Below, one piece after another: positions 1 through 54,243 of a stretch of DNA of 54,243 bases. The notes beneath the pieces are model-generated. The model ran no database searches, was not told the origin of the DNA, and saw only the letters and a list, made by a program, of their open reading frames with translations. The first letter of the stretch is position 1, and every line of letters starts with the position of its first letter. The DNA lies in contig JADGKB010000098.1 of NCBI GenBank assembly GCA_027604185.1, positions 1 through 54,243 of the forward strand. The letters run 5' to 3'. Origin of the DNA: Boothiomyces macroporosus. Lineage: Eukaryota > Chytridiomycota > Chytridiomycetes > Rhizophydiales > Terramycetaceae. Made by a program: the position numbers and the translations under genes.

Positions 1-151
1 TCGATTTCATGGTGAATGCGTTTCTGTGATTTGCAAGATCACCAACTTGATAAAAGACCCTTGTCTTCCTAATATTCTTGTTTATTCCATTTTATTTATT
101 ATCAACCTCTCTCCAAAATTTTATTAATATTAATAACTTTCTCAAAAAAGA

Positions 152-946
152 ATGGACGAAATACTCAATAAGCTCAACCAACTCACAGAAGAAGAAAAGA
201 ATCAGCTCTCAGACAAACAAAAGAAAGCTCTCAAAGCTCTTATTGGCTCCAAACCTTCGGTTCCATTCTCCTCTGCCACTCTTGACCACTGTATTAGAAA
301 AGATGGTTTGAATTTAAACATTGACTATGTCTCGATTGATGCTCCTTCGCTACATATCCCTGCTGCTGTTCCTACTCCAGTTGCAAGTGATTTCTTGTGC
401 GAAACCTTGCACAGAATCAAGAGTGTTTGGGTATTAGACAACGAAAAAGCTTGCCGAATTTTTATTGATGCTATTCTAACTGAGGTCTTATTGAGTGAGG
501 CTAATAAAGACTTGGGGTTTTGTGGAGTTAAGAAGGGACGGGATTCGGTTACACTGGTGATGTGGATTATATGTTTGGGTCTTCAAAAACCAAATCGGTG
601 GATAACATGGACTCCTTTCTTCTGGTAGTGGAAGCAAAAAAGGGATGGCCTGATAGCGCAGTCCCACAAGTCCTTTGCGAAGCTGGTTGTTTACTCAGAA
701 AACGACTGGCAGCTGGGAAGAACACTCCTGTGTTTGCTGTGCTTACAAATGGGCTTCTATTTCGCTTCTTTGCTATTGATATAGATGGTGTTGTGTATGC
801 TTCTGATATCGAAACTCAAAGTCGGAAAGGATGGTACATACAATTCAAGCTCTTCTTTGTCTGAAATCCTTCGTTGGTTTGCTTGGTTTATGACTGCCAT
901 CAAATCTGTTTCTCCCAGAGCATCCAGCAAAGATTTGAAAAATTGA
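152..946 (+). pseudogene. Frameshifted PD-(D/E)XK nuclease-like protein
   Basis: Three reading-frame pieces make one recognisable protein: 152 to about 525 in one frame, about 532 to 815 in the next, and about 818 to 946 back in the first. The first piece is Lys/Glu-rich at its start (residues 5-30). The middle piece contains GDVDYMFG followed after about 20 residues by LLVVEAKKGW, which fits the D...ExK core of restriction-like nucleases seen in fungal and oomycete effector-type genes. No GT-AG interval of the size used elsewhere here restores the frame at either junction, so I read two compensating indels. Family assignment is inference from the short core; the breaks are seen directly. Confidence 0.45.
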
Positions 947-1263
947 TGATTCCCTTTCTCAACTCAAGTTGCTTTGGACCAATGTATCCAATCTCAAGCA
1001 AGAGAATTAAAACCCGTCAGTAATAAATAATATTAAACCACATGCATTTTAAAGATATCAAACAAGCATAATTATATTTAAATTCTATTGATGCAACAAC
1101 AAGACCTCCATTAAACCCATATTCAAGCGCTCGTACAAGTAAAAGTAGAGTAATAGACAGTAAAACTTGCCTTGGAAAAGTCAAGACTAATATTTTGGAA
1201 GTTGTCAGTAAAACTAAAGTCCCGATTCTAGAATGAGGAGAATTTCCTAATTAGAAAGTAAAA
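947..1263. other. Intergenic region upstream of the PAN/tectonin receptor gene
   Basis: A 317-bp AT-rich spacer between the frameshifted relic and the ATG at 1264. It must hold the promoter of the receptor gene. I see no ORF, tRNA or clear repeat in it. Confidence 0.4.
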
Positions 1264-4200
1264 ATGTTGATTCCATACCTACTGGGACAACTATTCCTAT
1301 TGGCTGTATTGGCAGAGAGTATACCGTACATACCATATGGGTATTTGTTGCTAACAAATAGCTTAGTTCCAGGAAATTGTACAGTGGTAATCGATTGTGG
1401 TGAAATGTACTTTCCAAGACAAATCACAGTCTCTGAGGATGAATCCGTTGTAACTGGAATTGACTTGAATGGGTATCCCTTAATAGTCCAGCAGGGTGCC
1501 AATTATGTTCTATCACAGACATTAATGAAGAGAATGACGACTTGCACTTCAAACCAAATAGCTGCATTGGATTACCAAGGAAGAATATACTTTTTATTAA
1601 TGCAGCCATTCGAGTGGATATATTTGCAAACAAATATAACGGTAATAGATATCGACTGCGAATCAGAAAACATTTGGGTTATTGATGAACATAGAGACTT
1701 GAGAAAGTGGGAAAATAACAATTGGAATATTAAAGGTAGTGGGTTTGATTCTGTATTTGTTGGGAACGGTACAGTGTGGGCACTATCCTCTGGAATCCCT
1801 TTTACACTCAATCAAACAGACTCTAGCTGGACTAGAGTAAATGGATTAGACAATATCAAGGAAGTTGCAATAAGTTCAACAGCTGTTATTGCTAGAAACA
1901 TAATGGGAGAATTGTTTTATTACAAAGAAAGCTGGAAGAAGCTGGATGGTTATTGGACTGGGTTGGATGTGGGAGCAACAAACATGTTTGTAACTACTGC
2001 CAACGGCCATGTGTTTACACTATCTTTAGAATACGCGAGCACTCTTTCTGTTCCAAGTGACAATATTGACAATCAAAAGAATGGCTGGACTGATTTGCCT
2101 TTTAACTTCACGATTATATCAGTAGCTAAAGACCAAACCTTATTTTGCGGACTAGATCCATCTGGAGCAGCATTTTCTGTTGATTTACAAACGAATAAGA
2201 TAGAAAAGATGGGAGATATTGAACTGCTCGATATTGTATCTTGCAGCATCTATGCAAAATATAAATACTGGGCTGTAGACAAAAAAGGATTTGGATATTA
2301 TTGGGATCAAGGAGAATGGGTTTTGCAAAAGAACATTCAGAGCTTAAAACAAATGGATTGCGATCAAACAAATGTTGTCGCTTTAACTGTACTAGGAAGC
2401 ACATTTTCTTTTAGCTTTGAAACAGGAAACTGGTCTGAATTTGGTGAATATGGATTTGACAAGATTGTCGTGTCTGCTGGGACTTACTCTGGGTTGAGAA
2501 ATGGTATACTGTACAACTATGTTAATTCTAAATGGTATACAGACTACTATAATATCCTGGATTTCCAAAAAAGTGTTACAGGAACAGTGATAATTAGTGA
2601 TGACCATCAAATCTACCAATCCACCACCTCAACTTATCGAGATCAGCACTGGCAATTCACTCTTGGAAACTTGACTAGGGTTTCTATTGCAAGTGATACG
2701 ATATTTGGGGTAGACATTTATGGAAAAGTATGGAAGAAAAAAGTGTACCCTTCACTTGATGTCCAGATGCAACAGTATGGGTGGAAAAGGTTATCAACAA
2801 AAGAAGCTTACTTTACAGCGGTAGCAGTTTCAGCGGATGACTCCATTGTAATAGGTACAAATTATGGTGGATCTGCATTCTTGTATGACAAGACAAAAGA
2901 TGAATATGTATTATTGGGCAATCAAACATTTAAGCAAATTTCTGCTTGTGGAATTGGGGCACCTTTTATTGCAGCCGGTGTAGATTCCTTTGGAAACTTT
3001 TCTGTTTGGGCTTCAAACAAGTGGGAAACATTTGCAAAGAATATAAATCAGGTTGACTGCAATGAACGTGGAATTTGGGCTATAAATTCGGATGGAGCAG
3101 TAGTTCACTACGATTTTTTGGCTGAAAGCTGGATCACTTTACCAAACGAAACATATGCCAATGCATTTGAAATAGATATTCCGGTGCACTTTAGTTATGT
3201 CACAGCAGTCGGAAATGATATCTATGCCCTGGTCAGATATGAAGATACTCTAGAGCCGTCCGCAATAGTGTATTTTGATGACAAGCAATGGAAATATGTG
3301 TATTTTCCGTACGAACCTCCACTTGCGAGTAGTTACTTGAGCATTTCTTCAAAATTGGGTGTCACATCTGCTTCTTTCTACCCAAATTTGACACTGTTTA
3401 ATCGCACTACTCTTCCTGGACAGTACAATTATGCCAGTGTCTCTGATAACATTTTATACTCTGTCGATTTGACTGGTAATCTCTGGATTCAACCAATCAA
3501 CATTCCTGGTCCATTTCCAACTCCACAGTTTGACCCTAGTATTATCAAGTTGGTAAGGTTTCAAACCGATGATGGCTGTTTGAACGAGTGGGTACTTGGA
3601 GATTGCGGGAAGCCCAGCAAGATCAAAATCACACCAGCAACGGAACAATCCTACTATTCATTATTTACCATAGAGTACACATGGGATAATGTAACTGACA
3701 ACTAACAATAGCAATGTGCAGTAACAACAATTGTTGGAAACATTGATGTGTCGCCCTGTATGAATTTTCCAGATATGCTGCCATTGAAACCAAGTATGCT
3801 GTGGACAGTTATCGACTATCAAGGTTATGTGTTGTTGCAGAATTACGAGCACAATCTGTGTATCTTGGAGTACACTATGCGTCCTTGCATTCCAATTTTT
3901 AAAAGAACTGTGTTTTATAGAGACGCATTTGCTTCACTTCCTGCTACAAAGGATATTGTGGTAAAAGATTTCAAGTTCAAGAGCAATGGATTTACAGGAC
4001 AGGCACCTTTTTGCCAATGGATTGGCCCAGAGGAGCACCGTATACAGGTAGATGCCAGTTTCGAATATGAATGCTTATCCAAGTGTAATGAATACGCCAG
4101 AAATCCTAATGTAACCTGCACAGCATACAATTTTGATTTTAACTTACGAAAATGTTACTTTTATGGCGATTCAGTTCAATTGCTTTATCTTACTAGCAGC

Positions 4201-7183
4201 AAATTTAGCAATTGCGGGTAAACTTTGAAATAACCTAGATTTATTCTGAATATTATGGATTCGCTTGATAACATAGAAACTGCAACCTCGTACAGCCTTT
4301 TCTTGCTATCCGACTTTTCAGGAATGCTAAAAACAACAACAATTAATGATGTTACGATTGCAAATGCATGCCAAGTTCAAGGTGCACCATTCGCCAACTC
4401 TACTGGCTTAAATTGTGTTGACCAATGTAAAAGCGACCCCAAGTGCGCTTCATTTGATTTTTACGAGAATATCTGCTTCCTCTATGATCACCAACTTGGA
4501 GAAACATCCATAATCCGAGCAGCAGAAAATAGCACTCAATGTGGATTCGTCAATTCTAGAAATCTGGGATGTGAAGCAGTAAACAACATTACAGTTTGTA
4601 CAATGGACACGGAGCCTAAAATGTTGAGCTACAACTCTTATCTATTGGCTAGCAGAAATATTGTCAAGGACTTTCCACTGGTAGAAGGAAATTGTACATT
4701 TTTGGCCGTTGAACCTTATACATCCTTCAAGAATTCAACAGATTGCTCAAAATACTGTGTAGTTGATGATGACTGCACTAGTTTTCTATGGGATCCCAAC
4801 ACCACGACTTGCTCATTATTCCAAAATCAGTTGGAATTCAACAACGTTTATCCAACAGATTCAAAATCATGCGGATTTCTGCTTGCTCGTAATCCTGATT
4901 GTGCAGTGATTGATTCATCTATCGTATGTAAACGCTCTACAATCAGCTCCCCTTTGAATATACCAAAAGTATTGAATTATCAAAACAAGGTATTTGAACA
5001 GCAATTCTCCTTCAACTACCTGGCGAAATACTGTATGATTGCTGGAGAGAGCGACTGGCACACATTCAACACTACATACTATGATCTTTGTTTGAATCTT
5101 TGTGATAAAAATCCTGGATGTACAGCATTTTCCTACAACATGTATACTTACAGATGTGACCTTTTCAGTCTTCCCTTACAGTATCTTCAGATGTTGGAAT
5201 CAGCAAACACCTATTGTGGATTTTCAATTTTCAGGAATTCTGATTGTGCACTTGACAAAAACACTTTTTCTTGTCCTACGTTTACTTTGCCAACAAAGAT
5301 ATCAGTTAGTGCCAATCTTTACTTGGAATCACCATCGGAGTTGTACTCTGGAAGTTGCAATCTAATTGGTGTAGGATATAGACACCTCGAATACTTTTCA
5401 TATGAGCACTGTTCTCGATATTGCTCTGCAGATGATGACTGTTTGTCATTCGAATGGGATCCTTTGGATAAATGCGTATTTTTCAATTCATCCCTATCAT
5501 TATCTTCATTTTCCATTGATCCGGTGAAAAAATGCGGGTAACTTAAACTAACTTTGATTTATATACAAGAGGGCTCCAAACTGTTTCGTTGCTTCAGATT
5601 CCCTGATTTGCAACACGTAAAGCATTTTTAATCTAGATCCCCAAACAGATATTTGTCGTACAATGTTACTTTAAACGGCTTACCTTTAAATACTTTTCAA
5701 TTAGCCATTCAAGATGATACAGTTTATTTTAGCGGGTGTCGATATTATGCTGATTATTTGCTAAAGTTTTACTTTACAAAATGGGAAGAATGCCAATATC
5801 TCTGTGAATCAACAAAAGGCTGTTTATCATTTAGCTGGGCACCATACGGAAATTGCTGGTTGTTTCAAGATTCGTTTGAAATGTTGATTCCAGTAAACAC
5901 ACATGATGAATGGAAATGCGGGTAATTACTGTGTAACTTAGCTTTATTGCCACTAGGAACTCTGACCATTGTCAGTTTCAAGCAAGTTCGTTAAACTGCA
6001 CCACTCCGTAAGTATTAGTTGATATAGATTTTCTCCAACCAGGAATATAACGATTCAAATTAATGGGACAAAAACAACTGTTCAAGTAAACAATTCACAA
6101 ACTACTTTTGGTCCCAACACCCCACAACTGTTCAATTTTAATTCCAATAATTTTGAAAACTCGTCATTGGGAGTAGCTAATCTTGATTCTTCTATTAGCA
6201 CTAATCAAGAACCCCAGGACCTTTCTCCAACTTTAATCTCCACCAAACCCAAGCCAACAAGTTCACCAACAAAGCCAAATTTTGGCAATGCAGAAAACCA
6301 CCAAATCGTTTATATTATAGCTGGTACATGCTTTGCGATTATTATCGTTGTGTGTGCAATGTTTGCGATCAATGCAAGAAAAAAAGTCAACGGAATCGAG
6401 GATGATCCAGTATTTGTATTATACCCAGGATTGTCTATGGATACCACCTTTGATCATACAAAGAGTGGTAATTTAAAGTTTGCGTCGAGAAAAGCTGCAA
6501 TTGCGCCAACTAATCAAAGTATGATGCTTCAGTTTAATGAAATCAACAACAAACTTGGAATTATTCCAATAGACAGCTATGTGTGGAAAGGGGAAACGAT
6601 ATACATTTTTTCTGATATAGAAGGATTGCCAATATTTGAAGAGTTGGCCATACGATTTTTGTTTCCGTTGGGAACCTTTACAAGTGAGCTAGATGTCAAA
6701 GAACTTGGGATTAAAGTAGGTGATAGGATAGAAATAGCAAATTACATCTCGGCGGATTACTTTGTTACTAGTGATACTGAAAAGCCGCTTATTCAAAGAA
6801 TCTTTAACAAAAAGAAAAGGTACCCAATTTCACTAATTCCAACAACCAATTTCCCCAAACTGGTGTTCAACATCCTCCAAACCAGAGATGCAAGGAGCAA
6901 ACTGTTGGATAAAATAGTTGCTACATATCCGTCAAATGTTAGAGTCAATTATCTGGACACATGGACGAATTTGAATCCTGATGAATATACCAGGGATGGA
7001 ATTTGGAATTCGATTCTGGAAGACAAGAGTATTCTTATTCATGCTGATGCTGATAATACAGTGTTGATTACAGATTATTTGCAGCGTATCGGGGATAATA
7101 CCTGGACCTACTTTGATAAACATCTGATTACAAGACCTTTTGATGATACCACCATAAAAGAGTACACCCCATTCGAGAAATAA
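1264..7183 (+). CDS. Large type I membrane protein: tectonin-like propeller, six PAN/Apple modules, TM, cytosolic tail
   Basis: Six introns (3691-3711, 4218-4238, 5538-5556, 5617-5636, 5922-5941, 6008-6027) give one 1932-residue frame. It starts with a signal peptide (LLGQLFLLAVLAES), then about 780 residues of repeated Trp/Gly-rich blades with phrases like GVDIYGKVWKK and AVDKKGFGYYW, typical of tectonin or WD-like propellers. Six Cys-rich PAN/Apple modules follow (about 815-1560), each with a CxxxC pair, a C(T/L)SF(x)WD-like strand and a closing CGF...R. Next come a Ser/Thr/Pro-rich stalk, one membrane helix (about 1640-1665) and a 265-residue cytosolic region I do not recognise. PAN modules bind proteins or sugars, so a surface adhesin or receptor is the likely role (inference). 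Intron 5538-5556 ends in TG. Introns sit at the ends of modules 1, 5 and 6 at the same codon position. Confidence 0.82.
5538..5556 (+). other. Non-canonical GT-TG intron in the PAN receptor gene
   Basis: A 19-nt interval starting GTAACTTAAA and ending CTAACTTTG. Removing it gives CGFIYKRAPNC, matching the CGF...R closing motif of the other modules (CGFSIFRN, CGFLLARN, CGFIATRN). The nearest AG that keeps frame ends at 5571 (34 nt) and deletes that motif. Confidence 0.65.
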
Positions 7184-7188
7184 AGTAT

Positions 7189-7710
7189 TTATTGTCTGTT
7201 TATGAAACCAACTACTTTTTTGATAGATGGCTCGTCAGTAGGAATGATATGGCCACCTGGATGGCTAGTGTATTCCCCATCAAAGCCTTTCAATAGGTTC
7301 TCGCCCGCATCCTTTTCCCCAACGATATTGAAAAAGCTGCCATTGAATTGGACTTTTGCTAAATCTTCTTTGAACGCAACCTGAGGAAATGTAGAAATAA
7401 ATGTAACAGCCCATTGCGGTTGGGGATTCAAGTATGGTACAGTTAGCATTGTAGCAACTGATCCCCACGACATACCCATCACTCCTACAAAGCTATCATC
7501 CCAGATTTCATTCACAGCATCTACAGTCACTTTGTATCCGTCTTTGTTGAACCAGTAGTAACTGTTTGGCTTTTCTCTGGTAACGGGGGCATTGAAAAAC
7601 ACGAATTCGTATTGGGGACACTGATTGATTATTGGCAACAGCCACTCTTTGAACATATCCTTGTTGCTGCTACCTCCATGGAAACATAGAACTTTTTTAC
7701 TCTTGGTCAT
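7189..7710 (-). CDS. FSH-family serine hydrolase (alpha/beta hydrolase)
   Basis: A 173-residue single-exon protein of the FSH1/ovarian-cancer-gene-2-like alpha/beta hydrolase family. Seen: an N-terminal strand KVLCFHGGSSN with the HGG oxyanion region, a nucleophile elbow GMSWGSVA (Ser about residue 92), a late Asp segment (GEKDAGENLL) and the catalytic His in the SHPGGH strand. I start at the ATG giving MTKSKKVLCFHG, since the seven residues upstream have no counterpart in the family. It is at the short end of the usual 200-240 residues. A broken second copy lies at 14356-14859. Substrates of this family are poorly known; a small cytosolic esterase or thioesterase is likely. Confidence 0.8.
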   Translation of the reverse strand: MTKSKKVLCFHGGSSNKDMFKEWLLPIINQCPQYEFVFFNAPVTREKPNSYYWFNKDGYKVTVDAVNEIWDDSFVGVMGMSWGSVATMLTVPYLNPQPQWAVTFISTFPQVAFKEDLAKVQFNGSFFNIVGEKDAGENLLKGFDGEYTSHPGGHIIPTDEPSIKKVVGFINRQ

Positions 7711-7791
7711 TTGCCAGAAATTTTGAAACAATTTTGGATTGGTACAAACAAGGACTGGATTGGAAATATTTTATTCCAAGAATTTAACGTT

Positions 7792-9296
7792 CTAAAAAGG
7801 TCCAATTGATACATCTTTGTCAGAAAAACTCTTGCTGCAGTTCAAGGAATTCACCCCACAGTTTGGAATAGGATTTCTCCTTGTAGATGCAGTTGAAACC
7901 GCTGATCCAAGTGGAAACGTTGCTTGACAATTCGACCAATTGAAAAAGGTACACACTTGCTTTGAAATGGTATTTGGATCTGGATATGCTGCATATTGCG
8001 GTTGCGGTTGTTTTTGAATCGCCCAAATCATAATGCCACCTGCGTTCTGGGATGAAATGAAACCGAGCAAGTATTTCAATTCTTCAATCGTCAAACAGTG
8101 GCCCAAGTGACATGGAGTAGAAGGTTGGTCTGCTGGAAACCCCTCCATTGGAGGTTCAATCCCAACCAAAATTGGACCAGAAAAGTATTGTTTATAAGCC
8201 AGCAAGGCAGTAGTAGGATCAAAGAATCCAACGTTCACATTATTATTGTTTGGGTTGACAGCATATGTTCTTGTTGCGGGATTCCAATACGTATTTGCAT
8301 CATAGGACATTACATTCAGCCAATCTAGTTTGTTTCCTGACGCCTTCAACATTCCCAAGGACATGCCACCGTTCCACCATAAACCACCCCATCCTGGAGC
8401 CTAAAATTAGCTATTAGTTACCATGTGAACGTTATCGTAAATGCCTTCCCCATACGCACCATAACCATGCACTGCACTACTCAATAGGTACGGCTTTGGA
8501 AAAGCAGATCGAAATTGGTTAATTATATTAATGTATTGCGGATCAGCTCCACATGTTTGGGTAAGATTTGTTCCTGGTGGTACCCAGGAACCACCGCCAT
8601 TGGAAGGTTGGCAATTAGCTGCAGAGCTCATGGAAGATGGATATCCATTCGTTTCAAAATCTATATCTACACCGTCTAGTCCAAAGTCATCAACAAAATC
8701 CTTAAGGTTTTGCAAACTTTGGGAATATTGTGCTGGGCTGTATCTGGTATCTTTTGGATCAAACACTGCCCAACTTGTCTTAGAGGGTGAGATCCCACCA
8801 GCCTTGCAAGTAGAGTCGCCATCGACTATTGTCAAAATTAGTTACCTGAATAGCACCACCCACCAGCTGAAACTAGTACTCTTGTACCTCTTGACCGAAG
8901 AATTGCTATTCCATTCTTTAAATTCGCACTTGCAGATGGAAGGAAATCGAACCCAGTTTGAGATATATCCATCGAGCCTTTGGTATACTTGAAATTGGGG
9001 TTGACGAACGAGAGAATCACAATATTGTAATAAGTAGGCACTAGGCACAGATTGGAGGCAGTTGGGTCAGACCAGGATTCATAGTAGCCAACATACATTG
9101 CACCAGTTGGTCTAGCGTTTGGAGTTGGCGGGATTACCCCAAGCATAGGGCAAGATGAAGCAGTGACATTTGTGGAATTAATCCCGAGTTGTTTTGATTG
9201 ATCGATGGTTGCTGCATCAGTACCATAAATTAAATACACAGCTACAAGTAGGTGCCAAATAGTGAACGAGCCTGGAAACATTGTTGGTTGATTCAA
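7792..9296 (-). CDS. Secreted GH18 chitinase
   Basis: Two introns (8826-8845, 20 nt; 8401-8421, 21 nt) give 487 residues. The start at 9296 carries a hydrophobic leader (FTIWHLLVAVYLIYGTDAA). Signature GH18 elements are visible: the RVLVSAGGW strand, split just downstream by intron 1, and the catalytic DGVDIDFE motif near residue 200, which matches DxxDxDxE with the proton-donor Glu. Later come a VMSYDAN strand and an IMIWAIQ strand, as expected for the TIM barrel. It should hydrolyse chitin outside the cell or in the wall, for wall remodelling or digestion of chitinous prey or host. It is transcribed away from the GH45-like gene at 9667 across a 370-bp spacer. Confidence 0.9.
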
Positions 9297-9666
9297 GGGA
9301 GAAGATCATCGACCGATTGAGCTGCTTTTAAGTCATTCGTTCCATTTGTGCATTGTTTTTGGAAAACCACCTGATGCGATAAGGGATTTATCAATGCTGC
9401 GTTAGTTTTTGATAGTTGGTTGTGTAATAGATTGATTGACACTGTTTATTCGCGATTTTTAATGAGATTTGAATTGATTGTGGTTGATTGGTGCATAAAA
9501 CAACCTTGATACTCTTTAGATTTCAAAAATAAACCTCTGTGGGCTAATCTGATTGTGCGTTTACTTTTTTCCTTAAAAGTGCACTTAAGGAGTTTTCCAC
9601 GGTAATAGTTTCTCTTAAAAAGGCCATCAATGAGTAGATTCTGGTATCTTACATAACAATACATAA
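9297..9666. promoter_or_regulatory. Divergent promoter region between chitinase and GH45-like gene
   Basis: A 370-bp AT-rich region between the divergent starts at 9296 and 9667, so both secreted-enzyme genes must be driven from it. I see no ORF of note and cannot point to a specific operator. Confidence 0.4.
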
Positions 9667-10973
9667 ATGACTGCCTGCAAACATGTCTTTAATAGCGTTT
9701 CTTGCAAGTTCTTAAAACTTTCTAACATCAGTGCACAGACCAAGAAACACTTTGTGCTTTGTCTTACATGGATAACCTTGCTTTCGAATGGCAGTGTAAT
9801 GGCCGCAGCATTGACCAAGAATGAATTGAATCAGCATGACCCTATCCAAGGACATCAAAGCACCCTCAATATCTCAAACAATGCAGATAGCTGCGGGTAC
9901 CAGAATCAAGGAAAACTGCTCCAAGTAAAACCCAATGTTACTATATGTATGCCAAAGACCATTTGTACAGCTGAAACTTGTCCACCGGGATTAGGAAACT
10001 GTGTCAACAATCAGTGTGTATTTACTGGCGGGTACTTGGGAATTCAATCTGATCCAAATCCTTGGTCAACCTACTATTGCACTTTGGCAAAAGGAGGTAC
10101 TTTCTACTAAACAAAGACTGCGATGGAGTTTCCCAAGTTGAAAAGCCAGTTGTAACTGCTTCCAAAGTTGCCAAAATGATGGGACTTGCGCTATGCCCAG
10201 ATTCTCCTGATCCAAAGAAAAAGTGTGTTGGTATTGCTGCTTCTTCAGCAATGATTGTTGGTAACAGTCAAGAGGCCAGGTACATCAACGGAAATTCTGT
10301 AGGAAATGCATGGGGATTAGGAATGAGTGAAGCATCAAACATTTGCTACGAGCTGACTGGGCCTAGTGGTGCTCAAGTTGTTGTTGCTTTGACTGATAGG
10401 TACCATTTGTTTAATCAGATGTGGAGGATACTGCAAATGTAATGGTTCTGGAATTCAGGAGTGTGGGTAAGCTTCATCTTTAATCTGACCTTGTGTAAAT
10501 GCCATCAATTTGCCAATATCTAATGGGTTGAATCCTAATCTAGCACCAAACTGCCCTTGTGTTGGGTCTGCTGGTTCCTTGTTCAGTAGTTGCTGTGGAA
10601 ATAACTGCGGGGTTCCGATAGTCGCCGATTGTGACTGGTGCGCTTCCAATAATCACCGTATCACCGTACTAATTTAGCTCATTTTGATTTAGACTCAAAC
10701 GCGTGGAATACTGTTTGTTTTGGCAACACAGTTTCTGGCAGCTGTCAACTAGAATCAGTGAAGCCAGTTTCTTGTCCCTTGAATGTAAACTGGCCACCGA
10801 GTGCAACTGGTGGCTCAAATCCTCCATGTGCATCCAATTCCTTTCAATGTGGAGGTGTTTCACCAGATCCCAATAATCAACCATTGGTTCCAGGTAGTTC
10901 GAGTATTGACAAAGGTACCTCTTGTTGCTGTTTCTATGGCAAAAAACCTCTGGAAAACCATCAGTGTGCCTGA
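9667..10973 (+). CDS. Secreted GH45/expansin-like cysteine-rich protein
   Basis: Four introns (10097-10116, 10400-10418, 10467-10487, 10658-10677) give 408 residues. A hydrophobic stretch (HFVLCLTWITLLSNGSVMAA) is the likely signal; the start could also be the later ATG at 9802. A Cys-rich linker (about 70-125) precedes a double-psi barrel: STYYCTLAKGDC, CYELTGPSGAQVVVALTDRCGGYCKC, ECGPCVN and DWCASNNHPHFDLD. These fit the GH45 endoglucanase/expansin superfamily, where the Asp of the HFDL strand and an early Tyr/Asp shape the active site. The likely role is loosening or cutting beta-glucan polymers of algal or plant walls (inference). The third intron ends in TG; without that choice the conserved CVN segment is lost. 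Confidence 0.65.
10467..10487 (+). other. Second non-canonical GT-TG intron (GH45-like gene)
   Basis: A 21-nt interval beginning GTAAGCTTC and ending TTTAATCTG. Removing it joins ECG to PCVNAINLP in frame, with cysteines spaced as in the barrel family. No AG occurs near enough downstream to act as the 3' site without deleting this segment. The rest of the interval looks like the AG introns around it, with a TTAATC branch-like motif at the same distance. Confidence 0.65.
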
Positions 10974-11150
10974 AACAATAAACGACTTGTAATTATATCA
11001 AGTAAAGGTATATCATTACAATTGCCAAGTTGAATCTGCAGAATTCCCCGACATCGGTCCTGCTTACACCTATCCAAGTGAATATTAAAGACAAGTTTCT
11101 ATTCAATCTGTTGAATACCTAATTAAACGAATCATCAATATCCAAAGTAT

Positions 11151-13954
11151 TTATTCAATCAAATTGAAATAAATCTTGTCCATTTCATCCAAAGGCTTTC
11201 CATCAGTAACGACAACTTCACCAAATAGATTGGAAATTTTCGCCAAATCATTAGTCTCGTATAAATTGTCTCGATCAAGTACTAAATAGTGACCAACTGG
11301 CTCGATTGATTCACACAAGAATTTTGAAGGAAACGTAGCAGTAGTAATAATTTTGTGAAGCGTAGGGTTAGAGTTTTTGTAAGCATCAAAGTCTTTGGAG
11401 CTTTTGCCTATACTTAGCAACTTGATTATTGCAGGAGCAACATCTTGCGTGTCTGTAACCGAAATGAATCTGCCTGCAAGCTTGTTTTTTTGCAAGTATG
11501 CACTGGTTCCATTTCTGAATGGAGTAGGAGATCCGAATGCAATTGAAAAAGAATTCTGCTTCTTCAATATGGACTTTAAGTTTAGGCAATGCGCTATAGT
11601 CCCCCCAATACCTCTCCCACAAAAATAAACTCTAGAGATATCTGATGGAATTTCATCCCAAATACGACTATAAAGTTCAATTGCCTTACTATTGAATGCA
11701 CCAAGCAATCCAATCATTTCTTTCGACGACGCCTTCGGTTTGATTGCGTCAGTAAAAAAGTTGTGTAAAAAGGCAGGTTCATTTCGAGTGTCATTGATAG
11801 ACACATAGCAGCTGTCTTCTACAACAGCGACTTTGTATGGTAAATTCGTGTCGAGAATATCCATCGAAAACCGAGCCAGCTTGTTATACTCTGTATCTTT
11901 CAGCAACTTGGGAGAATAATTCACTGTAAAGTTAAATTCTGTTTCTTCCAATTTACATTCATACGTAGCGTTTGGTGTTTTGCAAGGTAAACAGTAAAAT
12001 GCAGGTGAGCACTTCTGGTGGGAATATTGATTGCAATGAGAGCAGTGTAATACAGCTTCGGAATCAAAGAGCACCGATTTGCAGCAATCAAACACTCTGG
12101 TTGTAGTGTAAACTGTTTGAACTTGCAAATCATGCTCCCAAAAGTGTGTTCCAACTGGAGCATTAGACCTAGCAATCAGCGCCAGTAAAAGATGTGCAAG
12201 TATTTCCTTGTGTTTGGAAACTAATTCAATGATATCTTTCCTTTGAACATGTTCTTGGATCTTTTCAATTGCTGCTAGTCCACGAATAACATACTGCTCA
12301 ATACTTTCTTCAAATGCTTTCAGATTTTCTACACGGAAGGTAGTCCATACTAATAGTTCTTGTAAAAACAAGTCATCCACTAGACCCAAAGCAAAGTATC
12401 TAGAAGATTCATCTGCATTGTCTGAGAATACTTCGTCATTCTTTATGATCAATTTAGACAGTTTCAAAACCTGCGTAAATCTGCCTTGTATTTCTGATAT
12501 TTCAGTCATTCGCCATCCGCATAAACGCGATAATTCCTTCTTATCGCTTTCCTCTTTTCCTTTTGCTAAAACTAAAGCCTTCACTTTTACTGCACTGTAA
12601 GACAGTAAATGCGAGCGGAAGTATTTCATCCATTCATCCAAATACCTATCGAAATCAAGCAAATCATAGGTTGGTTGATTTTTTGCTTTTTCAATTCGCG
12701 ATCTGAAAGCAAGGATAATTTCGGCGGATTCGTGCGACCACTTGTTGTTGATTGTGCCTACATCAGACTCTTCTGGGCTGAATCGGTTAAACAGATTCCA
12801 GGATCTTTCCATCTTTCGGAGATCAATTGGGACCTCTTTTAAAAGTCGTGCGTCCAGCAAGTTTTGAATACACTGGCCAAGCGAAACCTTTTGATCCCAG
12901 ATGGATAGCAGAAAATCAAAGTTATGCGGCTCAAGGATAACGTTCGGCAGCTGTTGAACTAGTATTGAATCAATTGTTTGCTGGACGTCTTTTACAATTC
13001 TAGACTTCCAGAGACTAATATATCTAAAGATTTCACCCGTATGGGGAATATCGATATCACCTTCAAAGCTAGTCAAGGCATCCAGTTTTTGAATAAACTG
13101 ACGACTCCATAATTCATAGTCGTGCGCAACAACATCAAAAGTTTCAGAGTGAAAATAAGGAGCCAGCAAAGGAACTACGGGAATTTGCTTTGTAACTTGA
13201 AAGTCAGTGTACCTATCAATAGTCCTTGGGGCTTTAATCGAGGCATGAGATACAACTGCTATAGTATTGTCTTGAGAAATGAAAGCCAAGTTTGCCAAAT
13301 CAATAAACCCTTGATCTCGTTTGGTTAATGCGCTTTTGACCAGGATAAACTTGTGCGGCCTGTTGGCAATAACATGCTGCATGATAAGGTATTGCAGCAA
13401 TTGCATTTGTCCACCACGGTTATCACCGAAACCGGGAAAGTCACACAAGATGAAATCTTGGACATAGTAATTGGGCAAGCTAGTCATAGAAGCCATACCG
13501 TCAGATACTTCACTTCCTTGAATAGGATCGGGCACGTCTAGTGAAAGATTCCCCATTGAATCTTCAAAAACCAATACTTTTCTGTTTGCCAAGATGTTCA
13601 ACAAAGTAGATTTTCCTATATTAAATGCGTCCTACCTGCTCCAGTGTAGCCAATCAAACCGAGCACGGTTTTTGATCCGCAACTTTGACAGCTGACTTGA
13701 TAGTCTTCTACAATTGTTTGGTAAAACACATGAAGAGGATCAAGTTCAGAATCTTGGGTACTGGCTTCAAACTCATGCTTCCATTTGTCTTGGTTGCAAA
13801 TAAAACATGGTTTGTTGCCAGGCGCAATCTTTGGAGGGACATACCGTTGAACAGGTACACAAGGTGCAGAAGCAGTTTGAGTTACCTTCAATCTCTTGCC
13901 AGAGCTAGAAGTAATTTTGACAGTGTTGCCGTCAGACTGAATAACCAAAGTCAT
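11151..13954 (-). CDS. P-loop GTPase with zinc-finger segment and C-terminal lipase-3-like domain lacking its serine
   Basis: One 20-nt intron (13616-13635) splits the P-loop glycine codon; splicing restores GYTGAGKSTLLN (residues about 102-113). The N-terminal 100 residues hold two CxxC pairs (CFIC, CQSC). A switch-II-like DFPGFGDNRGG follows (about 150-160). The middle is long and helical, then comes a Cys/His cluster (CCK, HCSHC, HQKC, CLPC) like a small zinc finger. The last 200 residues resemble class-3 lipases: an elbow VYFCGRGIGG, then AFGSPTPFRNG and RFISVTDTQDVAPAI. In active lipases the elbow reads GHSLGG, so the nucleophile Ser is replaced by Gly. The total is 927 residues. The start is the first in-frame ATG. 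Function is unknown; a GTP-controlled scaffold or membrane protein is conceivable. Confidence 0.75.
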
Positions 13955-14355
13955 ATCCAAAGGATTTACTTTTGAATGATTTTATACCCTTGAAAATATT
14001 CTCTGGGGGGTTAGCACCTTCAATTTTCTGGGTCTTGCACCCCCCAAAATATAGGTACAAAAGCATTTCAATTTTCTGATATTCAAAACAGTAATCAACC
14101 AACGAAATAGTCATGGAAAATCTCGGACCAATTTGTCGTGAATTATTTGTCCAAGTTACCTCGTGGAATTTGGGTGACAAACGCTGTAACCAGATTGCGA
14201 TGCTTTTTTCACCCGTGACAGTCCGCTGCCAAACAAAAATAAGGAATTGATAATCATGAAACTTATAGTGCCTTGCTTTTAGGATATCATTAGTTTAATT
14301 TAGCTCGACAATAGCTGTTTAGCTGAAAAATAATTGTAAATACAATCCTGTATAA
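13955..14355. other. Intergenic region with a G/C-run hairpin
   Basis: A 401-bp spacer. At about 14005-14046 a run of G (ctggggggttagcacc) faces a run of C (gcaccccccaaa), able to form a short hairpin, and ttcaattttctg occurs twice nearby (about 14020 and 14069). No gene seen. Confidence 0.4.
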
Positions 14356-14859
14356 CTAGATTTGTTTATTCAGAAACTCGACCATTTTGCGGATAGACGG
14401 CTCATAGTCAGGCCACCAGGATGAGTAGCAAATTCACCTTGGAATCCCTTTAAAAGGTTGAACAATTTATCTTGCTCTCCAATATTGAAAAAGTTTCCCC
14501 TAAAGTCTACTTTTTTTAAATCTTCAAGGCGAATAACAGGAAATGTGGATAAGAGGGTAAGTGCCCATTGTGGTTGTGGTGACAAGTGAGTAATAATCAC
14601 CCTAAGCGACAGATCCCCAAGACATGGCAAGTATTCCAACAAAGCTATCATCCCAAATTTGTTTGACTATATCAATTGTTTGTTGATAGCCACCCTTAAA
14701 CCAAGTGAAATTCCCTGGCTCTTGAATAGCAATTGGGCCATTGATAAACACAAATTCAAACTGTGGACACTGACTAATGATGGGAGATATCCATTCTTGA
14801 AAGAGTTCCTTGTTCATTCCAGCTCCATGAAAGCATAGTACATTTTTAGCGTGAGTCAT
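14356..14859 (-). pseudogene. Broken second copy of the FSH serine hydrolase
   Basis: Collinear with the gene at 7189-7710: it has the HGAGMNKELF start, the GMSWGSVA-like elbow (AMSWGSVA), the PQPQWALTLLSTFP strand and the THPGG His strand. Directly after the elbow there is an in-frame TAG and a net 2-nt loss relative to the intact copy. A 10-nt deletion falls just after the His motif. No 18-22-nt intron explains either lesion. It is therefore a decaying dispersed duplicate, separated from its sister by the chitinase, GH45-like and GTPase genes. Confidence 0.8.
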
Positions 14860-15344
14860 TGAAGTGAATATTTTGGGTATTGTGAGGCCTTTTTATATTC
14901 CTTTGATGATAATTCACCAAAAGGATCAAGTACAAAGAGTGTTTCAAGTAATTATTAAAGGGATCCAGGACTCTGGTTTTCTCATATGCAATCTGGTAAT
15001 TCGATTTTAATATGTATTAAATGCTATTATTTTCCACATTTAAAGGTAAGTCTACCAGCCCAAAGGTTTTTTGGTTTGGTAATTAAAACATTTAGCACCC
15101 TCTCAAAATTGGTTTTATTCCCAAGAAGAGTTTGGAGTTAAGTTGCTCTTCACTCTAATTCCACTTTACTGCCGCCATTCAAGTTGACCTCTTCTGGAGT
15201 GGAAGGATAACTGATATTTCAACTTTATTCTCTCAACTCCCGTTTAACAAAACATGCTCAACTTCCTAATTGAAGCAACCACGCTGTAACACAAAACAAA
15301 AATAGCAGTCCAAAACCTTTATTGGAATAAATAGAATAAATAAT
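14860..15344. other. Intergenic region, no gene seen
   Basis: A 485-bp AT-rich stretch between the FSH pseudogene and the small gene ending at 15345. I find no ORF with recognisable content, no tRNA and no clean repeat. Confidence 0.4.
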
Positions 15345-15497
15345 CTAGAGCATTCTAGTGCTAAAGTAATCATGTTCATGCATCAACGACAAATGAGCTT
15401 TTTCAAATACAACACGTTCGGTTGGCTGCTGCTCTTGTTTGAATTTTTTCATTGGTTGGATGGTATCCACATTTTCAACATAAATAGGAGCTGGCAT
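15345..15497 (-). CDS. Small 50-residue hypothetical protein
   Basis: An ATG-to-TAG frame of 50 codons beginning MPAPIYVENVDTIQPMKKF and ending FSTRML. Upstream on the same strand is a TATA-like tataaata about 30 nt before the ATG, and AT-rich AATAAA-like sequence follows the stop. The protein is charged, without a signal peptide or membrane helix, and I recognise no family. The promoter-like and poly(A)-like flanks favour a real gene, but at this length it may be chance. Confidence 0.35.
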   Translation of the reverse strand: MPAPIYVENVDTIQPMKKFKQEQQPTERVVFEKAHLSLMHEHDYFSTRML

Positions 15498-15793
15498 TTT
15501 GTAATAAATACAGTTGGTTGTATGGGTATTTATATTAATGTCATTGTCAATGGTCTTTTTCTTTTGTCTGTTAATTTAATGGGCTCTTAAAGAGAACTGT
15601 TTGTGCCACTGACTTGTACACAGACATTAAAAATTTTTCATCAAGGATTAGTAAGCAGCTAGTCATAATCTACTGGGGTTTTTTGTACAGCCATTAGCGC
15701 ATGATCCGCACATTCATTTCTGATGAATAGTTACCAGGAAAGCGGGTATTTTCTCGTTTTAATTACTCTACAGAACAGCCTCGAAAAAAAACG

Positions 15794-15992
15794 ATGGTGG
15801 CACAAGCCAATGATTGGCTATACGAAACAGACTTTTTCCTTGACTTTGATATAAATGGAGTAGAAAAAAAGTTGTATTCAAATGCAGAGTATTTATCATC
15901 CAGATACTGAAACTGATTCTACAGTGATTGATTTACCAGATTCATGGAGTGATGTCGATTCATGTCCGACAGACGGCACAGATCCAAACTAA
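15794..15992 (+). CDS. Small acidic hypothetical protein, possibly with one intron
   Basis: The frame from ATG (MVAQANDWLYETDFF) meets a stop unless 15860-15887 (28 nt, GT...AG) is removed. After removal it continues through HPDTETDSTVIDLPDSWSD and ends at TAA, about 56 residues, strongly acidic. The stop is followed by AATAAA. The intron would be longer than the 18-22 nt seen in every other gene here, so this model is tentative. No family recognised. Confidence 0.3.
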
Positions 15993-16007
15993 CTTTTACA
16001 AAATAAA

Positions 16008-17089
16008 CTATTTATTATATCGGCTTTCAGTCATTAAATACAAGGCTTCTTTCTTGTCATGCATTCCAAGTATGTGGTACATTTCAATCATTAGCAGGGT
16101 ACACACTTTATCAGTAGTCATCCCGTACAATTCTTCGCAGATTTCTGCTTGGTAATTCGCAGAATGGAAATAAATCATTGCTCGTTTGATATCTAGCGGT
16201 GAGTATGGATGTTCTGAAAACAGCAGTTGGGCTTGGGGAACTGACAAGTTTTTGTATGGCCCAAAATCTAGAGATACTTCACTACTACTACACACTTTAT
16301 ACTTGTTTTGCTGTAGCCATAGGGAATATACTTTCATGATTTGCCTGTATCCTCTAGATGGCTCAATTGCGGGTATAGATTTGACAAGAGTGGATTTATA
16401 CGGTTCAACGTTCACTGTCTTTAATTCGTTTAGCAATATTTGAATCTCATTATACAGTTTTAGTTCGCTGAGATTAGTAAAAGAAACCTGTATTTGGTAA
16501 TTAAAATGTCATAGATTTTCCTTGGATTGGAGTGTTTAATTTTGCTGAACAGTTTGATTCCCTCCTCCATTTGATTAGTTTGAAGCAGATACCACAGGTT
16601 AATTTCTTGCTCCAGTGTTTCTGATGATGGTTTATAGATACAATGTGCTTTGTCAAACTGCCCTGTCTTTACGTAGTATCGCATAATCAGCGCATAGTAC
16701 CTGGGATCATGGATATTACTTTGTGAGACTGAAATTGCTTCTTGGATTTCACTGTGACTGGGAACCATATCCAGTTTCCCAACAGTGCTGTTTACCCACA
16801 GCTTGCTTTTAATGCTCCGATTAAGCATTTCCTTTGTAAATAGATATTTCGCTATTTGCTGCTCTATTTTGTCCAGGGGAGACTGCTGGATAAGCTCTCT
16901 GCATTTGCTGATTGGTAAGCCTTTCAAAAGGGATTTAATTTGCTTTAGCGATGCTTTTGGCGGTGCGATGCGGTATAATTGATCAAACTGCTTAAATGTA
17001 ATCAGGTGATTTATGTTTATGCTGGTTGAATTTGTTATGGTCTGTAGAAATCTTTTCATGAAAAAAAATATCAGCTTAAATTTTGACAA
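16008..17089 (-). CDS. Pentatricopeptide-repeat-like protein, probably mitochondrial
   Basis: One 20-nt intron (16468-16487) joins two exons into 353 residues. Paired-helix repeats typical of PPR proteins are visible, for example YYALIMRYYVKTGQFDKAHC and IYDILITKYSELKLYNEI. The second possible start (17059, MKRFLQTITNSTSINI) gives a basic, Ser/Thr-rich amphipathic leader suited to mitochondrial import, and I think it the better start. PPR proteins bind organelle RNA; the target is unknown. It is divergent from the F-box/LRR gene at 17291. Confidence 0.6.
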
Positions 17090-17290
17090 ACATGATCAAT
17101 ACTACTTTGCGCAGTAAGAGAAATCTGTTTATTCCGATTGAGCGATCCGCATCGTTGAGCAGTCATGAGGATATTAAACCACATGGGTTTCGTTTATCTT
17201 GTAATTACGTACGGTGATTCGGTAACCATGTCCACAATAGATTCTACAAGGCAATTATGGTGTCTGTTTAGTGTTTCATTTTTTGTGTAA

Positions 17291-18892
17291 ATGATCTCGA
17301 AACTCCCATTGGACTTGCTGGAAAACATATTTACGTATTTGGATGGATTCGATTTTGTTAGCCTGTCCCATTTAAACAAGAAAATGTATCAGCGAATGTA
17401 TCCTATTGGTCTATTGTACAAATTGAGAGTCGTAGAACTATGGCCAAAGGTTACAGTCAGGCTGTTCCAAAACGAATTCAATTTGGAACAGCTCGACTCA
17501 ATTTCTCTGCTGTTGAAGCTGATGAAATGGAAAGTGAGCGGAATTGCTTTTCTTAATGACATTCAACCAACAATGGATGAATTCGAAAAGCTAGAAAAGA
17601 ACGTGGGAAATTTGCTAATGTTCAAAGAGGATATATTCACGGAAATACACATTATAATGCGAAACGGTCTTTTATTGGATACAATTTCCAAAAACATTTC
17701 CGTCTACGGGAACTTGAAAACCCTACGTGTAGATCAAGGGTTAACAAATGATTTCTTCTTATCGTTAATACCTTGGGTACCGAATAGCAAATTAACTACA
17801 TTGCAGATCTCTAACGATGATAGAAATATTGATTCATCCTTGTTAGGAAAGTTGTTTAGCATTCTGCCGACAACAAGAATCAGCACATTGATTCTAAACA
17901 TTAATCCTTTGGGTAGTAACTGGGAGCTTGCTGGTTCATTAGGAATAGACAGCTCAATTTCAATCGATGAATTTGTAGAAATTACTAAAGTGTTTACACA
18001 TGAAACCATCATTCAAATTGAAGGACCTTTGGCCCTTGCGTGTGTGCTACCCCATACAAAGATTACAGAATTAGGACTGAATCACTTCTTTTTTCAAAGA
18101 TTATCCCCAATATTCTTAATCTCCAAAGGAATCTTACCAAAGGTGAAAAAGTTTTATCTTCAAGGAAGGACATGCAGCCATTCATATACGTTAGCGCAAG
18201 GCGAAATATCAGAGACAGCCTTTTCATTGATCTACAGCGAACTTGAATATATATTCTCTGGACTGCATTCGTCTCAATTGGAGGAGATTGAGTTTATAGG
18301 AACGATGGGCTTCGAAACAGTGATTAATTTGATAAACAATCTTCCAGTATCAAAATTGAGAAGGCTAAAAGGGGATATTCCAACCAATAGATTTAAAGAC
18401 TTTTTGCAAGTAGAATCGGACTTGAAAGAACTACATTTGATTGGCAAAGATTCCGACGAGAAATGCAAAGTGATTCTCGAGAATATCCAGCACTTGAACT
18501 ATGAAAAGTTTACAATCCAAATCACATTGAATGGGCTTGAACCGTTGATTTCCAAGCTAGACATGTGCACCCTGAAACATTTAGATCTATCAAATTCAGA
18601 CTTTGGGAATTCAGCAACACCCACGTTAGGAATATATCTTCCAATTAGCAAACTTGAAACGCTATCTTTGCGAAACTGTGGGATTGGTGATGCAGGAGCA
18701 AAGTGTATATCAAACTTTGTGCACTATACAACACTTGTGTCATTGGATTTACGAGAAAATGATATTTCACTGGACGCGATAAAAGCATTTAATCGTACAG
18801 TTGATGGCAGTATTGTTAGGTCAGTCGATGGTAAAGATATTACTACTGAATATCGATTGAAACGAGTAAAGTTTTCAAAAAAGAAAGCGTAA
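17291..18892 (+). CDS. F-box protein with leucine-rich repeats
   Basis: A 533-residue single exon. The N-terminus is a clear F-box: ISKLPLDLLENIFTYLDGFDFVSLSHLNKKM. The rest contains irregular LRRs, clearest near the C-terminus (LKHLDLSNSDFGNSA, LETLSLRNCGIGDAGAKCI, LVSLDLRENDIS), of the ribonuclease-inhibitor-like type. Such proteins are substrate receptors of SCF ubiquitin ligases: the F-box binds Skp1 and the LRRs choose the substrate. The tail is basic (RVKFSKKKA). The absence of introns contrasts with many neighbours. Confidence 0.8.
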   Translation: MISKLPLDLLENIFTYLDGFDFVSLSHLNKKMYQRMYPIGLLYKLRVVELWPKVTVRLFQNEFNLEQLDSISLLLKLMKWKVSGIAFLNDIQPTMDEFEKLEKNVGNLLMFKEDIFTEIHIIMRNGLLLDTISKNISVYGNLKTLRVDQGLTNDFFLSLIPWVPNSKLTTLQISNDDRNIDSSLLGKLFSILPTTRISTLILNINPLGSNWELAGSLGIDSSISIDEFVEITKVFTHETIIQIEGPLALACVLPHTKITELGLNHFFFQRLSPIFLISKGILPKVKKFYLQGRTCSHSYTLAQGEISETAFSLIYSELEYIFSGLHSSQLEEIEFIGTMGFETVINLINNLPVSKLRRLKGDIPTNRFKDFLQVESDLKELHLIGKDSDEKCKVILENIQHLNYEKFTIQITLNGLEPLISKLDMCTLKHLDLSNSDFGNSATPTLGIYLPISKLETLSLRNCGIGDAGAKCISNFVHYTTLVSLDLRENDISLDAIKAFNRTVDGSIVRSVDGKDITTEYRLKRVKFSKKKA

Positions 18893-19065
18893 TGCTCTTT
18901 AACGGACTGTAATTCGTGAAATAAAAAGCTTTTATACTACGTATCTGGTACTGGTAGTTATGTAAAACGAGTACAATTTATAAACTGTTGGGAATAACAG
19001 CTTGTTAAAGTTTACACCAACGCAGCTCTTTTTATTTGCTTGATTTCAATTCAGTTGGTTTCGGG

Positions 19066-19635
19066 ATGGACAATATTGTGAATATCACTGATCCTAAAAC
19101 TCAGTATGGGGCCCAAGGCTATTTGGTGTTTGCTTCTGCTGGTGGCATATGGGGTGCTTTAGGTAACTAGTAGTTGATGATAGGTCCTGCCAGAGCGTGG
19201 GGTACTTCATCTCCATATTTCGTGTTGAACTATGGTTATCTGATTGGGTTCTTGCTTCCATTCATCCCATACCTTATGAACAAGGCATATCCTTCCAAAT
19301 TCTGGAACTATGTAAACTTTTACATCATTTGCGACTCCATGGGGCCATATACTGGAACGATCAACAGTGGCTACATCAACATCATCATTGTGTCCATTTT
19401 TGTTCAGTTATACTTGTACAGATACCAGCGAGACTTTTGGAACAAGTACGTTTACTCTATTCAAATAGCATTCGATACTGCGGCTCCACTAGTGAGTACT
19501 ATGGGCGTGCTACTCAATACCTACTTGATCACTGACAGTAGCAATCAACAGCAAGGGCTTTTTACCCCATCCACAGGGATATACGACTTTTATTGCTATG
19601 GGCAAACGTGGGATGGTCATCCGTCCTCATTTTAA
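19066..19635 (+). CDS. C-terminal fragment of an oligopeptide transporter (OPT)
   Basis: One 21-nt intron (19163-19183) gives 182 residues from an ATG (MDNIVNITDPKTQ). The sequence GGIWGALGPARAWG, then LIGFLLPFIPYLMNKAYPSKFWNY and a final pair of hydrophobic helices, match only the last quarter of OPT-family transporters, which usually exceed 700 residues with 12-16 helices. I see no remainder upstream. The piece keeps an open frame, a start and a working intron, so it is either a recent partial duplication, still transcribed, or an unusual mini-protein. Transport activity is unlikely. Confidence 0.65.
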
Positions 19636-19776
19636 AGACTTGTGAATTGAAATAAAGACGGAATTACCCATGAGTCGATCTAAAAAGCTCCATCTTGGAT
19701 TGTAACAACCGAAAATCATTGATGATTTTCAACTGCATTATCATTTTCCAGTTTGATTTTTTTGTAAAATTTCTAC

Positions 19777-21327
19777 ATGTTCATTCTTTGTACACTGTTG
19801 AATTTGATATTGGCGAATTCAAATTACAATGGAACTTCATACGCCGTATCCACAGTAGGAAAGTACAATGTTTACAGCGCAAAAGGATTCGCTATTGCGG
19901 ACAATTATTTGACTCACGATTCAAATGCAAACTACGACGATTGCGTTACTAAATGCGTTTCCAAAGCAGGTAATTGCTTCTTATTTAGAATGCACTGCTA
20001 TCACTTGGTCTTCGGTGCCTTCAAACGGTGGTTGTTCCTTGTTGGACCGACCTTTAAACAACTATACAGTATTTCCAAATGCTCTAGTTACAACCGCGTA
20101 CCTTTGTATCTGATTTAGATTCATTTTATCCAGAAGCCCTAGTTGTATCGACAATAGCGGAGTTATAAACTGCAAGCCCACACCAGATTTGTCTTCAAAG
20201 ACTGTAAAAAACAACAATATCACAAATTTCAATGGGGTAAAGATGAACAATACCAATGGATGGTATACTTCATCGACTTGTCTTTTTGGGCTATCACCTG
20301 TGACGAATAGCTACATTACTTCCCTTCCAACTGGAAACGCTGCTCAAAACTTAACCGCCTGTCAGGATATGTGCTTTAAAAACCCCTATCAATGTACCGG
20401 ATATATATATCATCCTCCAGATTACTCGTGCTTAATCTATGACAACACTGTCGATGCCCTTGGTATAGTTAGTAGTAGCATGTGGCAGTGCGGGTTCTTG
20501 CTCAATAGAAGCACAAACTGCTTTGATGACGGTAGTCTGATCAACTGTGATTCATCAGCGTAAACGTTCTTTAACCCAGGCGAAATTTAGATCCACTGAA
20601 TCCAAACTTCAACGCCACAACAGCCACCACAGATTCCGGGGCTGGGAATAGCAATACCTTGACTATAGTTGGAGTGGTGATTGGAGTTGTTGTGCTACTC
20701 TTGGCTGTAGGAGGATTTGGAGTTTGGTGGTATTACAAGAAAAAGAAGGGAAAGAAATCGCCATATTACGCTGGGTCGATAAGCAACTATACTCCCCTAT
20801 CTCATCTTAATCTAGGGGCTATCAATACTTCTCCATCAAACAGTCCGCCAACACCGATTGCAGTTGGCGGTACTTCACCCATGGCTAATGATATGAATCG
20901 GTATTCGTATTTATCACAAAATCCACAGTATCACCCTCCAACAGATATTTCAGACAAGAACCGCGCATCACTCCTTTTGCAGAATCACTCGCCGAGCATG
21001 TCTATTACAGGCATGCAGAACAATTTTTCATATTCCGCGGTACTCACGGATCCAGCATACAACAAAGCCAATGGAACCCCTGACTCGCAATTTACATCAC
21101 TGGTTACATTGCAATCTCCTAGTGAACCAAACGCTGCTAGGCTACCAGAGGCGCAATTACCTATAATTGCTCAAGTGCCAGAAGTCAAGCATTCTCTAGA
21201 CATTCAGCCCCCAAAATTGTCGGTGCCAGAATCAATGAACACTGCAAAGAGAGCTGCATCAGTTGAACTTGAAGATATGCAGCCTCCAACAATAACTAAT
21301 TTCGAATCTATTAGAAAAGATTTTTGA
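19777..21327 (+). CDS. PAN-domain single-pass membrane protein, copy 1
   Basis: Three introns (19970-19988, 20098-20118, 20560-20579) give 496 residues. Signal peptide MFILCTLLNLILANS. Two Cys-rich PAN-like modules follow: one with DDCVTKC...ECTAITW and FILSRSPSC, another with CQDMCFKNPYQCTGYIY and CGFLLNRSTNC. A membrane helix (IVGVVIGVVVLLLAVGGFGV) is followed by KKKKGKK and a 190-residue Ser/Pro-rich cytosolic tail. It lies in tandem with the close paralogue at 21457, with matching intron positions. By analogy with PAN proteins it is probably a surface binding protein; the closing motif matches the modules of the large protein at 1264. Confidence 0.78.
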
Positions 21328-21456
21328 TTAAAGATTCACGAATAAACAGAGTAAATTTAACACTAACTCTAATGCTTATAAACCCTCTTGCATTACTGCT
21401 CTATAATTGTGAGTAATGATCTGATAACAGCCAATTTTTTTCCAAAATATTTCTCG

Positions 21457-22868
21457 ATGGTTTTCTTGTGGGCAATACTCAGCATTGTGTCTGCAACATC
21501 CTCAACCTATAACGACAGCTCATACTCTATCGCAACTGTAAGCGGCTACAATATTTACAGCGCAAAAGGATTCTACGTCGAGGATAACTTTTTGTTCCAT
21601 CATGAGAATGCAACTTATGATGACTGCATTTCTACATGCATCGCACTTGCTGGTAACCCGTTAATTGATTAGAATGTACTTCTTTTATCTGGACTGATGT
21701 TCATCCTTACGGTGGATGCTATACTATGGACAGGCCTTTGAACACAATCAACATTTTACCGAACCCTCTTGTTACCGCTGGGTACTTTCTACTGATCTAG
21801 GTTTCTATTGGCTAGGAGCCCGAATTGTGTAGACAATTCAGGTGTAGTTACCTGTAAACCAATTACGAACTGGTCCGACAAAAATGTCAAGGAACCCACA
21901 TTTTCTTCTTTGGACAATGTGCAGTTGACCTATAGAAATGGCTGGTATTCAGCAAATTGCGGGTTTAAATACTCGCGAATAACAAACAATTATATTTCCC
22001 CAGAAGATCCGAATGGAAATGCTGCCGTGAATGAAACAAACTGCCAACATAGCTGTCTAACTAGTCACTTTGCATGTACAGCATATATATACAATGCTGC
22101 CAATTATTCTTGCCAGCTGTATGATAATTCAGTGGATGCGCTGGGTATTGAAATCAGCTCGGATTGGGATTGTGGGTTTTACATGAACAGAAGTACAAAT
22201 TGTTTTGATGATGGCTCAAAGATCAACTGTGATTCTTCAGCGTATAAAATTACTAATATAGTCGTAATTTGGACGTGCTGAATGCATACTCGAATGGACC
22301 TAGCAATCCTGGCTCTTCGAACGGGTCGGCAGTTATATGGATTATTGTTGGTGTTGTTGTTGGTGTTTTAGTCATTCTTGGGTTTGTATTTGCTTTGTGG
22401 TTCTTTGTATTTCGCAAAAAGCCAGATTCATCGAAAAAGCTTGATTCGAAGAAATCGAATAGCAATTTATCTGGGGTTTCTACTCCTATTAATTCGCTAA
22501 ACTCTCCTTATAACAATAATCGCTTTTCTCAGTTATCGCAAGAAACGCAGTACCAGCGGTACTCTCAAGTCCCCAGCGAATATTCAAATGTGACTTATGG
22601 TACCCAGGTGGATGGCATCTATTCGGCAGGATCTAATGAAAACAAAGATACTCATTTGAATTTCAACTATGGTTCAAACTTTGTGGTAAACACAGTCCAG
22701 TCTCCAATTCAAACTAGATCTAATCCACCACCAACTCCAGCGCTTCCTGTGATTGCACAAATACCTGAAGTGCAGCCATTGGCTCAAAACACAAACTCAA
22801 GTCCAACCCAAATTGAGCGAACTGAAGATGGCACTGATCAAATGCCACGCTATCCCGTAAACCAATAG
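21457..22868 (+). CDS. PAN-domain single-pass membrane protein, copy 2
   Basis: Paralogue of the preceding gene: three introns at the same codon positions (21653-21672, 21782-21800, 22242-22261), 450 residues. Shared landmarks are YSIATVSGYNIYSAKGF (copy 1: YAVSTVGKYNVYSAKGF), CGFYMNRSTNCFDDGSKINC and LPVIAQIPEV near the C-terminus. Signal peptide MVFLWAILSIVSA; membrane helix WIIVGVVVGVLVILGFVFALW; long cytosolic tail rich in Ser, Asn, Gln and Pro. The conserved tail motif (L-P-I/V-I-A-Q-I/V-P-E-V) suggests a binding partner inside the cell. I start at the ATG at 21457 because it begins the signal peptide. Confidence 0.78.
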
Positions 22869-23397
22869 CTTTGATATCTTTACAGGAAGCTGGTTTTAAT
22901 AAAGACGGTTGTACTATTCTATTACGAAAAAGGGTTAGGTGCTTCAAGCACTGAACTGGTTGATGAGTAATATCAGTAGTGGGTGGGATTTTGATATCCT
23001 CATATTATAGTGTCATTACTTGAAATGTCAAGTTGCACAGTTTGAGGTGGTTCAAATGCCCAGCAGTGAAATGGTTATGCTGCTGGGCATCAGCTGCTAT
23101 TCGTACAGAGTAAGAGATACACAACCAATATTTTGACAAACTATTGCTCATTGGCTGGACAAAAAACTTTTTTCACAAATGGTTTTGTTTTGGCTATTCT
23201 TTACAGTGGCATTAGCAACTTCAAATAACACGTGTGCAGTGCATACTACTTTCACAAATTGACATCCAATATCGAAATTGATTTCTACGGTCTCACAGGA
23301 CAATATCACCCACGTGACCCCTGTATATCACTTGACTGAACATATTCAAACCATACAATGGTCTAATGCTTTTAAAAATAAAACCAAAGTTAAGACT
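22869..23397. other. Intergenic region with a perfect 11-bp inverted repeat and a shared 18-bp segment
   Basis: At 23056-23066 and 23080-23090 the arms ATGCCCAGCAG and CTGCTGGGCAT form a perfect hairpin with a 13-nt loop. The 18-mer tattctattacgaaaaag near 22914 recurs near 24023 inside the end of another gene. A possible PAN-gene relic lies at 23179-23262. Confidence 0.5.
23179..23262 (+). pseudogene. Possible relic of a third PAN-gene copy (signal peptide only)
   Basis: A 27-codon frame starting MVLFWLFFTVALATSNN resembles MVFLWAILSIVSATSST of copy 2 and lies in the same orientation just downstream of it. Beyond 27 codons the resemblance fades and a stop appears. Short hydrophobic leaders can look alike by chance. 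Confidence 0.25.
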
Positions 23398-23796
23398 TTA
23401 TCCTTTATTTTCGGAATGAAGTTTTTGGAGCTCTTTCACTTTCAACTTTTGTTTGATGTATCTCTGAGTGCCTTTTATTGGTTTATTGCCAGTTTTGTGT
23501 ACTATATCAGGGGTATTCACAAATCCATTTTTACTAACCATCCAGCTATGCTCTTTACGACTGTGGTTGTCAAGAATCCGTTTACTAACCTGCAACTTTT
23601 CTTCTACCATTTTCACCACAATATCAATTGCTGTTTGCGATTCTGCTTGAATCGTCAGAATTGAGTTATTCAGACCATTTTCTTTTAAATTGAGTTTTAT
23701 TATTCCAGGAGTTTCGGCCATAAGTTTAATGTTTCTCCCCTTTATCCCAATGACTCTTCCTGCTGCTTCTGAAGGAATGTTGATTTGAAATTCCAT
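23398..23796 (-). CDS. Small KH-domain RNA-binding protein
   Basis: A 132-residue single exon. The N-terminal half is a KH domain: INIPSEAAGRVIGIKGRNIKLM contains the GxxG loop (GIKG) and flanking helices, followed by the NSILTIQA strand. The C-terminal half is basic and Ser/Lys-rich with no recognised domain. I start at the ATG giving MEFQINIPSE because upstream residues add nothing family-like. It should bind single-stranded RNA; the process is unknown. Confidence 0.7.
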   Translation of the reverse strand: MEFQINIPSEAAGRVIGIKGRNIKLMAETPGIIKLNLKENGLNNSILTIQAESQTAIDIVVKMVEEKLQVSKRILDNHSRKEHSWMVSKNGFVNTPDIVHKTGNKPIKGTQRYIKQKLKVKELQKLHSENKG

Positions 23797-24010
23797 AGTT
23801 TTTGTGGCGCTTGACAACCTTTTTACAATGCACAACCAAGTCTTGATTCAAATATCTGAAACTTGCAAGGTTACTTTGTCGGCTGAAATATTAATACTTG
23901 CATTGTATGACAAAATTTAGGTTGTGACTGCTGAGGTAGTAGAATCCATGAATAGCAGCAACAATACTGATAGGATAACTATTGTTTTTCTCGATGCTTT
24001 TTTACCACTC

Positions 24011-24806
24011 AACATCTAAAGTATTCTATTACGAAAAAGAGTTTTATTTCTTGAATTGAACAACATCCAACTCCAACTCATTGATATTACTGAATGAATC
24101 TAACTTTACATATGCAACCAAATGACTTCCATTTGGACAATTCTCTATCGATGAAACCTTGATTTTTCCATCTTTAAATGAGAGCATCATATATACAATT
24201 TCTACATTAAATTAAGGTACCTTGCCCCATGGCTACCCCTAGGATCACTATCCGCATTGATAAGAAATGCTTGATTGGTTCCGGAGGGTCAATGTATAGC
24301 AAATTAGCTTCTTTTTCTATCAGGGAATACGGTATACAAAAGTGTTCCATTCCTATATGGTTCATCAGCAATAACAGAGTCAGTATTAGCAATGATGTTT
24401 GAGGGACGTAGGAAGCTAGTATGAGGATCAGTCCAACAGTAACAAACCCAAGCACAAAGGAATATTTCTGACAGAAAATACAAAAGAGGTATAACAACAC
24501 AGTAACCAGTGACAAATTGGCTTTCCCATTACATGTATGAGTAGGGTTAATCCTGTCCCAGTAAATCAGACTAATTTCATCCTGATCATCCAGCTCTAGA
24601 TACAGCACTGATTGCTTGGAAGACTTTTTTTCAGTCAATATCGAACTGATTTGATTGTTGAATTTTTGAAATTCGTACTTCCATTTGAATCCGTAGCGAT
24701 CAAAGCAAAAGGCAAAGTGCGGAGTGATGGTTTTGATTTGGCGGGTATTTTCGATTACTTTGTTGTCGATATCTAGTCGGACTGAACTTACGAATGACTC
24801 TAGCAT
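24011..24806 (-). CDS. Hypothetical two-helix membrane protein
   Basis: A 19-nt intron (24202-24220) joins two exons to give 258 residues. The N-terminal 90 residues are soluble. Two or three closely packed hydrophobic stretches follow (LSLVTVLLYLFCIFC, FVLGFVTVGLILILASYV, LLILTLLLLM), then a C-terminal soluble part. The hairpin-plus-domain plan recalls small ER membrane subunits such as PIG-H, but I do not find that family's motifs, so it stays unnamed. The last codons include an 18-bp segment repeated near 22914. Confidence 0.5.
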
Positions 24807-24993
24807 TGAAAAAAGTCAAAGAACTGTTGTGGCTGAATTAGGCCGAATCTGTTTGAGATGTTACTGAATGATTTGAATCCAACTATCTGGGTCAACTCTG
24901 ACATTTCAAGTTGGCGCTTTGGAACTATTCTTACTGCTTGACCAGTTCTAGAAAAGTACTTTAATCGTAGATGTACTTTGGGGTGGACGTTAA

Positions 24994-25910
24994 ATGAAGA
25001 GGGGCTATGAAAGAAGAGACAATATGCAAAAGTATGGAGGGCCGCTGACAGCGAGTCGACGATATCCTAGGATATGGGAGTTTAGACGAGAGCTTCCTAT
25101 GTCTAATAGTTCAAGCAGAGAAAGATCCCAAGTATGCCAACTTTCCAGATTATGCAATACTACCATTGGGATCCTGACTGATTCAATTCTATCTCTTGGA
25201 TCAATCGGGCAAACTCTGGAATATGGTTTCAGAGGTGACAATTGGAAATCCACTGACTTAAGAATCCCTGAACAGATTGACTTATGCGGGTATTTAGAAC
25301 AATGGAATCTTAATGAATTTGACTGTAACCAGGTTTTTCCTCATTTTATGCACCCAAAATTACCTACTGAAATTTGGGATAAAATTTGGTTACTATGCAA
25401 TCAAGAAACACTATCAATCACTAGAGAATTGCAAAGTGGGTACGTTAGAACAAAGACCGAATTCTTTGATTTTGAAGAAGCAGCAAAGAATGGAAATTTG
25501 GAGAATATGAAATGTTGGATATCGGTTGTCCATGGTCAAAAACCACGTTTTCTTCTGCTGCCAGCAAAGGCATATTTGAAAATATGAAATGGCTCAAAGA
25601 AAACAACTATTCATGGGATGAAGAAACATTCATATCAGCCGCATACAATGGAAACTTGGAAAACATGATCTAAATGGATGTCCTTGGGATGAATAGACTT
25701 TTAAAAGAGCAGTAGAAAATGGTAACTTGGATAATATGAAATGGCTTAAAGAAAACAAATGTCCATGGAACATTTTTACTTGTACAAAGTGAGAATTTGG
25801 AATGCGTGACTTGGTTGAAAGAGAATGGCTGTCCTTGGGATAAAAAGTTTGTTGAAGGGAGAAACAGAACCACGAGTTGGTTGGCTGGGCAAAACAGAAT
25901 TGATACCATT
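24994..25910 (+). pseudogene. Decayed F-box/ankyrin-repeat gene of giant-virus type
   Basis: An open part (24994-25587) ends in LPTEIWDKIW, an F-box-like motif, and the first ankyrin unit (FEEAAKNGNLENMK). Afterwards repeat units continue in shifted frames: FENMKWLKENNYSWDEETF, YNGNLENM, NGCPWDE then a stop, VENGNLDNMKWLKENKCPW, and CVTWLKENGCPWDKKF. The NLENMKWLKENGCPWDE unit is the ankyrin variety abundant in mimivirus-like viruses and some of their protist hosts. Several frameshifts, stops and a lost half-repeat show it is dead. The ancestry (virus-derived or host family) cannot be decided here. Confidence 0.7.
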
Positions 25911-26708
25911 GTATAATATAATCTTTTTCATTCGGCACAACTAATAGCCCGTATATCACCAAACAATGAAGCTACTGGTTTAGATTTAACCAAATATATA
26001 CAAATTCATAAACTTGAAGCATGCCTTGGTTTATTTTGGCAAACCGTTAATATTTTGATTGCAGATTTTTCGCAAAATGACTGTTTTACAGGATTGAAAA
26101 AATTGTAAACCCCACCCAACAAATCAAGTAAAATTCAACGTATATCTTGTTCTGGGATCATTTCTATTCATGCCTAGTACTTTTGTTGGCTGCTCCATCC
26201 ACCATTCAAAAGAGTTTATTTCCAAAGAATCTAAAATACCTGAAAGATCAAATCGGCTAATGGACTTTAACAGTCGTTGAATTAATCTGGTACTACCTTG
26301 TGACCGTCCAAATGTGAAATTATTGTATGGAAATTCTAATTAGGGTCTTGGGCGGTCATACCGTTCATTCACTATCAAGAACAAGAGTGTATTTGAAAGC
26401 ACTGTTCAATGCGAAATACGAAACCCACCTCGGCATGCATAAACAAATACTCCCTTGGCTATAATATTGCTAAATGGATTCCTCTTTGCTCTTGGCGGCA
26501 CTCGATTTGTGGGAAACGTGGCCCTAATAGGGCTACTTTTTTTATCAGTGTAGTACAGATAATTGATTTCTCTATCGATAATCTCGATTTTTTGCAAATA
26601 TCAGTAGAATCGACAGAGTGCATTTACAGTATAAATACAGTAGCAATAGGGCAGGGCGGTATTAAATATTTGCAAGCTACGCTTTCTTGAACAGGGCAAA
26701 AGCATCAG
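25911..26708. other. Long gene-poor region before the SLC35-like gene
   Basis: About 800 bp with no convincing gene. Short broken frames on the minus strand (26406-26597 and around 26190-26340) look like coding remnants but match nothing I know. A TATA-like cagtataaatacag lies at about 26627-26640, near the transporter start. Confidence 0.4.
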
Positions 26709-27776
26709 GTGTTTTCCAAAACGAGACTACCCAGTCCAGTTCCCAGACAGTTAGCCTTTAAATACACGAGAAAAAAAAGAGCACTAATGCATCCTAAAAT
26801 CGTTGATGGTATCAAAGCTGTGCTCTATGGCCAAGTCCTATCCATGATCTTGTCCTCCACTTTCATCTTCACTCAAATGGTCAACCAAGGAAATATTTTC
26901 CCATACATTTTCCCAAACGAAATGATGTATCACTTGCTGTTCCTTATTTGTCTGCTTAAAGCTGGATATATTATCAATTTATACAAGACTAAAGTTAATT
27001 TTACAAGGTCGTATTATATTGTTGCGATGGGTACTGTTGATGTATTGGCCAACATGGCAATGCTAAAGTCTTTTGAATACACCTCTGGTATCTCTGCTGT
27101 ATTGATCTCATCCACTTCTGCAATTCTCGCTGTCCCAATGTCTTATTATATCTTGAAATCTAGATACAATAGATGGCACGCTATTGGTGTTGCTATTGTT
27201 ATGGTTGGTTTGGTATTCATTAACTGGTCCAAGTACGATCAAAATGCTGGTGAAGATGCTTCATTCAAATTCACTGGATCTTTCCTTGCTGCTTTGGCTT
27301 CATTAGGATTTGCTGCTTCCTCTGTCATTCAAACCAAAGTCATTGAAGTAATTGACGAAGGTTATCCATGGGGTGCACTTTCTGGATTCGGCACTGTTTC
27401 CTCCATTGTCGCATTCATTATTGCAAACTTGACTCCATTGCACACCGAAGATAGAGATTTGTTGCTCAACTCCAACTCTCCATATGCATGGTATATTATC
27501 GGATATATCGTCGCTCTCGCTTTATTCTATGTCTTGTCTCCTCTATACTTGCAAAAATGGTCTGCAGTCAATTTCCAAATGTCAATTTTGACTGCTGATA
27601 TTGGTGTCTACATTTTCAACATCTTTTACTTAAAGGCCAGCTTGACCGCGCTTTACACCACTGGTTTCTTTGTTGTTTTGATTGGTATGGGTGTCTTTAA
27701 TATGGCACCAGTGCTTGCTGGCGAGACTGAAAAGGAAAAAGTTGAGGACCATATTCCTCCAGTTACTTTGAAATAA
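26709..27776 (+). CDS. SLC35F-like drug/metabolite-superfamily transporter
   Basis: A single exon of 355 residues from 26709, or 329 from the ATG at 26787 (MHPKIVDGIKAVLYGQ), which begins where family members usually do. About ten hydrophobic helices are visible, arranged as two EamA-like halves; GISAVLISSTSAILAVPMSYYILKSRY is a typical internal segment (helices 4-5), as is the later FQMSILTADIGVYIF. This matches the SLC35F1/F2/DUF914 group, thought to move small solutes across endomembranes or the plasma membrane. The substrate is unknown. Codon use is richer in C-ending codons than in most neighbours, suggesting strong expression. Confidence 0.8.
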   Translation: MFSKTRLPSPVPRQLAFKYTRKKRALMHPKIVDGIKAVLYGQVLSMILSSTFIFTQMVNQGNIFPYIFPNEMMYHLLFLICLLKAGYIINLYKTKVNFTRSYYIVAMGTVDVLANMAMLKSFEYTSGISAVLISSTSAILAVPMSYYILKSRYNRWHAIGVAIVMVGLVFINWSKYDQNAGEDASFKFTGSFLAALASLGFAASSVIQTKVIEVIDEGYPWGALSGFGTVSSIVAFIIANLTPLHTEDRDLLLNSNSPYAWYIIGYIVALALFYVLSPLYLQKWSAVNFQMSILTADIGVYIFNIFYLKASLTALYTTGFFVVLIGMGVFNMAPVLAGETEKEKVEDHIPPVTLK

Positions 27777-27943
27777 ATATAGACACTTTTCTTATTGGTA
27801 GTATATTTACTTGGTTATTTCCATCCATCCTACTGCTGGTACGAGAAACATCCTCAACTTGATCCAGTTAGTTGTATTCTAAATCATTCACAGGAAACAT
27901 CAACTTTACTTTGGCGGTCACACAAACTTTAACTTTTTAAAAA

Positions 27944-28952
27944 ATGGCTGATCTCGATGAAATTATTGAAACCGAACAGGACGCACTTCTCCCAGTACAA
28001 ACAAAGCCAACAGTTTACGATAAAATAGGATCGTACAAGAAATCAATCATTTGCGGAATAATAGTTTTGCTCTTGTACATTGGCTCCTATTTCATTTTGA
28101 TTCCGCAACTTGTTCAGCAAAAAATCGATGGCCAAGGGACAATATTACAGCATTTGCATATAAATTCATTTCAAGATATTGATTTATCGTTAAAGGTACC
28201 AGTTGATCAATCGCCAATATCCGCTCAAGTAGACTTGGGAAATTTAAATTTGTATTTAAACCAAACTGAAATTGGAAGAGTAAAGTTTCCAGTTATTTAC
28301 AGCTTTGCGAATAGTCCTGTAGTCTGGATCAATAGCACTCTTGATTTTGAACCAGAATTGCCAATTATTCAATATTACCTTGGGAAAATTATCAAGCATG
28401 GATTACGAGGCAGTATGATTGTCAAAGCTATTCCTAGTGTTCATATTCCTATTTTATTTGGGACTTGGAAAGCAAACTTGTATAGAGAATATCAAATTAT
28501 TGATAAGGAAATTGACTTGAAACAATTCAATGCTAGTTACAGCGATGTTGAAATCAAGACTGTAAAGAAAAAAGGGTTCGATCAATACTTTGTTTCATTG
28601 AGTGCAAACTTTGTTAATCCATTCCCAGTCTATAGTAAACTAGAAAACCTTGTTCACTTTGGAATATACTATCAAGGTACATTACATTAATCCAGGCAAC
28701 AAGATTTTAAACATTACTGTTGATTTGCGCTTGAGAGAACAACAAAACAAAAAGTTGATCAAGATCGAAAGCGTTGCAGAGTACAGCTTTGAATTAATGG
28801 AAATGGTTGGAAAAGTAGCTGAAAATGAAGATGTCTATTTGACTGTAAAAGATTTACAAATTGAAGGAATTGGTGAATATCAAGATTTGATTGATGGATT
28901 GTATTATGAATTCCTCGTGCCAAAGATTGAAATTGAAAATTACAAGAATTGA
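27944..28952 (+). CDS. Single-pass membrane protein with LEA-2/DUF3712-like lumenal domain
   Basis: A 19-nt intron (28677-28695) gives 329 residues. A short acidic cytosolic start is followed by one helix (IICGIIVLLLYIGSYFILI) and a beta-rich outer domain: SFQDIDLSLKVPVDQSPISA, LYLNQTEIGRVKFPV and similar strands. This layout (tail-anchor-like helix plus beta-sandwich with the LNxTxIGxVxxP pattern) resembles DUF3712/Tag1-type vacuolar proteins and the LEA-2 fold. The role is unknown; in yeast relatives sit in the vacuole membrane. The protein at 33587 has the same general plan without obvious sequence similarity. Confidence 0.5.
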
Positions 28953-28994
28953 ATATGGTTTAAATAAAGATTTGATTGATTTGAAAAGAAAAAG

Positions 28995-29352
28995 TTAGTG
29001 TTTATTGAAAAGTCCTATCTTGTCCTGACTGAATATCTCTTGTATTCTTGAAATCAGCTCGTTGCGTTCCTTGTTTAAATAATCAAAATATTCAACTTGA
29101 TTACTAACTATTACCTAGCATGCTGTCTGTATCCATTGTTTCCTGGTGCTGCTTTACCAATTGCTTCATCTGATTAATTTTCAATCTAATCTGTTCAAAC
29201 TTTGCTTCCACATCTAGCTCTTCATCTAATCAATTAAAATTACCATAAATTTGAAGAGAGTTCATTTTATTCAATAATTCTAAATGCTTGTCTTCAAGTT
29301 CTTGATTAATGAGTGTGTTGAATTCGTAGTCAATCAGAGTAGATTCGTCCAT
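28995..29352 (-). CDS. Small coiled-coil protein with two ultra-short introns
   Basis: Three short exons separated by introns of 18 nt (29226-29243) and 19 nt (29096-29114) give 106 residues from MDESTLIDYEFNTL to GLFNKH. No single exon is long enough to be noticed alone. The product is helical and charged with heptad-like spacing (KFEQIRLKINQMKQLVKQHQ), without membrane segments. Both introns keep frame and carry the local 3' pattern, so the model is well supported even though I recognise no family. Possibly a subunit of a small coiled-coil complex. Confidence 0.6.
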
Positions 29353-29394
29353 AAAGATTATTTTTCGCACAGTATTTATAGAAAATTAAGCTTT

Positions 29395-30302
29395 TTAAGG
29401 TTTTTGCGTGAGTTCTGTAGTGACGCTGCCCAACTCTTTTGAAATGCTGTCTGTTTTTTCTCTGATATGTTTGATCATTTTAAACATTAAAGTAATGAAA
29501 AACAAGTGCGCCATCCCTAGTATACTAATTCAGTTATTTTTTACCTTCCGATAATTGAAATTCCAGCTCCTACTTGGCCGCCAATGTACCATGCAATCAA
29601 CCAAATGATGAGTCCAGTCCAGTCAGAGGTAAAGCTACACAGCACAAGAATATTCATCTCCCTAAAATGCTTAGAATCGATCTTGTAGTTTAAATCGCCA
29701 ATCATAAGTCCCAATTTCATAGCTGTCAATTTTTTAACAGTAGTTGTTATATAGTATGCGTGAAATGTCTCGTAAAGCATGCAGGTAGCGGTAAATATCT
29801 CAAAGCCATACATATACCAACTTTTGAATATTGATGGCCATGGTATACCCATGTAACCCATCCCGATATACAATCCTCCCATTGAAATGAAATGAAACAA
29901 AACAAATGCTATCTGAAGTATCTTGATTCTTTCCAGAGTGAGATACACACTATTTGTGATGAATAGTTTTAGTAACTCCATTTGTCCCATTACTGCTAGC
30001 AACAGACATACTGATCCAAGCAGATTGTAAATCCAATGGAAGAGCGGCATGCATACATTAGAGTATCGTATTATTTGAGATATCTGCCATAGTAATGAAG
30101 ATATCCACAGTCCAAATACGAAATAGTAAACCTTTCCTTTCAGTAAAAATCCTCTGGTCAGAATATACATCATTCCGAGCGATAGTAGTAGGTATATCAG
30201 AGAGAAGCCAGCTGCTATTTTATTGATTGTTATTGTGAGTTCGAGGCCCGGTTCTGGCTCTCCGCTCATTCCATAACCTATCTCGAACAGAACTGATGTC
30301 AT
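29395..30302 (-). CDS. Seven-transmembrane protein, GPCR-like topology
   Basis: A 20-nt intron (29525-29544) near the end gives 295 residues. Six hydrophobic helices are encoded by exon 1 (for example AGFSLIYLLLSLGMMYIL and YYFVFGLWISSLLW) and exon 2 supplies a seventh (ILGMAHLFFITLMFKMI) followed by a basic, Ser/Thr-rich tail (KHIREKTDSISKELG). The N-terminus is about 25 residues. Seven helices with an outward short N-terminus and charged cytosolic tail is receptor-like, but I see no motif of a known receptor class, so a transporter or unknown membrane protein is also possible. Confidence 0.6.
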
Positions 30303-30654
30303 TGTCGGAAAAGAAAACTCAAAACAATATCATATTATCAGTCATAATGGTATCTTTTCTCTTGTAGTTGGGTGTTTAAGTTGTATTAGATCAGTATGGG
30401 AACCAGGTTAGACTAGCTGTCAAATAGACCATGTACGCCATTGACTGTGGAATTTAAAGTGTGGAGTGATAATGATTACTAATGTGATAATTTACTAAAG
30501 CGATAATAATTTACAAGTTAGCACTCTGTTTCAGAAAACTGTACACAATGGTCGTGTTGGGAGTTTCGTCTTCAAAGATGACAGTTTTATTAATAATTCC
30601 GCTAGTACCTAAACCCAAGAACAGACTGTTTGCCAGGGCTAATTAGCTTGCTAA
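30303..30654. other. Intergenic region; possible unread C-terminal exon of the F-box gene
   Basis: A 352-bp spacer. On the minus strand at about 30530-30640 an open frame with a coding look (LGTSGIINKTVIFEDETPNT) ends at a stop near 30517. It would join the F-box gene in frame only through a 27-nt GT-TG interval; otherwise it is unexplained. Confidence 0.3.
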
Positions 30655-31228
30655 TTATACCCGATGTGAAACCAACAATAACCTGGATAAATCAGGAACC
30701 TCTTCCTCTTCCCTTTCCAAAATAAATCCTCGAGGTATTCTGACTCTGTTAGACCATAAACACCCACGATCAAGTGTGTGTTTAATGAAATTAGACTTGT
30801 TATCCGCCCCATGTTCCCAAAGGATACTCTTTACTGTTGTAGTAACAAAATCATCCCGATCACATTCTTCGCATCCGTGCACAAACTGAAAGTTTGTTGA
30901 AAAGATTGTATCAGAAGCACGCTTTGTCAACATATCCAGAAACATGTTGCGCTGCTTCAATCGATGTTGTTTGAGAAAATACTCTTTCCAATTGATATCG
31001 ACACTAGATTAGATTATTCTACCTCATATCCTGGATAAGCGGCAAGTGCTCGTGTAAAATACATTGTTTCTTCCACAATTTCTTGTCGTTTGCTATTTCA
31101 TTGAAAGCTTTAGATAGACTGGATATCAACAAGAGTGTTTGGGCGTCTAGATATGATGCTATTTGTATCCAGATTTCAGTTGGGAGTTTCATTTCTAAAG
31201 TATTCATGGAGAAACCATTGTTTTTCAA
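30655..31228 (-). CDS. F-box protein
   Basis: A 19-nt intron (31004-31022) joins exon 1, an F-box (MKLPTEIWIQIASYLDAQTLLLISSLSKAF), to exon 2 via DMSVDINWKEYFLKQHRLKQ, the WK-E-F segment that typically follows an F-box. The second exon adds CEECDRDDFVTT and a charged end. The upstream ATG adds ten residues; the one at MKLPTEIW also fits. It should link an SCF ligase to an unknown substrate. The C-terminus is uncertain: the frame stops at 30655, but a nearby frame could be joined by a further intron. Confidence 0.65.
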
Positions 31229-31656
31229 TCAGACCAGATAATGACACTCAAACAATTTACTGAAACGGAATGAAACCATGATTAATCGTATCATGGGTGA
31301 TAAATATAGATTTCGATATAGAGATTAGACTACTACGCGAATTCTGCCAAAAAAGTACTATGAAAAATGGTGCTTGACGTGAGAAAGCAGTACTCATTAA
31401 AAATCTACCTTGATTGGTGCTCTAATAATTAAAAGCAATGGGTATCGTAAATTTGACTTTAAAATTGCTCATGTTAACCCTATGAATTCATAAAGGAATG
31501 TCAAACATACCGTTTACGCGCCAAATAATGTATTTGCAAGAATGTACAACCAGATTAATGGTAGGCTCGACTGCCAAGGAAACAGTTTAGTTTCCAGGCG
31601 TCAACTTTAGGGAATAATTGCCAAACGCAAGGTCAAAATAAACACACTAGCAAACA
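31229..31656. other. Intergenic divergent promoter region, no gene seen
   Basis: A 428-bp AT-rich spacer between the divergent starts of the F-box gene and the gene at 31657. No ORF, RNA gene or clear repeat seen. Confidence 0.4.
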
Positions 31657-32857
31657 ATGCACTTTTCCATGTCTGAAAAAACTGCCGAAGACAGTCTAGA
31701 GATATTCCAGGATGACGAATTTCTATTTGGAGTAGAACCATGGGATCCAAAGCAAAATGAATTTATTCTCTATAATAACGAACCAATATCTCATCAACAT
31801 GCCATTTTTCAAAAGTCTGGAATGTTTAAAAAGAAATGGAAGGAAGAAAAGAAACATAAAAAGAAGGAGCTTTTGGATCAATCGGTTTTGTGTAGGGTTG
31901 CAAGAAAGATGGAAAAAGAGTCTGAATGTGATACTATTTACATGCATTCGAAAAAGATTATCCAAGTAGAATATGATGTTGATCCCAACCTTTTCGATAG
32001 TGAGCAGCAAAAAGAAGAGAGCGACATGGATTTAGAATCTGTAAAGCCAATGCAAGCATTATCACAAACTATTACTATGAGACACAGTGATATCGAAGAT
32101 TTTTATAGCAAGGCTTCAACAGAAAAGAAGAAAGTTTCCTATCCTGAACAATACCAACCTGCAATACCTTTTCAACCGAAAAGCAAAGAGCCAGTTGTAC
32201 AAAATCCAAAGGAACAAGACTATCATCCGAATCTATTAAAGCGACTCAACAACACATCAAAGAATGTTGTTTTTTGCTCTCCGGTATCAAGCAGTATTGC
32301 AGAATGGAGAAAGCAGCGTGTTATGGCTACCGTTACTATGAAGCAACTTCAAAAAATATTTCCTACCGCTTATTTCCTCAAACAACACAAAAAGAGTGAA
32401 GATCAGTACGATGAGCGACATACTATCGAACAATTGAGGGCAAAAACCCCTTATCTGAACAAGCATTGTTTAACAATCAATCTTGAAGACTGTGAACAGA
32501 AACTTAATGTCAAAGGATCAGGCCACTGTTTTCCTTTCGAAACCATTGGTGAGAAAATTGACGATTGCTTTATTGCCAAACATAGAGTAATTTGAATTGA
32601 CTTAGATAATCCGTAAAAACAAATCACTTCCGCAAATAAAGAGTCAATCGTCAACATCGACATTGGTGAACCATCCCTACTACCTCAATCCGAATCAACT
32701 CTGTATAAAATTCAACACTCCTGAAAAAAAGAAGGACCCTAAATATTCAAAATCTCTTCAAAAGTCAAGAAATAGTTTAAATACAACGCAAAAGGGAACT
32801 TTACCGCCGCTTTCACTTTCATCGTCCATAAAAGCATTATCACTACAGTTTGATTAA
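31657..32857 (+). CDS. Hypothetical charged, probably disordered protein
   Basis: A 19-nt intron (32587-32605) gives 393 residues. The protein is rich in Lys, Glu, Gln and Ser (for example KKKWKEEKKHKKKELLDQ), with no signal peptide or membrane helix. A central segment, SSIAEWRKQRVMATVTMKQLQK, looks helical. The C-terminal exon is basic and Ser-rich (SLPQIKSQSSTSTLVNHPYY). The composition suggests a nuclear or cytoskeletal protein. I recognise no domain. The start at 31657 is the first ATG; a second lies four codons later. Confidence 0.55.
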
Positions 32858-33045
32858 ATAAACTATACAGATAAACAGATTTCTAGAGTTCAATGAGCTA
32901 GTCAGATCTTATTGAACCCTTCCAGTCTGGGCATATAGCCTTCTAGACAGTATAAATCTACCGCGACTAATTGGAATAGTCTACCTCTTTACATAATACT
33001 CTGTCAAAGTGACGAGATATTTTTGACCTTTTTTCCAAATCGAAA

Positions 33046-33567
33046 ATGGCAAAGGACGACACACTAGAGCCAAATCAGCTGAATATAAGTCTGAGCGGAT
33101 GGAAACAAACGCCCGAGTATGCCAAATACAAAACCAGCAGCAAATCATTTCTAATCAAACCACCAGTACAAAAACAGGACTATTCCAAAATGAGTGTTGA
33201 ACAAATACAAGAAATCATTACTAAAAAAGAAAAGTTGTTGAAGCTGCCGTTGTCAGACGGAGGTAAAAAGATTAAAGACTCTATTGCGAACCTACAGCAG
33301 ATTATTACAGAAAAGGAAAATCAGCAGCCAGTAATTAAAGACGAGGATGATGTGGAAATACTTGTGCGAGGAATGCAAAAGATTAGTTTAAAGAAACCAA
33401 ACCCTCCACAGCATCATTTGCCAGCGAAAATGAAAAAGAAACCGCTTGAATTGATTCCTTTAAATGAAGCAAAAGAATTGATGAACACCAAGGTTATTAT
33501 TAAACAAGAAGATACTATTGAATACGAAACTGATTATGAATCAGAGTATGAATTTGAAGATGAATAA
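33046..33567 (+). CDS. Small charged protein, possibly Gdown1/POLR2M-like
   Basis: A 173-residue single exon. The segment MSVEQIQEIITKKEKLLKLP followed by SDGGKKIKDSIANLQQII resembles the conserved core of POLR2M/Gdown1, a Pol II-associated factor (helix, KLP-DGGKKI, helix). The rest is low complexity: Lys-rich, with an acidic end (YETDYESEYEFEDE). The match is short and from memory, so the assignment is tentative; otherwise it is an unknown nuclear-type protein. The start at 33046 follows an in-frame stop. Confidence 0.35.
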   Translation: MAKDDTLEPNQLNISLSGWKQTPEYAKYKTSSKSFLIKPPVQKQDYSKMSVEQIQEIITKKEKLLKLPLSDGGKKIKDSIANLQQIITEKENQQPVIKDEDDVEILVRGMQKISLKKPNPPQHHLPAKMKKKPLELIPLNEAKELMNTKVIIKQEDTIEYETDYESEYEFEDE

Positions 33568-33586
33568 ATGTAATATAAACAGTATA

Positions 33587-34426
33587 TTAACAAGAGTGTA
33601 TTTGTGCAGGGCCATCATCAACTACATAATAGTAACCGCAGATTGGGATCTGGTATTGAATGGTATCAAATAAAGCTGAATACCAGATTCTTCCTTCTAC
33701 AGTGAGCAAAAATGGAGTTGACATGTAAATGAGTTTACCAAGTGTGTTTTGAGGTTTAATCGATATAGTGCCGGTGGCATTCTTTGTAAAACTAGCCGCA
33801 TTGAATACTGGTGACTGGTTGAAATGGCGAACGTGTCCCAACAGCTCATTTGACATTAACGCTTTGTAATGCTTCAATGAAGCGTACACATTAATATCTG
33901 TAGATTCCAAAGATATAGGAATCAGATTTGTGTTGACTGCATCAAAATGAATCTGGAATTCAAATATTTCCAGTGTTCTGTTTGTAACTGTGATCGAACC
34001 AGTTGTAAAGTTGGATAATGGTTGACAGCAAAACGCAAAGAAAGTGACGAGGAACATAAAACATCCGAGGATCACTGAGCAGACTGTGATCCGAAAGCAT
34101 GAAGATTTCTTTTGGATCACCAGGTAAAGGTTTTGTTGCTGTATCGGGTATTCGTTGATTAGTCTGGTGGTTTCGCTTGGGATATTGACAGACACTGTAG
34201 AGTTACTGGACTTTATTTCCTTTTTCTTTTTCCGAAGATACTTGTAATCCTCGAGTAGCAAACCATTACTGGAGAAAATATACTCTTCCTCGTCATCCGC
34301 ATCATGATCAGTAGAGCTCTGAAAGCCCTGAGAGAATATAGACTGTCGGTTAGACATTTCCGTTTCGATCGTAATCTTGCTCTTCAGCTGGTATTCATTG
34401 TCGTTTCTGAGTTCCCGCTTGTCCAT
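33587..34426 (-). CDS. Single-pass membrane protein with LEA-2/Vac7-like outer domain
   Basis: A 279-residue single exon: about 120 cytosolic residues, acidic and Ser-rich with a KKKKE patch; one helix (FRITVCSVILGCFMFLVTFFAF); then a beta-rich domain with N-glycosylation sites (NFT, NRT, NAT). The strands ITVTNRTLEIFEFQIHFD and the Asn-Thr-rich pattern resemble the LEA-2/Vac7 arrangement. In yeast Vac7 regulates vacuolar PI(3,5)P2 synthesis, but the identity here is only a fold-level guess. The gene converges tail to tail with the gene at 33046, only about 20 bp apart. Confidence 0.45.
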   Translation of the reverse strand: MDKRELRNDNEYQLKSKITIETEMSNRQSIFSQGFQSSTDHDADDEEEYIFSSNGLLLEDYKYLRKKKKEIKSSNSTVSVNIPSETTRLINEYPIQQQNLYLVIQKKSSCFRITVCSVILGCFMFLVTFFAFCCQPLSNFTTGSITVTNRTLEIFEFQIHFDAVNTNLIPISLESTDINVYASLKHYKALMSNELLGHVRHFNQSPVFNAASFTKNATGTISIKPQNTLGKLIYMSTPFLLTVEGRIWYSALFDTIQYQIPICGYYYVVDDGPAQIHSC

Positions 34427-34789
34427 TTAAATAGAGCGAAAAAATTAAAGTTTCTCAGATTTTTTAAATCCTTATTTTCAGGGGACCGATCGCATTGATC
34501 ATGAGAAAAAAAGTGCCGCCAAAACTATGAGACATTTCATTAAATTAAACGAAATGCGGACGGAAAGTGCAATTGACATTGAAATGAACGTTGACAGGTT
34601 TTACTCTTTCAATGGCTGATGCCACGTTTTTCAACGCCAATGTCAATGCACAAGTTCAATGCTGGTTGATAAGAAATAATTATGCATCGCAATCATCATT
34701 GTGTCTAGAAAGGCGATCAAGCGTAGGCAGTGTTACACAATTTTTGTGGTAGCCCCGAATTATACACAGGTTAAAGAAGCAAGAATTTA
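34427..34789. other. Intergenic region with an imperfect inverted repeat
   Basis: A 363-bp spacer. Near 34568-34655, attgacattg and gttgacagg are mirrored by tcaacgccaatgtcaatg, giving an imperfect hairpin of about 85 bp. No gene seen. Confidence 0.35.
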
Positions 34790-34984
34790 TTACAGGTCTT
34801 CCTTGAACACTTCGTACATGATGGTCGCGACTACTTGAGCGCCAATGGTTAGGGAGCCATACTCTTTAATAGTTTTGGTAGATTCCGCTAGTTGCTCCCT
34901 CATTTGATCCATCATTTCTTTGTTGCTGATAATGTCGAGGCTAATTGCCTGATCCGGATAAGAATGCTTGTTTTTTGTAGACAT
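34790..34984 (-). CDS. Small 64-residue hypothetical protein
   Basis: An ATG-started frame (MSTKNKHSYPDQAISLDIIS) ending YEVFKEDL. It is amphipathic and helical (NKEMMDQMREQLAESTKT), without a signal peptide. It vaguely recalls the N-terminal helices of dynein light chain 1 but lacks that family's C-terminal half, so I do not name it. AT-rich sequence with AATAAA-like elements follows the stop, which favours a real gene. Confidence 0.45.
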   Translation of the reverse strand: MSTKNKHSYPDQAISLDIISNKEMMDQMREQLAESTKTIKEYGSLTIGAQVVATIMYEVFKEDL

Positions 34985-35160
34985 TTTGAATTTACATGCT
35001 ATAGTGATATATTACTGTAAAAATACTGTAATCACAGCGAAGTGACGTTGAAGAGCATTTCATAAAGAGATGTTCATTTAAATACAACTTCCAGCTACCC
35101 GTAACGCAGAATCCGATATACAACCAATACTTAAATATAACTTTTATTCACTTAAATACA

Positions 35161-36366
35161 TTACTCTAATTCAGAAATAGTTTCCTCTGATACATGACTA
35201 TCTATAACATTCTTTTCAATAGTATTCAACACTTTGGTATTATAGCCTTTGCAATAATCACACTTGTGGTATAAAAAATGGTACTTTGCGATTGATTTCA
35301 GTTCGCAATCGTTACAGTAAACTTCTGAAAAAGTATTTTGGTATTCGGATGGCATTTTGTGCAATTCCAGCATCGCATCAATTCGTTTAAAGTATTCAGT
35401 CATATTAGCCAGTGATTTGAAACAAGTTGGGCACTGATAGCTAGTTTGGATATATTCCTGATGACACTTGTAATGAATACAATGACCGCATGGCTACAGT
35501 TAGTCATTTTTTACCATAAATATTACTGTGGTTGTGGAAGTAAACATATATTCACCGCAAATAGGACAATCAGACTCTAAATTGCGCTCGATGCATTTGT
35601 GACGTCCCTTTAGAGAAATCGCCATACAGACGTTGCATTTTTGGCAATGAAAGTAGTCTTGGCCTAGCCCTTTACCTATGCGGCAGATACCACATTCGTA
35701 ACAATGGTAAATATTCTTTTTAGGATCATCATCCCACAGTTTGCATTCCTTGCAGTAATATTTAGAAATTCTCTTTCCACATTCCTCATTGATACAGTCT
35801 TGTCCTGCTGGCTGGATCTTGTTGCAATGCATGCACATCATGGTAGTTGTCAAGTTGCTATTATTAGAATAGAATTACCGAACGATATTATGGTCTGATA
35901 CTTCGTCATGGCAGAATCGACAAGCGAACCATCTGCCACAGCAGTGTCCTTGCAACTTGGTTGCTCTTTGATAATGCTTGCATCCGTATATTCCCAATTC
36001 CTTGTTATGAAAAGTAGGCTCAAGGTCTTGTTCAGTTAGCGTATTAAAGTCCCCATGGGCGATTCGATTAAGCACAGGCTCTTGTTTGGGTTGCTTTGCC
36101 ATCCAGCCTCCTGACATCAAGTTTTGCATTTGTTTAGCTTTTTCTGAAGCAGATAGTTTAGAATCCTTTTGAATATCCATAATCTTTCTTCTCAATTCAG
36201 ACTGATCATTTACTGGCGGTAATGGTTTTGGTTCCTTCCTTGGGCAGTAGTCTTGGTCGCTATCAGAATCTTCAAGAGAGTAGCGTTCAGAGAACGATTG
36301 CCGGGTAGATTCGGTTGTGGAAGAGCTTGGGGAGACTGACAAATTATCTACAGTAGGGAATTGCAT
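35161..36366 (-). CDS. CHY/CTCHY/RING zinc-finger ubiquitin ligase (RCHY1/Pirh2-like)
   Basis: Introns of 21 nt at 35858-35878 and 35494-35514 assemble 387 residues. Order: disordered acidic N-terminus; CHY finger (GIYGCKHYQRATKLQGHCCGRWFACRFCHDE...); CTCHY finger (YYCKECKLWDD, YHCYECGICRIGKG, HCQKCNVCMA); RING-H2 (CPICGEYMFTSTTTVIFMPCGHCIHYKC...CPTCFK); and a last zinc ribbon (YCNDC...CDYC). The second intron falls inside the RING, so without splicing the His/Cys core is lost. Homologues are E3 ligases acting on p53, iron-regulated or cell-cycle targets. The frame is open upstream to about 36530 without any ATG, so I start at the first ATG in frame (MQFPTVDNL). A TATA-like element lies at about 36505. 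Confidence 0.88.
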
Positions 36367-36896
36367 TGATTTTAGTTGTTTAGAATTTGTGAAACCTTTT
36401 GAGTTTGAGGAGGGAGGCTGGAGTTTTAAAGTCACCGGAGAATTTCTGGGTGTGACGAAGGCAAAAAATGATGTATCATGTAGCGTGGCCGATATTTCAG
36501 AGTATATAAGCGATAAAGGTGCTTGCTATATCGGTAGTAGTATCTAGCTTGCCGTTTGGATTTTTCCTAGTATGGGCTTCCACTAATTTTGCAGTTTCGT
36601 CTGGCCATCATAGATCACAAGATCACCCTTTTGAACAATGGCTGAAATGGACACCAGCAAGTATACAGCACTATTTAACCCCGATTGGCCAGCTAGCTAG
36701 GTGGAAACATAAATGTTGGTCTAGTAGTTGTTTTGTGAAAATACGTTTGCTTGCCCCACTACCAAATTGAAACAATCAGTTGTACGATCTTTAATAAGTA
36801 ACTGGCAGTATTATAATCGCTATTCTGAGCGCTGGTATTGATTAACGCGGTATCCAGCCTAACAAAGCTTAAAAAGAGAGACTAATATATTAAATT
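36367..36896. other. Region between the RING ligase and farnesyltransferase genes
   Basis: About 530 bp. It holds the 5' side of the RING gene and the 3' side of the farnesyltransferase gene. A plus-strand frame (about 36519-36770) starts with a leader-like segment but has no ATG; see the rejected list. Confidence 0.35.
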
Positions 36897-38187
36897 TCAC
36901 TTGTAGAAATGCTGCATGATTGCATCCACTTTATCAATACATATATTGTGAACTGGATGGATCTTTTTCAGCATATTAGTTTCTTTGGACAGGATATCGG
37001 AACTTTCCTCAATTACTAATTCCCCTTGTACATATTTAAATTGGTTTTGACATATTGATAGACCGCTTAGACAGTAGCACGTGTGGTAATAGTCTGGAGA
37101 CCTGATAATTAACTAGAAGTACTTGCCCGGTTTATCTCGTAGCCCGCCATTTTCAGATTGGCAACATACAAGAGTATATTCTTGTAATCGAACTTGGTCA
37201 GTGTAAATTACCTCTATCAAATATAGTAGTTGCTAAAGTTAGTTACAAGCTACCTTTTGTTTTGCTCAGGTGTAATTCTAAAAGAGCACAAGCACCACCT
37301 TGCCAAAAAGAGTAGCATCCATCCACCAACTTGTTTACACGTCCTTGAAACCCACCTTCACACTGCATCTGTCTTGCTAATGTCCAGTCAAGTATAGCAT
37401 CTACATCAAGCAAATGCACTTTATCCAAAAAGGTTAAAGCAGCCAAACCGCAATAAGTATATCCACCATGTGCTTCAACGTTTGGAAAGGATCCTAATCC
37501 ACCTTCATAAGTCTGACATTTTGCTATAAATTCTGGTACTCCTTCTATTAATTCCGGAGTCATCATATTTAACAACACGGCAACATTAATCGCACAGTAT
37601 GATCCCCTGATATCTACTTCTCCATCCTCGTGCATTTTAAATGACCCATCAGGTTGTTTAACACGCATCAAAAATGAATACAAGGCCTTTCTATCTACTG
37701 ATTCGTAAGCGTCAGTAGTTCCAATTATTGCGATTGCATTCACTGCAGCATAGGTTGTAGCGAGATGAGATATTTGTCCTCTTCCTCCTGAATATCCACC
37801 ATCTACATTCTGACAGCTGCTCAAAGTCTCTAATGCTCTGAGTTAGAAATCTCAACCTCTTTTTCAAATCAAGATCAACTGGGCTGGAGAGTAAATCCAA
37901 CGAGTGAAATATCCAGTAAATCAACCAGGGTTTCGAAGCATCCTGAATTAAATAAATTTACTAGAGCTACAAACCATTTCGACAATCCTTCTTCCAGCAC
38001 ATTATTTAAATAACGAATGTGTTTCTTTCTCTTTAGTTTACTGGTTAGCGTGAATATACTAATTTGGATCCTTGAAATAATGTTCCAGAATAGAGTCCTC
38101 TACTTCGCTCTGGATTTCAGAAGTGTAGGTTGGCCATCCATCGTCTGGAATTTTCATAGCAGCGAGATTTGTACCTGAGAGTTCCAT
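36897..38187 (-). CDS. Protein farnesyltransferase beta subunit
   Basis: Six introns of 19-21 nt (38041-38059, 37943-37961, 37838-37856, 37233-37253, 37193-37211, 37102-37122) give 390 residues, close to the 390-440 typical of the family. Landmarks in order: HIRYLNNVLEEGLSKWFVALDASKPWLIYW; CQNVDGGYSGGRGQISHLATTYAAVNA; EAHGGYTYCGLAALTF; the zinc ligands Asp and Cys in KLVDGCYSFW; and GGLRDKPGKSPDYYHTCYCLSGLS with the third zinc ligand His. It transfers farnesyl to CaaX proteins such as Ras, as a dimer with the alpha subunit. The farnesyl- rather than geranylgeranyl-type motifs (DGCYSFW with CQxxDGG) favour FTase. It is divergent from DRE2. Confidence 0.93.
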
Positions 38188-38459
38188 GGCAAAAAAGAAT
38201 TTCTCTTTCAAACGACATCAATAGTTGAGGGTATCTTTTTCAGATTTGCTTTTTGACAGTCAAAAGTGAACCTGTCCTCACTACAGAGTGGAATTGGACA
38301 TGAAACCGCCTTGGGCTCTCAAAGCAATACACACCTGTTTGCTTACAAGTTCAGATTCCCCTTCTAGTAACCTGTGGCAAAGTATTTCGATGGCAATATT
38401 AGCTCATGTCGCATTAAGTTGGAGATTTTTGCTGATTTTTCCACTCCAAAAATTTCACA
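38188..38459. promoter_or_regulatory. Divergent promoter region between farnesyltransferase beta and DRE2
   Basis: A 272-bp spacer between the ATGs of two divergent housekeeping genes, so it must contain both promoters. I cannot single out a motif. Confidence 0.4.
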
Positions 38460-39432
38460 ATGTCGGAAATACTACTTGTTGGAAACCCTTCAATTAACCA
38501 GGCAGAATTAGAGCAGACCCACAAAGAGCTAGCCAGCAAGGCTAAAGTCGCTTTTGAACAACTTGATCGAATCACTAGCAGTAAATATTGTTTAATTCTA
38601 GTTTCCCTCCCTGTTGGTAAATACAATGAAATATTATCAGGACAGCTTCGACCAGTTGCTTACTACCACTCTCTACAAGCATTATCGCAATTGGCAAAAG
38701 CACTTGGGCCATCAGGAAAATTAACTCTTTCAGAGCCATGTTTCATCAACACTGCTGATTTGATGGAATTCAAAGATAGAAATTCCTTGATTCCAATTCA
38801 TACCGAAAGATCATTGAACTCTGATTTGTTAATGAACGGATTCGTCAACGTCAAGATGGAAACTGCTGCAATTGAATCTGAAACATTAAAACAGTACTTG
38901 TCAATTTGGAATGCTGATGACCTATTTTCATCCTTGGATGGTAAATTAGTGCTAGTCAATGTTACCGCTGAAAAGCCAGCTTATCAAGTTGGAGCTGGAG
39001 CAAAATTATCCTTTGGAAAAAAGAAAGTAAAGGAAGAGCCAAAGAAACCTGCAGTATGGACCGTATCAGCAAACGATGAAGATGAAGAATTGGAAAACGA
39101 AGACGAATTGTTGGATGAAGAAGATTTAATCGTCCCACCAACACAAGCACCTGGTGATTGCTCTACCAGAAAGAAAGCATGTAAAGACTGTACCTGTGGA
39201 AGAGCGGAAGAAGAAGAACAAGAAGCTTTGCAAATGGCAGCAAAAATCACTGTTGTAAAGAAGAAGCCAGTTACTTCTTCTTGTGGTTCGGTAAATATCT
39301 CTTTTAATTTAGTGTTACTTGGGAGATGCTTTTAGATGCAGTACTTGTCCATACCTTGGAATGCCAGCCTTCAAACCAGGTGAAAAGGTTGTATTAGGTG
39401 GAAACATGTTGAAGGACGATATTGAACTATAA
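38460..39432 (+). CDS. DRE2: Anamorsin/Dre2, cytosolic Fe-S assembly factor
   Basis: A 22-nt intron (39291-39312) gives 316 residues. The N-terminal two thirds is the methyltransferase-like domain ([29 protein letters not shown]). An acidic linker leads to the two cluster motifs: [13 protein letters not shown] (CxnCxxCxC), and [15 protein letters not shown] (CxxCx7CxxC), followed by the hallmark [14 protein letters not shown]. The intron lies between the first two cysteines of the second motif, so without splicing the motif is lost. Dre2 passes electrons from Tah18/Ndor1 to the cytosolic iron-sulfur assembly pathway. The family identity is secure. Confidence 0.95.
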
Positions 39433-39488
39433 AGTGTTATTTAATATAAAGATTGTTTAAAAATACCTATTTATTCGTTTCAATGTCA

Positions 39489-39549
39489 TATAAAACGACC
39501 TTTTAATAAAACGACCACTGAAATATAACGACCTTTTAATAAAACGACC
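39489..39549. repeat. Tandem AACGACC repeat
   Basis: Two copies of tataaaacgacc-ttttaataaaacgacc (39489-39516 and 39524-39549; the second lacks two bases), 7 bp apart, give four AACGACC cores. It lies just after the DRE2 stop. Possibly a transposon end remnant or a regulatory array. Confidence 0.55.
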
Positions 39550-39602
39550 GTCGGTTTATATTCGAGAATACGTTAGTCAGATTCACACCCAGTAATAATC
39601 GA

Positions 39603-39800
39603 TTACTTGGTGATCGCGTTTCCAGAAAGATCAGAAAACCAAAGCTTGTTCAAATTTGGGACAACTGGTTCGCTAGAAAGACAGCCAGCGTCAATATTAA
39701 TGTCTTTTCCATAAGCAGTGATATCCCTTATCAAGCAGATGAAAATCACCAATACAATGTTTAATCTCCAAGAGATTGGCCAAGATCTAAGGGTCAGCAT
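39603..39800 (-). CDS. Small possibly secreted protein or gene remnant
   Basis: A 65-codon ATG frame, MLTLRSWPISWRLNIVLVIF..., has an N-terminal hydrophobic leader followed by a Cys-containing segment and LNKLWFSDLSGNAITK, which looks like half of a leucine-rich repeat. The sequence further upstream on the same strand (39800-39930) also contains LRR-like pieces in other frames, so this may be the end of a decayed LRR gene rather than a working small protein. Confidence 0.3.
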   Translation of the reverse strand: MLTLRSWPISWRLNIVLVIFICLIRDITAYGKDINIDAGCLSSEPVVPNLNKLWFSDLSGNAITK

Positions 39801-40091
39801 TCAGCATTTCTAATCCATTGATGAAAGTGGATCTTAAAGAAAATTGATTAGCGGAGAGTGGCCCGTGGTACCAATCAACCTTCCCAAAATAATTTTTTAG
39901 ATCAAGATCACGCAAGGTGTCTGTTGCATTTCAGTAATGCAGATCCGTTATGGTATTGAAAAAAGAATAGATCCAGTATGGTATTAGCAGGATCACAAAC
40001 ACCACTAAATTTAAAACAGTGCTAGAATAAAAAATGTATAAATTTATTGATTTGTGCAAAAAAACATGTTACAGTGTAATACATAAATAAG

Positions 40092-40349
40092 TTAGCATGC
40101 AAAGCTAGCTGGTTGGCGGGAACAATTTTGTTGGACGCATCGAGGGCCAACAATTTCCCACAATTCTTGACAGGCAGAGTCAAGATTTTCCCCTTCGTAA
40201 TCTTCATCAAATTGAAATAGGCCAATTGACTTTGGTTTAATGATGCTCTTTGGAGAGACTTGGAGCTTTCTTGGTGCAGGTGACAAAATGAAATCCATGT
40301 CGTTCATAAATAAATGATCTGTATTTACAGTTAGACTTGAAGCGGACAT
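40092..40349 (-). CDS. Hypothetical 85-residue protein
   Basis: An ATG frame MSASSLTVNTDHLFMNDMDF to the stop at 40092. It contains SPAPRKLQVSPKSIIKPKSI, a basic Ser-Pro segment like a phosphorylation-prone motif, then an acidic stretch (FDEDYEGENLDSACQELWEI). No signal peptide or helix. The Ser-Pro/Lys pattern followed by FDEDYEGENLD resembles small cell-cycle regulators only in a general way, so I do not name it. AATAAA-like sequence lies beyond the stop. Confidence 0.4.
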   Translation of the reverse strand: MSASSLTVNTDHLFMNDMDFILSPAPRKLQVSPKSIIKPKSIGLFQFDEDYEGENLDSACQELWEIVGPRCVQQNCSRQPASFAC

Positions 40350-41301
40350 GTGTATAAATAGTATTGTATTGGGTTGGAATTTTTGAGCTATTTAAATGAT
40401 TTGCGGACGTTTTTTCTGTCCCTCACCTCGTGGCTTGGAACGGTTGGGCTCACCAACCGCAACAATTTCAAAAAGGGTAGGTTGTGGAACGTTACACCGC
40501 ACTTCGATAAGAAGCTATTTCCAGGGTCATTTACAAGGAACTTTCACATTGATTCGGCAGTTAGTAAACGATAGAAATTTACACCAAGACTGCACCAAAA
40601 TTGTGGTGGGAATATTGCAAATAATTATTAGTGGGGTAAATAACGAATCAAAGCCAGACTGTGCACTGATTGGACGATGTATAATTCTTCTCACAAGCTA
40701 ACGGTCTGCTTTGCCACATCATTTTAACCTGTTAAGTTTTCCAAAGAAAAAAATCACACGCAAGTGATTTAGTCCCAAATTTAAAAAAGTCTACTCATTT
40801 TGCTTGCATATCATCCAATTTTGACTCTGCCTAATGAGCCTTTGGCTGTACTCTTACTTTTCCTTTAGTGAGCCACCCGTACATGACTTTTTCACAGGGA
40901 CAGTACTCGGACGTCAGTGCGAGTGCGGCATTTCGATAAGACAGGGGTGCGTTGCTTACACCTTTTTGATTGGGGGAGACTGCCCTACAAATCTCCTCCC
41001 AGTAACACTTTCTCGTTACACTGACAGTTAATCAAATCTCTGTATCACTGGACCTGTTTTTCAACAAAATATTAAAGTAGAAACGGAGAAACTTTTTTCC
41101 AAATCGACCGTATTAGCCGTTGTTGGAGATTTAACTAAAGAAAGGCAAATTACTGCGAGTCGGGGATTTAAACTCATTGTGGCCTTGGGTTAAGCAACTT
41201 GGCAAACAGAATCTAGTAGGGACACTATTGGTACATGTTCCACAAAGTAAACTGCGCTGATCATACGAGACTAATAATAAACACTGAGCAATACAATATA
41301 T
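40350..41301. other. Gene-poor 950-bp region
   Basis: The longest gene-free stretch of the housekeeping block. A 101-codon plus-strand frame (40396-40701) exists but its composition is not coding-like. Local GC is higher around 40860-40990. I find no tRNA or 5S rRNA signature there. Confidence 0.35.
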
Positions 41302-42394
41302 TCAAAGGATGGAGGAATGGTACCAACCCAATCCGTACATGCCTTCAGTCCAAACCCACCCTGAGACATTCGCCTCGTAAGCATTGTGGATTTCTTTGTA
41401 TTCCACTTTGATTATCCGCTTGCAAAATACTTGACCATTCATAAGCTTGATTGCCGTCTTTACACTTTCGGCACTTTCATATTGTATAAACGAACTCTTT
41501 AGCCCTTTTGATTCCCCCAAGAATTGGCATTCAACAATCTTTCCAAATTCTGAAAACTTTTGTTGGAGCACTTCTTTGGTAACGGACAAGTCCAGTTTCC
41601 CAACAAATATCGAGTAAGGGTCTCGCTGTCTGTCTGCCTTTTCCAAATTGTTTGACCATTCGACTACCCAATCGTACTTTACTTTGCAAGCCTGGAGCGC
41701 CAACATCTACTTTAACATGGATTACAGCATCTTCCCGGTAGCAGTACTTTACAAACACGCTTCCCTTACTATCACCAGTTGCGTAATCTCGCAATACTTG
41801 CAAGTCTAGATTAAAACGGTTGACCTTCAATTTCACCAAACTGCTCAAACACCGAACGAAGCTGTTCTTCGTTCATATCTTTGATTCTTGACGCATAAAT
41901 GGTGCGATTAACTTTGGCTTTTTCAATTCGGATTTTTCTTCCATGCAGAACCGTGCCAGCAGCTTCAACAAAAGCCCTGTCTGCATCTTGGTGGTTTTTG
42001 AATTGCACGAATGAAAAGGGTCGTTGTTTCAAGTCTCTAAGGACTTTGATGTTTAGCAATTCTCCGTATTTCTTGAAGATTGAATAAACGCTGGCACTTA
42101 ATTGTTCATCTGTCTTGTTTATACAAAGACTAGTTTAATGATTGGATACCTTGCAACAAATAGACAAGCGGTTGGGAGAGCTTTTTCCACTTTGTTGCCG
42201 TAATACACGAGTGCCGTAGATGAGGGTGCATTAATTGGTTGCGCACCATCCGTATCCAGTTGGTCAAACGCATCAACCAAATCTTCCTCTTCAATTTTGA
42301 CACGTCTCCTTAATAATGGCGGATAATTTCTACGATCAGTCATAGATAATCGTTTCATATCAAGTGGTGAGTCCCACGATTTCGATCGAAACAT
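41302..42394 (-). CDS. RNA-binding protein with three RRM domains
   Basis: Introns of 20, 19 and 19 nt (42130-42149, 41806-41824, 41692-41710) give 344 residues. RRM1 (about 85-165) has RNP2 CLFVASL and an RNP1-like FSFVQFKN; RRM2 has TIYASRI and SVFVKYC; RRM3 has SIFVGKL and KSSFIQYES. The first intron cuts inside RNP2 of RRM1. A Lys/Arg-rich N-terminus precedes the domains. The serial, closely spaced RRMs recall fungal Mip6/Pes4- or Nrd1-like mRNA-binding proteins, but I cannot pick one. The role is probably in mRNA processing or translation control. Confidence 0.78.
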
Positions 42395-42665
42395 TTTAAA
42401 AATCTTGCATTGATTGAAAATTTAAGCTTTCTCGATCACGCTTCGTTGGTGAGAAATCTAACTTGAACGTCTCCCAAAGCACCCCCACTAAATTGGCAAA
42501 TGAGCATTTTAGCTATAGATTAAGCTCTAACCAATCAGTACAGTACTACCATGGTTCAATTAATGGAAATTATCTGCTAGTGTCACGTAATGTGGCTTGG
42601 CTTCTGTGACCCTTTTTATTTTTTTTTTCAGAAAAGAAACTCCACGACTTTAATTTGTTGATAGA

Positions 42666-44650
42666 ATGGCTTCATACTATAACTTCAAGAAGGTCCAAGT
42701 AGTACCAAATGGAACGGAATTCATTGACATTGTTCTTTCTAAAATCAACAGAAAAACTCCAACAGTCATCCACCCAAATTACCAAATCACTCGTATCCGT
42801 TCATTCTATATGAGAAAAGTTAAATTCGCACAGGATTGTTTTGATGAAAAGCTGGGGCAAATATTATCTGATTTCCCTAAACTTGATGTAAATACTGGTT
42901 TTATTATAGGAAATCCATCCATTTTATGCTGACTTGATGAACGTTTTATATGACAAGGATCATTACAAATTGGCTTTGGCTCAAATCAACACCGCCAAGC
43001 ATCTGATTGATAATGTAGCAAAGGATTATGCTCGATTGCTGAAGTTTGGTGACTCTTTGTTTAGATGCAAGCAGCTCAAGAAAGCTGCTTTGGGTAGAAT
43101 GGCTACCATTATGAAGAGACAAAAGGACAGTTTGGCATATCTTGAACAAGTCAGACAGCATTTGGCTCGTTTGCCTTCTATTGACCCTAACACTAGAACT
43201 TTGATTGTTTGCGGTTATCCAAACGTAGGGAAATCTTCATTCATGAACAAAGTCACCAGAGCCGATGTTGAAGTACAGCCATATGCGTTCACTACGAAAT
43301 CTCTCTTTGTCGGGCATATGGACTACAAGTATTTGAGATGGCAAGTAATTGACACTCCTGGTATTTTAGACCATCCCCTGGAACAAAGAAACACTATCGA
43401 AATGCAATCTGTGACTGCTCTTGCGCATTTAAGAGCTTGTGTAATGTTCTTTATTGATGTTTCTGAACAATGTGGGTACAGCATCAAAGAACAAGTAGGG
43501 CTCTACAATTCTATTAAACCATTATTTGCCAACAAGCCAGTCATGGTTGTGGTCAACAAAATTGATATCAAGAAACCAGAAGATTTAGATCCTGAACAAC
43601 AAGAACTCTTGAACTCTATTACAAACGATGAAGAAGTTACTCTTGCACTTACCAGTTGTTATACTGACGAGGGTGTGATGGATGTTAGAAACTTGGCATG
43701 TGATAAATTATTAGCTTCAAGAGTTGAACAGAAACTCAAGGGTACCAAAATTCAATCAGTCATCAACAAGTTGCACTTGGCTCAACCGGTTGCTCGCGAT
43801 GACAAAGAGAGACCTGCTTTCATTCCTCCTGCAGCACTCAATAAGATTAAATATGATCCTAAAGATCCAAACAGACCAAAGCTCGCTAAAGATATCGAAG
43901 AAGAGAATGGTGGTGCTGGTGTATATAACGTTGATTTGAAACATAACTATATGCTTGCTAAAGATGAATGGAAATACGATGTCATTCCAGAAATCATGGA
44001 CGGTAAAAACATTGCCGATTTCATTGATCCTGATATTGAAGCCAAATTGGAAGCTTTGGAATTGGAAGAAGAACGATTGATTGCTGAAGGTTTCTATAAC
44101 GAAGATGATGAAATGGAAGATGAAGAAGTTGAAGCAATTAATGAAGCTGCTGCAAAATTAAAAGACAAGAAGAGCATCTTGGTTCAACAGCATCGTCTAA
44201 AGAAAACAAAGAACGGCAAAGGCTTGACATACAAGGACAAGGCTAGAGTAAGTTTTAATTGACAATAGTCCTCTAGATTAGACGACTTTGAGCAAGTATT
44301 AGAATCCAAAGGAAAGGAAGCCTCACTCCACAACCTCCGTGATAAATCCCAAGCTCGTGTCGGTAAAAAGAGATCTAGATCTGAAGTATCTGTTTCTAAA
44401 GATCGCTCCAAGTCGCTTGCTGGAAGAGATGATGTCCCAAGAGACAGATCAGTCATGGGCTTGCGCAATGTCAAGGTAACTATCAAGTTAATAATAGCAA
44501 AAAATTGAAGCCGATAAACTCAAAAACAACTACCAAAAGTTGCCTAACCTTATGGCCAAGAGAGGTGAATCTGATAGAGCGATCCAAACAAAGATGCCAA
44601 AGCACTTGTTTGCTGGTAAGAGAAAGATGGGAAGTGCCAACCATCGTTAA
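42666..44650 (+). CDS. NOG1: Nucleolar GTP-binding protein NOG1
   Basis: Introns of 22, 21 and 22 nt (42888-42909, 44248-44268, 44476-44497) give 639 residues, matching NOG1 length. The N-terminus ([20 protein letters not shown]...RKTPTVIHP) is characteristic. After splicing [20 protein letters not shown] is restored. GTPase motifs: [10 protein letters not shown] (G1), DTPG (G3), NKID (G4). The C-terminus has the typical basic segment. NOG1 is a 60S ribosome assembly factor in the nucleolus. The first exon ends inside the helical N-terminal bundle. Codon use is strongly biased, in line with high expression. Confidence 0.97.
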
Positions 44651-44743
44651 TTTGATTAATAAACCAATGTTATTTACTCTTGGCAATTATAACTCTTGTT
44701 TTATAATATTTCCAAAGTACATTCAACCGTTAAATATTTATTA

Positions 44744-44950
44744 TTAATCCTTTGACTTTGGTCCAAAATGCATCAGCTTTTCAATCAAATCCACATGAGT
44801 CAGAACCATTCGCCTACAGCAGTATCTCTTTAATCCTAGTGTATCAAGTGCCTCCTTTGCTGGGTAATCATCTTCAACCAACTGTAAATATCCTTCCCAT
44901 TTATTCCCAATGACTTTTCCACAACTAAAACAACGAACTGGAATAATCAT
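44744..44950 (-). CDS. RPB10: RNA polymerase I/II/III subunit RPB10 (RPABC5)
   Basis: 68 residues: [20 protein letters not shown] ... [14 protein letters not shown]. The atypical zinc-binding set (CFSC near the start and the CC pair of RYCCRRM) and the total length are exactly those of RPB10. It is a shared subunit of nuclear RNA polymerases. Its ATG lies only 22 bp from the ATG of the divergent SET-domain gene, so the two share a minute promoter region. Confidence 0.96.
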
Positions 44951-44972
44951 TTTTTTTTGATTTGAAAAAAAA
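44951..44972. promoter_or_regulatory. 22-bp divergent spacer between RPB10 and SET-domain gene
   Basis: Only 22 A/T-rich bases separate the ATGs of two divergent genes. Promoter elements must lie inside one or both coding regions, or one 5' leader must overlap the other gene. Confidence 0.6.
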
Positions 44973-46357
44973 ATGAATGAGAAAATCCAGAAACTTTATG
45001 GATGGATGAAGGAGCAGGGAATCAAGAGCAAGATTACAGTCAAGGAATCGTACGGGTTGGGGTTGTTTGCCAATGCAAAGAAGGGCGAAACCGTGTTGTC
45101 TGTCCCCAAAAACTTGATCATAAACAGAACCAATTCGTTGAAATTTTTCGAACAGAGTCCATTGAAGTTTGAGAATTTCCCATTTTTACTCGCACCAAAC
45201 AGTCCAGAGATTCAACGGTTCGCAATACTACTCTACCTCACTCATTTGATTTACAACCCAACACCTTATTCTGCGCTATTACCCCGGGAAATCAAATCTC
45301 CGCTTGGATGGGATACTCAATCTGTTGAATTCCAGCTTTTAGCCTCAACTGGATTGGATTTAGCGATAAAGGGAAAGAAAGCCGTTTTACAGGAGGAATA
45401 CAATGTCTTGGAATTCCGAATGGGAGAAGAAATTTATACATTGGTTGAATACTTGTATTTGTCAAGATCAATGTCGCTGGTTGAAAATGAAGAAGATAAA
45501 AAGAAGCAAGAAGATTGGATTGGAATTATCCCAGTGCTAGATTTTTGCAATCACTCATTCACGCCAAATGCTAACTGGGAAATTAAAAAAGACACTGTTG
45601 ATTTAATTTTGCTTGAAGATGTGGATGGAGAGGTTTTCATTAATTACGGACCAAAACCAAATAACGAACTGCTTTTCATTCATGGTAATTGAAAACTTAG
45701 ATAGGGTTCATTCTAGAAGATAATGAATGTAAATTATCTTCCTACGCTCCGTTGGTAGAGTATCCAGATGACGAAGTTACCATTTGGGAAAAAGGAAGTA
45801 TTATGACAGAACGGGGTTGGGGTACAAGACTACAAATTGGTCATTATGATCCATCGCATCAGGATAATTTATTGCCGGATGTTCCAGTCGAAATACAAGT
45901 TTTACTAAGTGGAATACTCGATATGCGCAGTCTGCAGATTTTGAGTTTGTGTGCACTTCGAAAAGAAGATGGACTACACAAACGCGGTGACAAGATATAC
46001 TTTAAAGACAAAGAAGAAAACTTTAAAGGAAGGCCAGTGCCTTATGAAAAAACGAAATTGATCCGATTTATAAATGGGTTTTTCATTCACTTTTTGGAAG
46101 AATTGGATCAGGAACTTGAAGATAGTATTGAACAAACTCCAAACGTAAAAGCAGTACTTTACTTGCGATCGCAACTGGTTGAATTGTTGAACTTTAATGT
46201 ACTTATTTTGCACGAAATGTTTATCAAGGAAGATAATAGCGATGAAGAAGGAACCAGCATAAATCCAGAGGAAAAAGTAGATGCTGGCGATAAGGATAAA
46301 CTAGACCTTGAACGACTAGTTGAAGCGCTTGATTTGAAGGCAACTGAAACCGATTAA
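44973..46357 (+). CDS. SET-domain protein methyltransferase (Rubisco-LSMT/SETD6 type)
   Basis: A 20-nt intron (45685-45704) gives 454 residues. The SET core is split by a long insert, as in LSMT-like enzymes: [27 protein letters not shown] at the start, [15 protein letters not shown] for cofactor and catalysis, then [17 protein letters not shown], which the intron interrupts. The C-terminal 200 residues are the helical substrate-binding domain; the last 60 are acidic. It transfers methyl groups from AdoMet to lysines of a non-histone protein, perhaps ribosomal or elongation factors as in fungal relatives; the substrate is unknown. Confidence 0.88.
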
Positions 46358-46470
46358 ATTGCATTTGATGAAATAAAGTAAATCGCTTTAGAAATATCAC
46401 CAATTTTACTCTTTCGCAACGGAGATTTGGTGCTATCCTCGGCTTTAGTTTTTGTAAAATATCTTTCCAA

Positions 46471-47363
46471 ATGAAATTCTCAAAATATTTTTTGCTCTGT
46501 AGAAGGTTAATGTCCAAGACAACTAAACGTAAGGCAGAACAAGATCCCATTTCAACAACATTTCCCACAGAATTCCATTTCCCTCCTGAACCAAACTTGA
46601 AATTAGTTTCATGGAACGTTGCCGGATTGAATGCTTCCATCAAGAAAGGATTCTATTCATATGTAAAAGCTGAATCACCAGATATCCTTTGTATTCAAGA
46701 AACCAAGACTAACTCGGATTTCAAGTACGATCTACCCAAATACAAAATTTATCAGACTCATTCGACTGCAAAGAAAGGTTATAGTGGTGTCTGTATGATG
46801 ACTAAAACTGAACCGCTTTCTGTAAAGTATGGGATTGGAGATATGGATGATGAAGGCAGGTATATTACGTTAGAGTTTAAAAAGTACTATGTTGTTGGCG
46901 CATACGTTCCAAACGCGGGACAAAAACTTGAACGACTCCAAAGAAAGATTGAGCATTATCAAGTACTGAAAGAATATCTATCTAAATTGCCCAAACCGGT
47001 GGTATTTATGGGTGATCTGAATGTAGCACACAAGGAAGTGGATTTGGCTAGACCAAAGAATAATCACAAGACTGCCGGGTTTACTAAAGAAGAGCGCGAA
47101 GAGTTTGGGAAACTGTTGGATCTTGGATTTGTGGATACTTTTCGATTAAAACGGCCAGATGAGTGTGACAGGTACTTTTGGTTAACATTAGATACACATA
47201 CTATTCGTATCGATTCAGTTGTAGGATCAAGAACATTGGTTGGAGAATCGACTATTTCCTGGTCAAGGATATGCAGGATTTAGTTATTGATTCAGATATT
47301 AGATCAGATTGCTATGGCGCAAGTGATCACTGCCCGATTATAATGACGCTCAAAAAGGATTAA
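46471..47363 (+). CDS. AP endonuclease of the APE1/exonuclease III family
   Basis: A 20-nt intron (47172-47191) gives 290 residues from 46471, or 277 from the next ATG (MSKTTKRKAEQ), a nuclear-type basic start. The earlier start adds a hydrophobic/basic leader that could target mitochondria. Conserved motifs: LVSWNVAGLNA (Asn), DILCIQETK (catalytic Glu), GDLNVAHKEVDLA (Asp, Asn), YTYYSYR and WRIDYFLV after the splice, and SDHCPI (Asp-His). It cuts DNA at abasic sites in base excision repair. All catalytic residues are present, so it should be active. Confidence 0.95.
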
Positions 47364-47390
47364 TAAACCATTTGCAAAATTGAATTCACT

Positions 47391-49168
47391 TTAATCTTTT
47401 AAATTGGATGGGTAATGGAATGCTTCAATAGGAACAAAGGATTCCTTGATTGTACGAGGAGAGACCCATCTCAACAAGTTCAAGCTAGAACCAGCCTTGT
47501 CGTTAGTACCACTTCCTCTGGCACCTCCAAATGGTTGTTGGCCAACTACTGCACCAGTGGATTTGTCGTTGATATACATGTTGCCAGCAGCATTACGGAG
47601 ATGGTTAGACATTTCGATGATGGCTTCTCTATCTTGAGCAAAGATACCACAAGTCAATGCATATTCAGAAGTCTTTTCGGCAAGTTTCAATGTTTCAACG
47701 AGTTCGTCATTTGGATAAGCAAAAATGGTAAGGACAGGTCCAAACAACTCATTAACCATTGTTGGAGAATGAGGATCTTTGGTAATAAGAGCAGTTGGCT
47801 CAACGTAATAACCCACTGAATCATTGCAGTTGCCTCCAGCTAAAATACTAGTGGATTCGTTTTCACCAGACTTGACTGCATCCAAGTAACCTTTGATCTT
47901 TTCATATGATTGTTTGTGGATAACAGCTGTCGCAAAGTTTGTAAAGTCTGGTCAATAATTATTTACCTTCAACAGGTCCCATCTTGATCTTTGCCATTTC
48001 TGCTTTCAATTCTTGAGTGAATGCTGGCAACATGGATTCTGGTACATAAACTCTGGAGGTAGCACTGCATTTCTGGCCATTGTATTCAAAAGCCCCACGG
48101 ATGGTTTGTAAAACTGCGTGCTTGACATCTGCACTTTCGTGAATGAAATGCATATTCTTTCCTTGAATTAACTATAAATACCTCCAGTTTCACCAACAAT
48201 GCGAGGATATGATTTGTAAATATTAATGTTTTCACCAATCTTTTTCCACAACATCTTGAAAACACTAGTGGATCCAGTGAAATGGAATCCAGCAAAGTCA
48301 GGATGATTGAAAGTCTCATTGGTGATTACTTCTGGGTTGCCAGGAAGGAATTGAATGACACCATCTGGCAGTCCAGCTTCCTTGAGAATTTCAAGAATCA
48401 AAAAGTTGCTGTAGATTGAAGAGTTGGATGGCTTCCACAATACAACGTTGCCCATCAAGGCAGGAGCAGCAACCAGGTTACCACCAATGGCTGTAAAGTT
48501 GAATGGTGAATAAGCGACTACAAACCCTTCCAAAGCTCTGTATTCAACTCTGTTCCACATCATTGGAGAATTTTCAGTTGGCTGATCCCTGTAGATTTCT
48601 TGGGCAAATTTACAATTAAATCGAAGGAAATCTGCCAATTCTGCTGCTGCATCAATTTCAGCTTGCCATACATTCTTTCCCTGTCCAAGCATAGTAGCAG
48701 CCATCACTCTATATCTGTACTTGTGAGTTAATAGATCAGCAGCTTTCAAAAATATAGCTGCACGATCGTTGAAAGGCATGGCTTCCCAGGCTGGTTTAGC
48801 TTCCAATGCTTTGGCAATTGCCTACATTAAAAATAATTACATCCTTTACATTTTGAGCGGTAGCATTGTGATATTTGCATAGCTTCAAATGATGTTCGGT
48901 TGGAACGGGTTGTTCGCTAATGTCACCAGTTTCAATCATCTGCCCACTAACAACAATTGGGACTTCATATGGCCGGTTTTTAGTGATTGACTCTTTCATT
49001 AGGTCCACAGCTTTCTGCAACTCAGCTCTTTCGGTGGATCCTGGACCATAGTTTTTCTGGTGAGTAAATGCTTACCATAGGTTCATTTTTGATTTCCGGC
49101 AAGTTGAATGTTCCTAATTGCGGTGTGATTGAAATGCTTCTTGTTCTTGCTCTGATTGCTCTCAACAT
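47391..49168 (-). CDS. Delta-1-pyrroline-5-carboxylate dehydrogenase, mitochondrial
   Basis: Four introns (49057-49075, 48822-48840, 48162-48181, 47948-47966) give 566 residues, the usual length. An Arg/Ser-rich leader (MLRAIRARTRSISITPQLG) is a mitochondrial presequence. Motifs: FHFTGSTSVFK (NAD pocket), GETGGKNMHFIH with the general-base Glu, FEYNGQKCSATSRVYVP with the nucleophilic Cys, and NELFGPVLT with PFGGARGSGTNDKAG near the end. It oxidises P5C (glutamate semialdehyde) to glutamate in proline breakdown. The third intron lies inside the GETGGK motif. The upstream ATG at 49208 is out of frame. Confidence 0.95.
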
Positions 49169-49417
49169 TTGGGTAAATTTTGAGTCTGGTGACTGCTGCC
49201 AAAACCATTTAAAACGAACCTACTGAAATGTGGCAGAACATGAATAAAACATTACAATTATTTGTAATGGATTTGCAATGGGTGTCCTTGCCTGGTGATA
49301 GCAAGAGCTACTGCCATATTCAATGCGAGTCAAGTAAGCAGTATTCAATGCGATTCAAGGACTAGCAAATCGTAAAAAGCGATTAAAGTTATTCGTTACA
49401 AGACAATTATATCAGTT

Positions 49418-50012
49418 AACATTGTTACAGTCCACTACCTTTGTATGGCACATTTAGCGGCTGTTTAGCGGCTATTTATGTGTATTTCATGTATATTTGT
49501 GTAATTCACTAAAAGTCCGAATGTATATCCATGTAAAAATGTTTGAGAGGATGTGCGAAAGCCATTTATTTGTATGAGAGTTGACAGTGATTTTGTGTTT
49601 CAGCAAAACAACCTTTGTCAGACAAATTACCTTTGCCATAGTAAATCATACGAGACATTTAAACTTTGTAATTTATCATTCTCAGAAAATTCACCTTTTC
49701 ACTGTCAATCACTATTACAAGCATTTCATATAGACAAATAAACATTTGTAATCAATTGACACTGTTCTCATATCAAAGTCTTGACAGAAGATTTACCTTA
49801 TTCTCAGACAAACTACCTTCGCAACCACCCTCTCACAAAATCACTGTCAACTCTCATACAAATAAATGGCTTTCGCACATCCTCTCAAACATTTTTACAT
49901 GGATATACATTCGGACTTTTAGTGAATTACACAAATATACATTAAATACACATAAATAGCCGCTAAACAGCCGCTAAATGTCCATACAAAGGTAGTGGAC
50001 TGCAACAAAGTT
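49418..50012. repeat. Large palindromic (foldback) element with 180-bp arms
   Basis: The left arm 49418-49597 and the right arm 49834-50012 are inverted copies with only a few mismatches (for example ggcac against ggac, tttca against ttta). Landmarks in the arms are tttagcggctgtttagcggc and gagaggatgtgcgaaagcc. The 236-bp centre has near-repeats gtcagacaaattacctttgcc (49617) and tctcagacaaactaccttcgc (49802) in direct orientation. There is no coding capacity. It resembles a foldback/MITE-type transposable element sitting on the border between housekeeping genes and the mobile-looking region. Confidence 0.9.
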
Positions 50013-50162
50013 TTAATTTTCATTTTCTTTAAGTAGCAACTAGTCTAATTTCATTCACATTCATTTTTTTCACTGAAAAATTAACATACCCCCATGACAC
50101 TTTTTCACAACTCACATACTCGCCCCTTACATTTTTTCAACTCTATTCAAAAATCCTCTTTC

Positions 50163-50482
50163 AAAATAGGGCACCTGCTATGTGCCCTTCATATTTTTTA
50201 TACACACTTTTCTCTTTTTATATGAGAGCTGTCATAGTAATTATGTTAAACTATTTAGGGCACCTAATTTTGAAAACTATTTGAAATTTTAATAATTTTT
50301 CAACTTGTCAAATTTTGAATTTCCAGAATTTGTTCAAAAATTTCATTTGGTTTTGAATTTACCTGCCCTAAGTGCCCTAATTCTATTTACATATCTGTAT
50401 GACAGCTCCCATATAAATTTCACAAACTACTCTAAAATCTCTCAAAATTTCAATTAGGGCACTTACCAACTGCCCTATTTTC
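50163..50482. repeat. Second, imperfect palindrome with TAGGGCA boxes
   Basis: Outer ends aaaatagggcacctg and its inverted counterpart actgccctatttt, internal boxes gagagctgtcata / tatgacagctccc, and repeated TAGGGCAC or GTGCCCTA elements (about 50167, 50258, 50372, 50455) form an imperfect inverted repeat of about 320 bp. Probably an older non-autonomous element or the end of a transposon. Confidence 0.7.
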
Positions 50483-50686
50483 ATATCCATTCATATTAAG
50501 CACTCCATACAACACCTCATTGATTTCTCTCTTTTACTCTTAGTATATAGTCTACGCTCACTACTTTTTGTTACTAAAACAAATATTTGTTTTCATCAGT
50601 AATCAAAACGCGTAATTATTAGTGGAAAATTTAACTTATATTGCTATCACAATTATAAATGTTACTAATTGTAATTATTTTTCAAA

Positions 50687-51796
50687 ATGGGAAATTTCTC
50701 CACCCATTTTTCCGCAACTTCAGCCACAATAGGGAGATTTTGTAGTTTAAAACTTTCCAATTTTCTCATGGACATTAGGAGTAGGACCAAGCAAAAGCTG
50801 AAAGAGCGTTATCCACAGTTGGATGAAAATGCTATTCCAGAAAAAAACGAAAGAGGAAAATGGAAATTACCAAACAAATTGGGGTTTTTACTGGGCATCA
50901 TTCTGGAAGGATTGGAAGAGGATGTGCAGGCTTTGGATGAATTGCTGAACAGAAATCAAGAAGAGGTTGAAAAAGAACTGGAGCTATCACCAGAGAATCT
51001 GTTAAAGAGCACACTTTATATACCGACATTTATTGACAGACTCTTCAATTTCTACATTGCTACATTTCACAAGAATTATTCAGACAGTGAAAGTTGTCGC
51101 ACGCCAGCTTCATCAAGACCAAGCTCTGCCGAAAGTATTACAAAGGAACCAAAGGAGTTGACTCACAAAAATTTAAAAAACAATGTTGAAAAAAGAGATG
51201 GTGTGTGTTTGTTTTGTTGGGATGTTTTAGAATGTGAAGGTTCTCATATAATTTCCCAAAAGACTATCAATCCAGTCCCAGATGATGAAAGTTCGGTTTT
51301 AACAAAATGTGGATTGCAAAACAAACATCAAATTCAGAATGGTATGCTATTATGCAACAAATGTCATAGTCAATTTGATAAACTAAAAAGATATGTAGAC
51401 GAAGTTGATGGAAGGCTGGTTGTAAAAATAGTCAATGAGACTAATGACACTACAAGTGAAAAACATAGAAAATGGAAAAGAGATGTTCGAAATTTGAAAA
51501 ATAACCGTATCAGTAATCTTGAAGACTGGAATGATGATAGACAAGCAATTCTTGATAATGGTGAAATGCCATTATATTTCGTAAACAATAATGAATCAAT
51601 TCAACCAAATAGAGCAGCACTTGCATTTCACAAGACTGCTTGTCTTATTTGGCGAATGGCAGGTGGAGCAGAAACAGAAGATGAAGAGTGCTGGGATGAT
51701 GAACCTGGACCAGTAAATACTGCTGAATTGAAACGAAGGTTTAATATTAGTGGTTCTGATGCTACACTGTATCCTGTTTCTTGCACTCCAACTTAG
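50687..51796 (+). CDS. HNH endonuclease-like protein
   Basis: A single exon of 369 residues (or 342 from the ATG at 50768, MDIRSRTKQKLKER). The N-terminal 140 residues are charged and helical; a Ser/Pro linker follows. The HNH_2-type domain (about 165-260) shows RDGVCLFCWDVLECEGSHII, with a CxxC and the first His, then LQNKHQIQNGMLLCNKCHSQFD with the Asn/His core and second CxxC. Such proteins are multi-copy in several early fungi and may be mobile-element or effector nucleases. There are no 18-22-nt introns. An inverted repeat (aaaatggg ... cccatttt) spans the first ATG. The stop is followed by AATAAA. Confidence 0.8.
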   Translation: MGNFSTHFSATSATIGRFCSLKLSNFLMDIRSRTKQKLKERYPQLDENAIPEKNERGKWKLPNKLGFLLGIILEGLEEDVQALDELLNRNQEEVEKELELSPENLLKSTLYIPTFIDRLFNFYIATFHKNYSDSESCRTPASSRPSSAESITKEPKELTHKNLKNNVEKRDGVCLFCWDVLECEGSHIISQKTINPVPDDESSVLTKCGLQNKHQIQNGMLLCNKCHSQFDKLKRYVDEVDGRLVVKIVNETNDTTSEKHRKWKRDVRNLKNNRISNLEDWNDDRQAILDNGEMPLYFVNNNESIQPNRAALAFHKTACLIWRMAGGAETEDEECWDDEPGPVNTAELKRRFNISGSDATLYPVSCTPT

Positions 51797-51875
51797 CTTT
51801 CAATAAATTTTTAAAATGAATTTAGGTCTTGTTACTATTCCTTATTTATAATATATTCTTATAGCTGTTGGAACT

Positions 51876-53706
51876 TTATGAACTTACATACGTTATTGAA
51901 CCATATATTTGTTGTGAACTCGTCGAACCTGTCTGATACCAAACTGTGTTTGTATAGTTTCCATAATAATCAGTAACCACACTTCCATATGTTAAATCAT
52001 ATTGCGCACATAGTTTGTATGGTGCACTGTTTCCATTGAGAAAAGTCTGTGAATCTTGACAAACTCCCATTCCATATTCCAAGATATTATTTGTTCCATT
52101 GAAATTAAATGGTAAACTCTTGATGTATATCACATTAGAACTTGGTGAACTTGTGTAACTAAATTGTATCCAAAATACCAACGTCACCATCTTTCCAACT
52201 TTTGTATAAATACAATTATTACTATTTACAGAAATACCTATTGGCAGGCCACCAGAGCCACCAAGTGTTAAACTTGTTGTTCCATCTGTGTAAAATAATG
52301 AACCAGACTTATAAATAGATGAAGTAAAATTAACACTTCCATTCACGTCAAGAGCATATGCTGGTGAAGTTGTAAATATTCCGCATCCAGTTCCATTAAA
52401 CGTAGCTATCTTATTAGCACCTGTTTGTCCCGAAGCAATCACAGCACCTACATTTCCGTATAATAATAAACCATCCATATTGTCTCTATTTGAGTATGTC
52501 AATCCGTGATTTGTTAAATTAGTGTTTAAAATATTAGTCAAAACACTATTAGTCACACTTGAATTAGTAAATATACTATTAGCTAATGTCAAATTAGTTA
52601 TATTACTGTTTGTTAATACTGTGTTTGTAGATGTAATATTAGTTGAAAATAAACTATTTTGTATAATTACATTTCCACTACTACTAAATCTCACTTTTTC
52701 ACTTGCTCCTGGATAAAAAACAATATCATTATTGTAAGTAAATAACGTAGCTTGTGAAATCGCGCCTGTCAACAAAATGCCGTCGCATCCTATAAATAAC
52801 GTTGAAGAACCATTTTGATATCTTGTATAAGCCGCATTTGAACTTCCCGGCTCGGTAATATATAAGGAATTTGATAAATTTAAATTAGATATACTTGCGT
52901 TTGTTGCTATTAAATTAGTAGATGTTACATTTGTTAAATTTGAAATAACTGAGTTGCTAATCGTTTCATTTGTTATATTTACATTTGTTGATGTAATATT
53001 GGTTAAAATTGAATTTAAAGATGTTGAATTAGTTATATTAACATTACTCGAACTCAAATTAGTAAATACAGCATTAGTTGATGTTATATTAGTTGAGTAT
53101 ACAGCAGCACTCGTTAAACTGGTAGTGAAATTACCAATTCCATTTACATCTAATTTAAATGATGGTGTTGTTGTATTTATACCAACATTTCCACCAGTTG
53201 TAAATATGTTGGCAATTGTATTTCCATTAAATGTTGGATTAAGAGATCCAGTGGTTATTAGTAAATTATTAATGGTTAAATTGGTTGCCTTTAAATTTGT
53301 GGTTAAAAGTGAAGTTGTAGTTATATTTGTGTTTACTAAATTAGTAGTTGTTGTATTTGTAAATTGAGAATTGATTGTTGTTATTGAATTTACATTTAAT
53401 CCACCACTTGGTGTTAATGTTAACAAATCGGTTTCTGCAATTACAACTAATTTTGTAATATAAAAATTATCAGTTGTATCTCTTTGACCAACCAAAGTTT
53501 CAGCTAATCCATTATTGTAATACAGATGTATTCTTGCTTTATCGTTTGTCGATATTGATAAATGTCCGCTTGTTGAACCAAGATAACCCACCAGTTTTAT
53601 AAATTTGTAATGCTCTATTTGTTGATGAACTTGTTCCATTTACAAATAATGTATTACTTGTTAGAGGAGCTCTGACAACCCTTTTCCATGACATGAAATA
53701 TGTCAT
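51876..53706 (-). pseudogene. Phage/giant-virus tail-fibre-like Thr/Asn-rich repeat protein, one frameshift
   Basis: The main frame (51876 to about 53590) and an upstream frame with a start (MSWKRVVRAPLTSN; ATG at 53694 or 53706) join across a one-base shift in a G-run near 53590. The total would be about 610 residues. It contains GNVGINTTTPSFKLDVNG and later AYALDVNGSVNFTSS, the module common in phage and large-virus tail fibres. Between them are about 300 residues of repeats of the kind NITSTNxxxTNxxS, likely a beta-helical shaft. A C-terminal beta-rich knob follows (IYTKVGKMVTLVFWIQF). I see no signal peptide, membrane anchor or intron. The shift could be a recent mutation, a sequence error or recoding. 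Confidence 0.7.
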
Positions 53707-53737
53707 TTTTAATAAATTAGAACATTTCCAATTCATT

Positions 53738-54243
53738 ATGTCATTTATCAACATTTCCAAACCATATTTTCCTCAGATCACGTCTACGTTGTTTCTTCAA
53801 CTATTTGGAGTAACCCTGAACGAAGCAGATTATATTTGGAAAATACTTCAACCACCATTTAAATACCGGCAACTACACTTGCTTTATGTGCTCTACTTCT
53901 TGAAGCAGTATAATACTTGGAGTATATCAGCATTGGCATTCAGGGCACAAATTGCAAAATTCAAAATAGTGACTGTTGATTTTATTCGATGGATTGACGC
54001 CCACCTGAAGAATATTTCAATGAATTATGGTCGCTATCATCAGGTTGGTAGATACATTGGCATTCTTGATGTCACACGGTGTAGAATTCATTTACCTAAA
54101 TCGAACCCAAAGAAATATTGGTCTGGCAAGGACAAATTTGCTGCATTGAAATACGAAATTGTGGTATCATTGTTAGAAAGAGAAAAGATTATACATGTTT
54201 CTGATCCAAGTCCAGGATCCATACATGATTTGACAATTTTCCG
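53738..54243 (+). mobile_element. Harbinger/IS5-like DDE transposase (DDE_Tnp_4), 5' part
   Basis: An open frame from ATG at 53738 continuing past the window end, at least 168 residues. An N-terminal helical DNA-binding-like part (YFLKQYNTWSISALAFRAQI) precedes the catalytic start: IGILDVTRCRIHLPKS with the first Asp, then YWSGKDKFAALKYEIVVSL and SDPSPGSIHDLTIF with the second Asp region. This order and wording match the DDE_Tnp_4/Harbinger family; the final acidic residue lies beyond the window. The start lies 31 bp from the upstream divergent start of the tail-fibre-like gene. No intron is seen. Confidence 0.85.

Follow-up and report, generated by a model that had tools for sequence, protein, structure and literature searches.

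The chytrid fungus Boothiomyces macroporosus carries introns of about 20 nt that are very probably genuine U2-type spliceosomal introns, nearly all of them at or near the shortest length usable by a largely ordinary spliceosome. They were examined in contig JADGKB010000098.1 (assembly GCA_027604185.1; genome size 15.2 Mb), hereafter the window, a stretch of 54,243 nt in which the ultra-short introns are confirmed to be real, beyond chance. A sequence-only reading had counted 49 introns in 22 genes, every one of 18-22 nt. Between positions 1264 and 49168, 44 introns were found in 22 genes, 42 of them within that range and the other two measuring 24 and 25 nt (Table 1). A search for 5.8S rRNA gave no match, and the organism was recognised by its deposited NOG1 protein. 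Several lie in low-scoring gene models, and 14 of 45 window introns were also found by a run blind to splice motifs (see below), the other 31 needing the help of the motif.

Table 1. Predicted introns in the window; a slash marks the junction within an interrupted protein motif.
Gene (span)	Intron	Strand	Length (nt)	Remark
Tectonin/PAN protein (1264-5541)	1341..1361	+	21	no in-frame stop, hence rests on motif only
Tectonin/PAN protein (1264-5541)	3691..3711	+	21	in-frame stops; also in motif-free run
Tectonin/PAN protein (1264-5541)	4218..4238	+	21	in-frame stops; also in motif-free run
5910-7183	5933..5956	+	24	earlier AG within, a possible alternative end
5910-7183	6008..6027	+	20	
GH18 chitinase-like (7792-9281)	8401..8421	-	21	
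GH18 chitinase-like (7792-9281)	8826..8845	-	20	
9799-10442	10097..10116	+	20	
GTPase-like (11151-13954)	13616..13635	-	20	interrupts P-loop GYTGA/GKST
16008-16768	16468..16487	-	20	low-scoring model
19066-19635	19163..19183	+	21	low-scoring model
PAN-like tandem paralogue 1 (19777-21327)	19970..19988	+	19	position matches 21653-21672, other length
PAN-like tandem paralogue 1	20098..20118	+	21	position matches 21782-21800, other length
PAN-like tandem paralogue 1	20560..20579	+	20	position matches 22242-22261
PAN-like tandem paralogue 2 (21457-22868)	21653..21672	+	20	
PAN-like tandem paralogue 2	21782..21800	+	19	
PAN-like tandem paralogue 2	22242..22261	+	20	
23517-23796	23561..23585	-	25	doubtful candidate, weak gene model
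24044-24806	24202..24220	-	19	doubtful candidate, weak gene model
27944-28952	28677..28695	+	19	
29104-29352	29226..29243	-	18	
29395-29990	29525..29544	-	20	doubtful candidate, weak gene model
CHY-RING (35161-36366)	35494..35514	-	21	interrupts RING FM/PCGHC
CHY-RING (35161-36366)	35858..35878	-	21	
Farnesyltransferase beta (36897-38187), intron 1	38041..38059	-	19	
Farnesyltransferase beta, intron 2	37943..37961	-	19	
Farnesyltransferase beta, intron 3	37838..37856	-	19	
Farnesyltransferase beta, intron 4	37233..37253	-	21	followed by 21-nt micro-exon (37212-37232)
Farnesyltransferase beta, intron 5	37193..37211	-	19	
Farnesyltransferase beta, intron 6	37102..37122	-	21	
DRE2, anamorsin (38460-39432)	38581..38601	+	21	
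DRE2	39291..39312	+	22	interrupts CGS/CYLG of Fe-S motif
Three-RRM (41302-42394)	42130..42149	-	20	
Three-RRM	41806..41824	-	19	
Three-RRM	41707..41725	-	19	
NOG1 (42666-44650), intron 1	42888..42909	+	22	spliced protein equals deposited protein
NOG1, intron 2	44248..44268	+	21	spliced protein equals deposited protein
NOG1, intron 3	44476..44497	+	22	spliced protein equals deposited protein
SET-domain (44973-46357)	45685..45704	+	20	
AP-endonuclease-like (46510-47363)	47172..47191	+	20	
P5CDH (47391-49168), intron 1	49057..49075	-	19	
P5CDH, intron 2	48822..48840	-	19	
P5CDH, intron 3	48162..48181	-	20	interrupts GETG/GK
P5CDH, intron 4	47948..47966	-	19	

The length distribution was established in a pooled sample of the window and 20 stretches of 10 kb on 17 other contigs (254 kb on 18 contigs, 1.7% of the genome). 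Of the 248 GT-AG gaps called by a motif-free finder, which uses the codon signal only and permits gaps of 8-120 nt, 109 measured 18-22 nt. Each of ten other dinucleotide pairs gave 209-253 gaps with 8-18 in that range, and no other GT-AG length bin between 8 and 120 nt rose above the highest control. These gaps numbered 22 at 19 nt, 48 at 20 nt, 29 at 21 nt and 10 at 22 nt, with none of the 248 at 18 nt. A trained finder, rewarding the splice motif and permitting introns of 15-30 nt, called 331 introns in 154 genes, reduced to 309 introns in 123 genes when genes scoring <8 were left out. In this set, 104 of the 123 genes contain introns, at a density of about 1.8 per kb of coding sequence, and 288 of the 309 measure 19-22 nt, with a mode of 20 nt, few introns of 23-24 nt and two of 18 nt, statistics that are partly circular because the motif is rewarded and the length limited. 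The motif-free set agrees with the trained set but is smaller (74 informative introns of 117). Intron-like strings of 19-22 nt remaining within exons numbered 7 (antisense control 11), compared with 216 removed. These data support near-uniform short introns that are not local to the window but widespread in this chytrid genome, in line with the earlier proposal of spliceosomal introns in a fungus-like genome.

The anatomy of these introns is that of the U2 type, with GT...AG ends and, ahead of the 3' site, a branch motif containing the adenosine. Motif-free introns start with GTA and contain a YTRAY branch motif (unique in 74 of 117); CTAAC- or CTAAT-like branch sites are usual in fungi. In motif-free introns with a unique YTRAY, the branch A lies at nt 14-15 in 69 of 74 and is followed by 5-6 nt in 64 of 74, and the first AG past the branch site is the 3' site in 286 of 294 introns of the trained set. 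A typical intron thus has 13-14 nt upstream of its branch A, and the earlier remark that hardly any room separates 5' site and branch point holds true. Once introns lacking a unique YTRAY (43/117 motif-free, 94/301 trained) and outliers (2/74 and 11/207) were left out, the two legs were uncorrelated (-0.14, n=72, P 0.15; -0.07, n=196, P 0.17; permutation test after trimming). A ruler of total length was considered and rejected, since the correlations of -0.57 and -0.62 that suggested it were accompanied by outlying branch calls and shrank to -0.07 once these were trimmed; as the legs vary independently, no separate ruler is indicated. Two separately constrained legs, with 13-14 nt before the branch A of YTAAY or YTGAY (nt 14 or 15) and 5-6 nt to the first AG, would by themselves yield a total length of 19-22 nt, and both legs may be at their physical minimum.

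Could the gaps be something other than introns? That they stem from indels introduced in sequencing or assembly, or from lesions in pseudogenes, is close to inconceivable: single frame breaks would look the same, but errors are not expected to carry GT and AG ends at 19-22 nt together with a branch motif, the control dinucleotide pairs gave no such peak, and splicing yields intact proteins for NOG1, farnesyltransferase beta and P5CDH. Residues 11-389 of spliced farnesyltransferase beta align to the solved enzyme 1n94_B (391.8 bits) and residues 25-560 of P5CDH to 3v9j_A (569.6 bits), and, as the sequence-only reading had claimed, family motifs of the GTPase, CHY-RING, DRE2 and P5CDH proteins are rejoined across junctions (Table 1). 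Errors are equally at odds with gaps at the same nucleotide in paralogues, where 29 shared-intron pairs were found at 10 positions (non-independent pairs from few families, one pair >99% identical being left out), with no shared intron in 5 of 20 paralogue pairs. Identity across the shared pairs is 66% in exon flanks and 30% in intron interiors, and length differs in 18 of 29, in 17 by a non-multiple of three, which shows a spacer-like evolution. That the stretches are kept in the mRNA, through reassigned stop codons, programmed frameshifting or translational bypassing, is also very improbable. A reassigned stop could account for 21-nt gaps that contain in-frame stops, yet the length of most gaps is not divisible by three (21 nt, 75 of 309), TAA, TAG and TGA all occur inside a single gene, U2AF65, lengths at one position differ by 1-3 nt between paralogues, and the aligned NOG1 of Batrachochytrium has no insertion at any of the three B. 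macroporosus junctions. In the true frame, stop-free 21-nt introns number 7 of 75, versus 64 of 150 in other frames, a deficit that could in part arise because the finder tends not to excise 21-mers without stops; in the worst case, adding all 4 unremoved strings, the counts become 11/67 versus 55/153 (P = 0.004). The predicted introns would be removed by the spliceosome, and those retained would be policed by translation-coupled decay.

More weight attaches to two other readings, the less probable of which, itself unlikely, is that the introns are real but many longer ones were missed, so that uniformity is overstated. An intron of 46 nt in ISY1, outside the window, yields exactly the deposited protein of JEL0838, whose model also implies a 49-nt intron near the start (22 nt is preferred here); the trained finder, to which introns >30 nt are invisible, missed the 46-nt intron and placed a false one of 22 nt instead, and in a length-agnostic motif run 168 of 386 gaps had lengths other than 19-22 nt. 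Strict uniformity, as first claimed for the genome, is therefore given up, although the narrow range near 15-22 nt is strong and has at least one exception, of 46 nt. Against a broad mixture, the motif-free run gave no longer bin above the highest control, and a strong-motif search of lengths up to 150 nt put 163 of 189 calls at 19-22 nt and 22 at ≥31 nt, the latter without clear excess over three displaced-motif controls (16, 17 and 8), so that longer introns like that of ISY1 seem to make up a few per cent at most. As the 3' leg of the 46-nt intron is still 6 nt and only the 5' leg is longer, the machinery appears to set a floor and not a ceiling, and the rarity of longer introns would be the outcome of evolutionary shrinkage. 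It is also possible, if on balance doubtful, that the trait is already known to the depositors, their annotation coping with introns they found unremarkable. The spliced NOG1 is indeed 100% identical to the deposited B. macroporosus protein, three such introns being thus already annotated, but the deposited farnesyltransferase beta has 216 of 390 aa, without residues 29-107 and the C-terminus, and its versions in JEL0838 (342 aa) and Terramyces (329 aa) share some of these intron break points; the literature searched yielded no paper dealing with nuclear introns in Boothiomyces or Terramyces. Public gene models of Terramycetaceae should accordingly be used with caution, since they can break at missed tiny introns, as happened in one of two proteins compared from the window.

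The sequence-only reading had concluded that the spliceosome must be unusual and had suggested a search for its RNAs and branch-site proteins. A search for U1, U2 and U6 recovered matching snRNAs, as expected for U2-type introns, with scores of 142.2 and 135.4 bits for U2, 62.2 for U6 and 68.8 for U1, the last slightly below its gathering score of 69.5; the U1 5' end, U2 GUAGUA and U6 ACAGAG are canonical. The six splicing proteins examined (SF1, U2AF65, SLU7, PRP18, ISY1 and CWC25) were all found, which does not fit a reduced spliceosome of the mikrocytid type. In yeast, SLU7 and PRP18 are less needed at short branch-to-3' distances, and their loss, predicted from the 5-6-nt distance, was discarded with both present. 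The N-terminal stretch of CWC25 is intact and canonical. With a 46-nt intron accommodated as well, the supposed oddity of the machinery is mostly unsupported and comes down to ISY1, whose N-terminus is without the usual MARN in the models compared, its start being uncertain. A census of ISY1 N-termini, in which 57 of 120 listed matches were without MARN by pattern, was discarded because 49 of the 57 start within the motif, at M[LF].[RK][FW], and seem to come from gene models that lack the first exon.

Introns of similar size are known from distant lineages. Those of chlorarachniophyte nucleomorphs (18-21 nt, >800 introns; PMC10245619) span nearly the same range, but belong to the relic nucleus of an alga, whose genome is reduced, in contrast to the 15.2-Mb fungal genome described here, where the examined splicing proteins are present. 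Mikrocytids, parasites with 17-19 identified splicing proteins, have similarly numerous, uniform and sequence-conserved introns, of 16-17 nt (224 in M. mackini; PMC10245619), to be set against about 1.8 introns per kb of coding sequence in B. macroporosus. The heterotrich ciliate Stentor has introns of 15-16 nt, canonical U2/U6 motifs, a branch A that in 15-nt introns is almost always nt 10, a divergent ISY1 N-terminus and an altered CWC25 N-terminus (PMC9505925). B. macroporosus shares the uniform length, near-fixed branch A and canonical U2/U6 motifs and, its ISY1 start being uncertain, may also share the divergent ISY1 N-terminus, but differs in a branch A 4-5 nt farther, a clear YTAAY motif and an intact CWC25 N-terminus, which suggests that the CWC25 change is not needed for tiny introns while that of ISY1 may be. 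In Paramecium, a ciliate with longer introns (about 25 nt), those divisible by three are rich in in-frame stops (PMC5014332), as here; ciliates also have too few introns of 3n length, a shortage not seen at 21 nt in B. macroporosus. Other fungal introns are likewise GT-AG but far from 20 nt, the available text of a survey of 644 fungal genomes treating the 63-nt mean of Cryptococcus as relatively short, with no mention of lengths near 20 nt (PMC8476143).

No introns this short were found for any fungus in the literature searched, and what is new here is the set of about 20 nt in a fungus, resembling nucleomorph, ciliate and parasite introns already known. What limits intron length from below has so far been asked in ciliates, in a relic nucleus and in parasites, and some of these have stripped-down spliceosomes. 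In this chytrid the examined splicing factors are in place, which separates tiny introns from a reduced spliceosome and adds a comparison point within fungi. A wider scenario, which we put forward as speculative, is that the free-living Terramycetaceae, and perhaps more of the Rhizophydiales, converged independently on the minimum intron with a spliceosome otherwise complete. The ISY1 N-terminus, normally MARN and reaching the intron in the active site, would have given way to another sequence, as in Stentor, so that a 14-nt lariat loop could be accommodated, and translation would police mis-splicing, leaving a Paramecium-like shortage of stop-free 3n introns. If so, ISY1 would be a testable determinant of the minimal distance from 5' site to branch point.

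Short introns were sought with a gene finder blind to splice motifs, which combined a codon model derived from long open frames with GT...AG skips of any length from 8 to 120 nt, each at the same fixed penalty, and was given no branch-site information and no favoured length. This motif-free finder was run on 254 kb, made up of the window and twenty 10-kb stretches taken from 17 further contigs of the Boothiomyces macroporosus assembly (15.2 Mb, 216 contigs). As many as 109 of the 248 GT-AG skips measured 18-22 nt (none at 18 nt, 22 at 19 nt, 48 at 20 nt, 29 at 21 nt and 10 at 22 nt), against 8-18 skips in this range, out of 209-253 each, for ten control dinucleotide pairs; outside 18-22 nt, no GT-AG length bin exceeded the highest control. 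The introns recovered mostly start with GTA and carry TAAY or TGAY a few bases 5' of the AG, neither feature having been requested. A trained, motif-rewarding finder built on these introns, with permitted lengths of 15-30 nt, called 331 introns in 154 genes. Once genes scoring below 8 were removed, 309 introns remained, 288 of them 19-22 nt long, with 104 of 123 genes intron-bearing and a density of 1.8 introns per kb of coding sequence. Projected from 1.7% of the genome, and thus not a count, the total would be roughly 18,000.

Comparison of paralogues independently supports excision of these sequences. Paralogous genes in the sampled DNA have introns at the same nucleotide: at least one intron is shared by 15 of 20 paralogue pairs, including one identical pair, and none by the other five. 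The shared introns amount to 29 pairs at 10 positions, three of which are supplied by a tandem pair in the window (19777-21327 and 21457-22868). Lengths are unequal in 18 pairs, 17 of which differ by something other than a multiple of three, yet the proteins encoded remain aligned; identity reaches 66% in exon flanks versus 30% in intron interiors. Possible surveillance of retained introns was assessed from in-frame stops. Reading on through a retained 21-nt intron would meet no stop in the true frame in 7 of 75 cases, compared with 64 of 150 for the two remaining frames; among introns of 19, 20 and 22 nt, 91 of 213 are stop-free. In a worst case limited to strong-motif introns and adding all four unremoved 21-mers, the values are 11/67 versus 55/153 (P = 0.004). 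A stop-free deficit in the same direction is described for Paramecium introns in PMC5014332.

Within 1264-49168, where the sequence-only reading had placed 49 introns in 22 genes, all of 18-22 nt, 44 introns in 22 genes were found, 42 of which fall in that length range and two outside it. The P-loop, RING, DRE2 cluster and P5CDH GETGGK motifs named in that reading are indeed restored at junctions. Spliced farnesyltransferase beta (36897-38187; six introns, one micro-exon) and P5CDH (four introns) each align nearly end-to-end to a solved structure, and Pfam domains are whole or almost whole in most of eight genes checked, one of which has a GH18 match spanning positions 2-192 of 317. Across 639 residues, spliced NOG1 (42666-44650) matches the deposited B. 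macroporosus protein exactly, and the deposited model likewise has all three introns removed. The Batrachochytrium NOG1 homologue aligns without gaps across all three junctions; the Globomyces model lacks the residues preceding the first junction, two residues are gapped at the second in Spizellomyces, and farnesyltransferase homologues show gaps near the first and fourth junctions. Not all calls in the window are safe; 14 of 45 were also made without motif help, and at least three sit in weak gene models.

Farnesyltransferase beta deposited for the contig of this window (HK103_007674) has 216 of 390 aa, lacking residues 29-107 and all beyond about 292, apparently because tiny introns were missed. 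The models of JEL0838 (342 aa) and Terramyces (329 aa) are broken at some of these introns as well and those of Globomyces and Batrachochytrium are almost full length, which suggests that the Terramycetaceae (Rhizophydiales, Chytridiomycota), the family of free-living saprotrophs to which B. macroporosus belongs, share the tiny introns.

Coordinates of the micro-exon and of the ISY1 features (L041, a stretch of contig C39 in assembly G000)
Feature	Position	Remarks
21-nt micro-exon	window 37212-37232	between two tiny introns of farnesyltransferase beta; residues skipped by the JEL0838 gene model
46-nt intron, ISY1	L041 1761-1806	yields exactly the deposited JEL0838 residues
ISY1 branching-factor gene	L041 1225-2104 (G000:C39, about 29868-30747)	without the near-universal MARN N-terminus

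Branch-point geometry was measured on the 74 of 117 motif-free introns in which YTRAY occurs exactly once. In 69 of the 74 the branch A falls at nucleotide 14 or 15, and in 64 it is followed by 5-6 nt. With outliers trimmed, the two legs are uncorrelated: the coefficient is -0.14 in the motif-free set (permutation P 0.15) and -0.07 in the larger trained set (P 0.17). Intron length therefore appears to add up from two legs, each under its own constraint. In 286 of 294 introns the 3' site coincides with the first AG downstream of the branch site. At a motif threshold equal to the lower quartile for called introns, 7 look-alikes of 19-22 nt are left unremoved in exons (antisense control, 11) versus 216 removed. 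At position +5, T (0.42) prevails over G (0.21), despite a standard U1 5' end.

Intron lengths are uniform, not perfectly so. A 22-nt call of the trained finder in ISY1 was false; a 46-nt intron reproduces the deposited JEL0838 protein instead. The latter intron opens with a flawless GTAAGT and carries a CTAAT whose branch A is followed by 6 nt; the 3' leg is thus usual and the 5' leg alone is long. A search for strong motifs at lengths up to 150 nt returned 189 introns, 163 of 19-22 nt and 22 of at least 31 nt, against 16, 17 and 8 of at least 31 nt in three control runs that used a displaced branch motif. Longer introns, which the splicing machinery tolerates, therefore seem to make up no more than a few per cent.

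The unusual spliceosome expected from the sequence-only reading is mostly unsupported by the components looked for: the U1, U2 and U6 motifs are intact, and the one oddity seen is a divergent ISY1 start. U1 snRNA matched at 68.8 bits, slightly below the 69.5 cut-off, with its 5'-site motif intact, U2 was found in two copies with an intact branch-site motif, and U6 retains ACAGAG. The two U2 genes (L010 and L011) have diverged from each other, both with the branch-binding GUAGUA. Also present are SF1, U2AF65 with tandem RRMs and C-terminal domain, SLU7, PRP18, ISY1 and CWC25, and the splicing-factor gene models contain the same tiny introns (search allowing 15-30 nt). CWC25 retains MGGGDLNLKKSWHP, unlike Stentor CWC25 as described in PMC9505925. 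Uniform ultra-short introns are known, according to PMC10245619, from the chlorarachniophyte nucleomorph (18-21 nt), heterotrichs (15-16 nt) and mikrocytids (16-17 nt); the nucleomorph is close in length, but the B. macroporosus set belongs to a fungal genome that keeps the splicing factors tested. Literature searches of a PubMed Central subset, too narrow a scope for a claim of priority, turned up no fungus described with introns of this kind.

The divergent ISY1 N-terminus is a lead based on a predicted start. In B. macroporosus the ISY1 model opens with MAPKTLAQKQE, as does the JEL0838 protein on deposit, and Globomyces (MANNQKEKQKS) and Gorgonomyces (MPPKASQLL) are also divergent. MARN opens seven of the nine other aligned proteins, the exceptions being a Geranomyces model starting inside the motif and Ciona, with QARS. 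A pattern search found no MARN-like start upstream in the locus. The JEL0838 model implies a first intron of 49 nt, but the frame also stays open with one of 22 nt, which makes the predicted start provisional.

An identical 3.1-kb stretch common to contigs C49 (L043) and C100 (L044), together with repeated match pairs (C1/C173; C20/C31; C36; C69), suggests that the assembly contains segmental duplications or haplotypes left unmerged. The window end (50675-54243) is low in GC (31.6% at 51001-54000) and carries a gene resembling HNH endonucleases, along with one for a long protein rich in N and T (51876-53639) that has no Pfam match at 0.001; this end and its protein look fibre-like, foreign or mobile.
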